Shown piece after piece: positions 1 through 64,000 of a stretch of 64,000 nucleotides of DNA. The stretch spans positions 1,751,749 through 1,815,748 of the forward strand of contig FN649734.1 in assembly GCA_000310025.1 (NCBI GenBank). The letters are read 5' to 3'. Position 1 is the first letter of the stretch. The number at the start of each line of letters is the position of its first letter. A program made the position numbers and the translations under genes. Source of the DNA: Ectocarpus siliculosus (taxonomy: Eukaryota > Sar > Phaeophyceae > Ectocarpales > Ectocarpaceae). Below the pieces are notes generated by a model that was not told the DNA's origin, did not search any database, and saw nothing but the letters and a program-made list of their open reading frames with translations.

Positions 1-420
1 TCTAAAGTATTGGCACTGTGAGGGAGCCCGCGTCTTAGCCAAACAACGAATCCCCCTTAAACTCCGATAGCGCCTACAGGGTGGTGACAAGGCGCAGGAG
101 GCGATGTTGCTACCGTCCCAGGCGCGGTGGACAACGCATCAGAGGCAACCTCGCCGCAACAACCTACGGAGCCCCTGCAGGAAGCCGGCCGAAAGCAGCC
201 ACCCTTCCATATACCAGTGTGACATAGCCGGAGATAAACGGCTGCAAAAGACTCCCCACGACGAAGAACAAGGCACGTGATTTAACCCTTCGTGGCCTCC
301 CAGGGCGAGAAGGCCGGCCATCGCTTCCATCCTGGTGGTTCCTGCAGCCCGGAGTTACATTGATTACGCATAAAACTAAACCCCTTCGCCCTAAAGAGGA
401 GAAGCGCGGGGGGGGGTTGG
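1..420. other. Left edge, probable 3' part of the nuclease gene
   Basis: Minus-strand reading frames around 240-330 (containing AMAGLLALGGHEG) and 60-180 may be further exons of the Asteroid-like gene, but no pair of splice sites gives a convincing in-frame join. Nothing else is recognisable here. Confidence 0.3.
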
Positions 421-3400
421 CAAACGAGCTGCCCTCGCCTGTGGACGTGATTCTCTGGCTGTATCCAGTCGTTCCCCACGAGGCACGCCAGGTCGGGCAT
501 CCAATCAGCCGGTATCCCCAGCCTCGCTGTCACGATTGAGACACGGGAGGACACAGAGGGGACGGAAACGACAAAAGTAGGAGAGAGTCGCCAACACCAA
601 AGGATGGAATAAACGATCCCACGCCACATCACGCGAGTGCATTGCCACGAAATACGAAGAGAGACAAAACAGCACCTGGGTTGTGCATCGGCAGGAAACA
701 AAAAGGAAAAAACAACTCCCTCAAGCGGGCGGAAAAATAATCTTTTACGCTGTCCAATGTCAAAAATTAAAATGGCATCGGTTTCAGGACGCGTTGACGC
801 AAGCATTATTTCCCACATCGAATGGCATCGGTTTCACGACGCATTGAAGCAGGTCTCCTACAAGCCAATGAAAGTGCGACTCAAGAAACAAGCGCAATTT
901 CTTGAGGAAAGAAAGAAGAGGCCGCCGAAACGTGTTTACCTGCCACCAGGGTCCGACGAAAGACGAGCGCGCCCGCTGACCCGTCGGCTCCCACTCCTAG
1001 CGACCAGAAAGGGATATAGCTGCCTCGCGGTTTTCAAGGACGCAAACAAGAAAATGGGGAGGGAAACGCGGGCGTGAGGGTAGGCAAACGTTCGGTGCTG
1101 TGCTTGTCATGGAATAGTCCGCAGTTTCTTATAGAGGGAACGGGACGAAGACTGGACGTAGCTTGTGATAAAAGGGGGTGGGTTTAAGAAGATCGAAAGA
1201 TGGGCACATGCAAAAACAAGAGTGAAAAGCAGATACAGCAAGGGGACAACAAACTGCTCCGCCTACACCGAACATCCGCGACCAGCGTGTCTCTGTCTCT
1301 CGCGCGCTCTCGCGTTCTGCCTGCTTGTCTCTCCACCCGCACGTTCACGTACCCGGGGATATCCATCACCAAGAAATCGCTATCGTTCGACAGCACCGCG
1401 TCGCACCCTCCCTTCACGCCAACGCCTCCCCCGGCGTCGTCTAACTCCGGGCATCGATGCTGCCCTCGTCCACCATCCACACTCCTGGTATTGCCCTGAC
1501 AAGCTGCAGCAAGCTCGGGATCTGCTTCTCTATCAGCCGACCTGACACACGAAGGAGTATTTAGAGAGGAGTTTTAAACCAGTAAAACGAAAAAATGAGA
1601 GGTTCGACAAGCAAAATGACACGAATGTGCTTCGAGGCCGTTCGCGGTGGGAGGGGGACAAGCCTGTGCGAAGCGAGAACCAAGGCTGCTGCTCTCCGCT
1701 GCTTCGAAAATCACGCTTTTCTGCGCAATGTGGTAGAGTTCCAGTTCAAAGATTCCTGTCCCATCGGCACTTGGGCGACTTCGTGCGTAGCAGAGGAAGA
1801 CCTGTCGGGCAAGACTGTGTGTCCTTCCGACTGCTCCCTACGGGAAAATCTCTTGTGTGCATACAGCTTGACCGCACCAGGCGCCATCTCCGGTGATGCG
1901 TTAGCCACAAGGGGGGTCTCCGCTACCACTTTCGCGACCCACCTAGCGTATACAAACTTCCTTCATCACACCACGCCAGAATCACAAGCGGGTGTGCTGG
2001 TCGGAGAGACGGCGAAAACACACTTAACTAGTTAGCTTACAGCTCACCAAACGAACAAGCGATGTAAGTCTGTATTTTTTGTCTGACCTTATCGAGACCC
2101 CGGCGGAGATGCACGCTGCCATAAGCGTTTCCACAGCGAAAAGCGGCAGTAGCGAGGAGCAGTGCTGCTGGAGAAAGGCGGCATCGGTCCCTTCGCCCCC
2201 AGGCTGCATGAGTACCATCGCTTCGGAAGCGTCTGCTGCCTGTGGAACCGTACCACAGAACACGCAGACTGGATAAGGGGGAAAACGGCAATAGCAGTAC
2301 ACAAACACCCGGAAGACAAAGGTCGACCAAAACACGCCGCCTTCAGTGTAGTTACTCTGCGCATGCCGAGAACGAACGAAAGTGCCGTGCTCGACAGCAC
2401 ATTCGCCCGTTGCTGCCAGTAGCCCGGTAAACAGGGGGGGCAATTCTGGACACTAAAAAAGTCGTGGAAAGACACGGGGAGATGGGGGGCACCGTACCTG
2501 CGAGCGACGCCTCTCCAGGGTGGTGGCTTCCTTCTCGCAGTCCTGCATGCCGTCTACGACTACCAACAGCGAAACCCCGGCGTTGGTGAGGGCCGATAGG
2601 TAGCCCAGCAGTGCATCATGAAGGGATCGGTAGTCGCACCTTCACAGAAACGTTTGCAATCAAATTCGCCAAGTTTCGTGCATTGCGCAGCTGATTGAAA
2701 CGGAACCCTGGAGTAGGTGGAACACCGGTGTCGGTATTGCCGAGATGGAACAAAAACAACAACAACAACGTCGCATTTCCTACCCTCCACGAGTGGAGAA
2801 CATGCAGCTTCATCTTGAGTTTCAAACCGTTCCTCTGACGAAACCCACCCCAGTTCCAGGCAAAGATCATGAGCCCCGGCGTTTTGCATGATGTGGTAGA
2901 CCAAGGCCAGCCCGTCCACGGCGAGGCTCACGGGGTCATCACGCTGCTGACATTGGAAACCCATCGGCCAGACAGCAGAAACAAAGGACGAAACAACCAC
3001 AAGAGTACGGTGTTTGCATTTGGTCGCATGATGCAAGCAACCCATTCGTTGTGGCAAGGAACTGCGAAAACATTGGTCGCAGAACGGACAGACGGCAAGG
3101 AGATGAGGCGAGAAAGAGGGCCAGTTACAATCACACCGTGTCGCATAGGGCAAGCAAGCCTTGCGTCATGCAGAGGGAACAAGGACGAGATGGGGGTACG
3201 CAAGATGCTTGTGTCGAGCATGTGTTTCTCCGACAACAGTCCCGTCCGTGCCTGTCACACGGCAGTGTAGAGCGATGACCGGGTTGGATCATGTGCCTGT
3301 GGTAAAGACTGCTGGCAGATGGCTGTTCACAAAGATCAATGCGAAATGGGTTTCGCCGCATATTGGTCCTGTGAAACAAGTCTCCTCACATCTGATGCTG

Positions 3401-3500
3401 AAGGTGTGTCCCGATCGGAACCACCGTAGTTGAGGTCCACATGCTCAGAGCACGCCCTCTGGCATCCCGTTACGTACGAGCTCAGCCCGCGCACCCCCAT
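421..3500 (-). CDS. Asteroid/FEN1-like structure-specific nuclease (partial, 7 exons found)
   Basis: Member of the FEN1/XPG nuclease superfamily, Asteroid (ASTE1) branch, expected to cut branched or single-stranded DNA in the nucleus. Exons read on the minus strand: 3500-3390, 2946-2849, 2639-2498, 2239-2088, 1541-1353, 1019-940, and one starting at 526 whose end is uncertain. All junctions keep phase. The protein opens with the canonical MGVRGL, then AVDGLALVYH, VVVDGM, READPELA, SNDSDFLVMD, IPFWSL and CLVGND. These supply the acidic metal ligands known from FEN1 (equivalents of D34, D86, E158, D160, D179, D181 and D233), so the active site looks intact. The start is fixed by MGVRGL, because the glycine after Met is structural in this family. 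The C-terminal part lies beyond or near the left edge and could not be joined. It is divergently transcribed from the TraB gene. Confidence 0.87.
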
Positions 3501-3680
3501 CTACCGGCTGCATTTGGCTGGTCTGATGTCTCAGCAGCGTCTAGGGCTGAGACGCTGCCCACCATGAATGTGCGGAGCCCCCAACACGCAATCTCGCCGC
3601 ATCTTTCGCTGCTGTTGCGACGATACGTCGAGACTACAGCACAGAGCAGTAGTCGAGAGTCACAGAGCTCCGCGATCATC
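3501..3680. promoter_or_regulatory. Short shared promoter between divergent genes
   Basis: Only 180 bases separate the start codon of the minus-strand Asteroid-like gene (3500) from that of the plus-strand TraB gene (3681). Both 5' UTRs and both promoters must lie here or overlap the neighbouring gene, so a bidirectional promoter is the simplest reading. No convincing TATA box is visible. A dinucleotide-rich stretch with many CpG steps is present. Confidence 0.55.
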
Positions 3681-6600
3681 ATGGTGCTGCGGGCGTTGTC
3701 GCTCGCACTTCCCTTCGCGTCGCTGCAGGCAGAGTCTTTTGTTGTACCGCCGCCAAGCTTGTCCCTTTCATCGGCGTCCGGCAGCACCTGGCATCAACGT
3801 GTACATGTGGGGTCTGTCAGAAATCCTGCAACAGGCACCACCACCGCGGCGACAGGAGGCCCCAAGCACCCAGGCTTGTTGATGGAGCTGGAAAACACAC
3901 AACTTGACCGTCGGTATGTCGGGGAGTCTCTTCGTATTTTGGTGATACCCTGTGTGTGCGCTACTTGCTGCTGCTTGAGTCTACAGCGGGTGTACATTCA
4001 AGTATCTGCGCTGAGGTATGCAAGGTTGCCCAGCAGTGACGTCCACCGGCCGCAAACATCGTAGCCGGCACGGCCGCTGTGCTGCTGGTATCGTGGGTTT
4101 CTTCGGCATAAATCGGTCGAAGTAACTGGCTGACTACGACCCATCCTATACACCGTACTTGCATAAAGAATCGCGCATACTCTTTCCAAGCATTATTCAG
4201 GTCTCCGGGTTACTGCTGTAGACCGATACACAAGATGGTCTCTGTTGTTTGCGGGAGAATGACCGCACAACTGTATACCCCTGCTGTACCTATTTGCATA
4301 TGCTCGAGGATAATCAGAAACATAGGTGTATTTAGGTCATATCACATATTTAACACATCACGAATGTTTTCTGGACTCTTGTCATGGATAAAGATAAATC
4401 TGTTCAGTTCACAACCGATTCCTCCTGATGAGTGGGCTCAAGAACAACACTAGTGTCATGAAAGGGTTCAAGCCAGCTCGCCAGTGGTGGCATTTCCCAA
4501 GCTCGAACAGTTCACACAGCTGACAAGCTGATTTACACGAAGAACCCCAGCGAAGCTCAATGAACCGAAAGGAAAAGTTACAAATCTGTTACAGCAGTCA
4601 ATAAGATAATTAAGTACGTGGTACATACCCTACAGAGATGAAGCAACAACGATAAACGTCCAGACAGAATAAGAGGGATTATTGCGGGATCCAACGCCTA
4701 GGTTACTTTGTCGACGCTGTCGTTGAAAAGCTCTCTCCGCGCTCGGGCCGCCTCAACCCTCCTGTCAACGGCATCTGCCACGCGTATCTTGCGGCATGTA
4801 TGTACTACAATGACCTGTGTGTGCCACATCGTTTGTATGCAAGCAACGGGTTACCGATTTTGACGGGATGTACCCCACCCTTGCGGGATATGCTTGCACG
4901 GTGGCGGGGCGACGCAACTTGTTGCACCTACAGAGCGCTCCTTCGAACGATAGGCGGCGCGCTCGCTTCGTTAGCCTCGGCGTCTGCGCTCACGGCGAGC
5001 CCGCAACAGGCGGCGGCTGCGGCGGCTGCTGCGGCGGGTACAGCGGTGGGGAGGCGGCCGGGGGCAAAGCGATCGCCCACGTTCTTGTGCGACGACGCGG
5101 TGTCGTACCTCTACAACCCGACCAAGCAGTCCGAGGTTTGGCTCGTGGGGACGGCTCACATCTCGAACTCCAGCGCAACCGTGAGTGAGTTCGAAGCGTG
5201 CTTCTGGTCGACGAGGGTAATAGTTCGTTGGCTACATTAGGGTATCGATCGGTCCTGTCGACCCCTTGGGCTGTTATTCTCCGGGCGGCACCAAGGGGCA
5301 GGCGGCCCAATGCTTAGAGCGGGAGGTCAACATCGATGCAGTTTTTGCTCACGCTCGTCGGAGCTACTCTGCTCCTGGGTCGTAAATTGGTCTGAGGATG
5401 GAATTGCCCGCAGTCAAAGCAAACCCTGAATTTCGTGGTGTGTGTTATAACTTATGCAGCCTACAAAATCCCTACTGAAGAGATAGACAACCATCTGGTT
5501 CGTGGAGACTCTGCTGATAGCCCACCTTTCTAGCTCCGCCGCTGGGAAAGGCATGGTACTGTTTGCGCAACCTGGATGTATACGTGATATGTGCTACTCC
5601 GCAAAGAACAGAAGCACCAATCCGACTACTTATTGAGGGACTTTATGATCATTTTTGTGTTTTTTTCACCCCCTGCGCTGCTGCAACCTACGCTGAATGT
5701 CTTCGTTGTCGTTCCTTTTTTATTGGCGGAGCTGACCCAAACCGTACAAGGATGGTCGACATACTGCACAAATCGAATGAGGAGTTGCGCTCGGGCAATT
5801 CAGCGTTCGAAACCTACGCTGTCAATTCCTGTTGCTCCCCCCTGTTTTTTTCTTGTGTATTTTGCGAATCTCTGGGTCTTGAACAGCTGGTAGAGAACGT
5901 GATCCGACAAATCAAGCCTCAGGTCGTGATGGTCGAGCTCGACGCACAGAGGGTCGGCAGCTTCATGGAACCGCCAAAGCAGGTGAGACCCACTTCTGGA
6001 CTGCCGCCTCCGTTGTTGTTCGATTGTATGCGGTGGGGCTGCAGCTGAATTCGAGTGTTTCAAGCTTCAGCAAGAGCAAGATCGAGCGGGAAGAATCGTA
6101 TCTCGCCTTTTGGGCCCGGTAGGAAACGCGTGGACAGGGGAATCTCGTCGTCCGGTCATCTTTTTTCCCACCCAGATGGTCTAGTCTTGCCCCAAGAAAT
6201 GCTTGTTTGGTCTGCGACCAACCTCTTCATTCTGTTTTTGCACGTTCGTCTTTCATAGGGAGAAAAGGCTCTGGCTGATGGTACCGGCAAGGAGATATCT
6301 CCCCCCGCCGAGAGAACAAGAAACCCCTTTTTCGGCGCGTTCTTCAAGCAGCTGCTCGACCCCAACGTGTCTGTCAACGACAGAATAACAGAATTTTTCG
6401 CCGCGGCGTTGGGAAAGGCCATCTCCAAAATGTACGAGTCCATGGGTGAGTGGTTCTGCCTCCCCCCGCCTCGAGAGGAGGCGCACGGGAAGGGTCGTTG
6501 CCATCGGTTGGGAAATTTCAGGACATGCCTCGATGTGAAACGTACTTCAGCGTCTGCTGCGTATGGTCGTAGAAGTGTCGTGCGCTATGTTGACGCCCAT

Positions 6601-9600
6601 GCACGGTGTGAGCCAGGATACGGTCACGGTTGTTCGGACGGCGTAGAGGGTTTGTGGTTTTTGTCTAATTGTAGCTGTCCCGAGCGCGACCGACGGGCTA
6701 ATAGACCATTACACCAGCACGGGTACTGGAATCGAAAACACCTGAAACGCGTGCCAGGTCTTTCTGTTCGCGCCCGACTAAATAGTTGCATGCGATTGCA
6801 GCGTGTTGACCCACGCGAATCTTTTGGCCCATGAGTGGCCGATTGTACTGGTTGCGATGAGCAAGGCTTGTGTCACGACACTGGGGTTGCTGGTGTTCTG
6901 CTAACGCCAAGCCGTGGCTATGGTGCACCCGAGCTGCTGTTGCTACTGCTGCTGCTGCTGCGGCTGCTGCCGTTGCCGCCCCGTTCCCGTGACGAACCGT
7001 GTTTACCGCTCTTGCCGAACCAATCGAAACAGACCAAAAGGGGCTGTCGTCTGGACAGGAATTCACCATTGCCATCAACGAAGCCAGAGCCTGCGGCGCG
7101 AAGCTCCTTCTCGGGGATAGGGATGTTCGGGTGTGTATGCACGTGTGTGCAGTGTACGCGAAGTGAAAATACTCCTGGATGTTCAAGATAGTGTGTGCTG
7201 CTCGGCTTCGGCTTTGTGTCGGTTGATGCTGTCTTTGTGAACATACCCTTTTTTTGTCAAAACGGCATGTGAGGACGGAGGCTCTTGGTTCGGGTCTCTT
7301 CACGGTCTGTCCTTCTTCTTGTGGGGGCGAAGAGTTCGGTGAAGTACCGGGCCCATGCTGTTCATCCAACTCCCCGTTCGATCCAATATTCAGATATTTT
7401 CTTGAAAGTGTGTGCCGTATCGTAACTCTGTCATGCGCCCTTAATCGGCTTTCTTTTTCGTTGCTCAAACGACGCACTGCGTTTCGAATACTCACGCAAT
7501 AACTCATCCGATACATGCGGTTTGAGTTGGAGGAAGTCCATCCTCGGGCGGTTTCGTACCAAGTCTCCGAGAAAAAGCAAGTTGGAACCGAGCGATTTCA
7601 TTCGGTTCCGGCCCAGGGATAGGTCACAGCACGCAGACAGGCGTTTTTTTTCTTGCCTGCCAAGGAAACACCCCCTACGGACGCGAGGCTTCGCATCACT
7701 AGCGGAGTAGCAATAGCATGGAAATCATGGGTTTTTGTCCCGGTGCATTTATACATATCGCGGTAGGTTGGGTCATCGGGGCTCAACTTCTCTCTAAGTG
7801 GGGCCGCTGCGGTGGATGCCGCCAAGTTTTTAACTGTTTCCTCTGAAATGGTCATCTGTGAAGGGCTTGAACGATACCGCATCGGTTGGACAACGCCCAG
7901 AACTCGGTCAACGGACGAGGCGATAGGGCCGGTGCTATCACGTTGAATGAGAGAACGTACAGGGGTAGATGTCAAGACGTGCATGGTTTCGGAAACAACG
8001 CGTGCTTTTGCCGACTCTCCACCTCTTCGATTTTGCGGAAAAGGGGACACGCCGGACGGAGTTTGTCACACGTTATGCAACCTACCAGTCTTGAGTCTAT
8101 CAACAGGGCTTTCCGAAACGTGAGTCCAAGATTAGCTACGGAGTTTGGCTAGGACATCATTTCCAAGGCGCGCCGGCTGTGATTGTGTAAGGCGTGTAGT
8201 GGAATATGCGGCGTTCGCGACATCTGCCAGCCTTGTCCCGGCTGTGGAAGCCCCCGCCACTGTGGAGCTGATGTCACTATCTCGGTGTCCCCCCCGTGCC
8301 CCTTACCATTGTCAACGCGTGACTCATCTCGCCGTGCGAATGCCACAGATCACTCTTCGCCGACTGTCGGAGGCGCTGAGAAGTATAGACCTGCAAGAGA
8401 TCTCACAGTCGGGCCAGATGGAAACGGGGTTGGGGCTCGAGGCGCTGGATGGCTCCAGCGTCGAATCGATCAACTCAAGCCTTGATGTGAGTTATGTGGG
8501 ATGGCCGCCTGATGAGCTGGACGAAATCCCGTGCTGTTCGTCAACCCAACACCACGCGTTTCCACATGGCACCTGTTTTAGGTCGAAGTCGTCGGGTTTT
8601 TTTTTTTCTCAATGTTACGTGATGGGTAGACTTCACCGGGTCAGCCCGATTCAACTCCACACAAACACTAGAATGTGTGTGCATTGTCTAAGACCTTTGC
8701 GCGAATGCCTAGACCAGTTGCCGCCGAAGCACACTCCGCTTGCGTCAGTTTTCTACTGCCAAACGACAGGTCCGTGGGGGTAGGCGAAATCCGTGTCTGA
8801 CCTTCCTGTGGCGATAGACGATGGTGTTTTGTTTCAAGCGAGCAAGCGCGACGGGCAGGGTCAGCCAAACCTATTTAGTCCAATTGATTTCCTCGTGGCC
8901 CCTCTTTCGCTATTCGGATCATTGGGCAGATCCTGAAGAACCGCGAGACGATGCGGAAGGTGGTCGGCTTCTACAAGGAAGAGGCTCCTGAGCTGTACAA
9001 CGCCATGATCGGCGAGAGAGATAAGGTGCGCTCTCTCTCTTGTTATGATTTTCGTCGGTCGGTCTACGTTTCTGGTGGAAGCATAGCGAGTGCCCTACGG
9101 CACCCCTCACGAGTTGTGTGCGTCTGGAATAAGTTTCGGAGTTTGATGTCTCATCTATTGCCCTCGCCTGAAGGTGAAACGTACCCGACTGGCTTACCGT
9201 CTGTCTTTTTGTCTTCGATCGGGCGAGAAACGGAAACATTCTTCGTCGGCATGTGCCTGCGGTTTTAGTGCGGGCAGGACACAGCGGTTCCTTCCCTCGA
9301 GCGTATTTGAAGAGTTTGTAGAGGACGTGTGGTACAAGATGGGAAAAGTCGCCAGGTTGCTGGATCTCGAAGTCGAGAAAATGTTGCGAAAAGGTTCACG
9401 AGCCAGTGACGTGACAAACTCGGGGCAGCCGGCCATGTAATATCGTTTTCGAGAGACAGGCAAGATGCATGGCACATGTGCGAATCTGTAGGCGCTCACA
9501 GGTAGATGGGCCGAAAATGACTTCCGTGAGTCTATTTGCGTGGGGCTGCACCTGTGGACATTGTCGAGGTCACGCCGGCTTTGCGGGTGTGATGGGAACG

Positions 9601-9925
9601 GCTCTTGTGTTTATCCCGCAATTTTTGTTTTTAAGGACGGCCTAGGTCTAGCCCGTCGTATGGACCCGTATTGCCCACAGAACTCGTCTCCTTCACCGTT
9701 CCGATGCTTGAATCACCGCTGATGTGGTGCACTCGCTCGGGTGTTGCGCGTGAGGTCGTAATTTAACATTGTCGCCAAACTCGCCTCCTTTTCGTGCAGG
9801 TAATGGCCGTAAACCTCATGGGCCTCGACGGCAAACAGGTGACCGTCGCGGTCGTGGGACTGGCCCACGTGGACGGCATCGAGGGGATCCTAATGGCCAA
9901 TGGTTGGAAATCTCAGCGATGTTGA
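3681..9925 (+). CDS. TraB-domain protein, probably plastid-targeted (9 exons, 422 aa)
   Basis: Exons: 3681-3913, 4934-5180, 5887-5982, 6071-6118, 6259-6445, 7033-7130, 8349-8486, 8930-9025, 9800-9925. All nine join in frame with GT-AG introns. The TraB/PrgY-type fold is marked by VWLVGTAHIS (146-155), VVMVELD (173-179), GQEF (278-281), LLLGDRDV (295-302), GERD (377-380) and VVGLAHVDGI (399-408), in family order; histidines 153 and 404 and the GDRD motif are the conserved core. Biochemistry of this family is poorly known; a metal-dependent peptidase-like fold is proposed. Residues 1-35 form a hydrophobic signal peptide followed by AESFVVPP, resembling the heterokont bipartite plastid signal with phenylalanine at the cleavage site. 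A poly-Ala run (104-112) follows. The 48-base exon 6071-6118 uses a weak donor (GTAGGA) and is the least certain. The stop at 9923 follows the last motif closely. Confidence 0.85.
6931..6980 (+). repeat. CTG-rich microsatellite in a TraB intron
   Basis: Impure CTG/CCG trinucleotide run inside the intron 6446-7032. It reads as polyleucine or polycysteine in open frames but lies between well-supported splice sites, so it is not coding. Confidence 0.7.
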
Positions 9926-10657
9926 AGCGACGAAGCGACAGTTGACCCGTGTCTGTTTCAAGCCTTGGCTGCTCAACAACGAGTACAGCAGTGGAGTTGT
10001 GTTCCTGCTGCAAGTGTTGTGGTGCCGCGGCGATGAAAGGTGTCTCGCATAGTCGGGTGGTGGTGTGAAATCTCACACGTTGCCCTTGATGCTTTCTTTC
10101 ATCGTCGAGCCAGTTGTCAACCCCGGTTGAAGGCGTTTAGATGGCGTCGTGGAGAACCCAGCGGTTTGGTGAAATTGAGATCAAATAAGAATGTCACCAT
10201 CGTCCTCCGGGTTCGACACCTACCCTTAGGACACCTCGTAACTGCACCAAGTGTCTCCCATGGCGTGAGCGCTGCGGATGATAGAGGGGACTTGTTGGAA
10301 GGACGCGGCGATTCTGGATAACAGAACATGCCGCGTTGCGCTGTTCCATTCGTAGTGTGCCCGTGCTCTGGGCTGAATACCACGAAGCAAGTGGCATCAT
10401 GAAACAAGACACTTTTTTTTTCGTCACTTGTACACAGCGCGTACACCTCGCACAGCATTTATGCCGTATGGGAGCTCCAATCTGTGGTCGCACGAAGGTT
10501 TCCTTCGTATCTTTGGGAATACCGGCGCTGGCATTCCATCGTCGAACGTGCGTGGGATGTCAAACATGACAGACAATACGCCGGACCACGCCAGCACCCG
10601 AATGGTGAACCCTTGGTGGCCGACCAACCACATGTGCCGTGAGATGGTGCGGTGCAG

Positions 10658-10833
10658 GCCCAGTTTCTGGAGTCGGCGAACTTCGAGCAGGCAATCGATC
10701 GGGTCGCCCTGGGTGGCCCCCCACGGCTCCCTCCCGTTCGTGTGCGTGTGTGTGTTGTGTTTCACAGGACGCTTTTATTCGACATTGGCGACAATATGTC
10801 GCGCAGTACTTTCCCGGCGAGTGCAACGCGTGA
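10658..10833 (+). CDS. Two possible terminal exons of an unidentified gene or TraB variant
   Basis: Segment 10658-10702 reads AQFLESANFEQAIDR and segment 10768-10833 reads DAFIRHWRQYVAQYFPGECNA then TGA. Each follows a good pyrimidine-rich CAG acceptor and both are in phase 0. Composition looks protein-like. They may be an alternative 3' end of the TraB gene or belong to an unseen small gene. The donor between them (GTCGCC) is weak and no upstream exon was found. Confidence 0.3.
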
Positions 10834-11215
10834 TGTATCCCTCGGAAGATTGTTGCCGTCCAAGCAGTGGGACGTTGGGGTTTCGTCCGTTTTCCATACT
10901 CGGAAGACGATGGCGTGAGACGGTTCAACGACGTAAAGGACTCTAGGAGGAGCCCGCCCGGTATGAATGGCTTTTCCGGCGATGGAATCAGCGAAACGGT
11001 CCAGTTTTCGATTGCACGGACGGCCTGACCGAACCGCCTCCGCGCGCATAGGCTCTGTGTCGACTGATAGTGTTTTTTCCATGCTGCCGTTTTCGGGCCG
11101 CGGTGGCGGTGGTTGCCACGGAATTCCCCCCCCCCTCCGTCATTTGATCTTCCCGACAACAACCGGTTGTCGTGGGAGATATGATACGCCCCCATCATGT
11201 TCTGGCGTCTGACAA

Positions 11216-11263
11216 GGGTGTAGAAGTGAATCCAAATTAGGGTGTAGAAGTGAATCCAAATTC
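11216..11263 (+). repeat. Two-copy 24-base tandem repeat
   Basis: The unit beginning GGGTGTAGAAGTGAATCC occurs twice in direct succession with identical sequence apart from the final base. Confidence 0.85.
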
Positions 11264-13655
11264 GATTTGGTTGGTCGCAACAGAACCCGAGACTGACAGC
11301 CTCTATGGTCGCCATGGACCCAGAGGGTTATCATGATCCACGGGGTGTCTTGCTTGGCCGTGCTACCATGGATGTGCTACTGATGACACGTGGATACGAA
11401 CCTCAAGCAAAAAAAATCGCACTGACTACTGGCGTACGTGAGGCGCAAGCGCGGATGTGAGTGCGTAAAAGCACACACACCGACCTCCGCAGCCATCCCC
11501 TATTTCACAAAACCATATATAGAGCTTATCTATAACATTTATTTTATCACTGCGTGTATCCGTGCCCAAAGACGCCGAGGGTTTCAAGAGCTGTGCCGGC
11601 TATTGCTTGTGTCGTTAATGCGACCGGTGACCAACCGAGTTCTTCTGTCCGCCCAGGCACTACATGACTAAGATCTGAGAGGGCAAGTGTCACCGGTCAG
11701 CCTTGAACGAAGAAACAGATGCCACGTGGAAGCACTTTGTAGGTTTCGGTATGGAAACCGCGAGCGCGGGTTCGAGTATGTGTACAATGCATGCTGCTCC
11801 GCGGAGCTCGTACACGAGTACAGGCGGTTGGAGGGATCAGAGCTGAACCGGTTTTGTCTTACCTTGGTCGACGTATCTCTCTTCTATGTTGAGCAGTTTG
11901 TGTATGGTGTCCTCCGTCTGTTGTCCCTGACAAGCAAGAGGACGAGGGAATGAAGCGTGTGCGAACGCAAGAGGGTACGAAAAGGCCAATAAGAGGAGTT
12001 CGTCGATTTTCCGTCTGAATATGTTGCTGTTGAGCGGTTGGTTTCATTCCGTTTTGTTTCTTCCGCACCATGCCTCCATATCTTGGCCCGACAAGCGCTG
12101 CTGGTCGAGTTGAAAATCTCTGCTGTCTTTTGAGAAGAACGCCGTGGTGGGTGGTAACTACCGCATGTGATCGTCTGTTGTGACCCACCATTGTACCGTT
12201 TCGACGGGCGGCACCGCCCCGCCAGCCATGGATAGCGGCATACGTTGGCATTGTCGTCCTGCAACTACCGTACAAAGTTGTACAGTATTGACTACATACA
12301 TGTCTTCAAGTGGATTGTTGTCGTTCTGCTAGATGTCGGTGCAACTAGGGCGACTTGGGTCAACGTTCAGGGGCTGAATAACCGATCGCCTCTGCCAACG
12401 CCGGTCCGAAAAACTGGTCGGGGCAACCTTTGCGAACGATCGCCACCCTTCTGTGCCCCACTCACTCTTCCCCCTTCCACCCTCTCACATTCCAGATTCC
12501 AACGAGCAGCCGTTCACCCATAAAAAACTCATTTCAGCCTCCTCACGTCGCCACCGTAGGGAGGGGACTAATTCATGGCCAAACTCAACGACGAGCACAA
12601 CAGGTAAGCAGGCAGCGGCGTCCACCCTGCTGCTGCTGTGTGGGTGTACCTGGCATTTCGTACACATGGTGTGGTAGCATAGAGACGCGTGTGCGACCGA
12701 CAGCGTTCTATCCGTCCCTCCCAGGGCCGTGACACCGCAGCCAGGGCTTGGTTCTTAAGCGCGGAAACTGTGCCGGACGCACCACCGCCAGCACGAGTTC
12801 GGGGTCGCGACTAGTAGTCTGCACGGTAGCTGCACTCCTCCATCTCTTGTTGGGTAAGCGATTCGATGGAGGAACTCCACCGGCGGTCGAGTATGCACGT
12901 GCCATGGTTTCGATGCATCGAACGATGAACACAGACAGATACATCGACGTCCGTGGTGCCGATACAAGCGAGTCGGTCCTGCCGGGTGCGCTACTACTGT
13001 ACTGTAATGTAACTCACCCCCTTCCTAGCGCGTGGTTTCTGCACATTTCGCGATGACAGAGGACACATTGCGCACCGGCAGCCACACTCGCCGATCATGA
13101 TTTTGTCTGCGTGAATCCCACAGGACATGACTCGCCTGCTCCAGGAGTCACTATCCAATCACAACTAGCACCCCCATCTTGTACTTCCATGACGATGGCC
13201 TAACATGTTATATTATTTGTGTTGTGAGCGAACCTCTTTCTGGGCGTCGTGTACGAAAAATGTGGTATTTCGACCTCACATCTGCAAGCGTAGTACCAGT
13301 GCCTTGGTCTAGGGCATGATGGACGTGTGGTGTACCACGGGGCATTGCATGGTGCACCCCGACATTGAAATACCATCTAAACTCTCCATCGGTGGCGACT
13401 AAACGTGAAACTTCAGCCCCCCACATTCATGCTGCTCAAATATGCTGCTGTAGTTTCCTTGTATAGACTCTGGCGTTTGCCTTGCACGTGCAGCACCAGA
13501 GAAAAGGGCACTACTCGAGATTACTGGTGTCTTGAGGCTGCGAAAGAAACGCGTAATATCGGGGCTATGGGTATCGTGCTCCCTGTGCCTCTTTTGGTGG
13601 TGGCAAGAAGCGATGTCCTTGTGAATCACGCCCTCGACCTCGCCCGTGACATGAC

Positions 13656-14506
13656 TGCTTCCATGGACGTCAATGTCAATTCCATGGAAGTCAATATCGA
13701 CTTCCAACTTCCATGGAAACTACATGTCTTCCATAGAAGTTTTATGGCTTCTATGAAAGTCAGATTGACTTCCTTGGAATCTGTTCGTCTGTTTTGGGTT
13801 CCAGCTTCCATGATGCTTCCATGGAAGCGGTAAACAACTTCCATGGAAGTTGATCCGCTTCCATGGAAACTGATCCGCTTCCATGGAAGCACCCGATGTC
13901 AACCGATCGTTGCTTCCATAGAAGTCGCATTTCGGACTTCCACGGAAGCGCGACGAGCTTCCATGGAAGTACTACTTCCTCCATTGAAGCTCGTCGCTCG
14001 GCGGAGTCTCTGCCACTTTCATGAAAGCACGAAAACGTTCATAAAGGCAAACCGACTTCCGTGGAAGCACCGAAATTTCCATGAAAGCAACTTCACGAAA
14101 GCGTCTGGGCATGAGGTCATTCCAGACCCTAACCCTAACCCCAACTCTAACCCCAAAACAGACCATGGAAGCTATCCCGAGACTGACGAATTCCATGGAA
14201 GCAAACCTAAGCCTGTTTTGAATAGCTTCCATTGAATCCTAAGGTTAGACATCTATGGAAGCTATTCCACTTCCATGGGACTTCCATGGGACTTTCGTGG
14301 AAGTTAACTAATGGAAGTGGCACATCCATATGTCATATCTATCTCTACATAGTTGCACGGAAGTAATATTGCTTTCATGGAAGTTTCGTTTTGCGCTTCC
14401 ATGGAGTACAAAAAGTGTAGCTACCGTTGAACGTCGTGTCAGCCTCCATGGAAGTTAGATCTCTCCAACTTCCATGGAGGCTGATTATATACGTCCATGG
14501 AAGCGG
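13656..14506. repeat. TTCCATGGAA palindrome array, first copy
   Basis: About 34 exact or near copies of the self-complementary word CTTCCATGGAAG lie in 850 bases, with irregular spacers of roughly 8-45 bases. Some variants change both arms symmetrically (CTTTCATGAAAG); others have lost one arm or the centre. Because the word is palindromic it is present equally on both strands. Open frames here (with recurring FHGS, PWK and SMEV) are products of the repeat, not genes. A second array of the same word lies at 18.5 kb. Confidence 0.93.
14126..14157 (+). repeat. Short telomere-like hexamer run inside the palindrome array
   Basis: Five consecutive CCCTAA-like hexamers (CCCTAA twice, then CCCCAA, CTCTAA, CCCCAA) interrupt the palindrome array. 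The type matches TTAGGG telomere repeats. It may be an interstitial telomeric relic or chance. Confidence 0.5.
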
Positions 14507-15750
14507 TACATATTTGTCAAATAGTGTGGGAGATCGCGGGGTTTGTTCCGCACAACAATGAAACGGCGGCTAAATATTTTTTCCGACAACATTTGTCGAC
14601 AACGTTGGCTTCGCGTGGAACGGATCGATTGTTTGTAGTGTGGATCGCAGAGATGGAGTTCAAACCCCACGGCCATATCTTTTGTCGGAGCCACACTTTC
14701 CCTTTATGCCACACGTGCGAGTCGGCAACTGGCACCTACACAACAGGGGTATCCATTGTGACACTCTCGCTCGACGCTGGTCAAGGGGCATGGGGCCTCG
14801 GAATTCCTGGAATGAATGGCCGTGACGGTGTTCAACACTACGGCCATATGCCTTCTGTGCCATGTTCATCGAGACGCCCTAGCCTTACCCGAATATGGAC
14901 GGCTTGCAGCCTCACCAAGATAGAGCATATTCAAACGAACTGTCGGAGTGTCGCAAGACGAGACGGACTTAGCAGAGAAATGTGATTCATGTTGGCACGT
15001 CATTGGTTCGACAGAGAGAACCAAACTCGCGAAAATCATTCGGCTGCTTTGCCGGTTGCCTCTGTTCATCGTACGGCGCGTGAACTTCGTATTCTCAAGA
15101 TGGGCACCCGTGCGATGTCGGAGGGAGAGCGAGCTTCTCTTCAACTACATTACGGCCTGTGAGGAAAAGTTGCCCCACTCATGTCGCGGGGGGTCAACGC
15201 GCTGAAGGCCAAGGCGTCCGGCAAATCGCGAGCGGGAAGCAGGCACGGTTTTAGTTATGCGTGTGTGGCACTTCTCTCTAGTCGATGATGCGCAACTATG
15301 TAGACAATGCCACAGTCCTCTCAAACGTCGTACTGTAAATACCCCCCGATATCCTCTGTGCGCTTCTGTACGTCCACTGTGGCGACGCGGTCAATCTTCG
15401 TAGTCGGTGGTGTTACGACCTGCACGTTGAAATGTGTTGACTACCCGTGCTTGTGCAGGAGACGAGACACCGTGGGTGGATCTCTCCGTTCGTATGAGGG
15501 CCCAAAGTGTTCTAACGCCCTTGCAAAAGCATGTGTTTGCGTGTCTCTGCCGCGATTGTGCGAGCGGTGGTTCCTTTTTTGACCTGAAAAGACTACTATG
15601 GCGCTGTCCTGCTTTGCTTTGTGACGCAGCGACTCAAGGGAGGCGGCCTCGGTCGAGGAAGGCCCGCGCCACCAACACCCCCACCGTCACCACCACCACC
15701 GCCATCATCATTACTACCCCATGTCACGTCTACGGCGACTGCGACTGCGA
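14507..15750. other. Unassigned stretch between palindrome array and satellite
   Basis: No gene is supported. A plus-strand frame near 14985-15250 (MGTRAMSEGERASLQLHYG, then after a TGA, MSRGVNALKAKASGK) looks like an eroded coding fragment interrupted by a stop. Its family is not recognisable. Confidence 0.3.
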
Positions 15751-15754
15751 CCAT

Positions 15755-15799
15755 CACAGCCACAGCCACAGCCACAGCCACAGCCACAGCCACAGCCAC
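15755..15799 (+). repeat. CACAGC hexanucleotide microsatellite
   Basis: About seven and a half perfect tandem copies of CACAGC. It produces apparent His-Ser or Ala-Val repeat proteins in open frames on both strands, which are rejected. Confidence 0.95.
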
Positions 15800-16019
15800 G
15801 ACCAGCGTCGCGGCCACCGTCGCATCCGCATCCGGAATTGCCTCCGCCACCGTCGTCGCCAATCGTATAGGATGTTTCAGGCGAGAGGCGGCGGCTTGTA
15901 GTTTCGGCATGTTTTTCTCTCTTTTCCGATAGGCTCGAGTGTGTCTGCCTCTTCATATCCTACACCGGGGTTGCACATTCTTTGGGGGGGGGCGTTGCGT
16001 GATCTGAACAGGTCGAGGG

Positions 16020-17655
16020 TTCAGTTTCCTGTCGCACGAGTAGCATTTCCCATTAGGTGCAAGTAGCTTGCCCAACCAACCCGATGATGGCTACAGGGAG
16101 AGATTCAAGTTGCTCCGTCCCACAAAATCCTCCGGGATGACGCCGAGATGAGTCTGCCGTCTCTGCTGCCTCACAGCTAGAGGCCGGCCAGTACTTTTCG
16201 GCGTGGGTACGGGAGGCAAGCCTCTGAAAATGCTTTCATCGGGAAGCGGCTTGCACAGATATCGCTAGGAAGCTACATGTCGCATGCCTTGTTTACGTCT
16301 ATACCACTACGGATATTGCGCGCTCTGCGGGGGTGGGGGACGTTGCGTTGACCTGAGCAGTTCGAGGATTCAGTTTCCTGTCGCACGAGTAGCATTTCCC
16401 ATTAGGNNNNNNNNNNNNNNNNNNNNNNNNNNNNNNNNNNNNNNNNNNNNNNNNNNNNNNNNNNNNNNNNNNNNNNNNNNNNNNNNNNNNNNNNNNNNNN
16501 NNNNNNATCCGCATCCGGAATTGCCTCCGCCACCGTCGTCGCCAATCGTATAGGATGTTTCAGGCGAGAGGCGGCGGCTTGTAGTTTCGGCATGTTTTTC
16601 TCTCTTTTCCGATAGGCTCGAGTGTGTCTGCCTCTTCATATCCTACACCGGGGTTGCACATTCTTTGGGGGGGGGCGTTGCGTGATCTGAACAGGTCGAG
16701 GGTTCAGTTTCCTGTCGCACGAGTAGCATTTCCCATTAGGTGCAAGTAGCTTGCCCAACCAACCCGATGATGGCTACAGGGAGAGATTCAAGTTGCTCCG
16801 TCCCACAAAATCCTCCGGGATGACGCCGAGATGAGTCTGCCGTCTCTGCTGCCTCACAGCTAGAGGCCGGCCAGTACTTTTCGGCGTGGGTACGGGAGGC
16901 AAGCCTCTGAAAATGCTTTCATCGGGAAGCGGCTTGCACAGATATCGCTAGGAAGCTACATGTCGCATGCCTTGTTTACGTCTATACCACTACGGATATT
17001 GCGCGCTCTGCGGGGGTGGGGGACGTTGCGTTGACCTGAGCAGTTCGAGGATTCAGTTTCCTGTCGCACGAGTAGCATTTCCCATTAGGTGCAAGTAGCT
17101 TGCCCAACCAACCCGATGATGGCTACAGGGAGAGATTCAAGTTGCCCCGTCCCACAAAATCCTCCGGGATGACGCCGAGATGAGTCTGCCGTCTCTGCTG
17201 CCTCACAGCTAGAGGCCGGCCAGTACTTTTCGGCGTGGGTACGGGAGGCAAGCCTCTGAAAATGCTTTCATCGGGAAGCGGCTTGCACAGATATCGCTAG
17301 GAAGCTACATGTCGCATGCCTTGTTTACGTCTATACCACTACGGATATTGCGCGCTCTGCGGGGGTGGGGGACGTTGCGTTGACCTGAGCAGTTCGAGGA
17401 TTCAGTTTCCTGTCGCACGAGTAGCATTTCCCATTAGGTGCAAGTAGCTTGCCCAACCAACCCGATTATGGCTACAGGGAGAGATTCAAGTTGCCCCGTC
17501 CCACAAAATCCTCCGGGATGACGCCGAGATGAGTCTGCCGTCTCTGCTGCCTCACAGCTAGAGGCCGGCCAGTACTTTTCGGCGTGGGCACGGGAGGCAA
17601 GCCTCTGAAAATGCTTTCATCGGGAAGCGGCTTGCACAGATATCGCTAGGAAGCT
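16020..17655 (+). repeat. 349-base satellite, several tandem copies across an assembly gap
   Basis: The block beginning TTCAGTTTCCTGTCGCAC recurs at 16020, 16369, 16703, 17052 and 17401. Copies either side of the gap are 349 bases apart and nearly identical (for example a T/C change at GTTGCTCC/GTTGCCCC). The last copy is truncated near 17655. The true copy number is unknown because an N gap falls within the array. Confidence 0.92.
16407..16506. other. Assembly gap (100 N) with duplicated flanks
   Basis: A 100-base N run. The 583 bases before it (15824-16406) appear again, identical as far as I can see, immediately after it (16507-17089). This is the signature of two overlapping contigs that were not merged. 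Confidence 0.9.
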
Positions 17656-18490
17656 GGGTCGCATGTTGATGTGTAGAGCGTTCGATCTGCATAAAGTCTT
17701 GGAAGCGGTTGGGTGTCGTCAAGCAACATGGCTGACGTCATCAGGAAGACATGATCACGGCGTGCGTGATTTCACGATTCGAACCTGGTCGACTTCTCTA
17801 ACTTTCCTCGATCGTAGTCACACCTACTGGCCTTGACAAACCGCCGAAACCATCCTCTTGCTGACGTTCTCTGTTCGTGTTGGATACTTTTTGTGCGAAA
17901 AGGGAACGTCACCGCCTCGCTTTGTATGTTCTTGGCCGCCACGTGTGCCCTGACCCTTGTCCGTCCCCCAATCCCCAGGTAGCTCTTCTCGCTGGCGTCC
18001 AGATCGTCTCTCCATTCGGCGGGCATCTTCGAGTCCGGCTTTCCCTCGTGCGTTGGCGGTGCCATAGTCAAGGGATCGAGCTTTGGTTACGTAGTACAAC
18101 GGCGAAGAATTGCCACTCGGAGAATGACAGTGAACCGGAGTAGTAGCGTACAGAGAGTGACCGTTGGAGGCGAAAATGTATTATTATTATGGACGCAGGA
18201 AAACAAGAAATGATATCGGCGGTTGTCCGGGGAAATTCGGTTTGAAATGGATTTGGCGGTTCGGGGGCCGTCTCTGGCTTGGCAAGTCTCATTTTCAAGA
18301 CTTACTCTCGCTCGCGAACGAACATGGAAGGTGGCAATTAGAAAGCCTTTGATTGTTGGCATGGGATGCCTAGGAGGTCACGCGTTCCGTGGGGCGCCTC
18401 TATGCGACTATGCAAGATTGAATTCGAGCCCCGTCTCAACGCTCTCCAGGACAACCACCCAATCTCATACACTATTTGACAAATTAAATG
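17656..18490. other. No gene seen
   Basis: Unique-looking sequence between the satellite and the second TTCCATGGAA array. Open frames overlap on both strands without motifs or matching splice sites. Confidence 0.4.
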
Positions 18491-18494
18491 TATT

Positions 18495-18990
18495 CAGCTT
18501 CCATGGAAGTTAATTTTGACTTCCATGGAAGCTGAAGCTACTTCCATGGAAGCTACTCCCTACTTCCATGAAAGTGACACGTTTTTACTTCCATGGAGGA
18601 AGCGCTGCGCGACACTTGCATGGAAGTCAAGTTGACTTCCATGGAAGTCAGTATTGAAAAAGGTGAATGTGCCACTTCCATGGAAGTCGAATTTCCATGG
18701 AAGTCCGGACTTCCATGGAAGTGGCGTAGCTTCCATGGAAGTTACACTTAGACTTCGATGGAGGCTGCTCAAAAGAGGGCAATGACAGCTTCCATGGAAG
18801 TAGTAAAGCTTCCATGGAAGTGAGATCACGGACTTCCATAGAAGCTCTTTCGGATGGAATGAGGTAGCTTCCATGGAAGTCCACAACGGTTTACATCGCT
18901 TCCATGGAAGTCGTCGACGAACACTTCCATGGAAGTCATCGAACGAGCTTCCATGGAAGTATATTGCGTCCATCCAACTTCGATGGAAGT
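18495..18990. repeat. TTCCATGGAA palindrome array, second copy
   Basis: About 20 copies of (A/G)CTTCCATGGAAG(T/C) in 500 bases, denser and less diverged than the 13.7 kb array, mean spacing about 25 bases with no fixed period. The frames rich in FHGS, PWK and SMEA on the minus strand are by-products. The two arrays bracket about 4 kb containing the satellite. Confidence 0.93.
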
Positions 18991-19807
18991 AAAGGAAAAA
19001 ATAATCAGATTTTAACAGCGGAGGGAGGCTCGTTTTTTTGTGGAAAATTTTGCTAAACTTTTCGATTTAAGCAACTTTCTTCGAAACAACACACCACCAC
19101 CAGGCACCACACACAACACATCATCAGGCACCACCCACACGCACACACACAGTACAAGGTAATAGCCTTGGGAGGCGCGTCCAGTTTTCTTCTGTTGCTG
19201 CTGTTTCTGTCTTTGATCCGAAGGATAGTTTAGCCTCCCCCATGCTGCCCCCTCACGGGGTCCCGGTTCACGGCAGATAGAAGTGTTTTGTGTTTTCAAC
19301 CGCACTAAGACTGACATCTTTTCATTGGTCAGCCGGTTAGCGCGGTCGACGCTAATAATAAAAACACACACACACAGTCTGCAAGAACATGTCCAGCGGC
19401 CGCCCAAATAAAACCCAGCGCCAAGCGCAAAGGCCCTGGAGTTGGCGCGCCACCAACACAAAAAGGGGGAGGCTGCACGGTCAGAAAACCAAGTTGGGGT
19501 TTGGTTGTATATTTACTTCCTGTCGCTGTACTGGTGCGAGTTCGTGTGCTGGGGTTGAGGGGGCAACACAGACATGCACACGCATGCATGCACGCACACA
19601 CACTCAACAGCAGAGTAGTGGGAGCGCTGTGATCAAGGGTGCAGCTGTCACGCAGCGCACCACAAAATACAGCAGTACGTACATGCGAACAGGGGAAGTT
19701 CGTTGGGTGACTGTCGTCCCACAGCCAATCACATGAAGCCGCCTTAAATCGGAAATATTCGCCTGCAGGAAGTTTCCAGGAAACTTTCCGGTTCCCACAC
19801 AATCTTG
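18991..19807. other. Non-coding stretch with CA repeats and a dispersed repeat
   Basis: Holds short CA/ACAC runs near 19135, 19365 and 19595 and one copy of dispersed repeat R2 (19236-19375). No gene is supported. Confidence 0.45.
19236..19375 (+). repeat. Dispersed repeat R2, copy 1 (tRNA-like core)
   Basis: Shares with 61745-61860 and 62107-62226 an order of blocks: a GGGTCCC motif, TGTTTTCAACCGCAC, then GGTCAGCCGGTTAGCGCGGT followed by AATAATA. The last block resembles the D-arm/A-box of a tRNA gene, so a tRNA-derived SINE is likely. Confidence 0.6.
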
Positions 19808-20255
19808 TATATGGATTCACAGTTATAAAAGTGAATATTTGACTGTTATAACAGTGAATTGACATTTATAACAGTCGGCTCACTCCTTTAACAGTCATTG
19901 TTATTTCACTGTTATGACAGTCAGTTCATTCACTTTCATAAGAATCAGCTGACTCTTATGATAAGAGTCAGCTGACTCTTATGAAAGTGAGGTGTCAGTT
20001 CACACACTGTTATAACAGTCAGCTGACTCTTATGAAAGTGAGGTGGGTGCACATTACTAACAGTCAGTTTGGGGACTGTTATAAAAGTGAAACGACTGTC
20101 AGCTGACCATTATGAAAGTGAGGTGTCAATTCAAACACTGTTGTTACAGTCAAACACTGTTGTTACAGTCAGCTGACTCTTATGAAAGTGAGGTGGGTGC
20201 ACATTACTAACAGTCAGTTTGGGGACTTTTATAAAAGTAAAACGACTGTCGTGCA
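19808..20255. repeat. TTATAA-centred palindrome array (CTGTTATAACAG family), copy 1
   Basis: Dense array of CACTTTTATAAAAGTG- and ACTGTTATAACAGT-like words, many perfectly self-complementary. An approximately 84-base block (20018-20101) is duplicated at 20168-20252, so the array also grows by segmental duplication. The two main words differ at symmetric positions in both arms. Confidence 0.92.
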
Positions 20256-20867
20256 AGTCACCTTCAACAGCCAGGCGGTAAAAATGACTTTGATTTTGGA
20301 GCAGTTCTGCAGCTCTCATCAAGAAACGGAACGATGGGACGAGCACATACTTGCCCAAGCGCATCATTGCATCATAGAAATATGCAACTTCAGTTACAGC
20401 TTCCAGGCGCATGACGTGACGAAGGTAATTGCGATATGGCGATCCTCGGGCAGGAAAGCCCGTACGTGTTGTGCACCGCATAAATAAGACGAACCCCCTG
20501 TGCAGCCAGAACGATTCTCACGTGTGTGTACGGCTGGTTCACCTAGGTTCGCACATACCGCGAGCAAGACGTAAAGGGGTAAAGGCACACTACACCCGCG
20601 GACAACACCTTTGGTACCACCGCGGGCCTTCCTCCGACGACGCAAATGAACCCCACGGCAGATGAACAACCTCGATGAAGGTCGTTGAGTGAACCACTCA
20701 ACCGGTGACAGTAACCACTCAACCCGTGACAGTAGGTCTCTGTCGGGGGTCCTATCCGACGATCGGTGAATGCCAATCTAGACCCGCACAAACAGCGGTG
20801 AACTGCTGACTAAACGCAAAGGTTACACCACAACCAGAACATGTACAGCATCTCTCCACCACCGATC
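20256..20867. other. Unassigned stretch beside the KDZ gene
   Basis: A minus-strand frame at 20270-20440 (contains EVAYFYDAMMRLGKYVLVPS) reads naturally and might be a small exon or a relic, but no motif or splice partner was found. Confidence 0.3.
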
Positions 20868-23800
20868 TCAACCATCGAAGTTAGGGTGCTGGCTCATCAG
20901 TTTGGACCTGAGAAGGGTCTCATTCCGAACAAGGATAGCGTGGTTGAGGAAGAAGTCCCTCAGCACTTGAGGCATCTGTTTGACGACGACCCCAAAGCCT
21001 AGAAAAGCAGGGGAAAAGCATGGCAGCAAAAAAAAACAAAAACACGACGTGGGCGCAAAAATCGGTCTTTTGATGGTGTGGGCGTGCATGTCGGCAAGAC
21101 AGTCGGAAGACAAGAGACAGACCAGATCGCACAAGAACATGTATACCCCGGACGTTTCGTGTGTGCTGTCTCGCATTAATGAAAACACCCTGTTGTGCCG
21201 TCGCCAGGGAAACGCCAAGTCTCTGTTATGAAAGTGAGAATCACATGTTACAAAAGTGAACCAACTGTTATAAAAGTGAACCCACAATAGTAAAAAGTGA
21301 ACTCTTTTTCCGGGGTCAACACAAAAGACAAGAGGGCGGGTGAGCACACATGTCCTTCGGGGCTTGTCCGCCAGAGCGTGGGATCGTCGCGGGCCTCCGG
21401 CGAATTGAAGATAGCGCAGTTAATCTGTCACAGTATATCGCAACACGAGTCCCAGGGCACGAGGCAATCGAAGTTACATGACGGGGTGGCGAAGCAAGGT
21501 TAGCTACCGCAAGCATCGGGGTCCCCGCACATGTCGGTCGGGGTCTCCGCACAGGGTGCGCGGAGAAAAAGCGAGTTCCAAATATTTAATTGACTTTCCG
21601 CACAGGTATCGCGGTCGCATGCCTTTGCAATCAGAATCTGACCAGGACTTTTCAAAGGCGTCCGCACATCCGATACTTACGGTAGTCAAAGTACAGTTGG
21701 GACATTGTTTCCCACGCGTTCACTCTTTCGGTTGTGTAGAAGGAAATGTCACTCGTACCTCATTGTGAGACCGGAAGTGGAATCTTGAGGACGCCACAGC
21801 AAGAGGAAGCCAAAGATCAATGACCATGACAAAAGGGGTCGGCGGAACACACGAAAGCGGCAAGGGAAACGTTAGCAGTGCTACTTGCAGGTCGCCGTGT
21901 AGGTCGCGGTCAGATGCAGCGGTTGGGCTAGGACCCGGTTCGCGAACAGGTTGATAAGCGGTGACAAAACATGACAGGCAAGCCCCACGTGAAGTAGCTA
22001 TGACCAACTACAGAGGTACAACACACCCGCTATTGGTATTGGTCCCCTACCTGGAGCTCAGCAAAACGAGTAGACACGTCATCGGTGGCACGGGAAAAAA
22101 GGGAACTAACAGTTACATATAACAACCTGTCCACGATGTAGCGACACATCAGCCAGCCCAGGTGAGGTGCAAGAGGCGGTATTCCAGGAGCCGGCACGCG
22201 AGGTCGTAAAACAGGATTCCAGGCCTGGAGAGAGGGTCAGGCCACATTAGATCCAAGGCCGCGCACACGCACTCCATGCCCTCGTGGGCTGCAAGAGCAG
22301 AGATTCCCGAAATAATACCGCAGTTGAGGGTGCCCACCAGATGACCGTATGAGTTGTGCCTTGAAAACATCACTCGCAAGAGTTTGATGTCGTCAGGCTG
22401 GGTGGACAGGCAGCAAAAGGGAATATCGACGGGTCAAAACAAAGTGTTGTTTTTCGAGCGGAACGAGACGTTCAGTAATCGGTGCTTCAGCACAAGCAGG
22501 GATGGACACAACATGCAAACTCTCTTTGCCGTTCAACATATTTTACCAGGTTCAGGTCATGCAAACTCTCTGTGCCGTTCAACATATTCTACCAGGTTCA
22601 GGGTTGTACGCATGTACGCGTGTACTACCGCCGTCGGACTCGAGGCCGCTATTCACGGAAGGAAAGGCAAACCTTTTCGGGACGAGTCATAGGTTCCTCG
22701 AAGGCGATGGCACGCCGATAGACAAACACACGCCCTGCTGGTTGACAACATCACAAACGCCAACAGATTATATAAGTTGTGTACCAGTAAGAGCGTACGT
22801 CGGACATACCTCCACTTCGATGCCAGCAGCCCGCATCCTTTGCTTGCACCGGTAGTCTCCGAAGTTGTTGAAAACTTTCGACCGCCTTTCCATGTCAGCG
22901 TGTTCTGCGCAGGCCAAGCTCCCATCCTCATGGTCGTTGAGGCACTCGGGGGAGGTAACGGCGCAGCGATGTTCGTAGATAGGAGCGTGGTGCTCGCAAA
23001 ACCTTGGGTTTGTTAGACAACAGGCGGGGGCGGCAGTGTCGGTTGCGACGGCAAGGATGGGGGCTTAATTCGCAGGATGCAAGTGCTGGGAAGTGCAGGC
23101 TGTAGTAGTCGACATAAGAGACGGCGTTCGAGGCATGCATGCACGCCTACACGTCAGACGTGCGAATAACAGGGTACACACCGTTCAAGGAGAGTGGCAT
23201 AAGGGAACACAGATAACACGAAACGTATGAAACGATACAGTTTAACAACTTACTTAGCCTAGTGTTGGACTTGCTGCAACCGCCAAAAGATAAACTGCTT
23301 ACCGCCGAAGCGCGTTAAGTACACTCGCAAATCGGCGACGTAACCGATTTCGTACTCCTCACCTGGCCCCACTGAGGTTGGGCAGATCATGGGGGCACTC
23401 ATGCACCGCACCGCAGCCCCCCCGGGTGTTGGTGATGCCGTCGATCACAGCCGCTTTAATGGAACACAGCTGGCCGTCGACCTCGATTGTTTGGCGGCAG
23501 AGGTCGCAGCTGTGCCTGTGCCAAGCCACGTTCTCCCAGAAACCCTCGTTTTGATCCGCCATCAACTCACGGAGACCCTTCCAATGATTTGCCCCGCTTT
23601 GTTCCCCGTCGATGTCTCGGACCCATACCAACCGTGGGTTCCCCACGACAAGGGTCAACCCTTCCGGCGGGAAGGTTAGCCAAGGACCTTTGTCGCAATA
23701 AATCGCACAAGGAAGTCAGGGGAGCGCAGTCAAGCTGCAGCAATACGGAAAACAGGGAATAGTGTGCAATGAGCATCATCCAACGATGGCGAAGCAAAGG

Positions 23801-25087
23801 GAAACCAGCTTCGAGTGCGATGGACAACCAAAACTAGCCACATTTGGTGGTCCCGTTTCATTCGGATGCCAACAAGGTACACCAACACGGCACCACCGTC
23901 TATCCGCCAACACAGCGAGTGATATACGCTGTGAAACAGTCGAGACGGGTACTGGCATGCGTATCCCAGCAGTGTTGTGATGGCCACGCCCGCGACAATG
24001 CAATGCAGATACGCACCTACGCCTTGCGCCATTTTCAGAGTCGCCAGGAGCGACCAACACTCCAGGAGTGTGTCAACCGCCAGCGGCGGCGATCCGTGCC
24101 CTCGATCACGCAAGACTGTATCGTTGTAGACGTTGCAGATGGCAGTGAAGCCGACTCTGGTTGGGGGGGTTGTTTGACATGAGGTCGGCGACAAAACGAG
24201 GGGATACGAGAAACGAGGGGGTACGAGGGGACAGTGTCAGCGGACGTCAACGCAGTGTCAACGATAGAAATAAGAGCTTGCAGGCAGAGGCAAGGGACGA
24301 GTTTGCGAGCGAAGGGGGATAGCTGCACCAGTGGGACAAAAGTTATGCCGAACAAAAAACGCAACTTGCGGTGGGCGAAAGTCGAGGTCCAATGACAAAA
24401 CAGCGTCCCGTCTGGATGTACCCCTTGTGTCAATATCGGGGACACTTTCTGAACCCACCTCATCCTCGACAGAGTAAGAGCGACTTGCGTCAGGAACGCC
24501 ACGGACAGAACGCACTTCCCGGACTTGTTGCTGATTTCTTCGGGGGTGCCTTGGTCCCAGGCGTAGAAAACGTGCCAGGTTGTGCCATCCGGACCACTCT
24601 GACGGCGTTTGTTCAGGTAGTAACTGGACCCGCACTCTCGACAAGTCTTGACATAGTGCCGCGTAGGGTAGCACTCGTCCACCCCATAAAACGCTGATTG
24701 GAGAAATGTCACTGTCATGGCTACGTCGTCGCAAGACTCATTCTGGCAGAACACTCCAGCATACTGCACCGATCTCGCTACAAATCCTGCAGCAGCTTGT
24801 GAACCGTTGGGAAGAGATCTCTGATACGCCGCGAATACGTTCCCTACGCCCCCCCCATTGTCACACAAGTCGACTAGGGCCTGGTACTGCGACTGTGCCC
24901 GGAAAGATGCTGCTGCTGCCCTACTCATGGTCAGGCTCGTCGGGTTGTTATTGACGTCTCTCGACGTAGATTGGATTGCTGCTGACACCTGACACGCAAC
25001 GACCAGAACCAATATGTCTAGAGTGGGCGTGCCATGAAACAAACCACCCTCCTGAAGAAGGATATCCGCCAGGTTGAAAAAACTCAT
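20868..25087 (-). CDS. KDZ transposase with CxC5 and CxC6-like zinc clusters (multi-exon)
   Basis: Kyakuja-Dileera-Zisupton transposase. In-phase exons: 25087-24459, 24156-24017, 23687-23363, 23002-22810, then one from 22397 to about 22149; last exon 20998-20868. The first exons show the CxC5-like cluster (CRECGSSYYLNK, EISNKSGKC, FTAICNVYND). The third and fourth give the CxC6-like cluster: SCDLC, AAVIDGITN, CGAVHECPHDL, ARFCEHHA, HRCAV, CAEHAD. The KDZ core follows: GILFYDLACRL, RFHFRSHNE (near 21785-21765) and the terminal DFFLNHAILVRNE. Start chosen at ATG 25087 (MSFFNLADILL). The exon starting at 22397 reaches TGA at 22151 without an obvious donor, and the exon with the conserved asparagine/EQ motif was not located, so the gene may be inactive. 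A small TTATAA-type array sits in an intron at 21224-21303. Confidence 0.82.
21224..21303. repeat. Short TTATAA-type palindrome cluster in KDZ intron
   Basis: Four AAAGTGA-bearing words (for example GTTATAAAAGTGAAC) in 80 bases, the same family as at 19.8 and 45 kb. It lies between KDZ exons. Confidence 0.8.
22513..22604 (+). repeat. Two-copy 46-base tandem repeat
   Basis: The unit ATGCAAACTCTCT...ACCAGGTTCAGG occurs twice, 46 bases apart, with two or three differences. It lies in an intron of the KDZ gene. Confidence 0.85.
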
Positions 25088-26524
25088 GTCTGGATCAAGT
25101 CCGGGGGGCACAACACCGTCTGCGCCGTGCCAACAGAGGCGAAGTTGACGACGGGCATGTGCGAAGCGAATGTTGGATTGTTTGGCCAGGTTTGGGCCAA
25201 CAAAACGTGCGTGGCGTGCGTGTCGAATGTGTTGAGCTAGACAGGGTTAAGCTGATCAGACACCCTCCGAGTGTTGTGCATGTCGACGACGGCAACCTGT
25301 TGGTAGCGTGCACGTGGAGGGCGTGTGCGTCAGTCAATTTGTGGACTACGAGGTACGGCGAGGAGGCACTGACGCCGGGCGCCTGCGGCACCGTCGCCAG
25401 TTTCTTCTTCAGTTATTACATGTAGAAGCATCTACAGGCTGGTGTGCAGGCTGGTGTGTACGAAACTCGAGCGCAAAAGCTGCGACGGTGAGGCTGGTTG
25501 GGGTGCACTCCCGCGGGACGAGACCCGCCAACGTGCAACACGCGAGGCACGTTTCAAACAGATCAAGTTTCACGTCGCGTTCGACGTTCAGCTTGCGATA
25601 CTCCTAACCCTGTATCGCCGCTACTGGTCGCTACAGCATGTCCATCTCTCTATTGTACAGGTACAACGTAGTCGTGGAGTGCTGCTTACCAAAGTGCAGC
25701 GAACACGCCTCACCCGACAATGGCAGTCCAGCAACAGGCACCCAAGATGAGCCCGGGGAAGTGCGTCCCTCTCCAACAGTCAGAAGACGTATACGCCGCG
25801 GGAGCTTCCTCCCGCGCAGCGCGGGGCCTGTCTGCTGCCGTTGCGGTGCAATGCGGTGCAACTGGGGGCCTCGTGCACGCCCGCGCAAACCGATTCCCCC
25901 CTTACTTTTTCTTTCGCAGTGCTCCCTTCACTTTCGCGCAAGTGGTGCGCGGAGGCTCCTGGCGCAAGACGTCGTGGAGATCGCATGCTCGGTGTCTTCC
26001 TCACAAGCTCGTGCGGAGGATCCCACATACCTTCGAGGCCCATCCCGTCCTTCGTGGCATCATGAGCGGAGCCGAACCGAAGGTTAGCAGCATGCTGCGG
26101 CGTGATAAGGTATGCGTGTGGTGTGCGGTCGCATACATCATGACCACCCTTTTGAGCGCACTGCTGCAGGCCAGTACGTAGAGGATGCCACGGATCACGG
26201 GCTTTGTAGCGCACTGCTGCAGCCCGTACGTAGAGGATGCCACGGATCACGGGTGCGGTTTGAAGCTTAGGTGAACCAAGCCCCCGTCGGCCAGCCAATC
26301 ATAGGCGGGGGATTTGGGCTAAAATTATAGCTGGGGGCGTGACAATAAAACCAAGTGAAGTTTGACCAAAAACCTGCTGTTCCACCACGTGTTCCGCCGC
26401 GTGGAACACTTTTTTCCACCGCACTTTTTCAAATGGGGGCCAAGACAGCGATCAGCACCAGGACACATACGACACAAACGACCACGGTTATGATCAGACC
26501 GAGCACGCCAGGAGTGTAACGAAC
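25088..26524. other. Spacer between KDZ gene and plus-strand ORF
   Basis: No gene is supported. At 26157-26251 a block of about 40 bases containing GATGCCACGGATCACGGG is repeated twice. Confidence 0.4.
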
Positions 26525-27267
26525 ATGGCAGATCCACCTATCCCTCTCGCCGCGACCAATGGCAATGCTCCTGGTGCTCATGGCCGAAGACGGCTCCTCG
26601 GACCGCGAAAACCGAGGCAGAGAAAAGGGTACGCCGCCTTGTATGCCTTGAAGCCCGCAGAGGTTTGTTTCAAGTGCGCGTACGCCGAACGCAGCGGGTG
26701 CACGGAGGGGACAGACGGGAGTGACAGAGGCTACAGTGGAGCGTGGCATGCAGCAGGCCAATTGAGGGCAAGCCGTACGTACGATCATAAGCACTTCGAG
26801 CAGTATTGCGCAGCGCACTGGCCTGAAATCATGGAAAGCACGAGCGGAGGCCGGGTAGCGCGGCCGCTGACTGCAGGGGCAGCAGCGGGTGCGTCTTCCG
26901 CGGCTGAACCCGGCTCACGTTCCGCAAGCAGGACGAGCGGTGCGGGTGCTGACATTGACCAGGTTCCCTTGGTCGCCACTTTTCCTCGCCCAGGAGGGGC
27001 AGAGGTTCAGCTAAAGAGGCTATCGGACTTGTTTTTCAACGGGCAGTCCTGCCCCACGAAGGAGAGTGCCGATGCTCCACGGGTGTTGTCGCCCCGAACA
27101 CAGCGGCACACGGAGCTCACGGATAAAGCGGTTAGGGAGGCGGTGGCGAAGGTTGTGCATCCGCTCAGGAAAGGGATGCCGAGGCTGACGAAGGATGGGT
27201 CACTGTCGGACTCCGGGAAATGGGGAGACGCTTGGAAGGATCAATCCAAATGGCCTGGGGCGTACAT
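26525..27267 (+). CDS. Unrecognised ORF running into the Mutator-like element
   Basis: Begins MADPPIPLAATNG and reads openly for 247 codons before entering the left inverted repeat of the Mutator-like element at 27268; the frame continues to 27490 only through transposon sequence. It has a possible zinc-binding cluster (CFKC at about residue 50, a cysteine ten residues later), an Ala/Ser-rich middle and a basic, Trp-containing end (KWGDAWKDQSKWPGAYM). Function unknown. It may be the 5' part of a gene split by the insertion, with the exon at 35425 as a possible continuation, or a first exon whose donor was not identified. Confidence 0.5.
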
Positions 27268-27366
27268 GATAAAAAGGTTCTCCAGCTGGAAAACGCCTCC
27301 CAGAACCACACCCTACAACGCCTCATTTGAATTGAACGGGTCACACCGCCGCAGCAACAACGGCTG
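27268..27366 (+). repeat. Left TIR of the Mutator-like element
   Basis: Starts GATAAAAAGGTTCTCC and ends CAACAACGGCTG. It is the reverse complement of 35242-35340 with no mismatch seen. Confidence 0.92.
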
Positions 27367-27507
27367 CATCCGCTTGAGACCTATGGCAGCAGTAGCCGCG
27401 CACGTAAAACAGCAGCAGACAACCCACATGGACATGGATGATGTGGACGACGTAGTTTGGAAATGTTGCAGTGTAATCGAGGTACATTGATTTGCCAGTG
27501 CTAGTGT

Positions 27508-27725
27508 ACCGTATACGACACAAGATAACACACCCCCTCGACCGATTTTGAAAGCTCGAGTTATCAACAGCAGAAAGAGTCGCAGCGCCGAAAACGGGGG
27601 CGTTGAAGCTGTCTGGTCGAGAGCTCTCCGAAAGTGTATCGTTTCGTTTATGCATCTTCTTCGTCGTGGCGTAGTCGAGCTTTGAAAATCGGTCCAGGGG
27701 GTGTCATCTTGTGTCGTATACGGTA
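27508..27725. mobile_element. MITE, copy 1 (218 bases, TIRs about 50 bases)
   Basis: Left end TACCGTATACGACACAAG is mirrored by the right end CTTGTGTCGTATACGGTA; inverted similarity extends through CACCCCCT and TTTGAAAGCTCGA. It is non-coding. A second, diverged copy lies at 46625-46845. This copy is nested just inside the left MULE TIR. Confidence 0.85.
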
Positions 27726-28395
27726 GTCGAGGACGTGTCTTAGGGGGAGAGCGTGGTGGTGCGGCGCGGATGTCATCCCAAATGGTCGCGGTTTTTGTGG
27801 TGGTCCGTGCAGCTGCTGCCTCCGTGTTGTGCGGACGGTCGACGTAGAGAAGAAAAGTTGGTTTGTATCATATGATTCTTGGAGCATCATGACAACTGCC
27901 AACATGAACACGCGAGTACTTTCAAAACCGGAGAGCTCTAGGGAAACCGCATAAAATGTCAACGGGCAAAGAAGATACACCATCACGACGCCGAATCAAG
28001 GCTGCAACTTAATTCCAATGAGTGGTCATGATAAAGGGACCAGCGGTACTCTCATCCAACGCGCAAAAAAAAACTCAAAACATATCGGACACGGGGAAGA
28101 ACGAAGACTCCGCGGGGTCGAGAGACTCTTGCCCCTCCACCCCTGCCAACCGGCAATGGTTTTCCAAGCGAATCCCCCTTCTCCTTGCTGCGGCGGGCCG
28201 GCTACCGAAGGAAATAATACCAATCCGACACAACAGATGCTGTTGGCAGACCCCCCAACACACGCAACACACGTCCACACGCGCGCGCAAACCAACACGC
28301 GCCAACGGTAACAAAGCGAATGCAACGCCGAGTAAGGCATCGGCAACACGCTTTACATTTTCCTGACGTGTCCTACAGGTAAACGGTCTCCTCCA

Positions 28396-31300
28396 CTACG
28401 GCGCACTACTACTTTTGTGTCGTTTGCTCGGCCCCGTTTGCTTCTTACGGGGCGGTGGTTGCAGTCGCCCCAACTGAACAAGATGGGCGGTCGTCTGGAA
28501 CGGTGGCGAAGCCTGCCCCCCCCCGCGACGAGAAACGTCCACGTTGTCCAGGGCACGAAACGGCAACGCCAAGCCCTCGGACGTGTGCGCCCCGTTGACG
28601 GGTGCCGCCTGGAAGCCGATAGGCGCGGCGCTGGTGGTGTCCGATCCTGCCGGAGGGTGGGACGCTCGGCGAACCCCCGTGGTACCGCTCGGCGAACCCG
28701 TAGCGAAACCAGCAGAGTTTACGCCCCCCCCTGCGCGCCCGTGGCCTGTCCCTCCGCCCCTGCCACCGCTTCGCCGGCCGCCGTTTCCACCGCCACCGCT
28801 TCCCTGGCTGCTGCTTCCAGGGTCACCCTTTTCCCCTGCCCGTCCTCTTCTGGTAGACCCCTTTCCCCCCCAGCCGCGCCCCCCCCGACCAGGGTCCCCG
28901 GCGTCTCCCTGCGGCAGGGCAGGGGTGGGCCGGGGGAGAGTTCCCGTGAACACCCGACTCGTTGACTCGTCTCGTAACGACCGCTTCTCCACCTCGATTT
29001 GTTGCTTGGCGTGAAGCTTCATGGACTCCATCAAGCGTTGGATGCTCGCCACAGACGGGACCTCTTTGAACATACCACCCAGCTCCTTCCCTACGGCGAC
29101 GCCGTTGGCGTACGCGTAGGCCGACAAGTTGGGTCCGGAGTGGGACGACACGATCGGACTGGTGTCGACGGGCGGCATCTGTCCGGTAGGCCCCGCAGGT
29201 CCCGTCAGCCCCGCAGCTCCGGTCGATAGCTTGGCAGGCTTAGCGGCCAGCGCTGCCATCGTCCATGGCGTCTCACTGTCACGCCACCTTGGTGAAATGG
29301 TTGCTCCGTTGAATTGGGAGGCACGCTGGTACCACAAGGCCTTGATGGCGTGCGGGCAAAGTAGCCCGTAGACGAGCTGCCGCAGGCACGTGCAGAGGAA
29401 GAAGCCGTCCGGTCCAAGGGCGACGAGGTGACCGCACTCGGACGCCGTAGACATCGGTGTGATGCGCACCACCGTGTGGACGTTCTGGTCACGAAGTAAC
29501 TCCGCGAAGTGAGGCACGGATGTGCGGGACACCATGGAGACACCAGCGGCTTCGGACGTCGGTATTGAAGGGTCCACCAACTCTCCGGAGCCGGTGTCGT
29601 ACGTGAGGTTCGCCTTCGTCGGGTCTGCCACCAACTCCTCGAACAGTCTCCGCGCCGCCTCTTCGTCACGCACGACAGGTATCGCCTCGTAACTGAGAGC
29701 CCCGAGGATCTGTGCTTCAGTGTCCTGCCAACACGGCATGCCCATGGGTAAGGGCGGTGTGCGACAGGGGGGGGGGGGGGTTCGGGAGGGAAGTCAGGTT
29801 CGGCATTGACATGAATACCAGCAGCGTCGTTGGTGCTGCCCACAAAGACTGATCGCCTTCCACAACTCGAAGGCAAGTACAACTCCCTTACATAACCTTG
29901 TGCTATACAAGCGGGCACGCAGAAGTCGGGTTGGCGAGTGAAGGAAATGGGGGGAAAAGACACAACTCATGGCCGCGTCGCTGTGACTTTCCTTGGTCAG
30001 GCACCGCATCTGAGGGGGGTACGGTTAGGTGTAATGGGGGAGAAAAAATCTGGGTCCGTCCATCGCCGCAAGCGAAGGCCGCCACAACTAACCTCCGTGG
30101 CGTGCTGGCTGCACTGCTCGTACTTCACTGCGTTCAGGACGAAGTTGAACGTTCGCAGGTGCTTGGTCCTGAAGCTTTCCACATACGAGTGTCCCTGCAC
30201 AGCCACTCGGGCGACCGTTCCTCCCAGGTTTCGTCTAGCAAGCACGGGGCACAACGAGCAGAGCACTAAACTTGTCAACCAAACGCGCCACCACACAACA
30301 TGATGTAGAAATGCCGGCGACTATTAATGTATTGTTACTCTGGTTGGGTTTTGTCCCCGTCATTGCAAAGGATCTCTGGTGTGGGCCGCCTGGGAAGCCT
30401 CGAGTCCGTCGTGCATACGCACTACCGACGACATACCACCTCGCGAACGTTGAGTTGACCTCATCCACATGCAACGGGCGTGCTTCCGCGTGGTTGGTCA
30501 ATTGCTCTTTGTTGTCGAGAGGCGACCTACGAGACACGCACAAAAATTCAAATGCTACCACCTTCAAATGCTACCACCTTCCTTCTGAACAGGTTGCCAG
30601 AACTCAACCACGCAATGCGTCGAGGTCACTGGACCATGGGTTGCCTCAGCTGGTGTCGCAAAATATGTACACGCAAATGTCACAACCGGACGCCCACCTT
30701 TGGGTCCTGTTGATGTCATCCTGAACCTTGCCTAGGAGCGCTCGGCCGAGGTCGACCATGTCGCCCTTCCTGGTCACCAGCTTCTTCACCGCAGCATTCA
30801 TCGACTCAACACGCTGCGTGGAGGCAATGCCGAGAGTGTGCAGCCCAGGGTGGACGTACGACGCCCATTTGCCAGCCCGCCTGTCACACGTTACGGGACG
30901 GCTCAAACTTAGTGGGCACGAGACGGACGACGTCACCAACTGACGGAACCTTCAAACAGAATAAACAGGAGAAAGGCATCGTCGACGGAGGAGGAGCAAG
31001 ACGTCACGCGTCCGTGGCCTACTTAGCATCGGCTGTCATTCTAGTCGGTGCTTACCCTGTGCCGAAGATGTTCTTCTCCATGTACTCGTACATCTTGCTC
31101 TCCGGGGGCAAGAGGTCGAGGAGCGCCCCTTTACATTGCAGGAAATACTGCGAGAGTGACAAGTAATGGAGCACGCGACGGGATGAAAGAAAATGGACCG
31201 GGAGAAAGAAGGTGCCAAGGACCTTTCGTATGAAATAGACAAAACAAGGAGAGCGGGCCGTTGGGTGTAGCCGCACGCGGCGGCGACGATTCCCGCGCTT

Positions 31301-34300
31301 CTACGATCGCAGCTCTCTCAAGCGTTGGACAACACGGCCTACACCTGCAAGTGGAAGATCCGTGCGGAACATCACCCACGAAAAAAATGATTCAATGTCC
31401 AACCAAGATGGCTCACCTCCTCCGTTTGCGCGTACGCCGCTGCCTTGAAAAGTTGAAGAACCTGACCCAGGACACCCTTCTCAAGACCCCCCCATGCTCC
31501 CGGATGTTCCCCATGGTGTGCCAGATGCACAACTTGTTCAGGGCCGATGGATAGACCTTCGCGATTGCCAACATCGCGGCTGCGTCACAGTCAGTGAAGA
31601 CCACCTTATTCAACATTCGAGCACAGTAGACCGGAGGAAGTTCACCGCATGATCATGTCGTGTTCAACTAAATCGCGTTCAGTTCCTTTATTCTAACATT
31701 GACTGGCGCCATTTATGGGCGAGTGCATACTGTATTGCCTTGTCATACTTTGTTTTACCTCCGGGGTTCCTCCTTCGCAGAGCTGCTTGAACGACTCGAA
31801 GACGAACTCGAAGGATTCCGACCGCTCGTCTGACAGCAGAGCTTGCATCGCAATCTGGCTGTGGTTCTCCTTGTCCACCACGACTATCAATGCAAGATGG
31901 AACTTGTATCTGGTTGGAGGAGGCGTGGCACAACAAGCACAAGAAATGGACATGGCGTGCATGAGATCGTGGAGAAGGGACGTGGCATGCGTGAGATGGT
32001 GGAGAAGAAGATACCGTCGACACTTTTCTCGACAACAGTATTGCCCCCACAACTTGGGGTGCCAAGGGACTTGAACAAAGAGCGTCTAACANNNNNNNNN
32101 NNNNNNNNNNNNNNNNNNNNNNNNNNNNNNNNNNNNNNNNNNNNNNNNNNNNNNNNNNNNNNNNNNNNNNNNNNNNNNNNNNNNNNNNNNNNNNNNNNNN
32201 NNNNNNNNNNNNNNNNNNNNNNNNNNNNNNNNNNNNNNNNNNNNNNNNNCATGAAAGCCTCGCTCTGCTGGAGGTGCGAAACGAACAGCTGGGCGTCGTT
32301 GAACACTCCGTTGTCGGCCTTACGTTCTGCGTCGAACGCATCCCTCATGCTTCGCACCTAACGGAAACATGGACAACCCGGCAGTGAACTCGGTTAGGGT
32401 GTACTCGGACGAAAGCATGCAGACGAAACAAGAATGGTTTCAACGAAAATGCCGCCGGTTACATAATTCGTCATCACCCCACTTTTGGGCTACCCCCCGT
32501 TCCTCCCGTGGGTTTTTGTCGCTCGGCAACACGCCGATGGCTTTGTGAGCTCGACAAAAAGGTTGCCACTTTTTGTCGCCTTGGTGTTTGTTAGCGGCAA
32601 ACATGATGGTGGTCGAGTACATCATGGTGTGCGGGGTGGACAACCTTCACTCTGCGCAAAGGGGATGGTGGCACCACTTTCTGTTGAATTGGTCGAGCAC
32701 CCTCAACGTATTGACACTGTCCTTACTGCTGTCTCTGGAAGAGTGCAGCACGAAAACAAATTCAGGGTTACTCGCAGCTGTCATCCTTAGCCCAACACGC
32801 CGCACACCCAGCTGGATGTAGCGGCACGCCCCATGCGACTCGGCGAATACCTCACGGTGCTTCGCGCTTGGTGATGTCACAGACTGGTCCGGTGACAAGC
32901 CGGCATGATTCCGTCCCGGCTTTGTAGGGATGCCATGTCACCGGTCTAACGACTGCGGCATGCACGGCGATGAGTACTCCCCCCTCCCCCCCCCGTCGCG
33001 CCGTCTAGGTAGCGTTTACTACCGCAAACTACACTCTCGCCCACTCACCTTTTGCTTTCCGGCTCTCCCCAGCCTCTTTCCGATGTCCTCGAAAGCCTTG
33101 TGGATCTCTATCGTTGGCAAATTTTTGAAGTGTAGCAGACGGATGAGTTCGGATTCCTTCTCGATGTCCTCCTCGCTCACGTCGTTTTCGTAGCGTCGTG
33201 GGCGCTCGTGCTCCATTCCGGCTGAATCTGGATCGGGGGTAAGATGCGCGAGGCAAACCTTTCCCTGCGCATCCGGTATCGGGAGGCAAGCGAAGCAGTG
33301 TCAACAGTACGCACATGATCGCAAGGTCTCCATGTTCAAACAAGCGGGTGCGCTCCTGTCATACCTCAGGCTACGCGCAGTTGATTTGGTAAGGTGCAGT
33401 CGGCAGTGATGTCCGGGGACGGACCCCTCGCCATGCGGTGCTGGCAAAATATATCAAGGGTGCCTCCTGAGTCCAAAGCGTCAGAGCTGGGATTCGAACC
33501 CGCGTGAACATCATTTGTTAAGAATGTCTAGCTTTGGGCTGCCTACATTAACGCATCCAACGCGATCTATCCATTGTACCGACGTACTTCCCCTCAACTT
33601 AACTCACCTTTGCAACTTGCGGTGTATTCATGTCGGCCCCCCACCACAGCCCCAAGTGGAACTCGCAACCCACCTGGGATTCGGACAGGGTATAAACAAC
33701 ACGACAGTGTTGTGAGGGTACAGAAGAAATATGTGTGTCCGCGCGAAGAGCGATGGCCATTTAGCGTTACGCCATTTGCGTTCCATGCGTTTCATACGCA
33801 CGAAGACAAACCGCACACACACACACATACACACGGGAGGTGGACTCACCTACGTCCCTTGTTGCGGTGCTTTCCTCGACAACTACAGCGCAGAGGGTGC
33901 GCAACCAGCAAGCAAGCAACAACAGAAAAGCCAACAAATTTGCCGGAAGAACGCGTTGGAGCATCGCCCGCACAACGGAGACCACAGCGAAGAGGTGCGG
34001 CCGCCGTGCGACCAACAAAAGGTCCTGACCCGGCACACAACTACTCCTTGCGTCGACGCTCGCGTTTTCGAGCGCTTCATATTGCAGAGAGAGGGGGACT
34101 ACAGCGCAGCAGCTCAGAACGTTCAACCGCGGACGATGTCCCGAAAAGTCCATGTATGCAGCGATCATGTTCAATCGGCGCCAAAAAGAAATGAAGTTCA
34201 AACAACAAAGCGCGCCCAATGTCCATTTCCCATCGCGACTCCTCCGTTGACTTGTCAGATGACTCGTCACCCGACGCGCTAAAAAGAGGAGCTGAGACAC

Positions 34301-35170
34301 AACGGTGGCGAGAGCTCAACATCGGGAGCTCCACATCGGTTCGTACTTCAGGCAGACAAACCTTCTGTGACTTTGTGTTGCGGCGAGCGCTCGGATCCGC
34401 GACACGTTGACACGCTCTCGGCTTCCCCCCCTGGCAGCACTTGATCCATACGGAGCTCCATCTGTTTCGCATGCGGGAGTTCTTTTCCTGCTTTTTCGTG
34501 AAAAGCTGGAGGGGGGCGGCGGCAACACATTCAGATGTCAGCAGCCGTCGGATGTCCAACATGAGAGGCTGCGCATGTCGCTAATCATAAGGCGATTACG
34601 GTGGACGAGACGAAAAAGCCGAGCCCACAGGCATCTTTCGCACACACCAACAACACATGGAAACACGCAACGTCACCTTTGTTTTATTCTCTCTCTTCAG
34701 GCTGAAGCCGCGTCCGGTCTTCGCCATCAACATCGCGACTGCGTTGTCCATGGTTTTCTCCCCAAAGTTGCCGGTCCCGTCTTCGAGGTTGGGGAACTCT
34801 AGTTTCTTTATCTCTTCTTCAAGGGTCGCGATCCCCCCTGTGCAAGCGAGTCAAACCCAGGTGCGCGCGGGTGAAAACATCGGAGCACGCGGATGAGTAA
34901 CGTACCAACAAAACAACGTACCAACAACACGGCGAACTAACCTGCCATACCCATACGTTTATAGCCTGCCATACCTAGAGATGGGTCCCAGAGGCCTGCA
35001 CCACCTGCAGGCGAGGGCTCGTCATCGCTATCTTCGCCTTCGGCGGCGTCGAAAGGAAGCCCAGCAGCTTCCTCCTCCCCACCAACATCGAGCGTCTCGT
35101 CCTCGCTACAAGCCAGCACCTCCTCCAGCTGCCAAGAGCTTGCCTCAGCCGCAGCGGAATCAACCTCCAT
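28396..35170 (-). CDS. MULE transposase, intron-rich (FAR1-like, MULE core, SWIM finger)
   Basis: Exons joined in phase: 35170-34942, 34837-34677, 34505-34362, (uncertain exon near 34280), 33221-33049, 32357 into the gap, 31909-31759, 31604-31417, 31147-31056, 30880-30698, 30234-30093, 29724-28396. Order of domains: acidic N-terminus; FAR1/WRKY-GCM1-like zinc region (GFSLKREN, KCCQGGKPRACQR, HERPRR); MULE core with IVVVDKENHS, VVFTDCDAA (second catalytic Asp), KLCIWHTMGNI and STQRVESMN (probable catalytic Glu); SWIM finger CTCLRQLVYGLLCPH; Gly/Pro-rich tail. The first catalytic Asp (D-TY motif) must lie in the gap 32092-32249. The exon 31604-31417 needs one extra G in the run at 31487-31493 to stay open, so there is either a sequencing error or a frameshift. 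Confidence 0.87.
31487..31493 (-). other. Homopolymer frameshift in the transposase exon
   Basis: Seven Gs (on the coding strand) separate the frame ending GNIREHGG from the frame continuing LEKGVLGQVLQLF and AYAQTEE. Eight Gs would make the exon 189 bases, open throughout and phase 0 at both ends. Confidence 0.65.
32092..32249. other. Assembly gap (158 N) inside the transposase gene
   Basis: N run that removes the end of the exon reading DAQLFVSHLQQSEAFM and probably the exon with the first catalytic aspartate. Frames crossing it are meaningless. Confidence 0.99.
32480..32990 (-). repeat. Dispersed repeat R3, intronic copy in the MULE
   Basis: Sequence in the intron 32358-33048 is clearly similar to 49580-50110 (shared blocks GGTGGTCGAGTA, CGCTTCGCGCTTGGTGATGT, CCCGGCTTTGTAGGGATG, GGCATGCACG followed by a poly-C run). 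The terminal block recurs alone at 42158-42200. No coding capacity is recognised. Confidence 0.75.
33484..33590 (-). other. tRNA-like relic (B-box)
   Basis: On the minus strand GGTTCGAATCCC (B-box) is preceded about 90 bases upstream by AATGGATAGATCGCG, like an A-box. The T-stem and acceptor stem do not pair, so this is not a functional tRNA; a tRNA-derived SINE or pseudogene fits. Confidence 0.35.
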
Positions 35171-35241
35171 CTGCTGTCGTAGACTGGTATGAGGCTGGTG
35201 TGAGCTGCTGAAGGGAACGCCGCTACTATCGCGTTGGCCGC

Positions 35242-35340
35242 CAGCCGTTGTTGCTGCGGCGGTGTGACCCGTTCAATTCAAATGAGGCGTTGTAGGGTGT
35301 GGTTCTGGGAGGCGTTTTCCAGCTGGAGAACCTTTTTATC
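35242..35340 (-). repeat. Right TIR of the Mutator-like element
   Basis: Reverse complement of 27268-27366. It ends CCTTTTTATC at 35340, and the transposase ATG lies just inside it. Confidence 0.92.
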
Positions 35341-35424
35341 TCGCCAGCTTTGGCGTATGCACGACCGGCGCCACACCCCGCCGCCCGGTTACAACCTTGT
35401 TGCATTGGTCTGTGGTCTCTTCAG

Positions 35425-35574
35425 CAAAAGCACGGGGATAAGTATATACCTCCCAAGCACGAGAAATGGCGCAAGAAGGGCATTCGGCTCACTGCCGGGA
35501 TACTGATCACCTACCCGGACGTGGTGGGTGCATGCCTCGACTGCCCGTACGTTTGCGAAGTCATGCACACCTGA
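35425..35574 (+). CDS. Possible exon right of the MULE, unrecognised
   Basis: After a good acceptor (TGGTCTCTTCAG) the frame reads QKHGDKYIPPKHEKWRKKG and on to TGA at 35574; a GTGGGT donor after PDV is an alternative end. Basic, protein-like composition. It could continue the ORF interrupted at 27267 or be part of the gene at 36.8 kb. Confidence 0.4.
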   Translation, partial: QKHGDKYIPPKHEKWRKKGIRLTAGILITYPDVVGACLDCPYVCEVMHT

Positions 35575-36781
35575 CGGGTGTTGGCACTCGTAGTCTGGTG
35601 TGTTTCGACGCATTCCGCCGCGCCCGCGCACCACAGAATATCGTGCTACCTTTCTATAGGATGTTGTTGCTCTAGGCCTCTAAAATATTGTGGGAAGGTT
35701 CCTTTTCCCTTCTCTGCGTCGCTTCCAAAAAGGCGTGGATGGCGGCACCATGCAGCGTTATTGGCGCGTCCTCTGTATGTATGTAGTTCGAGGTCGGCTA
35801 CAACAACACGTAGCACTTCGACAGCCCTTGGACACCCGCTTGTGGCTGCCTGCGCTAAACCGGACGTACAGGTGTCAGCACCTGGACGTGGAAACCGCTA
35901 GCTGCTGTCTTGTGCGTCCATTCCTGCTGCTCCTCGTCGACTCCTTGATTATTTTCGGCACATGGACTGCTCACGTCCCGTCGTGTCCCCGCGTCCGTCG
36001 AATTTTGTTTGGTTGCAACACAGCTTAGGGTTGGAATGAGACCCTGGATACGGGGGTTCGTGACAGAAGTGCGGTCGGAGGAGGATCGCGATCCCAACCT
36101 CTTGCCCTTCAGTGTCAACAAAATGCAGATGTGAGTGATGAGGTAGCCGGTGGGCACGAACGAATGCCTTCAATTGGCGCAGGGTCAAATCGCCCGTTTG
36201 AATCGGCCGACATTGCGTTGATTTGTTGTATTTTGGGCGGCGCATGGCTACATTCTGGTTGCCGCTTGGCGTACATGTGTTCGTTCGAAGGGCAGCCTCA
36301 AAGCACGATTCAAGGATAGGAGACATATGATACCTATGCTCCCGACGCTATCGCATCACCTCCCTGTACAAGTTCCCCGCATGGCTTACCGAACACATAA
36401 CAGGGGGCTATGCAGCGTTGTACAAAACGGAATGACGGAAAGACGCTGCTCACACTGTAGTCATCCGAAAATATCATGCCGATTTCCCCGCCCGCCCGTT
36501 CGTTCTTGCGCCTTGCTACGAAAGGCCCGACTGCGAATACCCTATCTTTCGGATGGCCATCGTGAAGGGCATCTTAACGAAAGGTGAACATCTCGCCTGC
36601 TGACCGGTGTCTTACGTAGGTGAATGGTGCCTGGGGTTGGTGTCAGTCACGTGGTTTAATCCGCTGGTGGTAGCCCCGATAGGAGGAATGCTGCGTCAAG
36701 CATACCCTATTTGCTATTTGTGGTGTTCGATGTTCACATCTTTGCACAACATCCTTTCGCCGTGCGTCTGCTCCCCCAAAG
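35575..36781. other. No gene seen
   Basis: Non-coding or intronic. Overlapping open frames on both strands lack motifs and splice partners. Confidence 0.35.
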
Positions 36782-39700
36782 AGGAAAGGGGCAACTACCC
36801 GGAGTGTTTCGAGTTCGTCCCGGGTCGTATCCCGGATGGCTCGTACGTTCCAGGCTGCGACCAGCTCGAGAAATTGGTGGGCGACTTCGCAAAGAGTATT
36901 CATGACAAAGGCGCTGGAGCACAGCTGGTGAGTGAAAAGCATGAAGCATGATAATCGGAGTACATGTGTAGACCATATTTGACCTGTGTTTACTTCGAGA
37001 ATGTGACAAAGTGCCTGCCAGCTCTGGCAGTTTCCAGCCGCACCACAAGGTGTGGTTCGCGTGCAGCTCTCTCTCCTTCCCGCCTCTCGTGCATTTTGGG
37101 TTCCGATTCTCGGCTTCACGGGGTAAGCTAATTCCACTGGTATGTGAAGTAGGGAAAGGCGACATCACGTTCAAAACTTTCCCGGGGTGTGACCTCCACG
37201 TGCCCATGTTTGTAGGCCATTCGTACGACTAGTCAGGGTTGGCGGTAGGGCAGGTCGACAGAGTGCTCTTCTTTTCGCATTTCAAGGCCAATGCTTGCTA
37301 GACTTTGAGCGTTAGGGCTCGCCTCTCCGGGTCCTCTCGGTGTGGTCGCGCTTACTATGACCTTCGGCGTAACCCATACGATCACCCATTGCTGTGCAAC
37401 ATTCATACGACAGAATGCCTAAACTGGAGAGAACGCTGCGCGTTACACCCGCCCTCACCCCCCTGTGCCCATTTGCTCTTGTGCAGCGTGACGACGTGGT
37501 TCGTGCTGCAGGCAAGAGGAGAGCGACGTCGGCTCTCCGGTCTACCACCAGTTTGACCGGCACCACTGCTGCTGCGTTTCCAGACTGGGCGGTGTTGGAC
37601 GTGGCCAACGAGCCAGATGGAGGTGTGGACGATAGGTTCTTCCAAGCACCCATCCTTCGAGATTATAGCTACGACAGCGACGACGAAAAAGAACTAGAGG
37701 TGGTCCCCTCAACCGCGGCCCCGGCGCCTAAGAGGCCAACGAGGTCGGCAGTTGCCGAGAAGCGCGGCGGCACACCGGGGCTTCCGGGGGCCGCGAAGCC
37801 GACCGCGCCGGGTGCTACCAAGACGGGCAAGAAGAGAGCGGCAGCGCCGGGGGCCTCGAGGCCGAAGCGCCGCGCCACAAAAGGCGCGGCGGCATCGACA
37901 GCGACAGCAGGCGACCTGGAACTGACGCAAGATGACGGCGGCGTCACTGCCGTGGCGGGCGCCGCGCCGGGTGCTATCAAGAAGGCCAACAAGAGAGCGG
38001 CAGCGCCGGGGGCCGCGAGGCCGAAGCGCGGCGTCACAAAAGGCGCGGTGGCATCGACAGCGACGGCAGGCAACGTGGACCTGACGCAAGTTGACGGCGG
38101 CATCACCGCCGTGGCGGGTGCGGCGCCGAGTGCCAACAAGGGCGAGAAGACGGCACCGTCTACAGCAGCAGACACATCGGAGGTGACGGCGGGGGCGTCC
38201 TCTGCGGCAGTTGGAGTTGCTGTCGCTGCCGCTGTGATGGCGGTGATGGCGGCGGGCGGGGGAGAAGCAGCCGCCACCGTGGCCGCGACTGCTTCTGGGA
38301 AAGCAGCGGCTGCCATGCCTCCGGCGACGGCGGAGGGAGGGGGGGGGGCTGCGGCAGCGGGAGAGGGCCGTGCGAAGACGCCCCCGAAAAGCAAGAAAGG
38401 CCAAGACCACGCCGTCATAGCCGCGAGAATCAAGGAGGACAAGAAGAAAAAAGCCGAGATAGCAGCCACCGCACGCCAGATGTCGGACGCCTCGAAGGCA
38501 GCGTGGAGGGCGTCTATGGCGGCACTCGAGAAGCAACAGAACGCTAGGAGCGAGCGGAAAGCGATCAAGGAGCACGCCGCCAACTCTGCCGCCTCCGCTG
38601 CTATTCAGGTGCGACCCCCCTCACACTCACATGTTTTTTTGTAGCAGCCGTGTGTTTCTTGTCTGGCCGTGCTTGGATGGGTTGTGGTTCCTGTCTGGCC
38701 GTGCTTGGATGGGTTGCGTGTGGCACGTTGTGGTTCCGCGTCAAACCTACTCGTCCTTTCCACCATTCTGTCCTCTCCCAGTATTTTTCGCAAGGTTCCT
38801 TGTTGCCCGTCCTTCCAGGCGCCGACATGTAGTAATGTAATACTCCGTATCATTTTTGTTTCGTCGGTTGGTCGCTTCCAGCAAGCGAATGAATTCCACG
38901 AGGCACGAGAGGGAAGACGGAACGGAAGAACGTTGCAGCGGGAAGCACCGGCACTGAGACCCCGATTTATGGGAACAAAATCTTGTCGATAAATCTTGAT
39001 CTTGGCCAAGATCTGTCAGTTTCACGATTTATGGGAACAAAATCTTCCGATAGATCTTGGCCAAGATTTCTCGAGGCCCGAAATCTGCCCTTTCGAACAA
39101 ATCTTGACCCAAGATTTGTCAAGTCGAGCCTTCCGACAAATCTTGAGGCGGCGTAACAAATCTTGCCTCAGTGCGGCGCGATCACCGAAGGTCAGTCAAC
39201 CTAATCGTCCATAACGCCATGAAATCTGCACGTGGCACACTCGCAAGGGTCTCTAACGCACGCTGGCGTCACTGTGTCGGCGCCACGGGCGCCGACAGCG
39301 AACGAAAACAACCAAGGCGCGCGAAAAAAATTCGTATTTGCCCTGACTCGTTCCACGTGCGTCATCACCAATCTGTGGAGGGACCGTTCAAAGAGTACAT
39401 ATTTTGAAGTAGAAAAATAGAGCAGGAGGAACGTTTTGCCAACACTGCTCTGTCGTGTGCGACGCTTCTATCTCTTCATCGAATCACCCCACACCCAATC
39501 CGTTTGCACCCGAGCCAAATCCGTGGGTGCAGATGACAGCGCCGGAGGTTTGACCTCGGTACGCCTGCTACATCATGAGATACGTGCATGGGTGTCATCG
39601 GCCTCGGGTTGATGCACTTTCTTGTCAGTTGGACAGCAATGGAACAGTTTTGTTTCTCCGCTTGACATGAGCTCGTGGGCAACGGATTCAATTTTGCACC

Positions 39701-42700
39701 CCAGGTAGACGCCCATGGCTAGTATCCACCCACAGTGTTGAGGCAATACAGCTGGGGGAGGGATGCCCCTTCTACAACTGCGTCATGCTCCCTTTTCGCC
39801 ACACCTTGGCATTTTCTGTGGACCAAGTGGCCGTTGTGCCTTTTTCAACTTCAAGCAGAAGAGAGGAACAACACGCCGCATTTTCAACATTCAAGATATT
39901 TCCCCCATAAATCGCGATACTGCAAATCTTCGCGGAGATATATTGTGAGCAAATCTTGGGTCAAAATGCCAAGATATAATTGCAAGATTATGTTTCCATA
40001 AGGAAGGGTCTGAGGCCACGGCGCGGGCTTCGACGGCGAGTGGGTCAGGGATCGAGGGCGTGCCGGATCACGAGGTGGGTTCCCCGCAGTGTTTCCCCTC
40101 GTTTGTTTTGGTCGACAGACACTAGGGTCAAACTTTGTGCAGCTCTCCTTCGTGCTCGTTGTGGAGCTGCGTCTACTTTGGGTGTGCGCATTAATGGAAA
40201 TGCTAACTACGCCCCCACACGTCATTCTCCATTCTCGCTTCCGCGAAAGATGTACCATCTTCCGCAATACTTCCACGCTCCATGTGTACCATCATCATGC
40301 ACGCATTATTCTAATCTACAGTACGCGACAAATGTCCCACTTTTATCGTCGGCGCTTGTCCCATTTTCATGCACGGGTGCAGAGGATCTTGAGCTTTTCA
40401 AAATAGAGAAATTGCTGTTGCGAAAGCGTATCGAAGAGAAAAGTAGCATGGCCTCGCAAATATATATTGCGTATGTTCGGGCCGACGTACCCCCCTGGTT
40501 CACTTGATTGAAAAATATTTGCACGCTGTGCGCGACGCTGCTCTGTCGCAGCTTGCCGAAATTCGTTTGCTCCAGGCCCGACTCAAGGCGGCCGAGCACG
40601 CGGCCGAGATCAGTCGACTAGAGCGCGCAGTAGCCGGCGGTGTTGATGGCCTCTCTGCCAACGGCAATGACGACCACGCCGCCTCCGCGGGGGAGCCGTC
40701 GGCTGGAGACGCCCAGGGTGCAAGCGGTGAGAGACTAGGTCTTCAATATAGATGGGCCGCAATCCTCGGTTCCCTAGAACACTGCGCTACGCTTATCATT
40801 ACATGGTGGTTCGTTTGTTCGCCTTGTGATATGAGCAGTATCCAGATCCACCGCGTTTGTTTGTTTTCTTAGTCATTGGGAAACCTCGCTTTGGGCACCG
40901 GCGTCGGTGCGGCCCCCGGCCCTGCATGTGCTCCCGCCATGTTTGGTCCACCGATTGTAACAGCCGTCCCTTTTGATGGGTGTCGTTTGTTTGGTTGCGT
41001 GGGAGTGTTAGGGTCGGTACGTGTCGAACCTTTACCTTTACATGTTTTCGTGCGGTCAGGCGTTGACTTTGCGTCGGAAAAACAGCTATAGTCATGACAC
41101 CAGACACCTTAAATCACTTGACCAGACCACATTTCCCACTGCTTGCGATTGCCCTTCTTGTCGGCTTTGAGACCTTTATAATTGTATTAATATTCATAAC
41201 AATAGACTTATGCGCCAATCCTTGCCTCTATATTGTCCTCCAACTTGCATTGATTCTCCAACTTGCAGGGGCAGACGCCAATATGGGGGAGGAGTGCCGC
41301 GGCGAGGGCGGCGGCGGCGGCGACGACGACGACGACGACGACCCCCCACTGCGCAAGTTCGCCTCCAGTGTGTCCGCGTTGAGGAAAGACGGCGGCAGTA
41401 GGATGACCTACGGCAAGGTGTCGATCGAGAGCATGCGGTGCTGGAAGGAGTGCTACGACGATCTTCAAGGAACCCGCACTGCTGGTCGTGCCCAGCTCAC
41501 CGCGATTATGGACGGCTCTACGTCGAGGAAGAAGGGGGCAGATGGTCAGAAGGTCACGACGAAGATTACTGCCCCGTTGGTTCCCGGCTGCACCATGTCG
41601 ACCGCCGGAAGGTGAGCAACGGGTTGGGCGAATATGTTGTTGGGATGTAACCTTGTGGTAGGTGTATCCCTGGATGTGGCAAGCACTGTGTAGAGACAGT
41701 GTGCAAAGGCTCACAGTGACTGTTAAGTACACTTGTTGAAAGACCAGATTGATGGTTGAAAGTGGCGCTTAGTTGGCCAAAAGGTAAGGAAAGAGGAAAG
41801 AGAGAGGAGTGATCGAGTGGGGGCGAGCACCACGGGGGGCGAGCGTCCAAGCTATCACGGAAAGATACACACACACGGGACATTGCAATATCCCGGTCAC
41901 GCTAGCAGGCGGTTAATCCGACCTCTAGGAACAACGCAAGAATATTCTAACGGACAATGGTCTCTCCCAAATGGTCCGATAATTCTCCTGAGGTGAATAC
42001 CTACGTGCTGTGTTTACTGTAGTACAAATACTTATGACTGACATTGAATTACCAACATATGTAACGTACAGACAACTGCTTTGTTTCAGAGCCCCCAGTC
42101 TACTACCCTTCTCCATCAAACATTAATGAAGCCTTTTGGCAATACTCCCCCCCCCTCGGTCTAACGACTACGGCATGCACGACTATGAGTACACCCCCCC
42201 CCCCCCCCCGAACACGACCCTAAGGCCCCGACATCGGGAACAACAGCAGTGGGCCCAATAGCTCACACCCCCACCTTCGANNNNNNNNNNNNNNNNNNNN
42301 NNNNNNNNNNNNNNNNNNNNNNNNNNNNNNNNNNNNNNNNNNNNNNNNNNNNNNNNNNNNNNNNNNNNNNNNNNNNNNNNTTTTTTTTAAGGCCCCCCTT
42401 TTTATTCCCTTTTCCCAAAAAACTTTAATTAACCTTTTGGAAATATCCCCCCCCCCTTGGTTTAAAGGATTCGGGCGTCCTAGTGAATGAAAACCCCCCC
42501 CCCCCCCCCCCCCTCGCGAACAACTGAACTGCTTTGATCAGGTGGCTCACAATCCTCTCGGCGATCAATGTTTGCCACAAGAAATGCTGCTGTACGAAGG
42601 ATTCCACGATCGAGAACGCTCTACTGAAGCATCCCATCCCCAACGCCCAGAAGCCCCCCCCCCCTCCCCTGCAAGTGTAAGACGGGCGGCGCCAAGAAGC

Positions 42701-42720
42701 GGAAGACGGGCAAGAGTTAG
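36782..42720 (+). CDS. Unrecognised multi-exon gene, Ala/Lys-rich with coiled coils, interrupted by an insertion
   Basis: Supported exons: 36782-36927 (ERGNYPECFEFVPGRIPDG), 37487-38608 (374 codons; in phase with the previous one), 38882 to about 38960 (QQANEFHEAREGRRNGR), 40383 to about 40475 (EDLELFKIEKLLLRKRIEEK), about 40545-40726 (LAEIRLLQARLKAAEHAAEI), 41278-41617 (Asp-rich start, then RMTYGKVSIESMRCWKECYD) and a last one near 42530-42720 (CHKKCCCTKDSTIENALL, then after a poly-C run KCKTGGAKKRKTGKS and TAG). The large exon begins RDDVVRAAGKRRATS, has an acidic patch (YDSDDEKELEVV), a 53-residue tandem duplication, an Ala-rich segment and a charged helix (KKKKAEIAATARQ). The Lys/Arg content and acidic tracts suggest a nuclear protein; no family is recognised. 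The sixth junction and the joins across 38960-40383 are uncertain. Confidence 0.5.
37826..38143 (+). repeat. 159-base tandem duplication in coding sequence
   Basis: Two consecutive in-frame copies of a 159-base unit starting AAGAGAGCGGCAGCGCCG (37832 and 37991) encode a repeated 53-residue segment, about 85% alike. Confidence 0.85.
38967..40001. mobile_element. Non-autonomous DNA element with AAATCTTG subterminal repeats
   Basis: Left end TTATGGGAACAAAATCTTG (38967) is mirrored by the right end CAAGATTATGTTTCCATAA (39983-40001), 17 of 19 positions matching. Both subterminal zones (38967-39165 and 39885-40001) are packed with AAATCTTG words, several forming palindromes such as ATCTTGGCCAAGAT. 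A 60-base unit with CGATTTATGGGAACAAAATC occurs twice at the left end. The middle is non-coding. No target duplication is obvious. It sits at the end of an exon of the unrecognised gene, whose frame runs into it and stops at 38992. Confidence 0.75.
42158..42200 (+). repeat. Terminal fragment of dispersed repeat R3
   Basis: GGTCTAACGACTACGGCATG and the following CACGACTATGAGTACA plus a poly-C run match the ends of the copies at 32.9 kb and 50.1 kb. Confidence 0.7.
42281..42380. other. Assembly gap (100 N) with low-quality flank
   Basis: The sequence to the right (42381-42510) looks like a noisy, homopolymer-expanded version of 42121-42230 (TTTTGGAAATATCCCCCC against TTTTGGCAATACTCCCCC, then GGTTTAAAGGATTCGGGC against GGTCTAACGACTACGGCA), as in poor read ends. 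Confidence 0.85.
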
Positions 42721-44834
42721 TTTTTTTTTTGTTTGCCCTTTAGCCGAAGCCTAGCGATATCGTCGGCATATTCGTTGTGACTTGGAGAATTGTAGCGGCA
42801 TGTTCGTGTTGTAGGCTGGCCTCCTTTAGATTCGGCGCCAATCAACGGCGCGGGAGGGGGGCGGAAGGAAACAGCGAGGGAAGAGAGCTAACGAGAAGAG
42901 GCCGACCGTGTCCCACGGCATGTTGCGGATTGAAGCTGACTAGTATTTTTATTTTGTTATTTTCTCTCCCCCCCCCCCCCCCCCTTGCCGTTCGCGTTTA
43001 GACTGTCTTCGTGGATATTCTGGCCGCTGTGCGAGTTGGTGTTCTGGTCTTTTGTTTTATTTTATTTTGTTTTATTTTTTAGACATTTTAATTTGCTTTG
43101 ATTTTACCTCACATACATAGCGTGTAGAGGGGAGCGGAGGGCTAAAAAAATATTTTTGCTTCTGATGGTATTTTTCTCTTGTATTTTACCGCTCTGCTGA
43201 CCCTTGGGGTCCATTTCATTTTGGTATGCCTTTTCTAGGTATGTTAACCTGTGACCACGGAAATTGACCGAGTCAAGTGTTGGATTAGTACGGAGAGATT
43301 CAGACATAAAGAGGTCCCGGATAGAGAGACCGGGATGTTTTTTTTTTATGTGAAGAAAACAACAACAACAACATTCGTGTTGACTTGGAGGTTTTTGGTA
43401 GCAGCGTGTGATGCGCATTCGCGATGAGAATATCACGTGAGGCTTAGGAGATCTAAGGGCTCAGTGGTTGGGCTTTCGTGGTGATGTCTTGTGCGGGTGT
43501 GTGGGGAACAGGTGCTACATCTTCGATTGTGCCCAAATCGTTGCGAGCTTGCTTTTATGTGCAACAGCAGGGGGGCGGGCTGTTTGCATATTTTTGTTTT
43601 TTTATTTGATTCTTCACCAACGGCAGAAACTTCTCCAACGGTAGAAACACGGGCGTCGTGTAGGCGAGTGCGCTCCCTATCGTTTAGTGGATGTCGGATA
43701 GTTTATTTGGAGGAAAGATCCGACGTGTCGCAGTGACTGTACTCGTGGTTGGTGCCCTTATATTGAGAGGTTTGTGTTGCTTGTATTTTGGGACATTGAA
43801 AGAACACCGTGTGTCATGCGATCTGCGGTTAAAGTCAGTGAGGCTCAGAATGGAGGTGCATGAGATCATTGACTGGCTGTCGCAGATTGTGTGTTATCAT
43901 TATGTTCACAAGCAAGGGCGGTTTCTTTTGTGTTGGCGTACTGCATACAAGTATCATATGCCATGCCCCTTGTAGCAGTACAATCTTTTCATGTTTTGCG
44001 TTGACAAGGTGTTGAATTGCCTTAGGATAACGGCAGATGTCTGCACTGTATATTGTCTGTTCCCGTTTTCTAGTGGCTTTATCTAAATCCCACGGAGCGG
44101 GGGGGGCGATGGAATGAGAATTATTGATGCAAATGCAACGACAGTTGCAAGCGTCATTTTTGTGTTGGGTTTTTGGACGTTATTCTGTCTTTGCAGTCCT
44201 GGGTATTTCTGGATGTTGTATTGAAGGAAGGATTTGGTATGTGCTGATTAGTAATTGGTTGGGGCCTATGTGCTTTCCGAATAATGATTATGTGCTGACC
44301 AAGAGGTTGAAAGGTACGGTGTTGTTTGAGGTTGTTGATTCTGATTTGATCACGCGTTTCCGGTATTGTTTGTTGTTCTGCAAGACGCAATGCTGATGTA
44401 ATGTTGAATCTTGTTGGATAGTTTTCCAAGAATATTTCTGGTTTTTTGACGGATTGAGTTTTCTCAAGGGGGTAAGGTAAGTAGGCTCTTGGCGTATGAG
44501 GTATATCTTTGATAGTATATTTTTGTATGTTTCAAGTTGCCGTTCCTGGAACGGTACATGCATGTAATTCGCTTGGACGACAGTACCTTTATCCAAGCAG
44601 GGGGCTGTTTGTGGTACTTGGGTGAAGATACTGGTCTGGATGGATTTCGGGGATACGCAGTTGGGGTAGTGGTATGACCATCTGGTGTTGCGGAGACCCT
44701 TTCACCCTCGCAGAGACCACAACAAAATAACACAAGAGCAAAAATAAATTCAAGGGGCCCCTTCGGAGATTGTCGGCAGCGTGCTAAGCATTAGCCCTAG
44801 CGCCAGCCCACAAGCAAAACTTTCATCAAAGGAC
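42721..44834. other. AT-richer non-coding stretch with a dispersed repeat
   Basis: No gene is supported. It contains long C and T runs, a (TTTTA)-rich stretch near 43050 and, at 43190-43390, a minus-strand copy of dispersed repeat R1. Open frames near 43.7 and 44.2 kb are AT-driven. Confidence 0.4.
43190..43390 (-). repeat. Dispersed repeat R1, copy 1
   Basis: Read on the minus strand it has (GTT)n, TTCACATAAAA, TCTCTCTA, a GTACTAATCCAACACTTGAC block, GTGGTCACAGGTTAACATACC and an AAGGCATACC motif, in the same order as 45717-45930 and 59125-59290. Confidence 0.7.
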
Positions 44835-45425
44835 ACGCAGTCAACCCTATGTTCATATGACGTCACTTGCGTAAAGGTGGCGAAAGTCACGCACGTGATA
44901 TGTACCGTGCACTGACCATGCACTTTAATGAAAGCGACGAAATCGTTCGTCACTTGCCTTCACTTTCGTAAAAGTGACGAAAGTCACGCACGTGATAGGT
45001 ACCGTGCACTGATCATGCACTTTAATGAAAGTGAAGAAATTGTTCGTCACTTGTCTTCACTTTCGTACATGTGACGAAAGTCACGCACGTGATAGTATCG
45101 TAGACTAGTTCTTCACTTTTATAAAAGTGACGTGCAAGTCACTTTCATAAAGTATCATTCACTTTCATGCCGTGAAATGACTCTCGTAATAGTGATTTGA
45201 CTGTTGTAGGAGTGTCTGTGAAAGTGCGTGTGGCTTTCACTTTCATTGTGGGAGGGAGTGACGTTTACAACAGTCAATATCACTTTTGTAAAAGTGACTA
45301 TCACTTTTATACCATCTTATGAAAGTGATGGTGGCTGTTATAAGAGTGCTCCTCACTTTCATACGAGTGCTCCTCACCATTGTAAGAGTGACAGTTCACT
45401 GTTATAACAGTGAATCCATTTACAC
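44835..45425. repeat. TTATAA/TCATGA palindrome array, copy 2, with 97-base tandem unit
   Basis: Dense AAAGTGA/TCACTTT words, many perfectly palindromic (TCACTTTTATAAAAGTGA, TCACTGTTATAACAGTGA). The left half (44860-45100) is also a tandem repeat with period 97: AAAGTCACGCACGTGATA recurs at 44884, 44981 and 45078. Same family as the arrays at 19.8 and 21.2 kb. Confidence 0.92.
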
Positions 45426-45716
45426 GATAATGTGGGAACCCGAAACTTTCTAACCTCAAAATCTGTTTCCTTATCTCAGCAAATTTGGAGCCCCAGTCCG
45501 AAACTAAAACTGTGCAATGGAGGAAGAATCTCGCAAAACTTCGAGGTTGGTGATGTGGTTCCTCTGACGATGAAGATGGTGGGGGCAGGCCAGTAGAGTC
45601 GTGCATCACATCTTCGATGGCAGAGGCCGAAGTTCGCAGTAGCCTAGAACGGAGAGGTACCAAGAAAAAGTCGCCGCAAATGCACCCTGTCCAGATTCTA
45701 TATCCGGGCGGGTGCC

Positions 45717-45930
45717 TGTTGTTGTTGTTGTTGTTGTTGTTGTCTTCACATTAAAAACCGATCCGATCTCTCTCTACCCAGTACCTTCGTATGTCCGTAC
45801 TGATCCAACACTCGACGCGGTCGATTCCCGTGGTCACAGGTTAACTTACCCCAAAAAGGCACACTCAAATAAACTGGCCCCGAGGGGTCCGCAAGTCAAT
45901 AGAAATCAACGACAGATAGATAGCCTGTAC
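45717..45930 (+). repeat. Dispersed repeat R1, copy 2, led by a (TTG)n run
   Basis: Begins with about eight TTG units, then CTTCACATTAAAA, CTCTCTACCCAGTACCTTCG, GGTCACAGGTTAACTTACCC. It resembles 43190-43390 (reverse) and 59125-59290; the first part also matches 48545-48630. Confidence 0.75.
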
Positions 45931-46125
45931 AGATAGGGCGGGTGAATCGGCTGGTGCGGTATTTATTTCCGGCATGAATTATTTCTGACCTCGAATACAT
46001 TCTGATGGTCAAGCGTTTGTAGAAGTACAATATCTTCATCAAACCATTGCTTCACGGCACGTGTGCCGTGTCACACAGAAAGGTTCCTCTCCCTGAGCCA
46101 CCCCCGACCCGCCCTTCCTGTGTAC

Positions 46126-46200
46126 CTTGACGCCGGGATTCGAACCCCTGACCCTTGTTGAATTCCGTACTGATTCCGACCACTATTTAACCGCGCTTCT
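46126..46200 (-). other. tRNA-like relic (B-box)
   Basis: Minus strand carries GGTTCGAATCCCGGCG about 50 bases after an A-box-like AATAGTGGTCGG. The T-stem pairs only partly and the acceptor stem not at all, so it is probably a tRNA pseudogene or SINE head. Confidence 0.35.
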
Positions 46201-46624
46201 CCGACGGTCGCTGGCCGCGCACAAACAGCTACTGCAAGCGCACAGAAGCTTGTGCAGCTCGTGGAACCTTGGTGTGCTTTGATCTCCCTGTACGCACTGC
46301 TGCTACAGTACAAACCAAAAGGTGTTGTGCTTCTTCGGCTCCTGTAAATTAAATTGTTGTTCCGGGAGGTTGTCAGAGATTTTGTTTTCACCTCTTGTGT
46401 CTAATAATGTTTATCTTCACTACACGTGCGAAGCAGCTTGTTGGTGTGTGCCTTTTTTGCTCTTCCGCCACGTGACAGAATCGGAGGCCTCAACAACCTG
46501 CAGCACGTTTTGGAAATGGGGCTATGACCTACAGATCCTATGATACAGCAGTAGTAAAGCTATTCCTACATACTATGGGCCTACAGAGTTTAGAGACAGA
46601 CCTGTAGTCTACGGCTGGCTGCAT

Positions 46625-46845
46625 TACCGTCTACTACACAACAGACACCCTCGAGCGATTTTCAAAGCTCGATTACGCCACGACGAAGAGGATGCATATA
46701 TAAATGAAACGACGTATTTTCAGAAAGCTCTCGACGAGACGGTTTCAACGCCGCCCTTTTCGGCACCCCCTCTCTTTCTGCTGTTTCAGAAATTGAGCTT
46801 TGAAAACCCGTCCAGGGGGTGTGTTATCTCGTGTCATATACGGTA
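46625..46845. mobile_element. MITE, copy 2 (221 bases)
   Basis: Same family as 27508-27725. Ends TACCGTCTACTACACAAC and GTGTCATATACGGTA, inner arms GATTTTCAAAGCTCGA and GAGCTTTGAAAACCCG. The left arm is more diverged than the right. Confidence 0.8.
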
Positions 46846-47792
46846 CACATCTCAGCAGACCGAGCGGACGGATTGTGTATGTGTGTGAGTCACGAGCGGA
46901 CCAAGATAATCACACAGTACATCCGCCGAGTGACCAGCAAGCAGCAAGGTATAAAGACACCAACTGAAAGAGGGGGGGCTAAAGACGGGGGGCTCTGCTA
47001 CGGGTGTGTAGTATGCGACGTGCACGATGAACTATTATTAATACTGATGTAATTTGTCGAGTGTACTTTTTTTTGTTTTTTTTGTACTTGTGTTTTTTTC
47101 GCATATTTGTTTCGACGGCGGTCGTCAGCTGAAAATGATGAAGTGGAGACCACCAGCTGGCTCTTTTTTGGTGAAAAGCAAAATTGTTTCCTCTGTCTCT
47201 TCGGCAGTAGACAATTAATTGTTTCTTCGGCAGGCGCGGCAGTAGACACAGGAGGATCGGCACGACGCAAACAAAGCAGCCCAGGAAAGCACAGAGGGTC
47301 ACAGGCAACCACTGCCGGGCTGATGTGAGTTCACAACGATCATTCACAATGTGAGGAAACAGAGTGATGTGAGATGAAGGAATACCTCAAAAGTGTTGCA
47401 TCACAAACAAGCGTTTCTGCTAAAAAAGGCGCCATTGTGCCTCATCAACGCACAACGTGGACGAGAGTTACATCTTTCAGCTCTCGCTCGAATGACAGCT
47501 GGAATATGTTTGTAAATGCTCGCTTGCCCTCCCCGAGCCAGCCACAATGAGCGAGTGATTTGGGCTGAATAGGTAGACTGTGGAAACAACAAGAGTGGCT
47601 TCTCTTCGCATATAAATATCTTTAACCGGTATTATTCCAGACGTAATCTCCACGCCCCCGTGATTCCTCGGAAATTACGCGGCGGCTGAGCTGGTCCGCG
47701 TGCCTTTCCTTTCTCCTCACGTCCGCGGAAAAACGGAACTTTCCGCGTGCGTCTCGTCCTCGCTGGCCTCCTCTCCAGACAGATCCAGACAG
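46846..47792. other. No gene seen
   Basis: Contains T-rich runs near 47060-47100. No supported exon before the acceptor at 47792. Confidence 0.35.
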
Positions 47793-48506
47793 CAGCATCT
47801 CTTCGAGGCGGGACCGACATTTTCACGGGTTATCTCACCATCTTCTTCATCACCATGTCGGTCGACGGTGAATGCGGGGAGAACGGCGAGTGGTGGGTCT
47901 ACCTCGTGTACCTCACAACCCTGGCGCCATGGGGTATCATGCAAGTTCATGACCCCATCGACGAGGCGCGAAGGTCCATCTACGATGTCAGGAACCGCCT
48001 CCTGATGGGATCCTTCCTTACTCTGGGGTCGGCGATCGTCGGCTTTACGTACGTAGGGTGGGCGGCCAAAGTCGGAAATAACACGGAGTCAGCGACGATG
48101 CTCGTCGGTGTCGCCCTCAACACTTGGCACTGGGTCAGGGTCAGCCGGGGATGGTACTCTTACGTGCTGCTCACTTCCATGCGTGACGTCTGGGAGAAAT
48201 TCTTCGACAACATGACCGCCGTGGGAAGATTCGAGATCGTGGTCGGGCGAGTTCCGAGGATGGAGGATGTCGCGGTCATCGAGAACGGGGGTCCAAGTAC
48301 GCCGGTTGAAGGTGGCGCCCCCGCCATCGAGCACCGTGGTTGGCACCCGTCTCTGGAGGAGATGGAGGTGAACGACAGCGTCATCGACAACGACAGCCAG
48401 GGTGGGGACAGGGCGCTGTTTGGGGGCAATTACACGCTTGTGCGAGGCGTCATACTCTGGCGTATGGTGTGGCTGCAGGGTGTGGAGCGGCCGTCGCCTT
48501 CACCAG
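47793..48506 (+). CDS. Membrane protein exon, unrecognised family
   Basis: A single long open stretch of 238 codons between an AG acceptor (CCAGACAG) and a GTAAAA donor. It starts ASLRGGTDIFTGYLTIFF and shows three or four hydrophobic segments: GYLTIFFITM, WWVYLVYLTTLAPWGIM, LLMGSFLTLGSAIVGFTYVGW and MLVGVALNTWHWV. A conserved-looking DPIDEARRSIYDVR loop lies between the second and third, and an acidic soluble tail ends SLEEMEVNDSVIDNDSQ. Base composition is higher in G+C than its surroundings, as for real exons here. The family is not recognised, and the exons before and after were not identified. After 48506 the frame runs into a dispersed repeat. Confidence 0.6.
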
Positions 48507-48544
48507 GTAAAACTTGCTTGTTTGGTTGGGAACGGGACGGATGG

Positions 48545-48630
48545 TGTTTGTTGTTGTTGTTTTTCTTCACATTAAACTCGTGTCAGTTGCAAGACTCGGC
48601 CCGTGGTCACAAAAATGCTAATAAAGCCAT
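48545..48630 (+). repeat. Fragment of dispersed repeat R1
   Basis: TGTTGTTGTTG, TTCTTCACATTAAA and CCGTGGTCACA occur in the same order as in R1 copy 2. Confidence 0.5.
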
Positions 48631-49358
48631 CAGAAGATCTAAAGAACACGCACACTATTAGCAAGAAAAGGGTACACAAGCCCGAGGAGGTACACCTACA
48701 ATCCCTGCAGCACGTTTGCGTGCTCACAACTGAATGAACTACACGCCCACACACTACAATTCGACTACAGCAGGCGGCATCACCCCCCTAATCCCGCACT
48801 TCACCAAAATGAATGTTTGTCGACTACAGCGTAAATAATACCATGGTGTATGGTACACAACAAGCTCGGGGCATGCAGCTGCTGTCTGAAGTGCTGTCAG
48901 AATCGGTCCGTGGACATACAATGAAGAAGAACAACCAACTAAAGCCATCATCATTCATTGCACTTGACAATCGCCCGAATCTATCCAGATCAACTGTGTT
49001 AGACACAGCAGTGTAAGACACAGCAGTGTAAACATCGACACTGACTAGGAATCGTTCCACATTGAAGGGGTCTTCCACGATGCAGGTACACAATTAAGGC
49101 ACCCCGGTTATCCGCGCCATCTCTGCCGCGTCTCTCTACAAAACCAGTGACGTCATCACACATACCTAACACCTATATTCAGGAAAAAAACGGAAATAAT
49201 TGATAACACAAGAAGAGATGTTTGTCCGTGCGACACGGTGCCGCTGCTCCGGTGCCGCTGTGGTAGGCCTCATTTGATGGCAAAACCAGGTTACTGAGAC
49301 AGTACAGCTCCCTCTAGTAAACATAGGGCCGTGTACATAGTGCCCGTCCACCTTTCTG
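48631..49358. other. No gene seen
   Basis: Short non-coding stretch; the 11-base word GACACAGCAGT is repeated in tandem at 49003-49026. Confidence 0.35.
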
Positions 49359-49514
49359 ATGGCGTCTGCCTCCGCGCACAAAGATGAGATGGGCATTGCT
49401 GCCTGCACCGACGGCCTCGAGGCCCGCGCATCTGCACCTTTGTACCTGACGCACCAGCGCCGACCCAACTCCACCACTACGCACGCCTCGTGGCGGGTGC
49501 GCCGTAGCAAGAAG
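49359..49514 (+). CDS. Possible first exon, unrecognised
   Basis: ATG followed by 51 codons (MASASAHKDEMGIAACTDG, ending WRVRRSKK) then a consensus GTACGT donor, phase 0. Composition is coding-like, but the minus strand is also open and no following exon was found. Confidence 0.3.
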
Positions 49515-49579
49515 GTACGTCCCTTGAGGGTGAGTCTAGCCCTGCTCGCTAGAAAGACCCCCCCCTCGCTTTGCGCCCC

Positions 49580-50110
49580 CCACTCGGTGTTTGCCATCGG
49601 GATTGGGTTTTCGTCGCTTGGCAACGACGTTGTAAAACAGGCCAATTCACTTCGTGAACTCGGCAACCAGGTTACCGTTTTTTTTTTTTTTTACCTCGTT
49701 TTTTTTTTTTTGGTGGTAACCATAATGGTGGTCGAGTAGATCATGTTGTGCGGGGTCGAGAAACCTCACTCCGCGCAACGGGGGATGATCGCACCACGTT
49801 GTGTTAAAATGGTCAAGCTTCCTCGAGGCAGTTACACCGTGCGTACAACTGTCTCTGGAAGTGAAAGCACCAGAAAATAAATTAAGTCATACGCAGCTGT
49901 CACCCATACGCAAGGAAGTAAGCACAAGATGCCGAACACCCTTAGCAGGATGCAGCTCACCCTTCATGCGACTCGCCAAATACCTCACGGCGCTTCGCGC
50001 TTGGTGATGTGAGAGCCTGGTCCGGTGAGAACCCGGCGTGCTCCGTCCCGGCTTTGTAGGGATGCGAGGTCAATGGTCAAACGACTACGGCATGCACGAC
50101 TATGAGTACA
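49580..50110 (-). repeat. Dispersed repeat R3, copy 2
   Basis: Same orientation as and similar to the intronic repeat at 32480-32990 in the MULE, ending in the same GGCATGCACG...GAGTACACCCCC block. It carries long T runs at 49679-49712. Confidence 0.75.
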
Positions 50111-50965
50111 CCCCCCCCTCGCTTTGGGACATGCCTAAGAGCAAAACCTTGCCGAGGCAGCGAGGGGAAGAAGGGAGCAATGGTATGTCCTGCTGTAGGT
50201 AAAATGTAAAATGTTGCCTAAAATGTTAGGTACCAGCAGGGAGTAAATGGTCGGCAGAGCAAGGCAGAGAGGGAGCACGAGCAACAAAAAAAGCATGGCA
50301 GCGATCCACCAGCCACCTCCTACTCGCGCGCTAGTAGACATTTGGTCACGTTGTCTACTCTGCCCGTCCCACGATGTGGATGGGGTGGGCAATACCCGCT
50401 CCCATGCATCAACAAAAACAAGTTTATTAGGTCTACCTCTCCCCATAGATAATTATTTTTTTTTCACATAAATTTTCAAATTTACTTGCTCTATGTCCCG
50501 CTGGGCATACCCGCGCCTCTTCCACATCTGCGGCTTCTTCACCGCATGCCTCGATAATGCAGCTGGACTGATCCTAACGCCGAGAGTAAATGACATATGG
50601 CTTAAAGCCTTGGGGGTGTTCACTTTGTCCGCTATGTTAACCCTTTCTCCCATCCCTAGTTCGCGCCGCCAGTCCAAAAGTTTTCAAGTTCAAAATTCAG
50701 ATGAAAATGCACCTTTTTTTTTGCATGTTTTTGCTTTTTTCGTCCAACATCCTCTCTTCAAGGCGTGGGGCGCCCGGCACCAGCCTCAAACCAAATATAC
50801 TACAAATGAGCGCATTCTGACGTTTCGTGACAACTCGGCTAGCTACTCGTGCAGCGGTGGTATCGTGAAGACATCTCATGCTCGCGATATTCTTTATGCT
50901 TTGCTGAAATGTTTTATTTTTTGCTGACAAGTACGTGCGGATATTTTTTCTGGATACAGACAACT
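50111..50965. other. No gene seen
   Basis: Open frames at 50493-50927 lack motifs and splice sites. Confidence 0.35.
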
Positions 50966-51031
50966 TGCCTACCTTGCCGCTGTACGATTCAATCCCGCGC
51001 CACAAACCCCAGATTTCCTTCGTTCAATCTT
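50966..51031 (+). repeat. Half-copy of the foldback arm
   Basis: A stretch of about 65 bases containing GTACGATTCAATCCCGCG and CCAGATTTCCTTCGTTCAAT is repeated, with one mismatch seen, at 51209-51271. Confidence 0.88.
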
Positions 51032-51224
51032 ACAATTTGTTACCCTCATGAATCTGGAGTTATTTTTATTTTTGAGTCGCAACGACTTCATCACGTCACC
51101 CGAGCTTACCTCACGCCAAATCTTGCCCGGGTTCCTCATCCATACAGCACACACAGACGTAAACCTAGGCAGGCTGTCACACCTCATCTCGCTACCCCAC
51201 TTTTTTCTTGCCTACCTTGCCACT

Positions 51225-51324
51225 GTACGATTCAATCCCGCGCCACAAACCCCAGATTTCCTTCGTTCAATGTGTAGATTGAACGAAGGAAAGGTGGTGT
51301 TGGTGGCGCGGGATTGAATCGTAC
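51225..51324. mobile_element. Foldback element (hairpin with about 47-base arms)
   Basis: Arm one (51225-51271, starting GTACGATTCAATCCC) and arm two (51278-51324, ending GGGATTGAATCGTAC) are reverse complements with a few mismatches, separated by six bases. It would fold into a long hairpin. It is flanked upstream by the direct half-copy at 50966. Confidence 0.85.
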
Positions 51325-52639
51325 AGGGAACTTTCACCGGGGGATTGGATAAGCAACAAGAAGAGTGCTCCTGTGAGACGAAGGGGCGCTTTGCCGTAGA
51401 GGTCACCGCGTGTTAGGAAAAGGTCAGGGGTGGGCTTCGGTTAGGTCGGTTAGGTGATTGACCGGAAACCCTCAAAGTAATAAAAAAAGAAAGGTTCATT
51501 CATGAGCATCACAAATGGTGCCACGCCAACACGATGTGGATTCTCAAATGCATACATACATACTCCACACGTTGACCCGTGTACTTTCAATGCAGGACAC
51601 CTGATGCCCAAGCGTATCCCAACGCATTCCCCTACCCCTTCCCAGCATAACAATCAGTCAGATGCAAAGATGGTCACCGAACTGTCTGTTGAGCTTGTCG
51701 CCCTCGGGAAACCGTAGACATACAAGGTGCCTCTGGCGGCTTTCGCCGCCTCGCTCATTGGATCGATTCCAAGATACACTGCGATGAAGATGAAAAAAAA
51801 TGGCTTCGAGCGGAAAAAGAGAGGGTTGCATTACTCGATTCGTGTCACCCGACTATAATCATTGCACCCAAAACCGAGTGCACCAGCAGCAGCATCTTCA
51901 TGGCAAACCGCCCAATGGGTTGAAAAAGAAGGTCAGGCGCAGCGGAGAAATAATGAACATTCACGTACGTGTAGAGGGGCGGTCGTGGAGAGACGGAGAG
52001 AGAGAGAGAGCACAGCACGAGGCGGAAACGAAATAGGGCGGAAGGTCGAGTGGTGAGACAGACAGGATCGGAATAATTACGACCTCCCGGATATATCATG
52101 GGTTGAACTATGAGAAGATGTGTTCCGCATGTGAGAGCCGAGAGGGAGAGACATGGCCGGGTTGCGTGTAGAATGTGAGAGCCGAGGGATAGAGGGTAGA
52201 TATCGATTCCAAGAGAGGCAACTGCTGTAAGCTCAACATTCATTCGTTTTCGTGGGAGGTAAGCAATATGTTGAAACGTCAACAATAATCCTGGCTCGAA
52301 AAGGCCCCGGGAACTGCATATTCCTACATATTGTGTGTATACATCACTCACTGTAACCCGGGGAATTTTTCGTGCAATAACCCGATGCGTTATCACCCGG
52401 CATGCGGCACGTGCGAGAGCTGACGACCTATATCAGTGCCGAGAGACAGACTACTGGCGCGTGAGCCCAGTGAGAGAGACTGGCATGAAATGTAATGTGT
52501 ATGCAAGTGTGCAAAGGAAATGGGCGAAAGGTTCCCGAGGGAGCGAGCCATACACAGACGACGCAAACGGAGATAAACGAAGCCCTGGAAAGATCCCGGA
52601 GAGATGAAATTTTTCAGGGTGCACCTCGGCACTAGTTTT
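51325..52639. other. No gene seen
   Basis: Contains GA-rich runs near 51990 and 52140 and the word ATGTGAGAGCCGAG repeated at 52130 and 52173. No supported exon. Confidence 0.35.
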
Positions 52640-52975
52640 TTAGGCGGATTCAGGGGGGGAGGTACTTCAATGTGGCGGTACTTTTTTGGCGGTAATTAGG
52701 CGGTATTTCGTTTTCCGGCGGTACTGCCTTTGGCGGTTCCCTTTACTGCCAATTATGGCGGTACTTTTCTGGCGGTACCGCAATATGTATGGCGGTTCTT
52801 TTTAGGCGGTTCCCGGTACCTGGTTTTTTGGCGGTACTTCTTCGGCGGTACTACTGCAATATGGCGCTACGTTTTAGGCGGTAGGCGGCATTTCGTTATT
52901 CGGCGGTACCGCCTTCGGCGGTTCCCGGTACCACCGAATGTGGCGGTAATTACCGCCAGTACCGGGACCGCCCAC
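52640..52975. repeat. GGCGGTA array with GGCGGTACCGCC palindromes
   Basis: About 16 GGCGGT(A/T) words in 335 bases, most in one orientation and separated by T-rich spacers. Several close into perfect palindromes (GGCGGTACCGCC twice, TGGCGGTAATTACCGCCA once). It ends near 52975 with opposite-strand GACCGCC words. No coding content. Confidence 0.9.
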
Positions 52976-55231
52976 CACGGCACGAAAAAAACGGCGGGAA
53001 TTTTCCCGAGGTGTACCCTGGAATTTTTGGATGCATGCATGTTCTGGTTCCACGTAGTTACAGGAGTACATGGAGGGACCGGTCGCCCCGCTTGTCTGGT
53101 GGGTACTCTCCCAGCCTGCTGAGTGCGTGGTTGTGGGTTCAAGTCCCGGTAGATGAGTATCTTTTTATCACGAAAAAAATCCTGGTCTAAGGTTGGAAGC
53201 GACGCGCTGCAAAGCTCGTTGTTAGTAAACTATAGTTTAGATCGAATTCATAAGTCGCGAGGGAAGGGATTGCTGTACCCTCTCGCGATAAAAATATCTC
53301 AGGCAGGAACCGCAGGAGGGGGTCCAACCCCCCCTCCCCTCCTATGTGACTCCGGTTGGGTCGTCTAGCTAGTAGAAGTGGAGGATAGGGGCCAGAGCGG
53401 CAGACGACAGAGTCCAATGATGGGAGAAAAAAAAAATTACGGCACGGCTAAACACCCCACCGGTGGGGTAATTTCTTAACCGTCTAGGGTAAAGGTTGTC
53501 CTAGCGGCTTCTGCAGGTGGAAGAGGGTGAGACACCTCATTTTTCGTATCATTGATGTGGTTCGCTTCGCTGCGTGATCTAAAGCAAACAAACCTGCTGG
53601 GTCGACCATGTACTCCTCACTCGCCTACCTCTCGACACTCCAGTTGCATGCACACATGCATGAAGCCCACAATGACCGACTCCTTTTCACACATCACCCA
53701 TTTGAGCTTACAAACAAGGCATGACACCATATATCAGGCCAGCTCTTTCTCAGTGTTCTTCACCCTTCACTGCTCGCACAAACACGTCGTGATGGTTCCC
53801 TGGCCGACATCGTCTGTGATGTCCGCTACGGTATACGTCCGAATTGCATATCGTTGTGTGAGCCGGGTGTTTGTGGGCAGCGAACCCTGAACACAGGACG
53901 GGCAACCTATCTATGTTCAAATGGCTTTCTGACGCTGGCGGGTTGAGGTTTACGAGAAATTCACTCGCTGCTGGTCGACTGAATTCCGGATGAATTCCTT
54001 CCTTTCTTCCTACAGCAGTACTGCTGTACAATCGTTGCTATCCCCAAAGTACGTACATGAAAAAGTTCATGTATCGACTATTATTGCCGCACCGATTGGA
54101 GGATTGATTGGTAACGCGCGTGTTGGTTGTATGGGACGAAATTTGTTTTGAACACAAAGTTTGCATACCACGAAATGAAATGGTCGAGAGGCCGCGAACT
54201 ACAGGAGGAGTCGCCAAGATGAATCTCACGGCTTTTTTTTCGGGTTCGAAAAAAAAGTGTTTTTGGCACTTTTCAGGAGAACGCGCGGTTCGAATTATTC
54301 TCCGTTTTTTGCAGCAGAGTGGCAGCGCGTGAACGAAAGTGGGTTTGCTCTGTTTTTGATGGAAACAAATTATATGATGAGTTAGAGCCACTGAACAGAG
54401 TTGCCAAAATGTCGATTGGTGCTTTACCACCACCAGGAAATAGTTTTTGGATATCCTTTTATGGATAGAAATATGGCCGTGTACACCCTGATCAAAACAA
54501 TACTTACTTTCCGTTTGGAATTTCATCAATTCCTCCATGCGCTGATACAGTTTTAGTGTACTCGTGGAGAGCTTCCATATTATACCAGGTTTAGTGTGTG
54601 AGCATGCTTACTTGATAGCGTCGAGCATAGCTGCACAGCACGCGTCGGCCGTTCTCGCAGACCCACCGGGGGCGGGGGGGGGCGATGCTTCACCCTACAC
54701 TATAAATAGTTCCACGTACCAACAGTCAGAACCAAACACAGAACAAAAGAACTCATAATAGACACACACGAAGCAGTCACAGTTGGAAGCGACCATACCG
54801 ACACGGTTACCATCATCACATAGAGAATGTTATGCCCAGTTACCCCACTCTCCGTGCGTGACTTCCGAAAACGTAAATTTCTTGATATGTGGCCTTGACC
54901 TTTACTTTATGGTATCACCTCAGGTGTTCGCCTCTTTCCTTTCTGTAGGTCACATAAATGCGTACGGACTCGTTTCCATTATTTTTCTGCGAAACGGGGG
55001 GATCTGCATGTTATCTGTTTTTTGCCATGCTATTTTTTTATCACAGTAGTGCTCATCTTTGTCTGCCAGAACTGTTGTTTCTTTCCGATTGGATACGTAC
55101 CTGAGAGACGAAGAAATGTTTAAGGGAGCATGGAATGGATGTGACAGCAAAGCACCGATTCGAACGGATCGTCCGCTTCTTATGGCCTACGGTACGCGCA
55201 CGGGTCTTCGACAAGGCCAGTTTCCGGCCAT
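52976..55231. other. Largely non-coding stretch
   Basis: Includes a tRNA-like relic at 53085-53150. Open frames elsewhere are short and overlap on both strands. No gene is supported. Confidence 0.35.
53085..53150 (+). other. tRNA-like relic
   Basis: GGGTTCAAGTCCCGG (B-box) preceded by CTTGTCTGGTGGGTAC. The T-stem has four pairs but no acceptor stem forms, so it is probably a pseudogene. Confidence 0.3.
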
Positions 55232-55269
55232 ACTGAGGAAATAGATACTCAATATGGCCGAAACCGGCC

Positions 55270-55369
55270 NNNNNNNNNNNNNNNNNNNNNNNNNNNNNNN
55301 NNNNNNNNNNNNNNNNNNNNNNNNNNNNNNNNNNNNNNNNNNNNNNNNNNNNNNNNNNNNNNNNNNNNN
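55270..55369. other. Assembly gap (100 N) with repeated flanks
   Basis: AGGAAATAGATACTCAATAT followed by GGCCGA occurs just before (from 55235) and just after (from 55370) the N run, so the contigs overlap or a tandem repeat was broken here. Confidence 0.9.
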
Positions 55370-55405
55370 AGGAAATAGATACTCAATATGGCCGACCCCG
55401 GCCTG

Positions 55406-56282
55406 GTGGCATTGCTTTCGCCACGTGTAACACCCGTCCACAACTGCAATTTGCCGTGCGTTGTACTCACTCACTCCCCTAAGCCCCTCCACCTCCCTCA
55501 ACAAGATTAATAAACCGCCGTTTCTTCAAGCGCTTTCGCGTCAAGCGCTTTCGCCCTCCCCCCTCCTCCCCCCTCCCCCCCAACTCCGTAGACGGCTGCG
55601 GGCTGCGGTACAGGCAAGCTCGCCCAGGGGCTAGGTGGATTGTACTGTACCCCCGTGCATGAAAATTGCCTCCTTGATGGTACGATTTGGTATGGGCTTA
55701 TTTCTACAGGGAATTGTATGGCGTTGGGGGGGGGGATAGGGCCTTCGTATCCCCCCCCCGCGGAGAGGTGCAAAAAAGAGTATTGTCGGGTAGGTATTGG
55801 AAAAAACAATTGGGTGCCCTTGCGCAACCAAAAGGATGGACATTATCGGCAGCATGTATGTATTGTGGTCTATGTATGTGCCGCCGCTCTCTCCCCGCCC
55901 CGCCCGAGGATTGTCCCGGAGGGCGTTCCCAGTTTGTGCCAGACGGTATTCCCGGCCCTCGTAGCTCACTGGACGCAGCCCCGTGTCCACATCATCTCCA
56001 TAACCACTGCTTACTTTTCGTTGTTTGCCGCACGCTCAACTCCAACTCGTGGACTATATCTGGATTAACGGTCAGATCCGCCTCACTTACTTTTGGTCCC
56101 CCGAGCTCTGTAGATCTTCCTGTTCTAACTCGGGGTCGGGGTGTGGACTCGCGGCGCACAAATCCGGTTAAGAGCCGCTCTTTACCAAATTTGGTGGAAA
56201 ATGGACGGGACTTTTTTTTTTCACAATGATCAGCTGTTGGTGGTGATGCTGCTTCTGCGGGACGGGGCATATACATTTCGTA
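55406..56282. other. No clear gene
   Basis: C-rich runs near 55560 and 55750. A minus-strand frame at 56040-56190 (contains STELGGPKVSEADLTVNPD) looks protein-like but has no partner exon. Confidence 0.3.
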
Positions 56283-57480
56283 CGTTTCCATGGAACGTCA
56301 AATGGAATTCCATCTACTTCCTCCATGGAAACTTCATGGAAGTCCGTGGACGTTCATGACATACCATGGAGTCCCGTCGAAGTCCATTCCGTGAAATCCC
56401 GTGGGCTTCCACGGAACTCCATGGAATGTCTTTAACGTCCATGGAATTCCATGCAACATTTCATGGACGTTCACGACATGTATGTCATGAAAATTTCATG
56501 AAAGTATTCCATTAAGTGTCATGGAACGTTTCATGAAAACATTTCGTGGACGTTCATGACAGGGGTTCATGAACGCCCATGAACATTCACGGAATGTGTC
56601 ATGGAACGTCGTGCATGTAATATTTCATGAACTTTCATGAGTGCCCATGAAATTGTAGTTCATGGATGTCCACGGAATGTTTCTTGGAAGTCCATGGAAA
56701 TTCATGTCATGTTTCATGGACGTTCATGGAACTTGTCATGGACTTTCATGAAACATTTCTTGGAAGGCCATGAAACGCCCCCACAGACAAGCAACGAAGA
56801 AATCAGGGATGTTGGGTCACCCACATTTTCGGCGGTTTTGCTAACCCACCGATGGGGCCCATGGGTGGCCCATGGGCCGCTCATGGGCACCACGTCGTGC
56901 CCATGGGATGCCCATAGACAGTCTACGGGCCGCATAGGGGCCTTGGTGCCCACGGGCGAGGAGCCCATCAGCCGCCCATGGGAAATGCCCACGATCAAGC
57001 CCATGGGCAGCCCATGGTGGGCACTTCCTGGGCAGTTCATGGCCTGCCCCATGGGCTTTTGCACTTTTGCGTCATGAAGTTTGAGAAACATGCCATGGAA
57101 CTCCATGGACTTCCATGAAATGTTCCTTGGTTTCCATGAGCGTCCGCGGTTTGTTTCATTTATGTCTATGGAAGTTTCATGGAAGTCAATGGAAGTCCAT
57201 GAACTGGTACGTGGGCAGTTTCACGGACGTTCATAAAACATTCCATGGACTTCCATGGATTGCTCATAGAAGTTCATTCAATTCCATTGAAGTCCACGGA
57301 AGTCCATGAAAGTGTTTCATTAACATTCATGAACATTCATGGCTGTTAAAGGATGCCCACGGATTTCGTTTGTCGAACACCATTTCGGCTTCTTGGGAAG
57401 ATGACGTGTATGGTCGGTGGAGTTTTCCATGGACTGCCGCCATGAATAGGCGTTTATTCATGGACTTCCATGTGGACTTC
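56283..57480. repeat. CATGGA/TTCATGAA palindrome-derived array
   Basis: Roughly 70 words of the types TCCATGGAA, TTCATGGAC, TTCATGAAA and TTCACGGAA fill two blocks (56283-56790 and 57065-57480), spaced about 10-15 bases, denser and more degenerate than the TTCCATGGAAG arrays. Between the blocks lies a GCCCATGGGC array. Confidence 0.9.
56848..57062. repeat. GCCCATGGGC palindrome array nested in the CATGGA array
   Basis: About 15 words built on GCCCATGGGC (with variants such as GCCCATAGAC, GCCCACGGGC) in 215 bases, sharply bounded by CATGGA-type sequence on both sides. The frame with recurring HGPL/PWA/MG residues is an artefact. Confidence 0.88.
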
Positions 57481-60400
57481 CATGCACTATAATACAGTAG
57501 TCCCAAGCTGTTGCCTTTATTTATTGCTTAGTGCTTCACGCTTGAGGACGGCAACGAGAAGGGATTCAGGCAGCGGCATGTGCTAAACGCGAATAAAGCG
57601 AACACTACGAAGTCAAAGGAGAGTTGAAGCTTACCTATCTGTATTCTACTATTAATTAATACGGGTCCGAATGCATGCATGTGTGTGTGTGTATTTCAAC
57701 GGTGACCTGCTCATCAAAAAAGTGATGGATGAGTAGCCTATATTTAAATTTTCGGGAAATAAATGCATATACTCTGGCATTTCACGCTCGACCCGTGTCT
57801 CATGTGGCATACAATAAATGTATGGACTAGAGGACATGGATTCTCGGAAGCGTGTCGCGTTCGGACAAAGACCTATTGCTATTTCGCATATGAGCAGAAA
57901 AATCGAGTGGGTCTCCAAACGAGACGGCAAGAGGGCCATTCAGGGGCGTCCGATGCACCATTCTCCGCCCATGCCTCCGGTTCCATCAGACCTAGGTGGC
58001 ACCTGAAATGGCGTGGCATCGTTTCGCGAAATAATCTCTGGTTCAATCCCCCCCCTACCATCGCCCCAACTCTCCCGAAAGCGAAACAAAGCTATCGCTC
58101 AAAAACTTCAGCGTTCGATATATAATCAATGAGACGCCAACGCCTTATGAATCTCCGGTTCGCAGGTAAAAACTGCGATCGGAGTTTTTCATAAACCCAA
58201 ATGTCCGGGTCGTGTTTTACGCGAACCCGACAAATATTGCCTATAAAAAACCAAGGCAGACAGGCAGACTCAATTCGGAGGAAATACGCAAAATAGGTAT
58301 ATTGGTTGACTTAGAGACAAGGTGACTAATTGCGTGTGGGGTTGAGTGTTACTCACGGAAAACGACACCAACACCAGCATACGAAAGCCACAGAAAAGAA
58401 GTCCCAATCCAAAACCTTCCGCAACGTGCGGTTGGAGTGCAGGAAACACTGCTGGCGCTCGAATACGTTGTTGCCGTCATCAGACAACCTGGCGCGGTTG
58501 ATAATGATCTTACCGCGTTCCGTAGCATTTGGGCGGCTACCACACGCACAAACCGCCGTTTTTGGGTGCCCCACACTACACTACAGTACTGTAGGTGAGT
58601 CCCCCAGATTATTAGATCGCAAGAAAAAAAAAACTCGTGCACGCCGGCATTGTGTACCACGTTGATCCCACATGGCATCGACATGTGTATGTATTGGGGA
58701 CATCGCACAATACGGGGTATGTAGTGATTGTGATAGCAACTCGACGAGTATCGTCGCATTGCCTGTCTGAAGCTTTTAAGTTTTTAGCGGTTAATAAAGT
58801 CGAGAGCGCACACAGCGACACGCTCGCTCATCGAGAACGACAAAACTTTCTGCACACAGTCGGAGTAGGCGACGTAAGATACCACACCCACTGCAACCAG
58901 AACAATTATTCAAAACTCGATTTCTCCAAAAGAGCAGAAAGAAGGTGGCCGTTGGAACCGATAGCTTTCCGAAAACAAACGTTCCTCGTCGTCGTGGACT
59001 AGCTTTGGCTGTGACTGTTGATGAAAATAATGAGTCACCTATGGCAGGTAAATGCAGAAGAATATGGAGCAGTAAGTTCTGCAACAACTATCCATGGACA
59101 AACGAACACAGCAGTTCCGGTCGTTCGTGGTCTTCACAATAAAAGCCGTTTCGTTCTCTCTACCCAGTACCTTCTTCTGTCCGTACTATTATGTTTGATA
59201 ATCTATCGTTTGCGCGGTCGATTTCCCCCGTGGTCACAGGCTAATTTACCCCAAAAAGGTCCTCAAGGTTATAAAAGTATCATAGTGCCAACGATATATT
59301 AGTCTATTTAGGACCCTCCCCTCGCCTGGAACACGCCACGCGGAATAAAACCGGCACGCAATGCGAGGTAACCATAGACTGGACAAAAAAAGAAAAATAA
59401 GCAGGAAGAAAAGAGCAGAGGGACAAAAAAGTAGAGAAAGACGCGGATAAAAGAAAGATACATGCCAGAACCACTACCTACCGTAGCGACGAACAAACAA
59501 AAACGACACAGGACAACAACGAAACGGTCCACCCTAGACGACGTCATCGCTCGTGGGGGGGTTGGTGCAATGGTGCAGCCGCAGCTGGAGACCATGATTC
59601 ATTTTGTCTTGCGCCCGAAGAAGTTTGAGGCGACCACACGCGCACCCGAAAAAACAGTCAGTCTTCGACTGGCCTTGAGCGGAGAGAAAGAAGAGAGGGC
59701 ACTTCTGACTCGCCCATCCATGCGTATGCACTTTGTTTTGGCGAGGGATTCCGTGCTGTCAAGAATCCCGCTAATCATCTCGCTGATGATCTGTTTCGTC
59801 TACGTAGTACCCACGATCAAACCCGAATGAAAAAGAGACCGCTCTTCGCTCACTCGGAAAGAATCCGGGACTAAAGGAATGCGGACCCCAGAAGATGTAA
59901 TTTTCAGTAGTTTTTAGATTAGGTTTCATTTCCGAAACGAAAGAGCCGGGCTGGAGAGAAGGAGGGGGAGCAGAGGCGCAGTACGCGTTCCCCGTCATGG
60001 ACATATCGTAAGAGTCATATTGTGGTGGTGGCAGGAGCCTGTCTCTGCACGATCAGGTCAGAAGGTCACCACTACCCGGGGCTCTTCTGTTGCACCCATG
60101 GACGCAGCAGCAGGGGTAGCGCATGTCCTGTAGTAGGCCACTACTACTGCTGAAAATGTTTGAGGTCACGAATTTACCGACAGGTGGGTTGTAGGTGGGC
60201 AGGGGACCCTAAGAAACAGGCACAACACAGCCAGTCTTTTAGAATGAAGTACATCCTCACAGTTTCTTGAAAGCAAGAACGAAGGGCGAAAGTAAAAGAG
60301 AAATCGCCAGCGACAGGAAACGAAGAAGTAGCGGAGAGCAGAGTGAAGAAACAACGCACCCTTGCCGTTCTGACCCACCACATGCTTTCCATGTACTTGA

Positions 60401-61176
60401 GCAAACAGTAGGGGTAGCACCCACTACCCGACATGCAGCAGCCGAGTACCCACACAGATAGTCTAGTCCCTTTCACTCGGCAAGAACAATAACGCCCGGG
60501 CGAACTTGCGTTTACTTGTGGTCATGGAAAGAACATCATGATGACGTATGTATGTACTTCATTCTGCTTGCCGTGGGAGATGCACATCGCTACGCGAGGA
60601 AGGCGTTAACCCCTCGCATAGAATGTGCTGAGGTAGATCCTATCCCTCAAGCTCAACCACAGCTATATGCGATACTTCTTCATCGTAGCATCACCTCTCA
60701 CCCAGCAAGAATCGAAAAATAAGCTGTTTTCTTAGCGGACCCTCATTTTTGCGACTCTCCACAACTGCTGTTCGCGGATGGCAACATGGCGACACAGACA
60801 GACAAAATGTAGGGTTTGACGCCGGTCTTATCCGCCGCGGGGGTAGAAGCTACTCAAAGTCGGGCAGGGGTTGTGATTTGCAATTCCCTACGGAACCGTT
60901 CTTGAGGCGCCATGAGAGTTGCACTGCTGTTTTTTTTTTTTCGTCTTCACTTCAACTCAGCGCTCACAGCACTAGCGCCATTTTACTCCTCCTCCAACCC
61001 GTGGTCACACAGAAGAGCCCCTCTCTACCCTCCCCTCCTGCGGTACGTTGCCTTCGATTTTTAATTCGAGAAGAGTTCAGCATTCTCTTCCCTCTGTGTA
61101 CACACGAACTAGCGCTATCCACTAGGCCAGGAGTGGAAGCGAAAGAAAAACTCACTTTGCAAGAAAAGCTCGCTTA
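57481..61176. other. Largely non-coding stretch
   Basis: Contains R1 copy 3 (59125-59290) and short open frames, none with motifs or matching splice sites. A plus-strand frame at 59462-59830 (contains RSTLDDVIARGGVGAMVQPQ) is the longest and is unassigned. Confidence 0.35.
59125..59290 (+). repeat. Dispersed repeat R1, copy 3
   Basis: CTTCACAATAAAA, CTCTCTACCCAGTACCTTC, GGTCACAGGCTAATTTACCC and CAAAAAGGTCCTCAAGG follow the order of R1 copy 2. Confidence 0.75.
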
Positions 61177-61253
61177 CGCCGGGATTCGAACCACCCCTGA
61201 ATGACCTCTAGAAGGTTTCGAGGACACCAACACTAGACCACCAGGGCGACCGG
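61177..61253 (-). other. tRNA-like sequence (A-box and B-box)
   Basis: Minus strand begins GCCCTGGTGGTCTAGTGTTGG (tRNA-Glu-like A-box) and ends GGTTCGAATCCCGGCG. Spacing is tRNA-like, but the T-stem and acceptor stem are mismatched, so it is more likely a tRNA-derived SINE or pseudogene than a working tRNA. Confidence 0.4.
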
Positions 61254-61744
61254 TGCTTTAGCCGAGATTATTATGTACAGGCGGCAAGGAAAAATAAAAA
61301 GATGTTGGGCGGATGGGACCCTCTTTGTTTCAACTGGCCAACTGTTGTTTGGATGGCGAGACAATTTCCAGTCTTGTTGTTGTCCGCCACAGGAGGTGGA
61401 AGTTGATATTCAAACTCGGGGAGGGGTCATGGTTTGCCATTCCCTACCGAACCGTACTCACTCGGGGCACCACGTCGCGGACATGGCAAGAATAACATCC
61501 CCCCAACGAATACGTGTACTCTGCTGAAATTAATCGATGGGTGGGTGGGGGCCCCAAAGCAAATCCAACATCGCGGGTTGCGTTGTTGTGGGGATCCCAC
61601 CGGCGAAAGGCGAGAGAGAGAGAGAGGTACCGGAGAGAAGACAAGGCATTCACTCTTGAGAATTCACTCCCTCTCGTCCCTCTGACCCACCGGAAGCGTC
61701 GGCAATGAAATGCAACGAACATTTAAGGGCGGTGACATCGGATA

Positions 61745-61860
61745 CACTGATGAGATGGCATTTAGAAGTGTTTTTTGTTTTCAACCGCACCTAGACTGGC
61801 GTCTGTTCATTGGTCAGCCGGTTAGCGGGGTCGATGCTACTAATAGAGACACACAAATTC
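61745..61860 (+). repeat. Dispersed repeat R2, copy 2
   Basis: TTTTCAACCGCACCTAGACTGG, then TTCATTGGTCAGCCGGTTAG, as in R2 copy 1. Confidence 0.65.
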
Positions 61861-62106
61861 ATGAGCCAGATGACTTTCCTCACAACAAACGCCGCGGGAA
61901 TAGAGAGGAGGACCCACCAAAAAGGTACTGGGAACATTGGCGATGAGCGCGGCGGTAGTATATGTGGGCCGGACGATGAAAATAATCCGCAACGAACGCG
62001 CGTCCGAAGTATAGTAGCGCGGCCAGCCATGGTTAGCACGTGTACAGTAGTGTTCTTCTCTTGTTGCCACGGCATCTGTCTGTAATCGGGAGAAAAGCGT
62101 AGACTC

Positions 62107-62226
62107 CCCCCATGACCCTCCCTCACAGGGTCCCAGATCGTGGCCTTTAGCAATCTGTGTTTTCAGTCTCCAAGACCGACCTATTTTCATTAGTCAGCTG
62201 GTTAGCGCGGTCGATGCAAATAATAA
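62107..62226 (+). repeat. Dispersed repeat R2, copy 3
   Basis: CCTCACAGGGTCCCAG, TGTGTTTTCAGTCTCCAAGA and TTAGTCAGCTGGTTAGCGCG followed by AATAATA, more diverged than copies 1 and 2. Confidence 0.65.
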
Positions 62227-63369
62227 CATAATAGTATCCGAAACAGACTGCGACAGAGGCACACATTGTGGTGCGGGTGCATTACAGTGCTGGCCCGCTC
62301 GTAAGCAACACCTATTTCAGCCGAGGCTCAAATTTTATTGCCGCAGCCATAGTGAGCTGAATTTCGTACGTCACAATTTCTTTTTTTTCCCGATGAGAAT
62401 TGCACAATTTTTTATTTCGCCATCTCTTATTTTTTCACCATGCAAACTGCACAGTTTCTTATCAACGCCATTTCCGTCGACGCAGTCTTCAGGAGACCCA
62501 CCGTACTTGCGGCGATAGAATAGGGCCCCGCCCGTTGTACGCGCGCGGAGGCCGTTTCTTATTTCCTGCGGCCAACCTTCAATCCCCTGCTTCTTGTGTC
62601 TAGGAACTCGAAACTGTGCCGTTTCGTATCATTCCATTTCTTGTCACTCTCCGCCAAATGAGCTCAATTTCTTAGGCGCTTTTTCTGAGATTTTCAAAAT
62701 TCTGAGCCTCGAACTCTTACTACGAAGAAGGTCTTTCTTACGAGCGGGCCGACTCTGTATCACCATGCAAAGAACGTCTGAGCCGGGCCCACTGCCTCGT
62801 CTGCATTAAGACGAGCGTCTGCCTTTTCCTCCAAACAGGATGGTGCGGGTTGTTATCCTCAAGGCACTACGCCAGTGTCATGCGGATTGCAGACGAGGAC
62901 TGTTCTTCCGCATTTACCACAGGTATTGGCAGAGAGGGTAAGGACTGTATGATGGATGTCGTGATCCCCCCCGAGGTTTACGTGCAGGAGACAGGGGAGG
63001 AGTTCTGCACCAAGTCTGTCCTTCCTTGTAGATGTCAACGTTGTAAACTCATGTATTTGTAAGTAGGAGCATCGACGAATCGGTTCAAACGCCAGGATCC
63101 GCACTCGAAGATCGAGCGACAAGCCAGCCAAGCCATCTATCTATGCGGGAACTTTCAAGTTTCTACCCACCTACATTAAATCTTCCCTCCTTACTGCTGC
63201 TTTTCAACCTACGGTGGTCTTGGCAAAGGTACCAATAACAGCAACCGCCAACCACGGCCTAGAAGCATTCTGCAGAGGAAATATTGACGACGAGTTACAG
63301 TAGTCTTTCTCCTCAAGGCCACCTTTGTATTCACGAGTACCGTACCAACAAAATTCAGAGACGGCTTAC
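62227..63369. other. No clear gene
   Basis: A plus-strand frame from 62839 (MVRVVILKALRQCHADC, then a G-G-T-A-T-T donor after RIYH) might be a small exon following the acceptor CCAAACAG. It is unsupported otherwise. Confidence 0.3.
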
Positions 63370-63655
63370 CCTCGAGCCATGTGTTGCTCGTATTCTGTCA
63401 GCACCCGACGACTGGTCGACTGAATTCCACCACGACCAATAGGTCGGGATATCGTCAGTTGTAGATACTTGAGGATTGTGATGGTATTGAGGACCATTCA
63501 TTTGGGAGTTACGCGGTGGTGCAGGAAACCCATCCAGGGCGATATTTGATGCACGTGGCACTGTACTTGGTCGTGTTTGGCCGACAGAGAGAGATGGGAG
63601 ATAGAGCTGGAGATTAGAGGTCGGAGAAGGAACTTGATTGGAGAGAGAGAAAGCA
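63370..63655 (-). CDS. Possible Ser/Pro-rich exon of a minus-strand gene at the right edge
   Basis: Open frame between a CTCCAG acceptor (63656) and a consensus GTAAGC donor (63369). Reads LSNQVPSPTSNLQLYLPSLS and, near the end, TYWSWWNSVDQSSGADRIR. Composition is coding-like. Family unknown. Confidence 0.35.
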
Positions 63656-64000
63656 CTGGAGGTGGCGGAAGAGAGATTGGAAGTGCGCCACATTCTCACA
63701 AGCCTTATCGCATCCACGCATAAGGGGTCCAGTGGACTCACCGGTGGTACCCCACACGAAATTCCCAACACGTACACCCCCCGAGATCTTCAAGACAGAT
63801 ATTGCTTCGAGAACATCTAACATGAGGGAAGGGAAAGCACGAGAAAGACTAAAACGATGTTGGAGGAGGGAAATATGGCGTGGAAGAGAGCAACATCGGT
63901 CTCAAGCCACATGGCCTTCCTCACAAAACACCGCAGGGCTATCGAGAACCTGCCCAAAATTAATGGGAATATTGGGGACGAGGGGTGCTGGTGATAGTAG

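Follow-up and report, generated by a model that had tools for sequence, protein, structure and literature searches.

We propose that the dense arrays of short palindromic words found in a 64-kb window of the Ectocarpus siliculosus genome (the whole stretch of DNA analysed, 64,000 nucleotides) make up the ends of DNA transposons belonging to four, likely five, families, and that the words are predicted binding sites for the transposase of each family or for a partner protein, a reading to which we assign a probability of about 75%. The reading builds on termini, target-site duplications, word positions, a spacing preference and unmirrored substitutions, all of which we observed directly. An earlier note on this DNA, made from its letters alone, had described six separate arrays of unrelated, uniformly palindromic words and suggested that a single mechanism making or maintaining palindromes would explain them all. 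The arrays are real; their independence did not survive the analysis, and six puzzling clusters become transposon families that can be mapped.

Word arrays at the termini of transposon families

The largest of these families, family B, is represented by a 25.7-kb element whose exact borders can now be given, and its arrays at 19.8 and 45 kb, earlier counted as separate, are the two ends of this one element. Its features are as follows.

19781..19788, plus strand: target-site duplication AAACTTTC, left flank of B
19789..45442, no strand assigned: family B transposon with nested insertions, likely of KDZ type; 25,654 bp, with termini common to 67 genome ends and an identical flanking 8-bp duplication
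19820..20270, no strand assigned: left-end word array of B (CTGTTATAACAG, CTTTTATAAAAG and CTTTCATAAGAG variants)
21224..21303, no strand assigned: small internal group of B-type words, two of the three outside the outer 700 bp per side
44850..45415, no strand assigned: right-end word array of B, where the count of palindromic 10-mers does not exceed the shuffle maximum
45443..45450, plus strand: target-site duplication AAACTTTC, right flank of B

The B terminus pattern marks 67 ends in the genome, against none for the reversed pattern. An 8-bp duplication flanks 12 of 13 end pairs, the window copy included, compared with 0 of 156 mismatched pairs; these 13 were read from a longer list of ends, and ten were picked by hand. 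Word positions follow the termini closely, with 29 of the 32 words of the 25.65-kb copy lying in the outer 700 + 700 bp and the remaining three spread across 24,254 bp.

Families A and E have the following features.

13656..14543, minus strand: family A copy 1, a TTCCATGGAA array with a terminus of the left type on its right side
18459..18992, plus strand: family A copy 2, a TTCCATGGAA array that has the terminus on its left side and is cut off at 18992
56264..57504, no strand assigned: family E, with CATGGA/TTCATGAA arms and, inside the element, a GCCCATGGGC patch (at about 56850-57060); position of the right border uncertain

Termini of family A number 100, against one for the reversed pattern. 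A script found exact 8-bp duplications in three of eight A pairs and in 0 of 56 mismatched pairs, leaving out L092 (the same site as L091) and L095-L097, L099 and L100 (not both ends with flanks); a further exact one was read at locus L093. In a 7.9-kb A pair on contig C25 (2305162-2313102) the duplication matches at 7 of 8 positions. The two window copies showed no duplication, and a second terminus was not found for copy 1. We reject the view that these copies bound a single ordinary element, since their termini point towards each other over a distance of 3.9 kb; an element at 14512-18484 with its arrays outside is unlikely, since at other loci the array lies between these termini. A candidate autonomous A element on contig C74 (155-192 kb), the only candidate for a transposase-bearing copy in A and E, was set aside, as it has no duplication at its presumed ends; none was found on contig C39 either. 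In family E, no duplication was seen at the window copy, and one clean 8-bp duplication was recognized by eye at locus L108. The GCCCATGGGC array at 56.9 kb, previously listed on its own, is an internal part of this 56-57 kb element.

The two remaining families are small.

38958..40010, no strand assigned: family C element nested in B; 1,053 bp, each end with AATCTTG half-sites, flanked by a TGA duplication
52615..53020, no strand assigned: family D hAT-like element; 406 bp, GGCGGTA half-site array, window duplication matching at 7 of 8 positions

The arrays at 39.0 and 39.9 kb are thus both ends of the single C element, rather than separate arrays. Identical 3-bp duplications flank C at 26 of 29 scored loci (L068, whose end was not found, was left out), and 25 of these read TNA. 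Among 18 copies of D with both exact-pattern ends, taken from 30 loci fetched, an exact 8-bp duplication is present in nine, compared with 1 of 306 mismatched pairs, and one matching at 7 or more of 8 positions in 12, compared with 14 of 306. D ends in CAGGG, which we take to be a hAT sign, and together its ends and 8-bp duplications suggest a hAT-like family.

Palindromes, spacing and substitutions

Exact words are unevenly represented in the window: TTCCATGGAA occurs 23 times, with 22 copies within 13.68-14.19 and 18.50-18.95 kb, TTCATGAA seven times, CTGTTATAACAG three times, CTTTTATAAAAG and GCCCATGGGC twice each, GGCGGTACCGCC once, and ATCTTGGCCAAGAT twice, both at 39.0 kb and neither at 39.9 kb. 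Each region was set against 200 dinucleotide shuffles of its own, and an excess was called when the count exceeded the shuffle maximum. Palindromic 10-mers were in excess at 13.65-14.51 kb (9; shuffle maximum 5, mean 0.8), 18.49-19.00 kb (16; maximum 4, mean 0.45), 19.80-20.27 kb (7; maximum 3, mean 0.55) and 56.28-57.49 kb (9; maximum 6, mean 1.6), that is, in A, in E and at the left end of B. They were not in excess at 21.2 kb (0; maximum 1), 39.0 kb (2; maximum 2), 39.9 kb (0; maximum 2), 45 kb (2; maximum 4) or 52.7 kb (3; maximum 4), although at 39.0 kb palindromic 12-mers were (2; maximum 1). The window as a whole holds 106 palindromic 10-mers, against 60.4 ± 8.6 in 20 shuffles. Half-sites predominate in the arrays of C and D. 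The description of the words as palindromic throughout applies to part of the arrays, and their supposed lack of relation holds for C and D, whose words are unrelated to those of A, B and E, but not among A, B and E themselves, whose outlines resemble each other (ACTTCCATGGAAGT, ACTTTTATAAAAGT and TTCCATGGAA/TTTCATGAAA).

Words in A, B and E prefer a spacing of about one or two helical turns. In A, 25 of 37 window gaps measure 19-25 bp, against a random share of 24-28%, and the fit to a 10.5-bp period is moderate (R 0.31-0.38), with the best fit at 15.75. B ends other than the window copy have 147 of 184 gaps at the preferred 19-25 bp, and the window copy has 12 of 20, a value at, but not above, the 99th percentile for randomly placed words. 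In E, a single gap of 52 measures 14-19 bp, where random placement gives 18.6 on average. The absence of a fixed period, as first reported, is correct in the sense that the arrays are no satellite, but a clear preferred spacing exists. That the arrays could be ordinary tandem satellites with diverged units we regard as very improbable: Tandem Repeats Finder (TRF) does detect short runs in A (2-4 units, periods 18-25), and neighbouring A spacers resemble each other a little more than random pairs do (0.38-0.39 versus 0.28-0.31), so that the arrays have probably grown in part by local duplication; however, the period shifts from one run to the next, spacers between words are near random, and the arrays stop at transposon termini flanked by duplications. 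Agreement is higher in word columns than in spacers for A, C and D, a contrast that in D is partly owed to its variable interior; for B the higher conservation of word columns is not significant, the observed value being reached by 67 of 320 and 49 of 306 shifts.

Palindromes might also be made or kept by hairpin-templated copying or conversion, in which each half is rewritten from the other. The strong palindrome enrichment in families A and E and at the left end of B would agree with such a process, as would one B position pair at which mirrored changes are in excess (71 versus 57.9 expected, p 0.012). Nevertheless, in a set of 313 words from A, 255 from E and 295 from B, mirrored non-consensus substitutions show no excess at the other 21 of 22 position pairs and often fall below expectation, a count that carries a slight bias against mirrored doubles from choosing words by match count, and the C and D arrays consist mostly of half-sites. 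Hairpin copying is thus largely refuted, and we give it hardly any weight. The idea of one palindrome-making mechanism for all arrays is not supported, given that duplication lengths (8 versus 3 bp) and termini differ by family, that two of the five families have mainly half-sites, and that substitutions are not mirrored. Preferred word spacings, near-random spacers and unmirrored substitutions fit symmetric protein sites and argue against hairpin copying.

A proposed mechanism of end recognition

Transposase binding sites had been one of the options first listed, and this option fits arrays placed at element ends with inverted termini and target duplications. We propose that the transposase of each family, or a partner DNA-binding protein, binds its words, the palindromes probably as a dimer. 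Since the distance between words is about one helical turn in E and two in A and B, several dimers could align along each end, and such helical phasing would be the reason for the word spacing; the aligned dimers may then join both ends for excision. Elements with differing interiors retain the terminal arrays and therefore could move in trans. Alternatively, the words could be sites of a host transcription or silencing factor recruited to several families, and the likeness in outline of the A, B and E words despite different termini would be compatible with this idea. We consider it unlikely, as words are family-specific, with those of C and D unrelated to the rest, and as they lie at both ends beside the termini and are kept whatever the interior length, as expected of sites that act in cis for mobility. 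Under the transposase-site reading, dense, preferentially spaced palindromic ends provide a concrete model, open to testing, of the way in which very large DNA transposons locate their distant ends and bring them together, and the same model bears on the range of small elements that a given transposase could mobilize.

The family B gene and related transposons

A likely transposase gene lies within the B element.

20868..25160, minus strand: likely multi-exon transposase gene of B (pieces 24453-25090, 23359-23691, 22768-23064, 22149-22433 and about 20868-21000; borders approximate)

Strong copies of this gene occur on 10 contigs, seven of them between B ends. One exon matches the CxC5 profile (E 0.0015; 19.1 bits, below the cut-off of 26.9), and one of five homologues matches CxC6 (E 5.3e-5; 23.8 bits, below the cut-off of 27.5). 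Three homologues of the CxC5 exon (P0001-P0003) gave no match, and the C-terminus of P0009 resembles, by eye, the translation near 20.9 kb. A profile search of four joined B exon pieces gave no KDZ domain match; genome searches with PF18758 (the KDZ catalytic domain) and PF18718 gave none either, and the controls, all 14 genomes for PF18758, were equally without matches. A structure prediction for the CxC5 exon was uninformative (mean pLDDT 37.7). The 8-bp duplications known for Zisupton, as described in the available text of PMC12730594, are also those of B (12 of 13 pairs). On the basis of the sub-threshold profile matches, the B gene likely encodes a KDZ-type transposase. A SWIM-containing ORF (28.4-29.8 kb) was set aside as the B transposase because seven of its eight near-identical copies, searched with a 233-residue part, have no surrounding B end pair, and because it sits within an 8-kb stretch bearing 99-bp perfect inverted ends.

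Family B resembles the giant KDZ (Kyakuja-Dileera-Zisupton) transposons of Ectocarpus, which the available text of PMC12477816 describes as exceeding 10 kb, with nested unrelated insertions, extra genes and cysteine clusters; B shares the size, nested insertions and extra genes, and has weak CxC matches. It differs in its dense phased palindromes, and neither 'subterminal' nor 'palindrom' appears in the main text of that paper; in the literature searched, no paper was found linking KDZ transposons with subterminal repeats. From their similar words and 8-bp duplications, one might guess that A and E rely on transposases of a KDZ-like type. More tentatively still than the reading of the words as binding sites, giant KDZ-type transposons, and the smaller A and E relying on related transposases, could bear, at each end, helically phased platforms built from palindromes of 10-16 bp, along which transposase dimers polymerize on one face of the DNA, with the family word as an address setting which transposase moves which element. 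If true, this would be an unreported way in which transposons as long as 26 kb recognize and pair their ends.

The arrays belong to a known kind, subterminal repeats, of which the dense phased palindromic form was not found described in the literature searched. CACTA/En-Spm elements (up to 20.5 kb) likewise have short family-specific repeats close to both ends, recognized by a TNPA-like protein (PMC2613891, available text); they have 3-bp duplications and CACTA termini, whereas B has 8-bp duplications, as do some copies of A and one copy of E read by eye, and all three have other termini. Family C may be Harbinger-like, the TNA duplication being the single feature it shares with Ectocarpus Harbinger elements as given in the available text of PMC12477816. 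Family D resembles the hAT transposon Hermes in its hAT-like ends and 8-bp duplications; according to the available text of PMC10368747, the subterminal repeats of Hermes make up a quasi-palindrome to which two zinc-finger BED domains bind cooperatively, and these repeats are few and fixed in position, whereas the families in the window carry tens of words per end.

Arrays as transposon ends

An earlier note had treated the arrays as separate, a view that fails for two pairs: the arrays at 19.79 kb and at 45.44 kb bound a single large element, B, and those at 39.0 and 39.9 kb are both ends of one small element, C. The delimited features are:

19789-45442: B transposon, 25.65 kb, with AAACTTTC on either side as an 8-bp duplication
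27268-35340: stretch nested in B, 8,073 bp, with perfect 99-bp inverted ends
38958-40010: C element, 1,053 bp, nested in B, its ends being the 39.0- and 39.9-kb arrays
52.7-kb array: D element, 406 bp, hAT-like, termini CAGGGT..ACCCTG

Both B arrays end in a common terminus, whose pattern recurs at no fewer than 67 ends genome-wide, compared with 0 for the reversed pattern. Flanks were read for 13 pairs of inward-facing ends (10 picked from the genome-wide list, 2 fetched earlier and the window copy). B ends sort into two types, with one of each in every pair read, and an identical 8-bp duplication lies at most 3 bases from the ends in 12/13 pairs versus 0/156 mismatched pairs. Of the 32 words along the window copy, 29 fall within the outer 700 + 700 bp; the remaining 24,254 bp hold 3, of which two are at 21.2 kb.

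The search for C yielded 48 matches among the best 40 of 183 candidates, which were scored. Of 30 loci fetched, 29 were scored; identical 3-bp duplications are present in 26 of these, in 25 cases TNA. At G000:C489:303194-306974, several C matches succeed one another head to tail and may form a tandem array of the element. Among 18 D copies with both ends read, an exact 8-bp duplication is present in 9 and at least 7 of 8 bases agree in 12, compared with 1/306 and 14/306 mismatched pairs; the exact count is the preferred measure because the flanks are A/T rich. The window D copy agrees at 7 of 8.

Two more families bear words. Copies of A measure about 0.9-1.0 kb, with termini GATCTCCCACACTATTTGAC and GGGTAACCTACACTATTTGAC, and their joint pattern occurs at 100 or more places, versus 1 for the reversed pattern. 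By script, exact 8-bp duplications flank 3/8 A end pairs and 0/56 mismatched ones; at locus L093, where the script had taken an internal match instead, reading found TCGTGGAC flanking both ends, and a search at a ninth pair, on contig C74, found no duplication. The window holds two incomplete copies with termini facing each other, A1 (13656..14543) and A2 (18459..18992). Between them, 16670-17655 is a tandem repeat (349-bp unit, 2.8 copies, 98% identity); a run of N and related copies of the repeat lie immediately upstream. Adjoining the A2 array, 18993-19097 (~105 bp) has 88-92% identity to at least 11 places elsewhere and is apparently part of a different repeat, one that truncates A2. At L091 and L092, two contigs share one A element together with its flanks; the assembly may contain a duplicated or allelic contig here.

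Copies of E have GGGCATGTACATTTTCGTACTTT-like left ends in common, related right ends and a shared internal segment, the GCCCATGGGC patch. We regard E as a likely rather than a demonstrated fifth transposon family, because one clean 8-bp duplication was found, by reading and without control (L108), and a search at the window copy (56264..57504) established none. A GCCCATGGGC patch resembling the internal E patch (4 copies in 500 bp) also adjoins a D element in L037 near 2735-3235. Copy numbers from genome searches are lower bounds, as the best candidates were listed.

Palindromic words, their spacing and conservation

The same note had described every array as dense in palindromes. By exact word counts and dinucleotide shuffles, this stands at 13.7-14.5, 18.5-19.0, 19.8-20.3 and 56.3-57.5 kb, but not at 21.2, 39.0, 39.9, 45 and 52.7 kb, where counts of palindromic 10-mers stay at or below the shuffle maximum and what repeats is mainly a half-site (AATCTTG, GGCGGTA) or a degenerate word; at 39.0 kb, palindromic 12-mers do pass that maximum (2 versus 1). 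As background, 168 kb of C and D locus flanks, D interiors included, contain 16 overlapping 500-bp windows with at least 5 palindromic 10-mers, mostly AT runs.

Word clusters adjoin the termini and the interiors vary, the same position as that of known subterminal transposase sites. Among A gaps of at most 45 bp, 25/37 in the window and 58/89 in four other copies measure 19-25 bp, compared with a random share of 24-28% (99th percentiles 53-56%). In B, 147/184 gaps at other ends fall in this 19-25-bp class, and 12/20 in the window, a share equal to the random 99th percentile (60%). E gaps have two maxima, at 10-13 bp and at 20-25 bp, and 1/52 falls at 14-19 bp, where random placement gives 18.6 on average and at least 8. 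B and E follow a 10.5-bp period well (R 0.64-0.67) and A moderately (R 0.31-0.38, best at 15.75), and because of this moderate fit we go no further than to infer helical phasing of the words. Spacers are near random; neighbouring ones resemble each other a little more than random pairs do (0.38-0.39 versus 0.28-0.31), and so some local duplication during array growth is likely.

Agreement is higher in word columns than in spacers for A (under two word definitions, the observed value is reached by 0 and 5 of 1,038 circular shifts), for C (1/1,056) and for D (11/1,570, a contrast aided by the variable interior); for B it is not significantly higher (67/320 and 49/306). Mirrored substitutions within words show no excess at 21/22 position pairs and a mild one at a single B position, with words chosen by match count, a slight bias against mirrored doubles. 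Together, the spacing, conservation and mirrored-substitution results speak against palindromes arising by hairpin copying, one of the earlier proposals. They fit palindromic words that would serve as symmetric sites for a dimer, with preferred spacing.

The coding content of B and known systems

Sequence matches make B a likely KDZ-type (Kyakuja-Dileera-Zisupton) transposon. The ORF 24035-25246 (-) weakly matches CxC5, a KDZ transposase-associated cysteine cluster, with a score under the curated cut-off (E 0.0015); 4 homologues of this exon were found, and the match is absent from the 3 scanned. Downstream exon pieces retrieved 5 further proteins, one named Ectocarpus fasciculatus, and 1/5 matches CxC6, likewise under cut-off (E 5.3e-5). 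The KDZ catalytic profile had no match in the genome, an uninformative result for B, as control searches were equally without match. Copies of the ORF (at least 65% identity) occur on at least 10 contigs including that of the window. Two B ends bracket the copy on seven (window, C33, C151, C16, C6, C10 and C241); C113 has a single B end, the C158 copy is unbracketed, and C472 has no B end among the matches listed.

A 2025 survey of Ectocarpus transposons (PMC12477816) describes giant KDZ elements that reach 30.3 kb and contain nested insertions, Harbinger elements that make TNA duplications, and four families of hAT; its main text contains neither "subterminal" nor "palindrom". Agreement with this study, together with the homologue named Ectocarpus fasciculatus, suggests a brown alga close to Ectocarpus as the source of the DNA. 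Zisupton is reported to make 8-bp duplications (PMC12730594). Precedents exist in Hermes, whose palindromic subterminal repeats are described as bound cooperatively by two zinc-finger domains (PMC10368747), and in the family-specific subterminal repeats reported for CACTA elements (PMC2613891). "KDZ", "transposon" and "subterminal" together retrieved no paper from literature that mostly excludes subscription papers. The component parts are of known kinds; what is new is dense palindromes with preferred spacing on ends of probable KDZ type.

B also carries accessory ORFs at 37373-38644 and 40447-40872, with element C between the two pieces; a Pfam scan of both gave nothing above cut-off, and B elements L069 and L070 carry translations that resemble them by eye. 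At the ends of the nested 27268-35340 stretch, no duplication reaches 8 bp. This stretch includes an ORF, MULE-like by eye, with a SWIM match under cut-off (E 0.012) and at least 8 near-identical genome copies, the window's counted.
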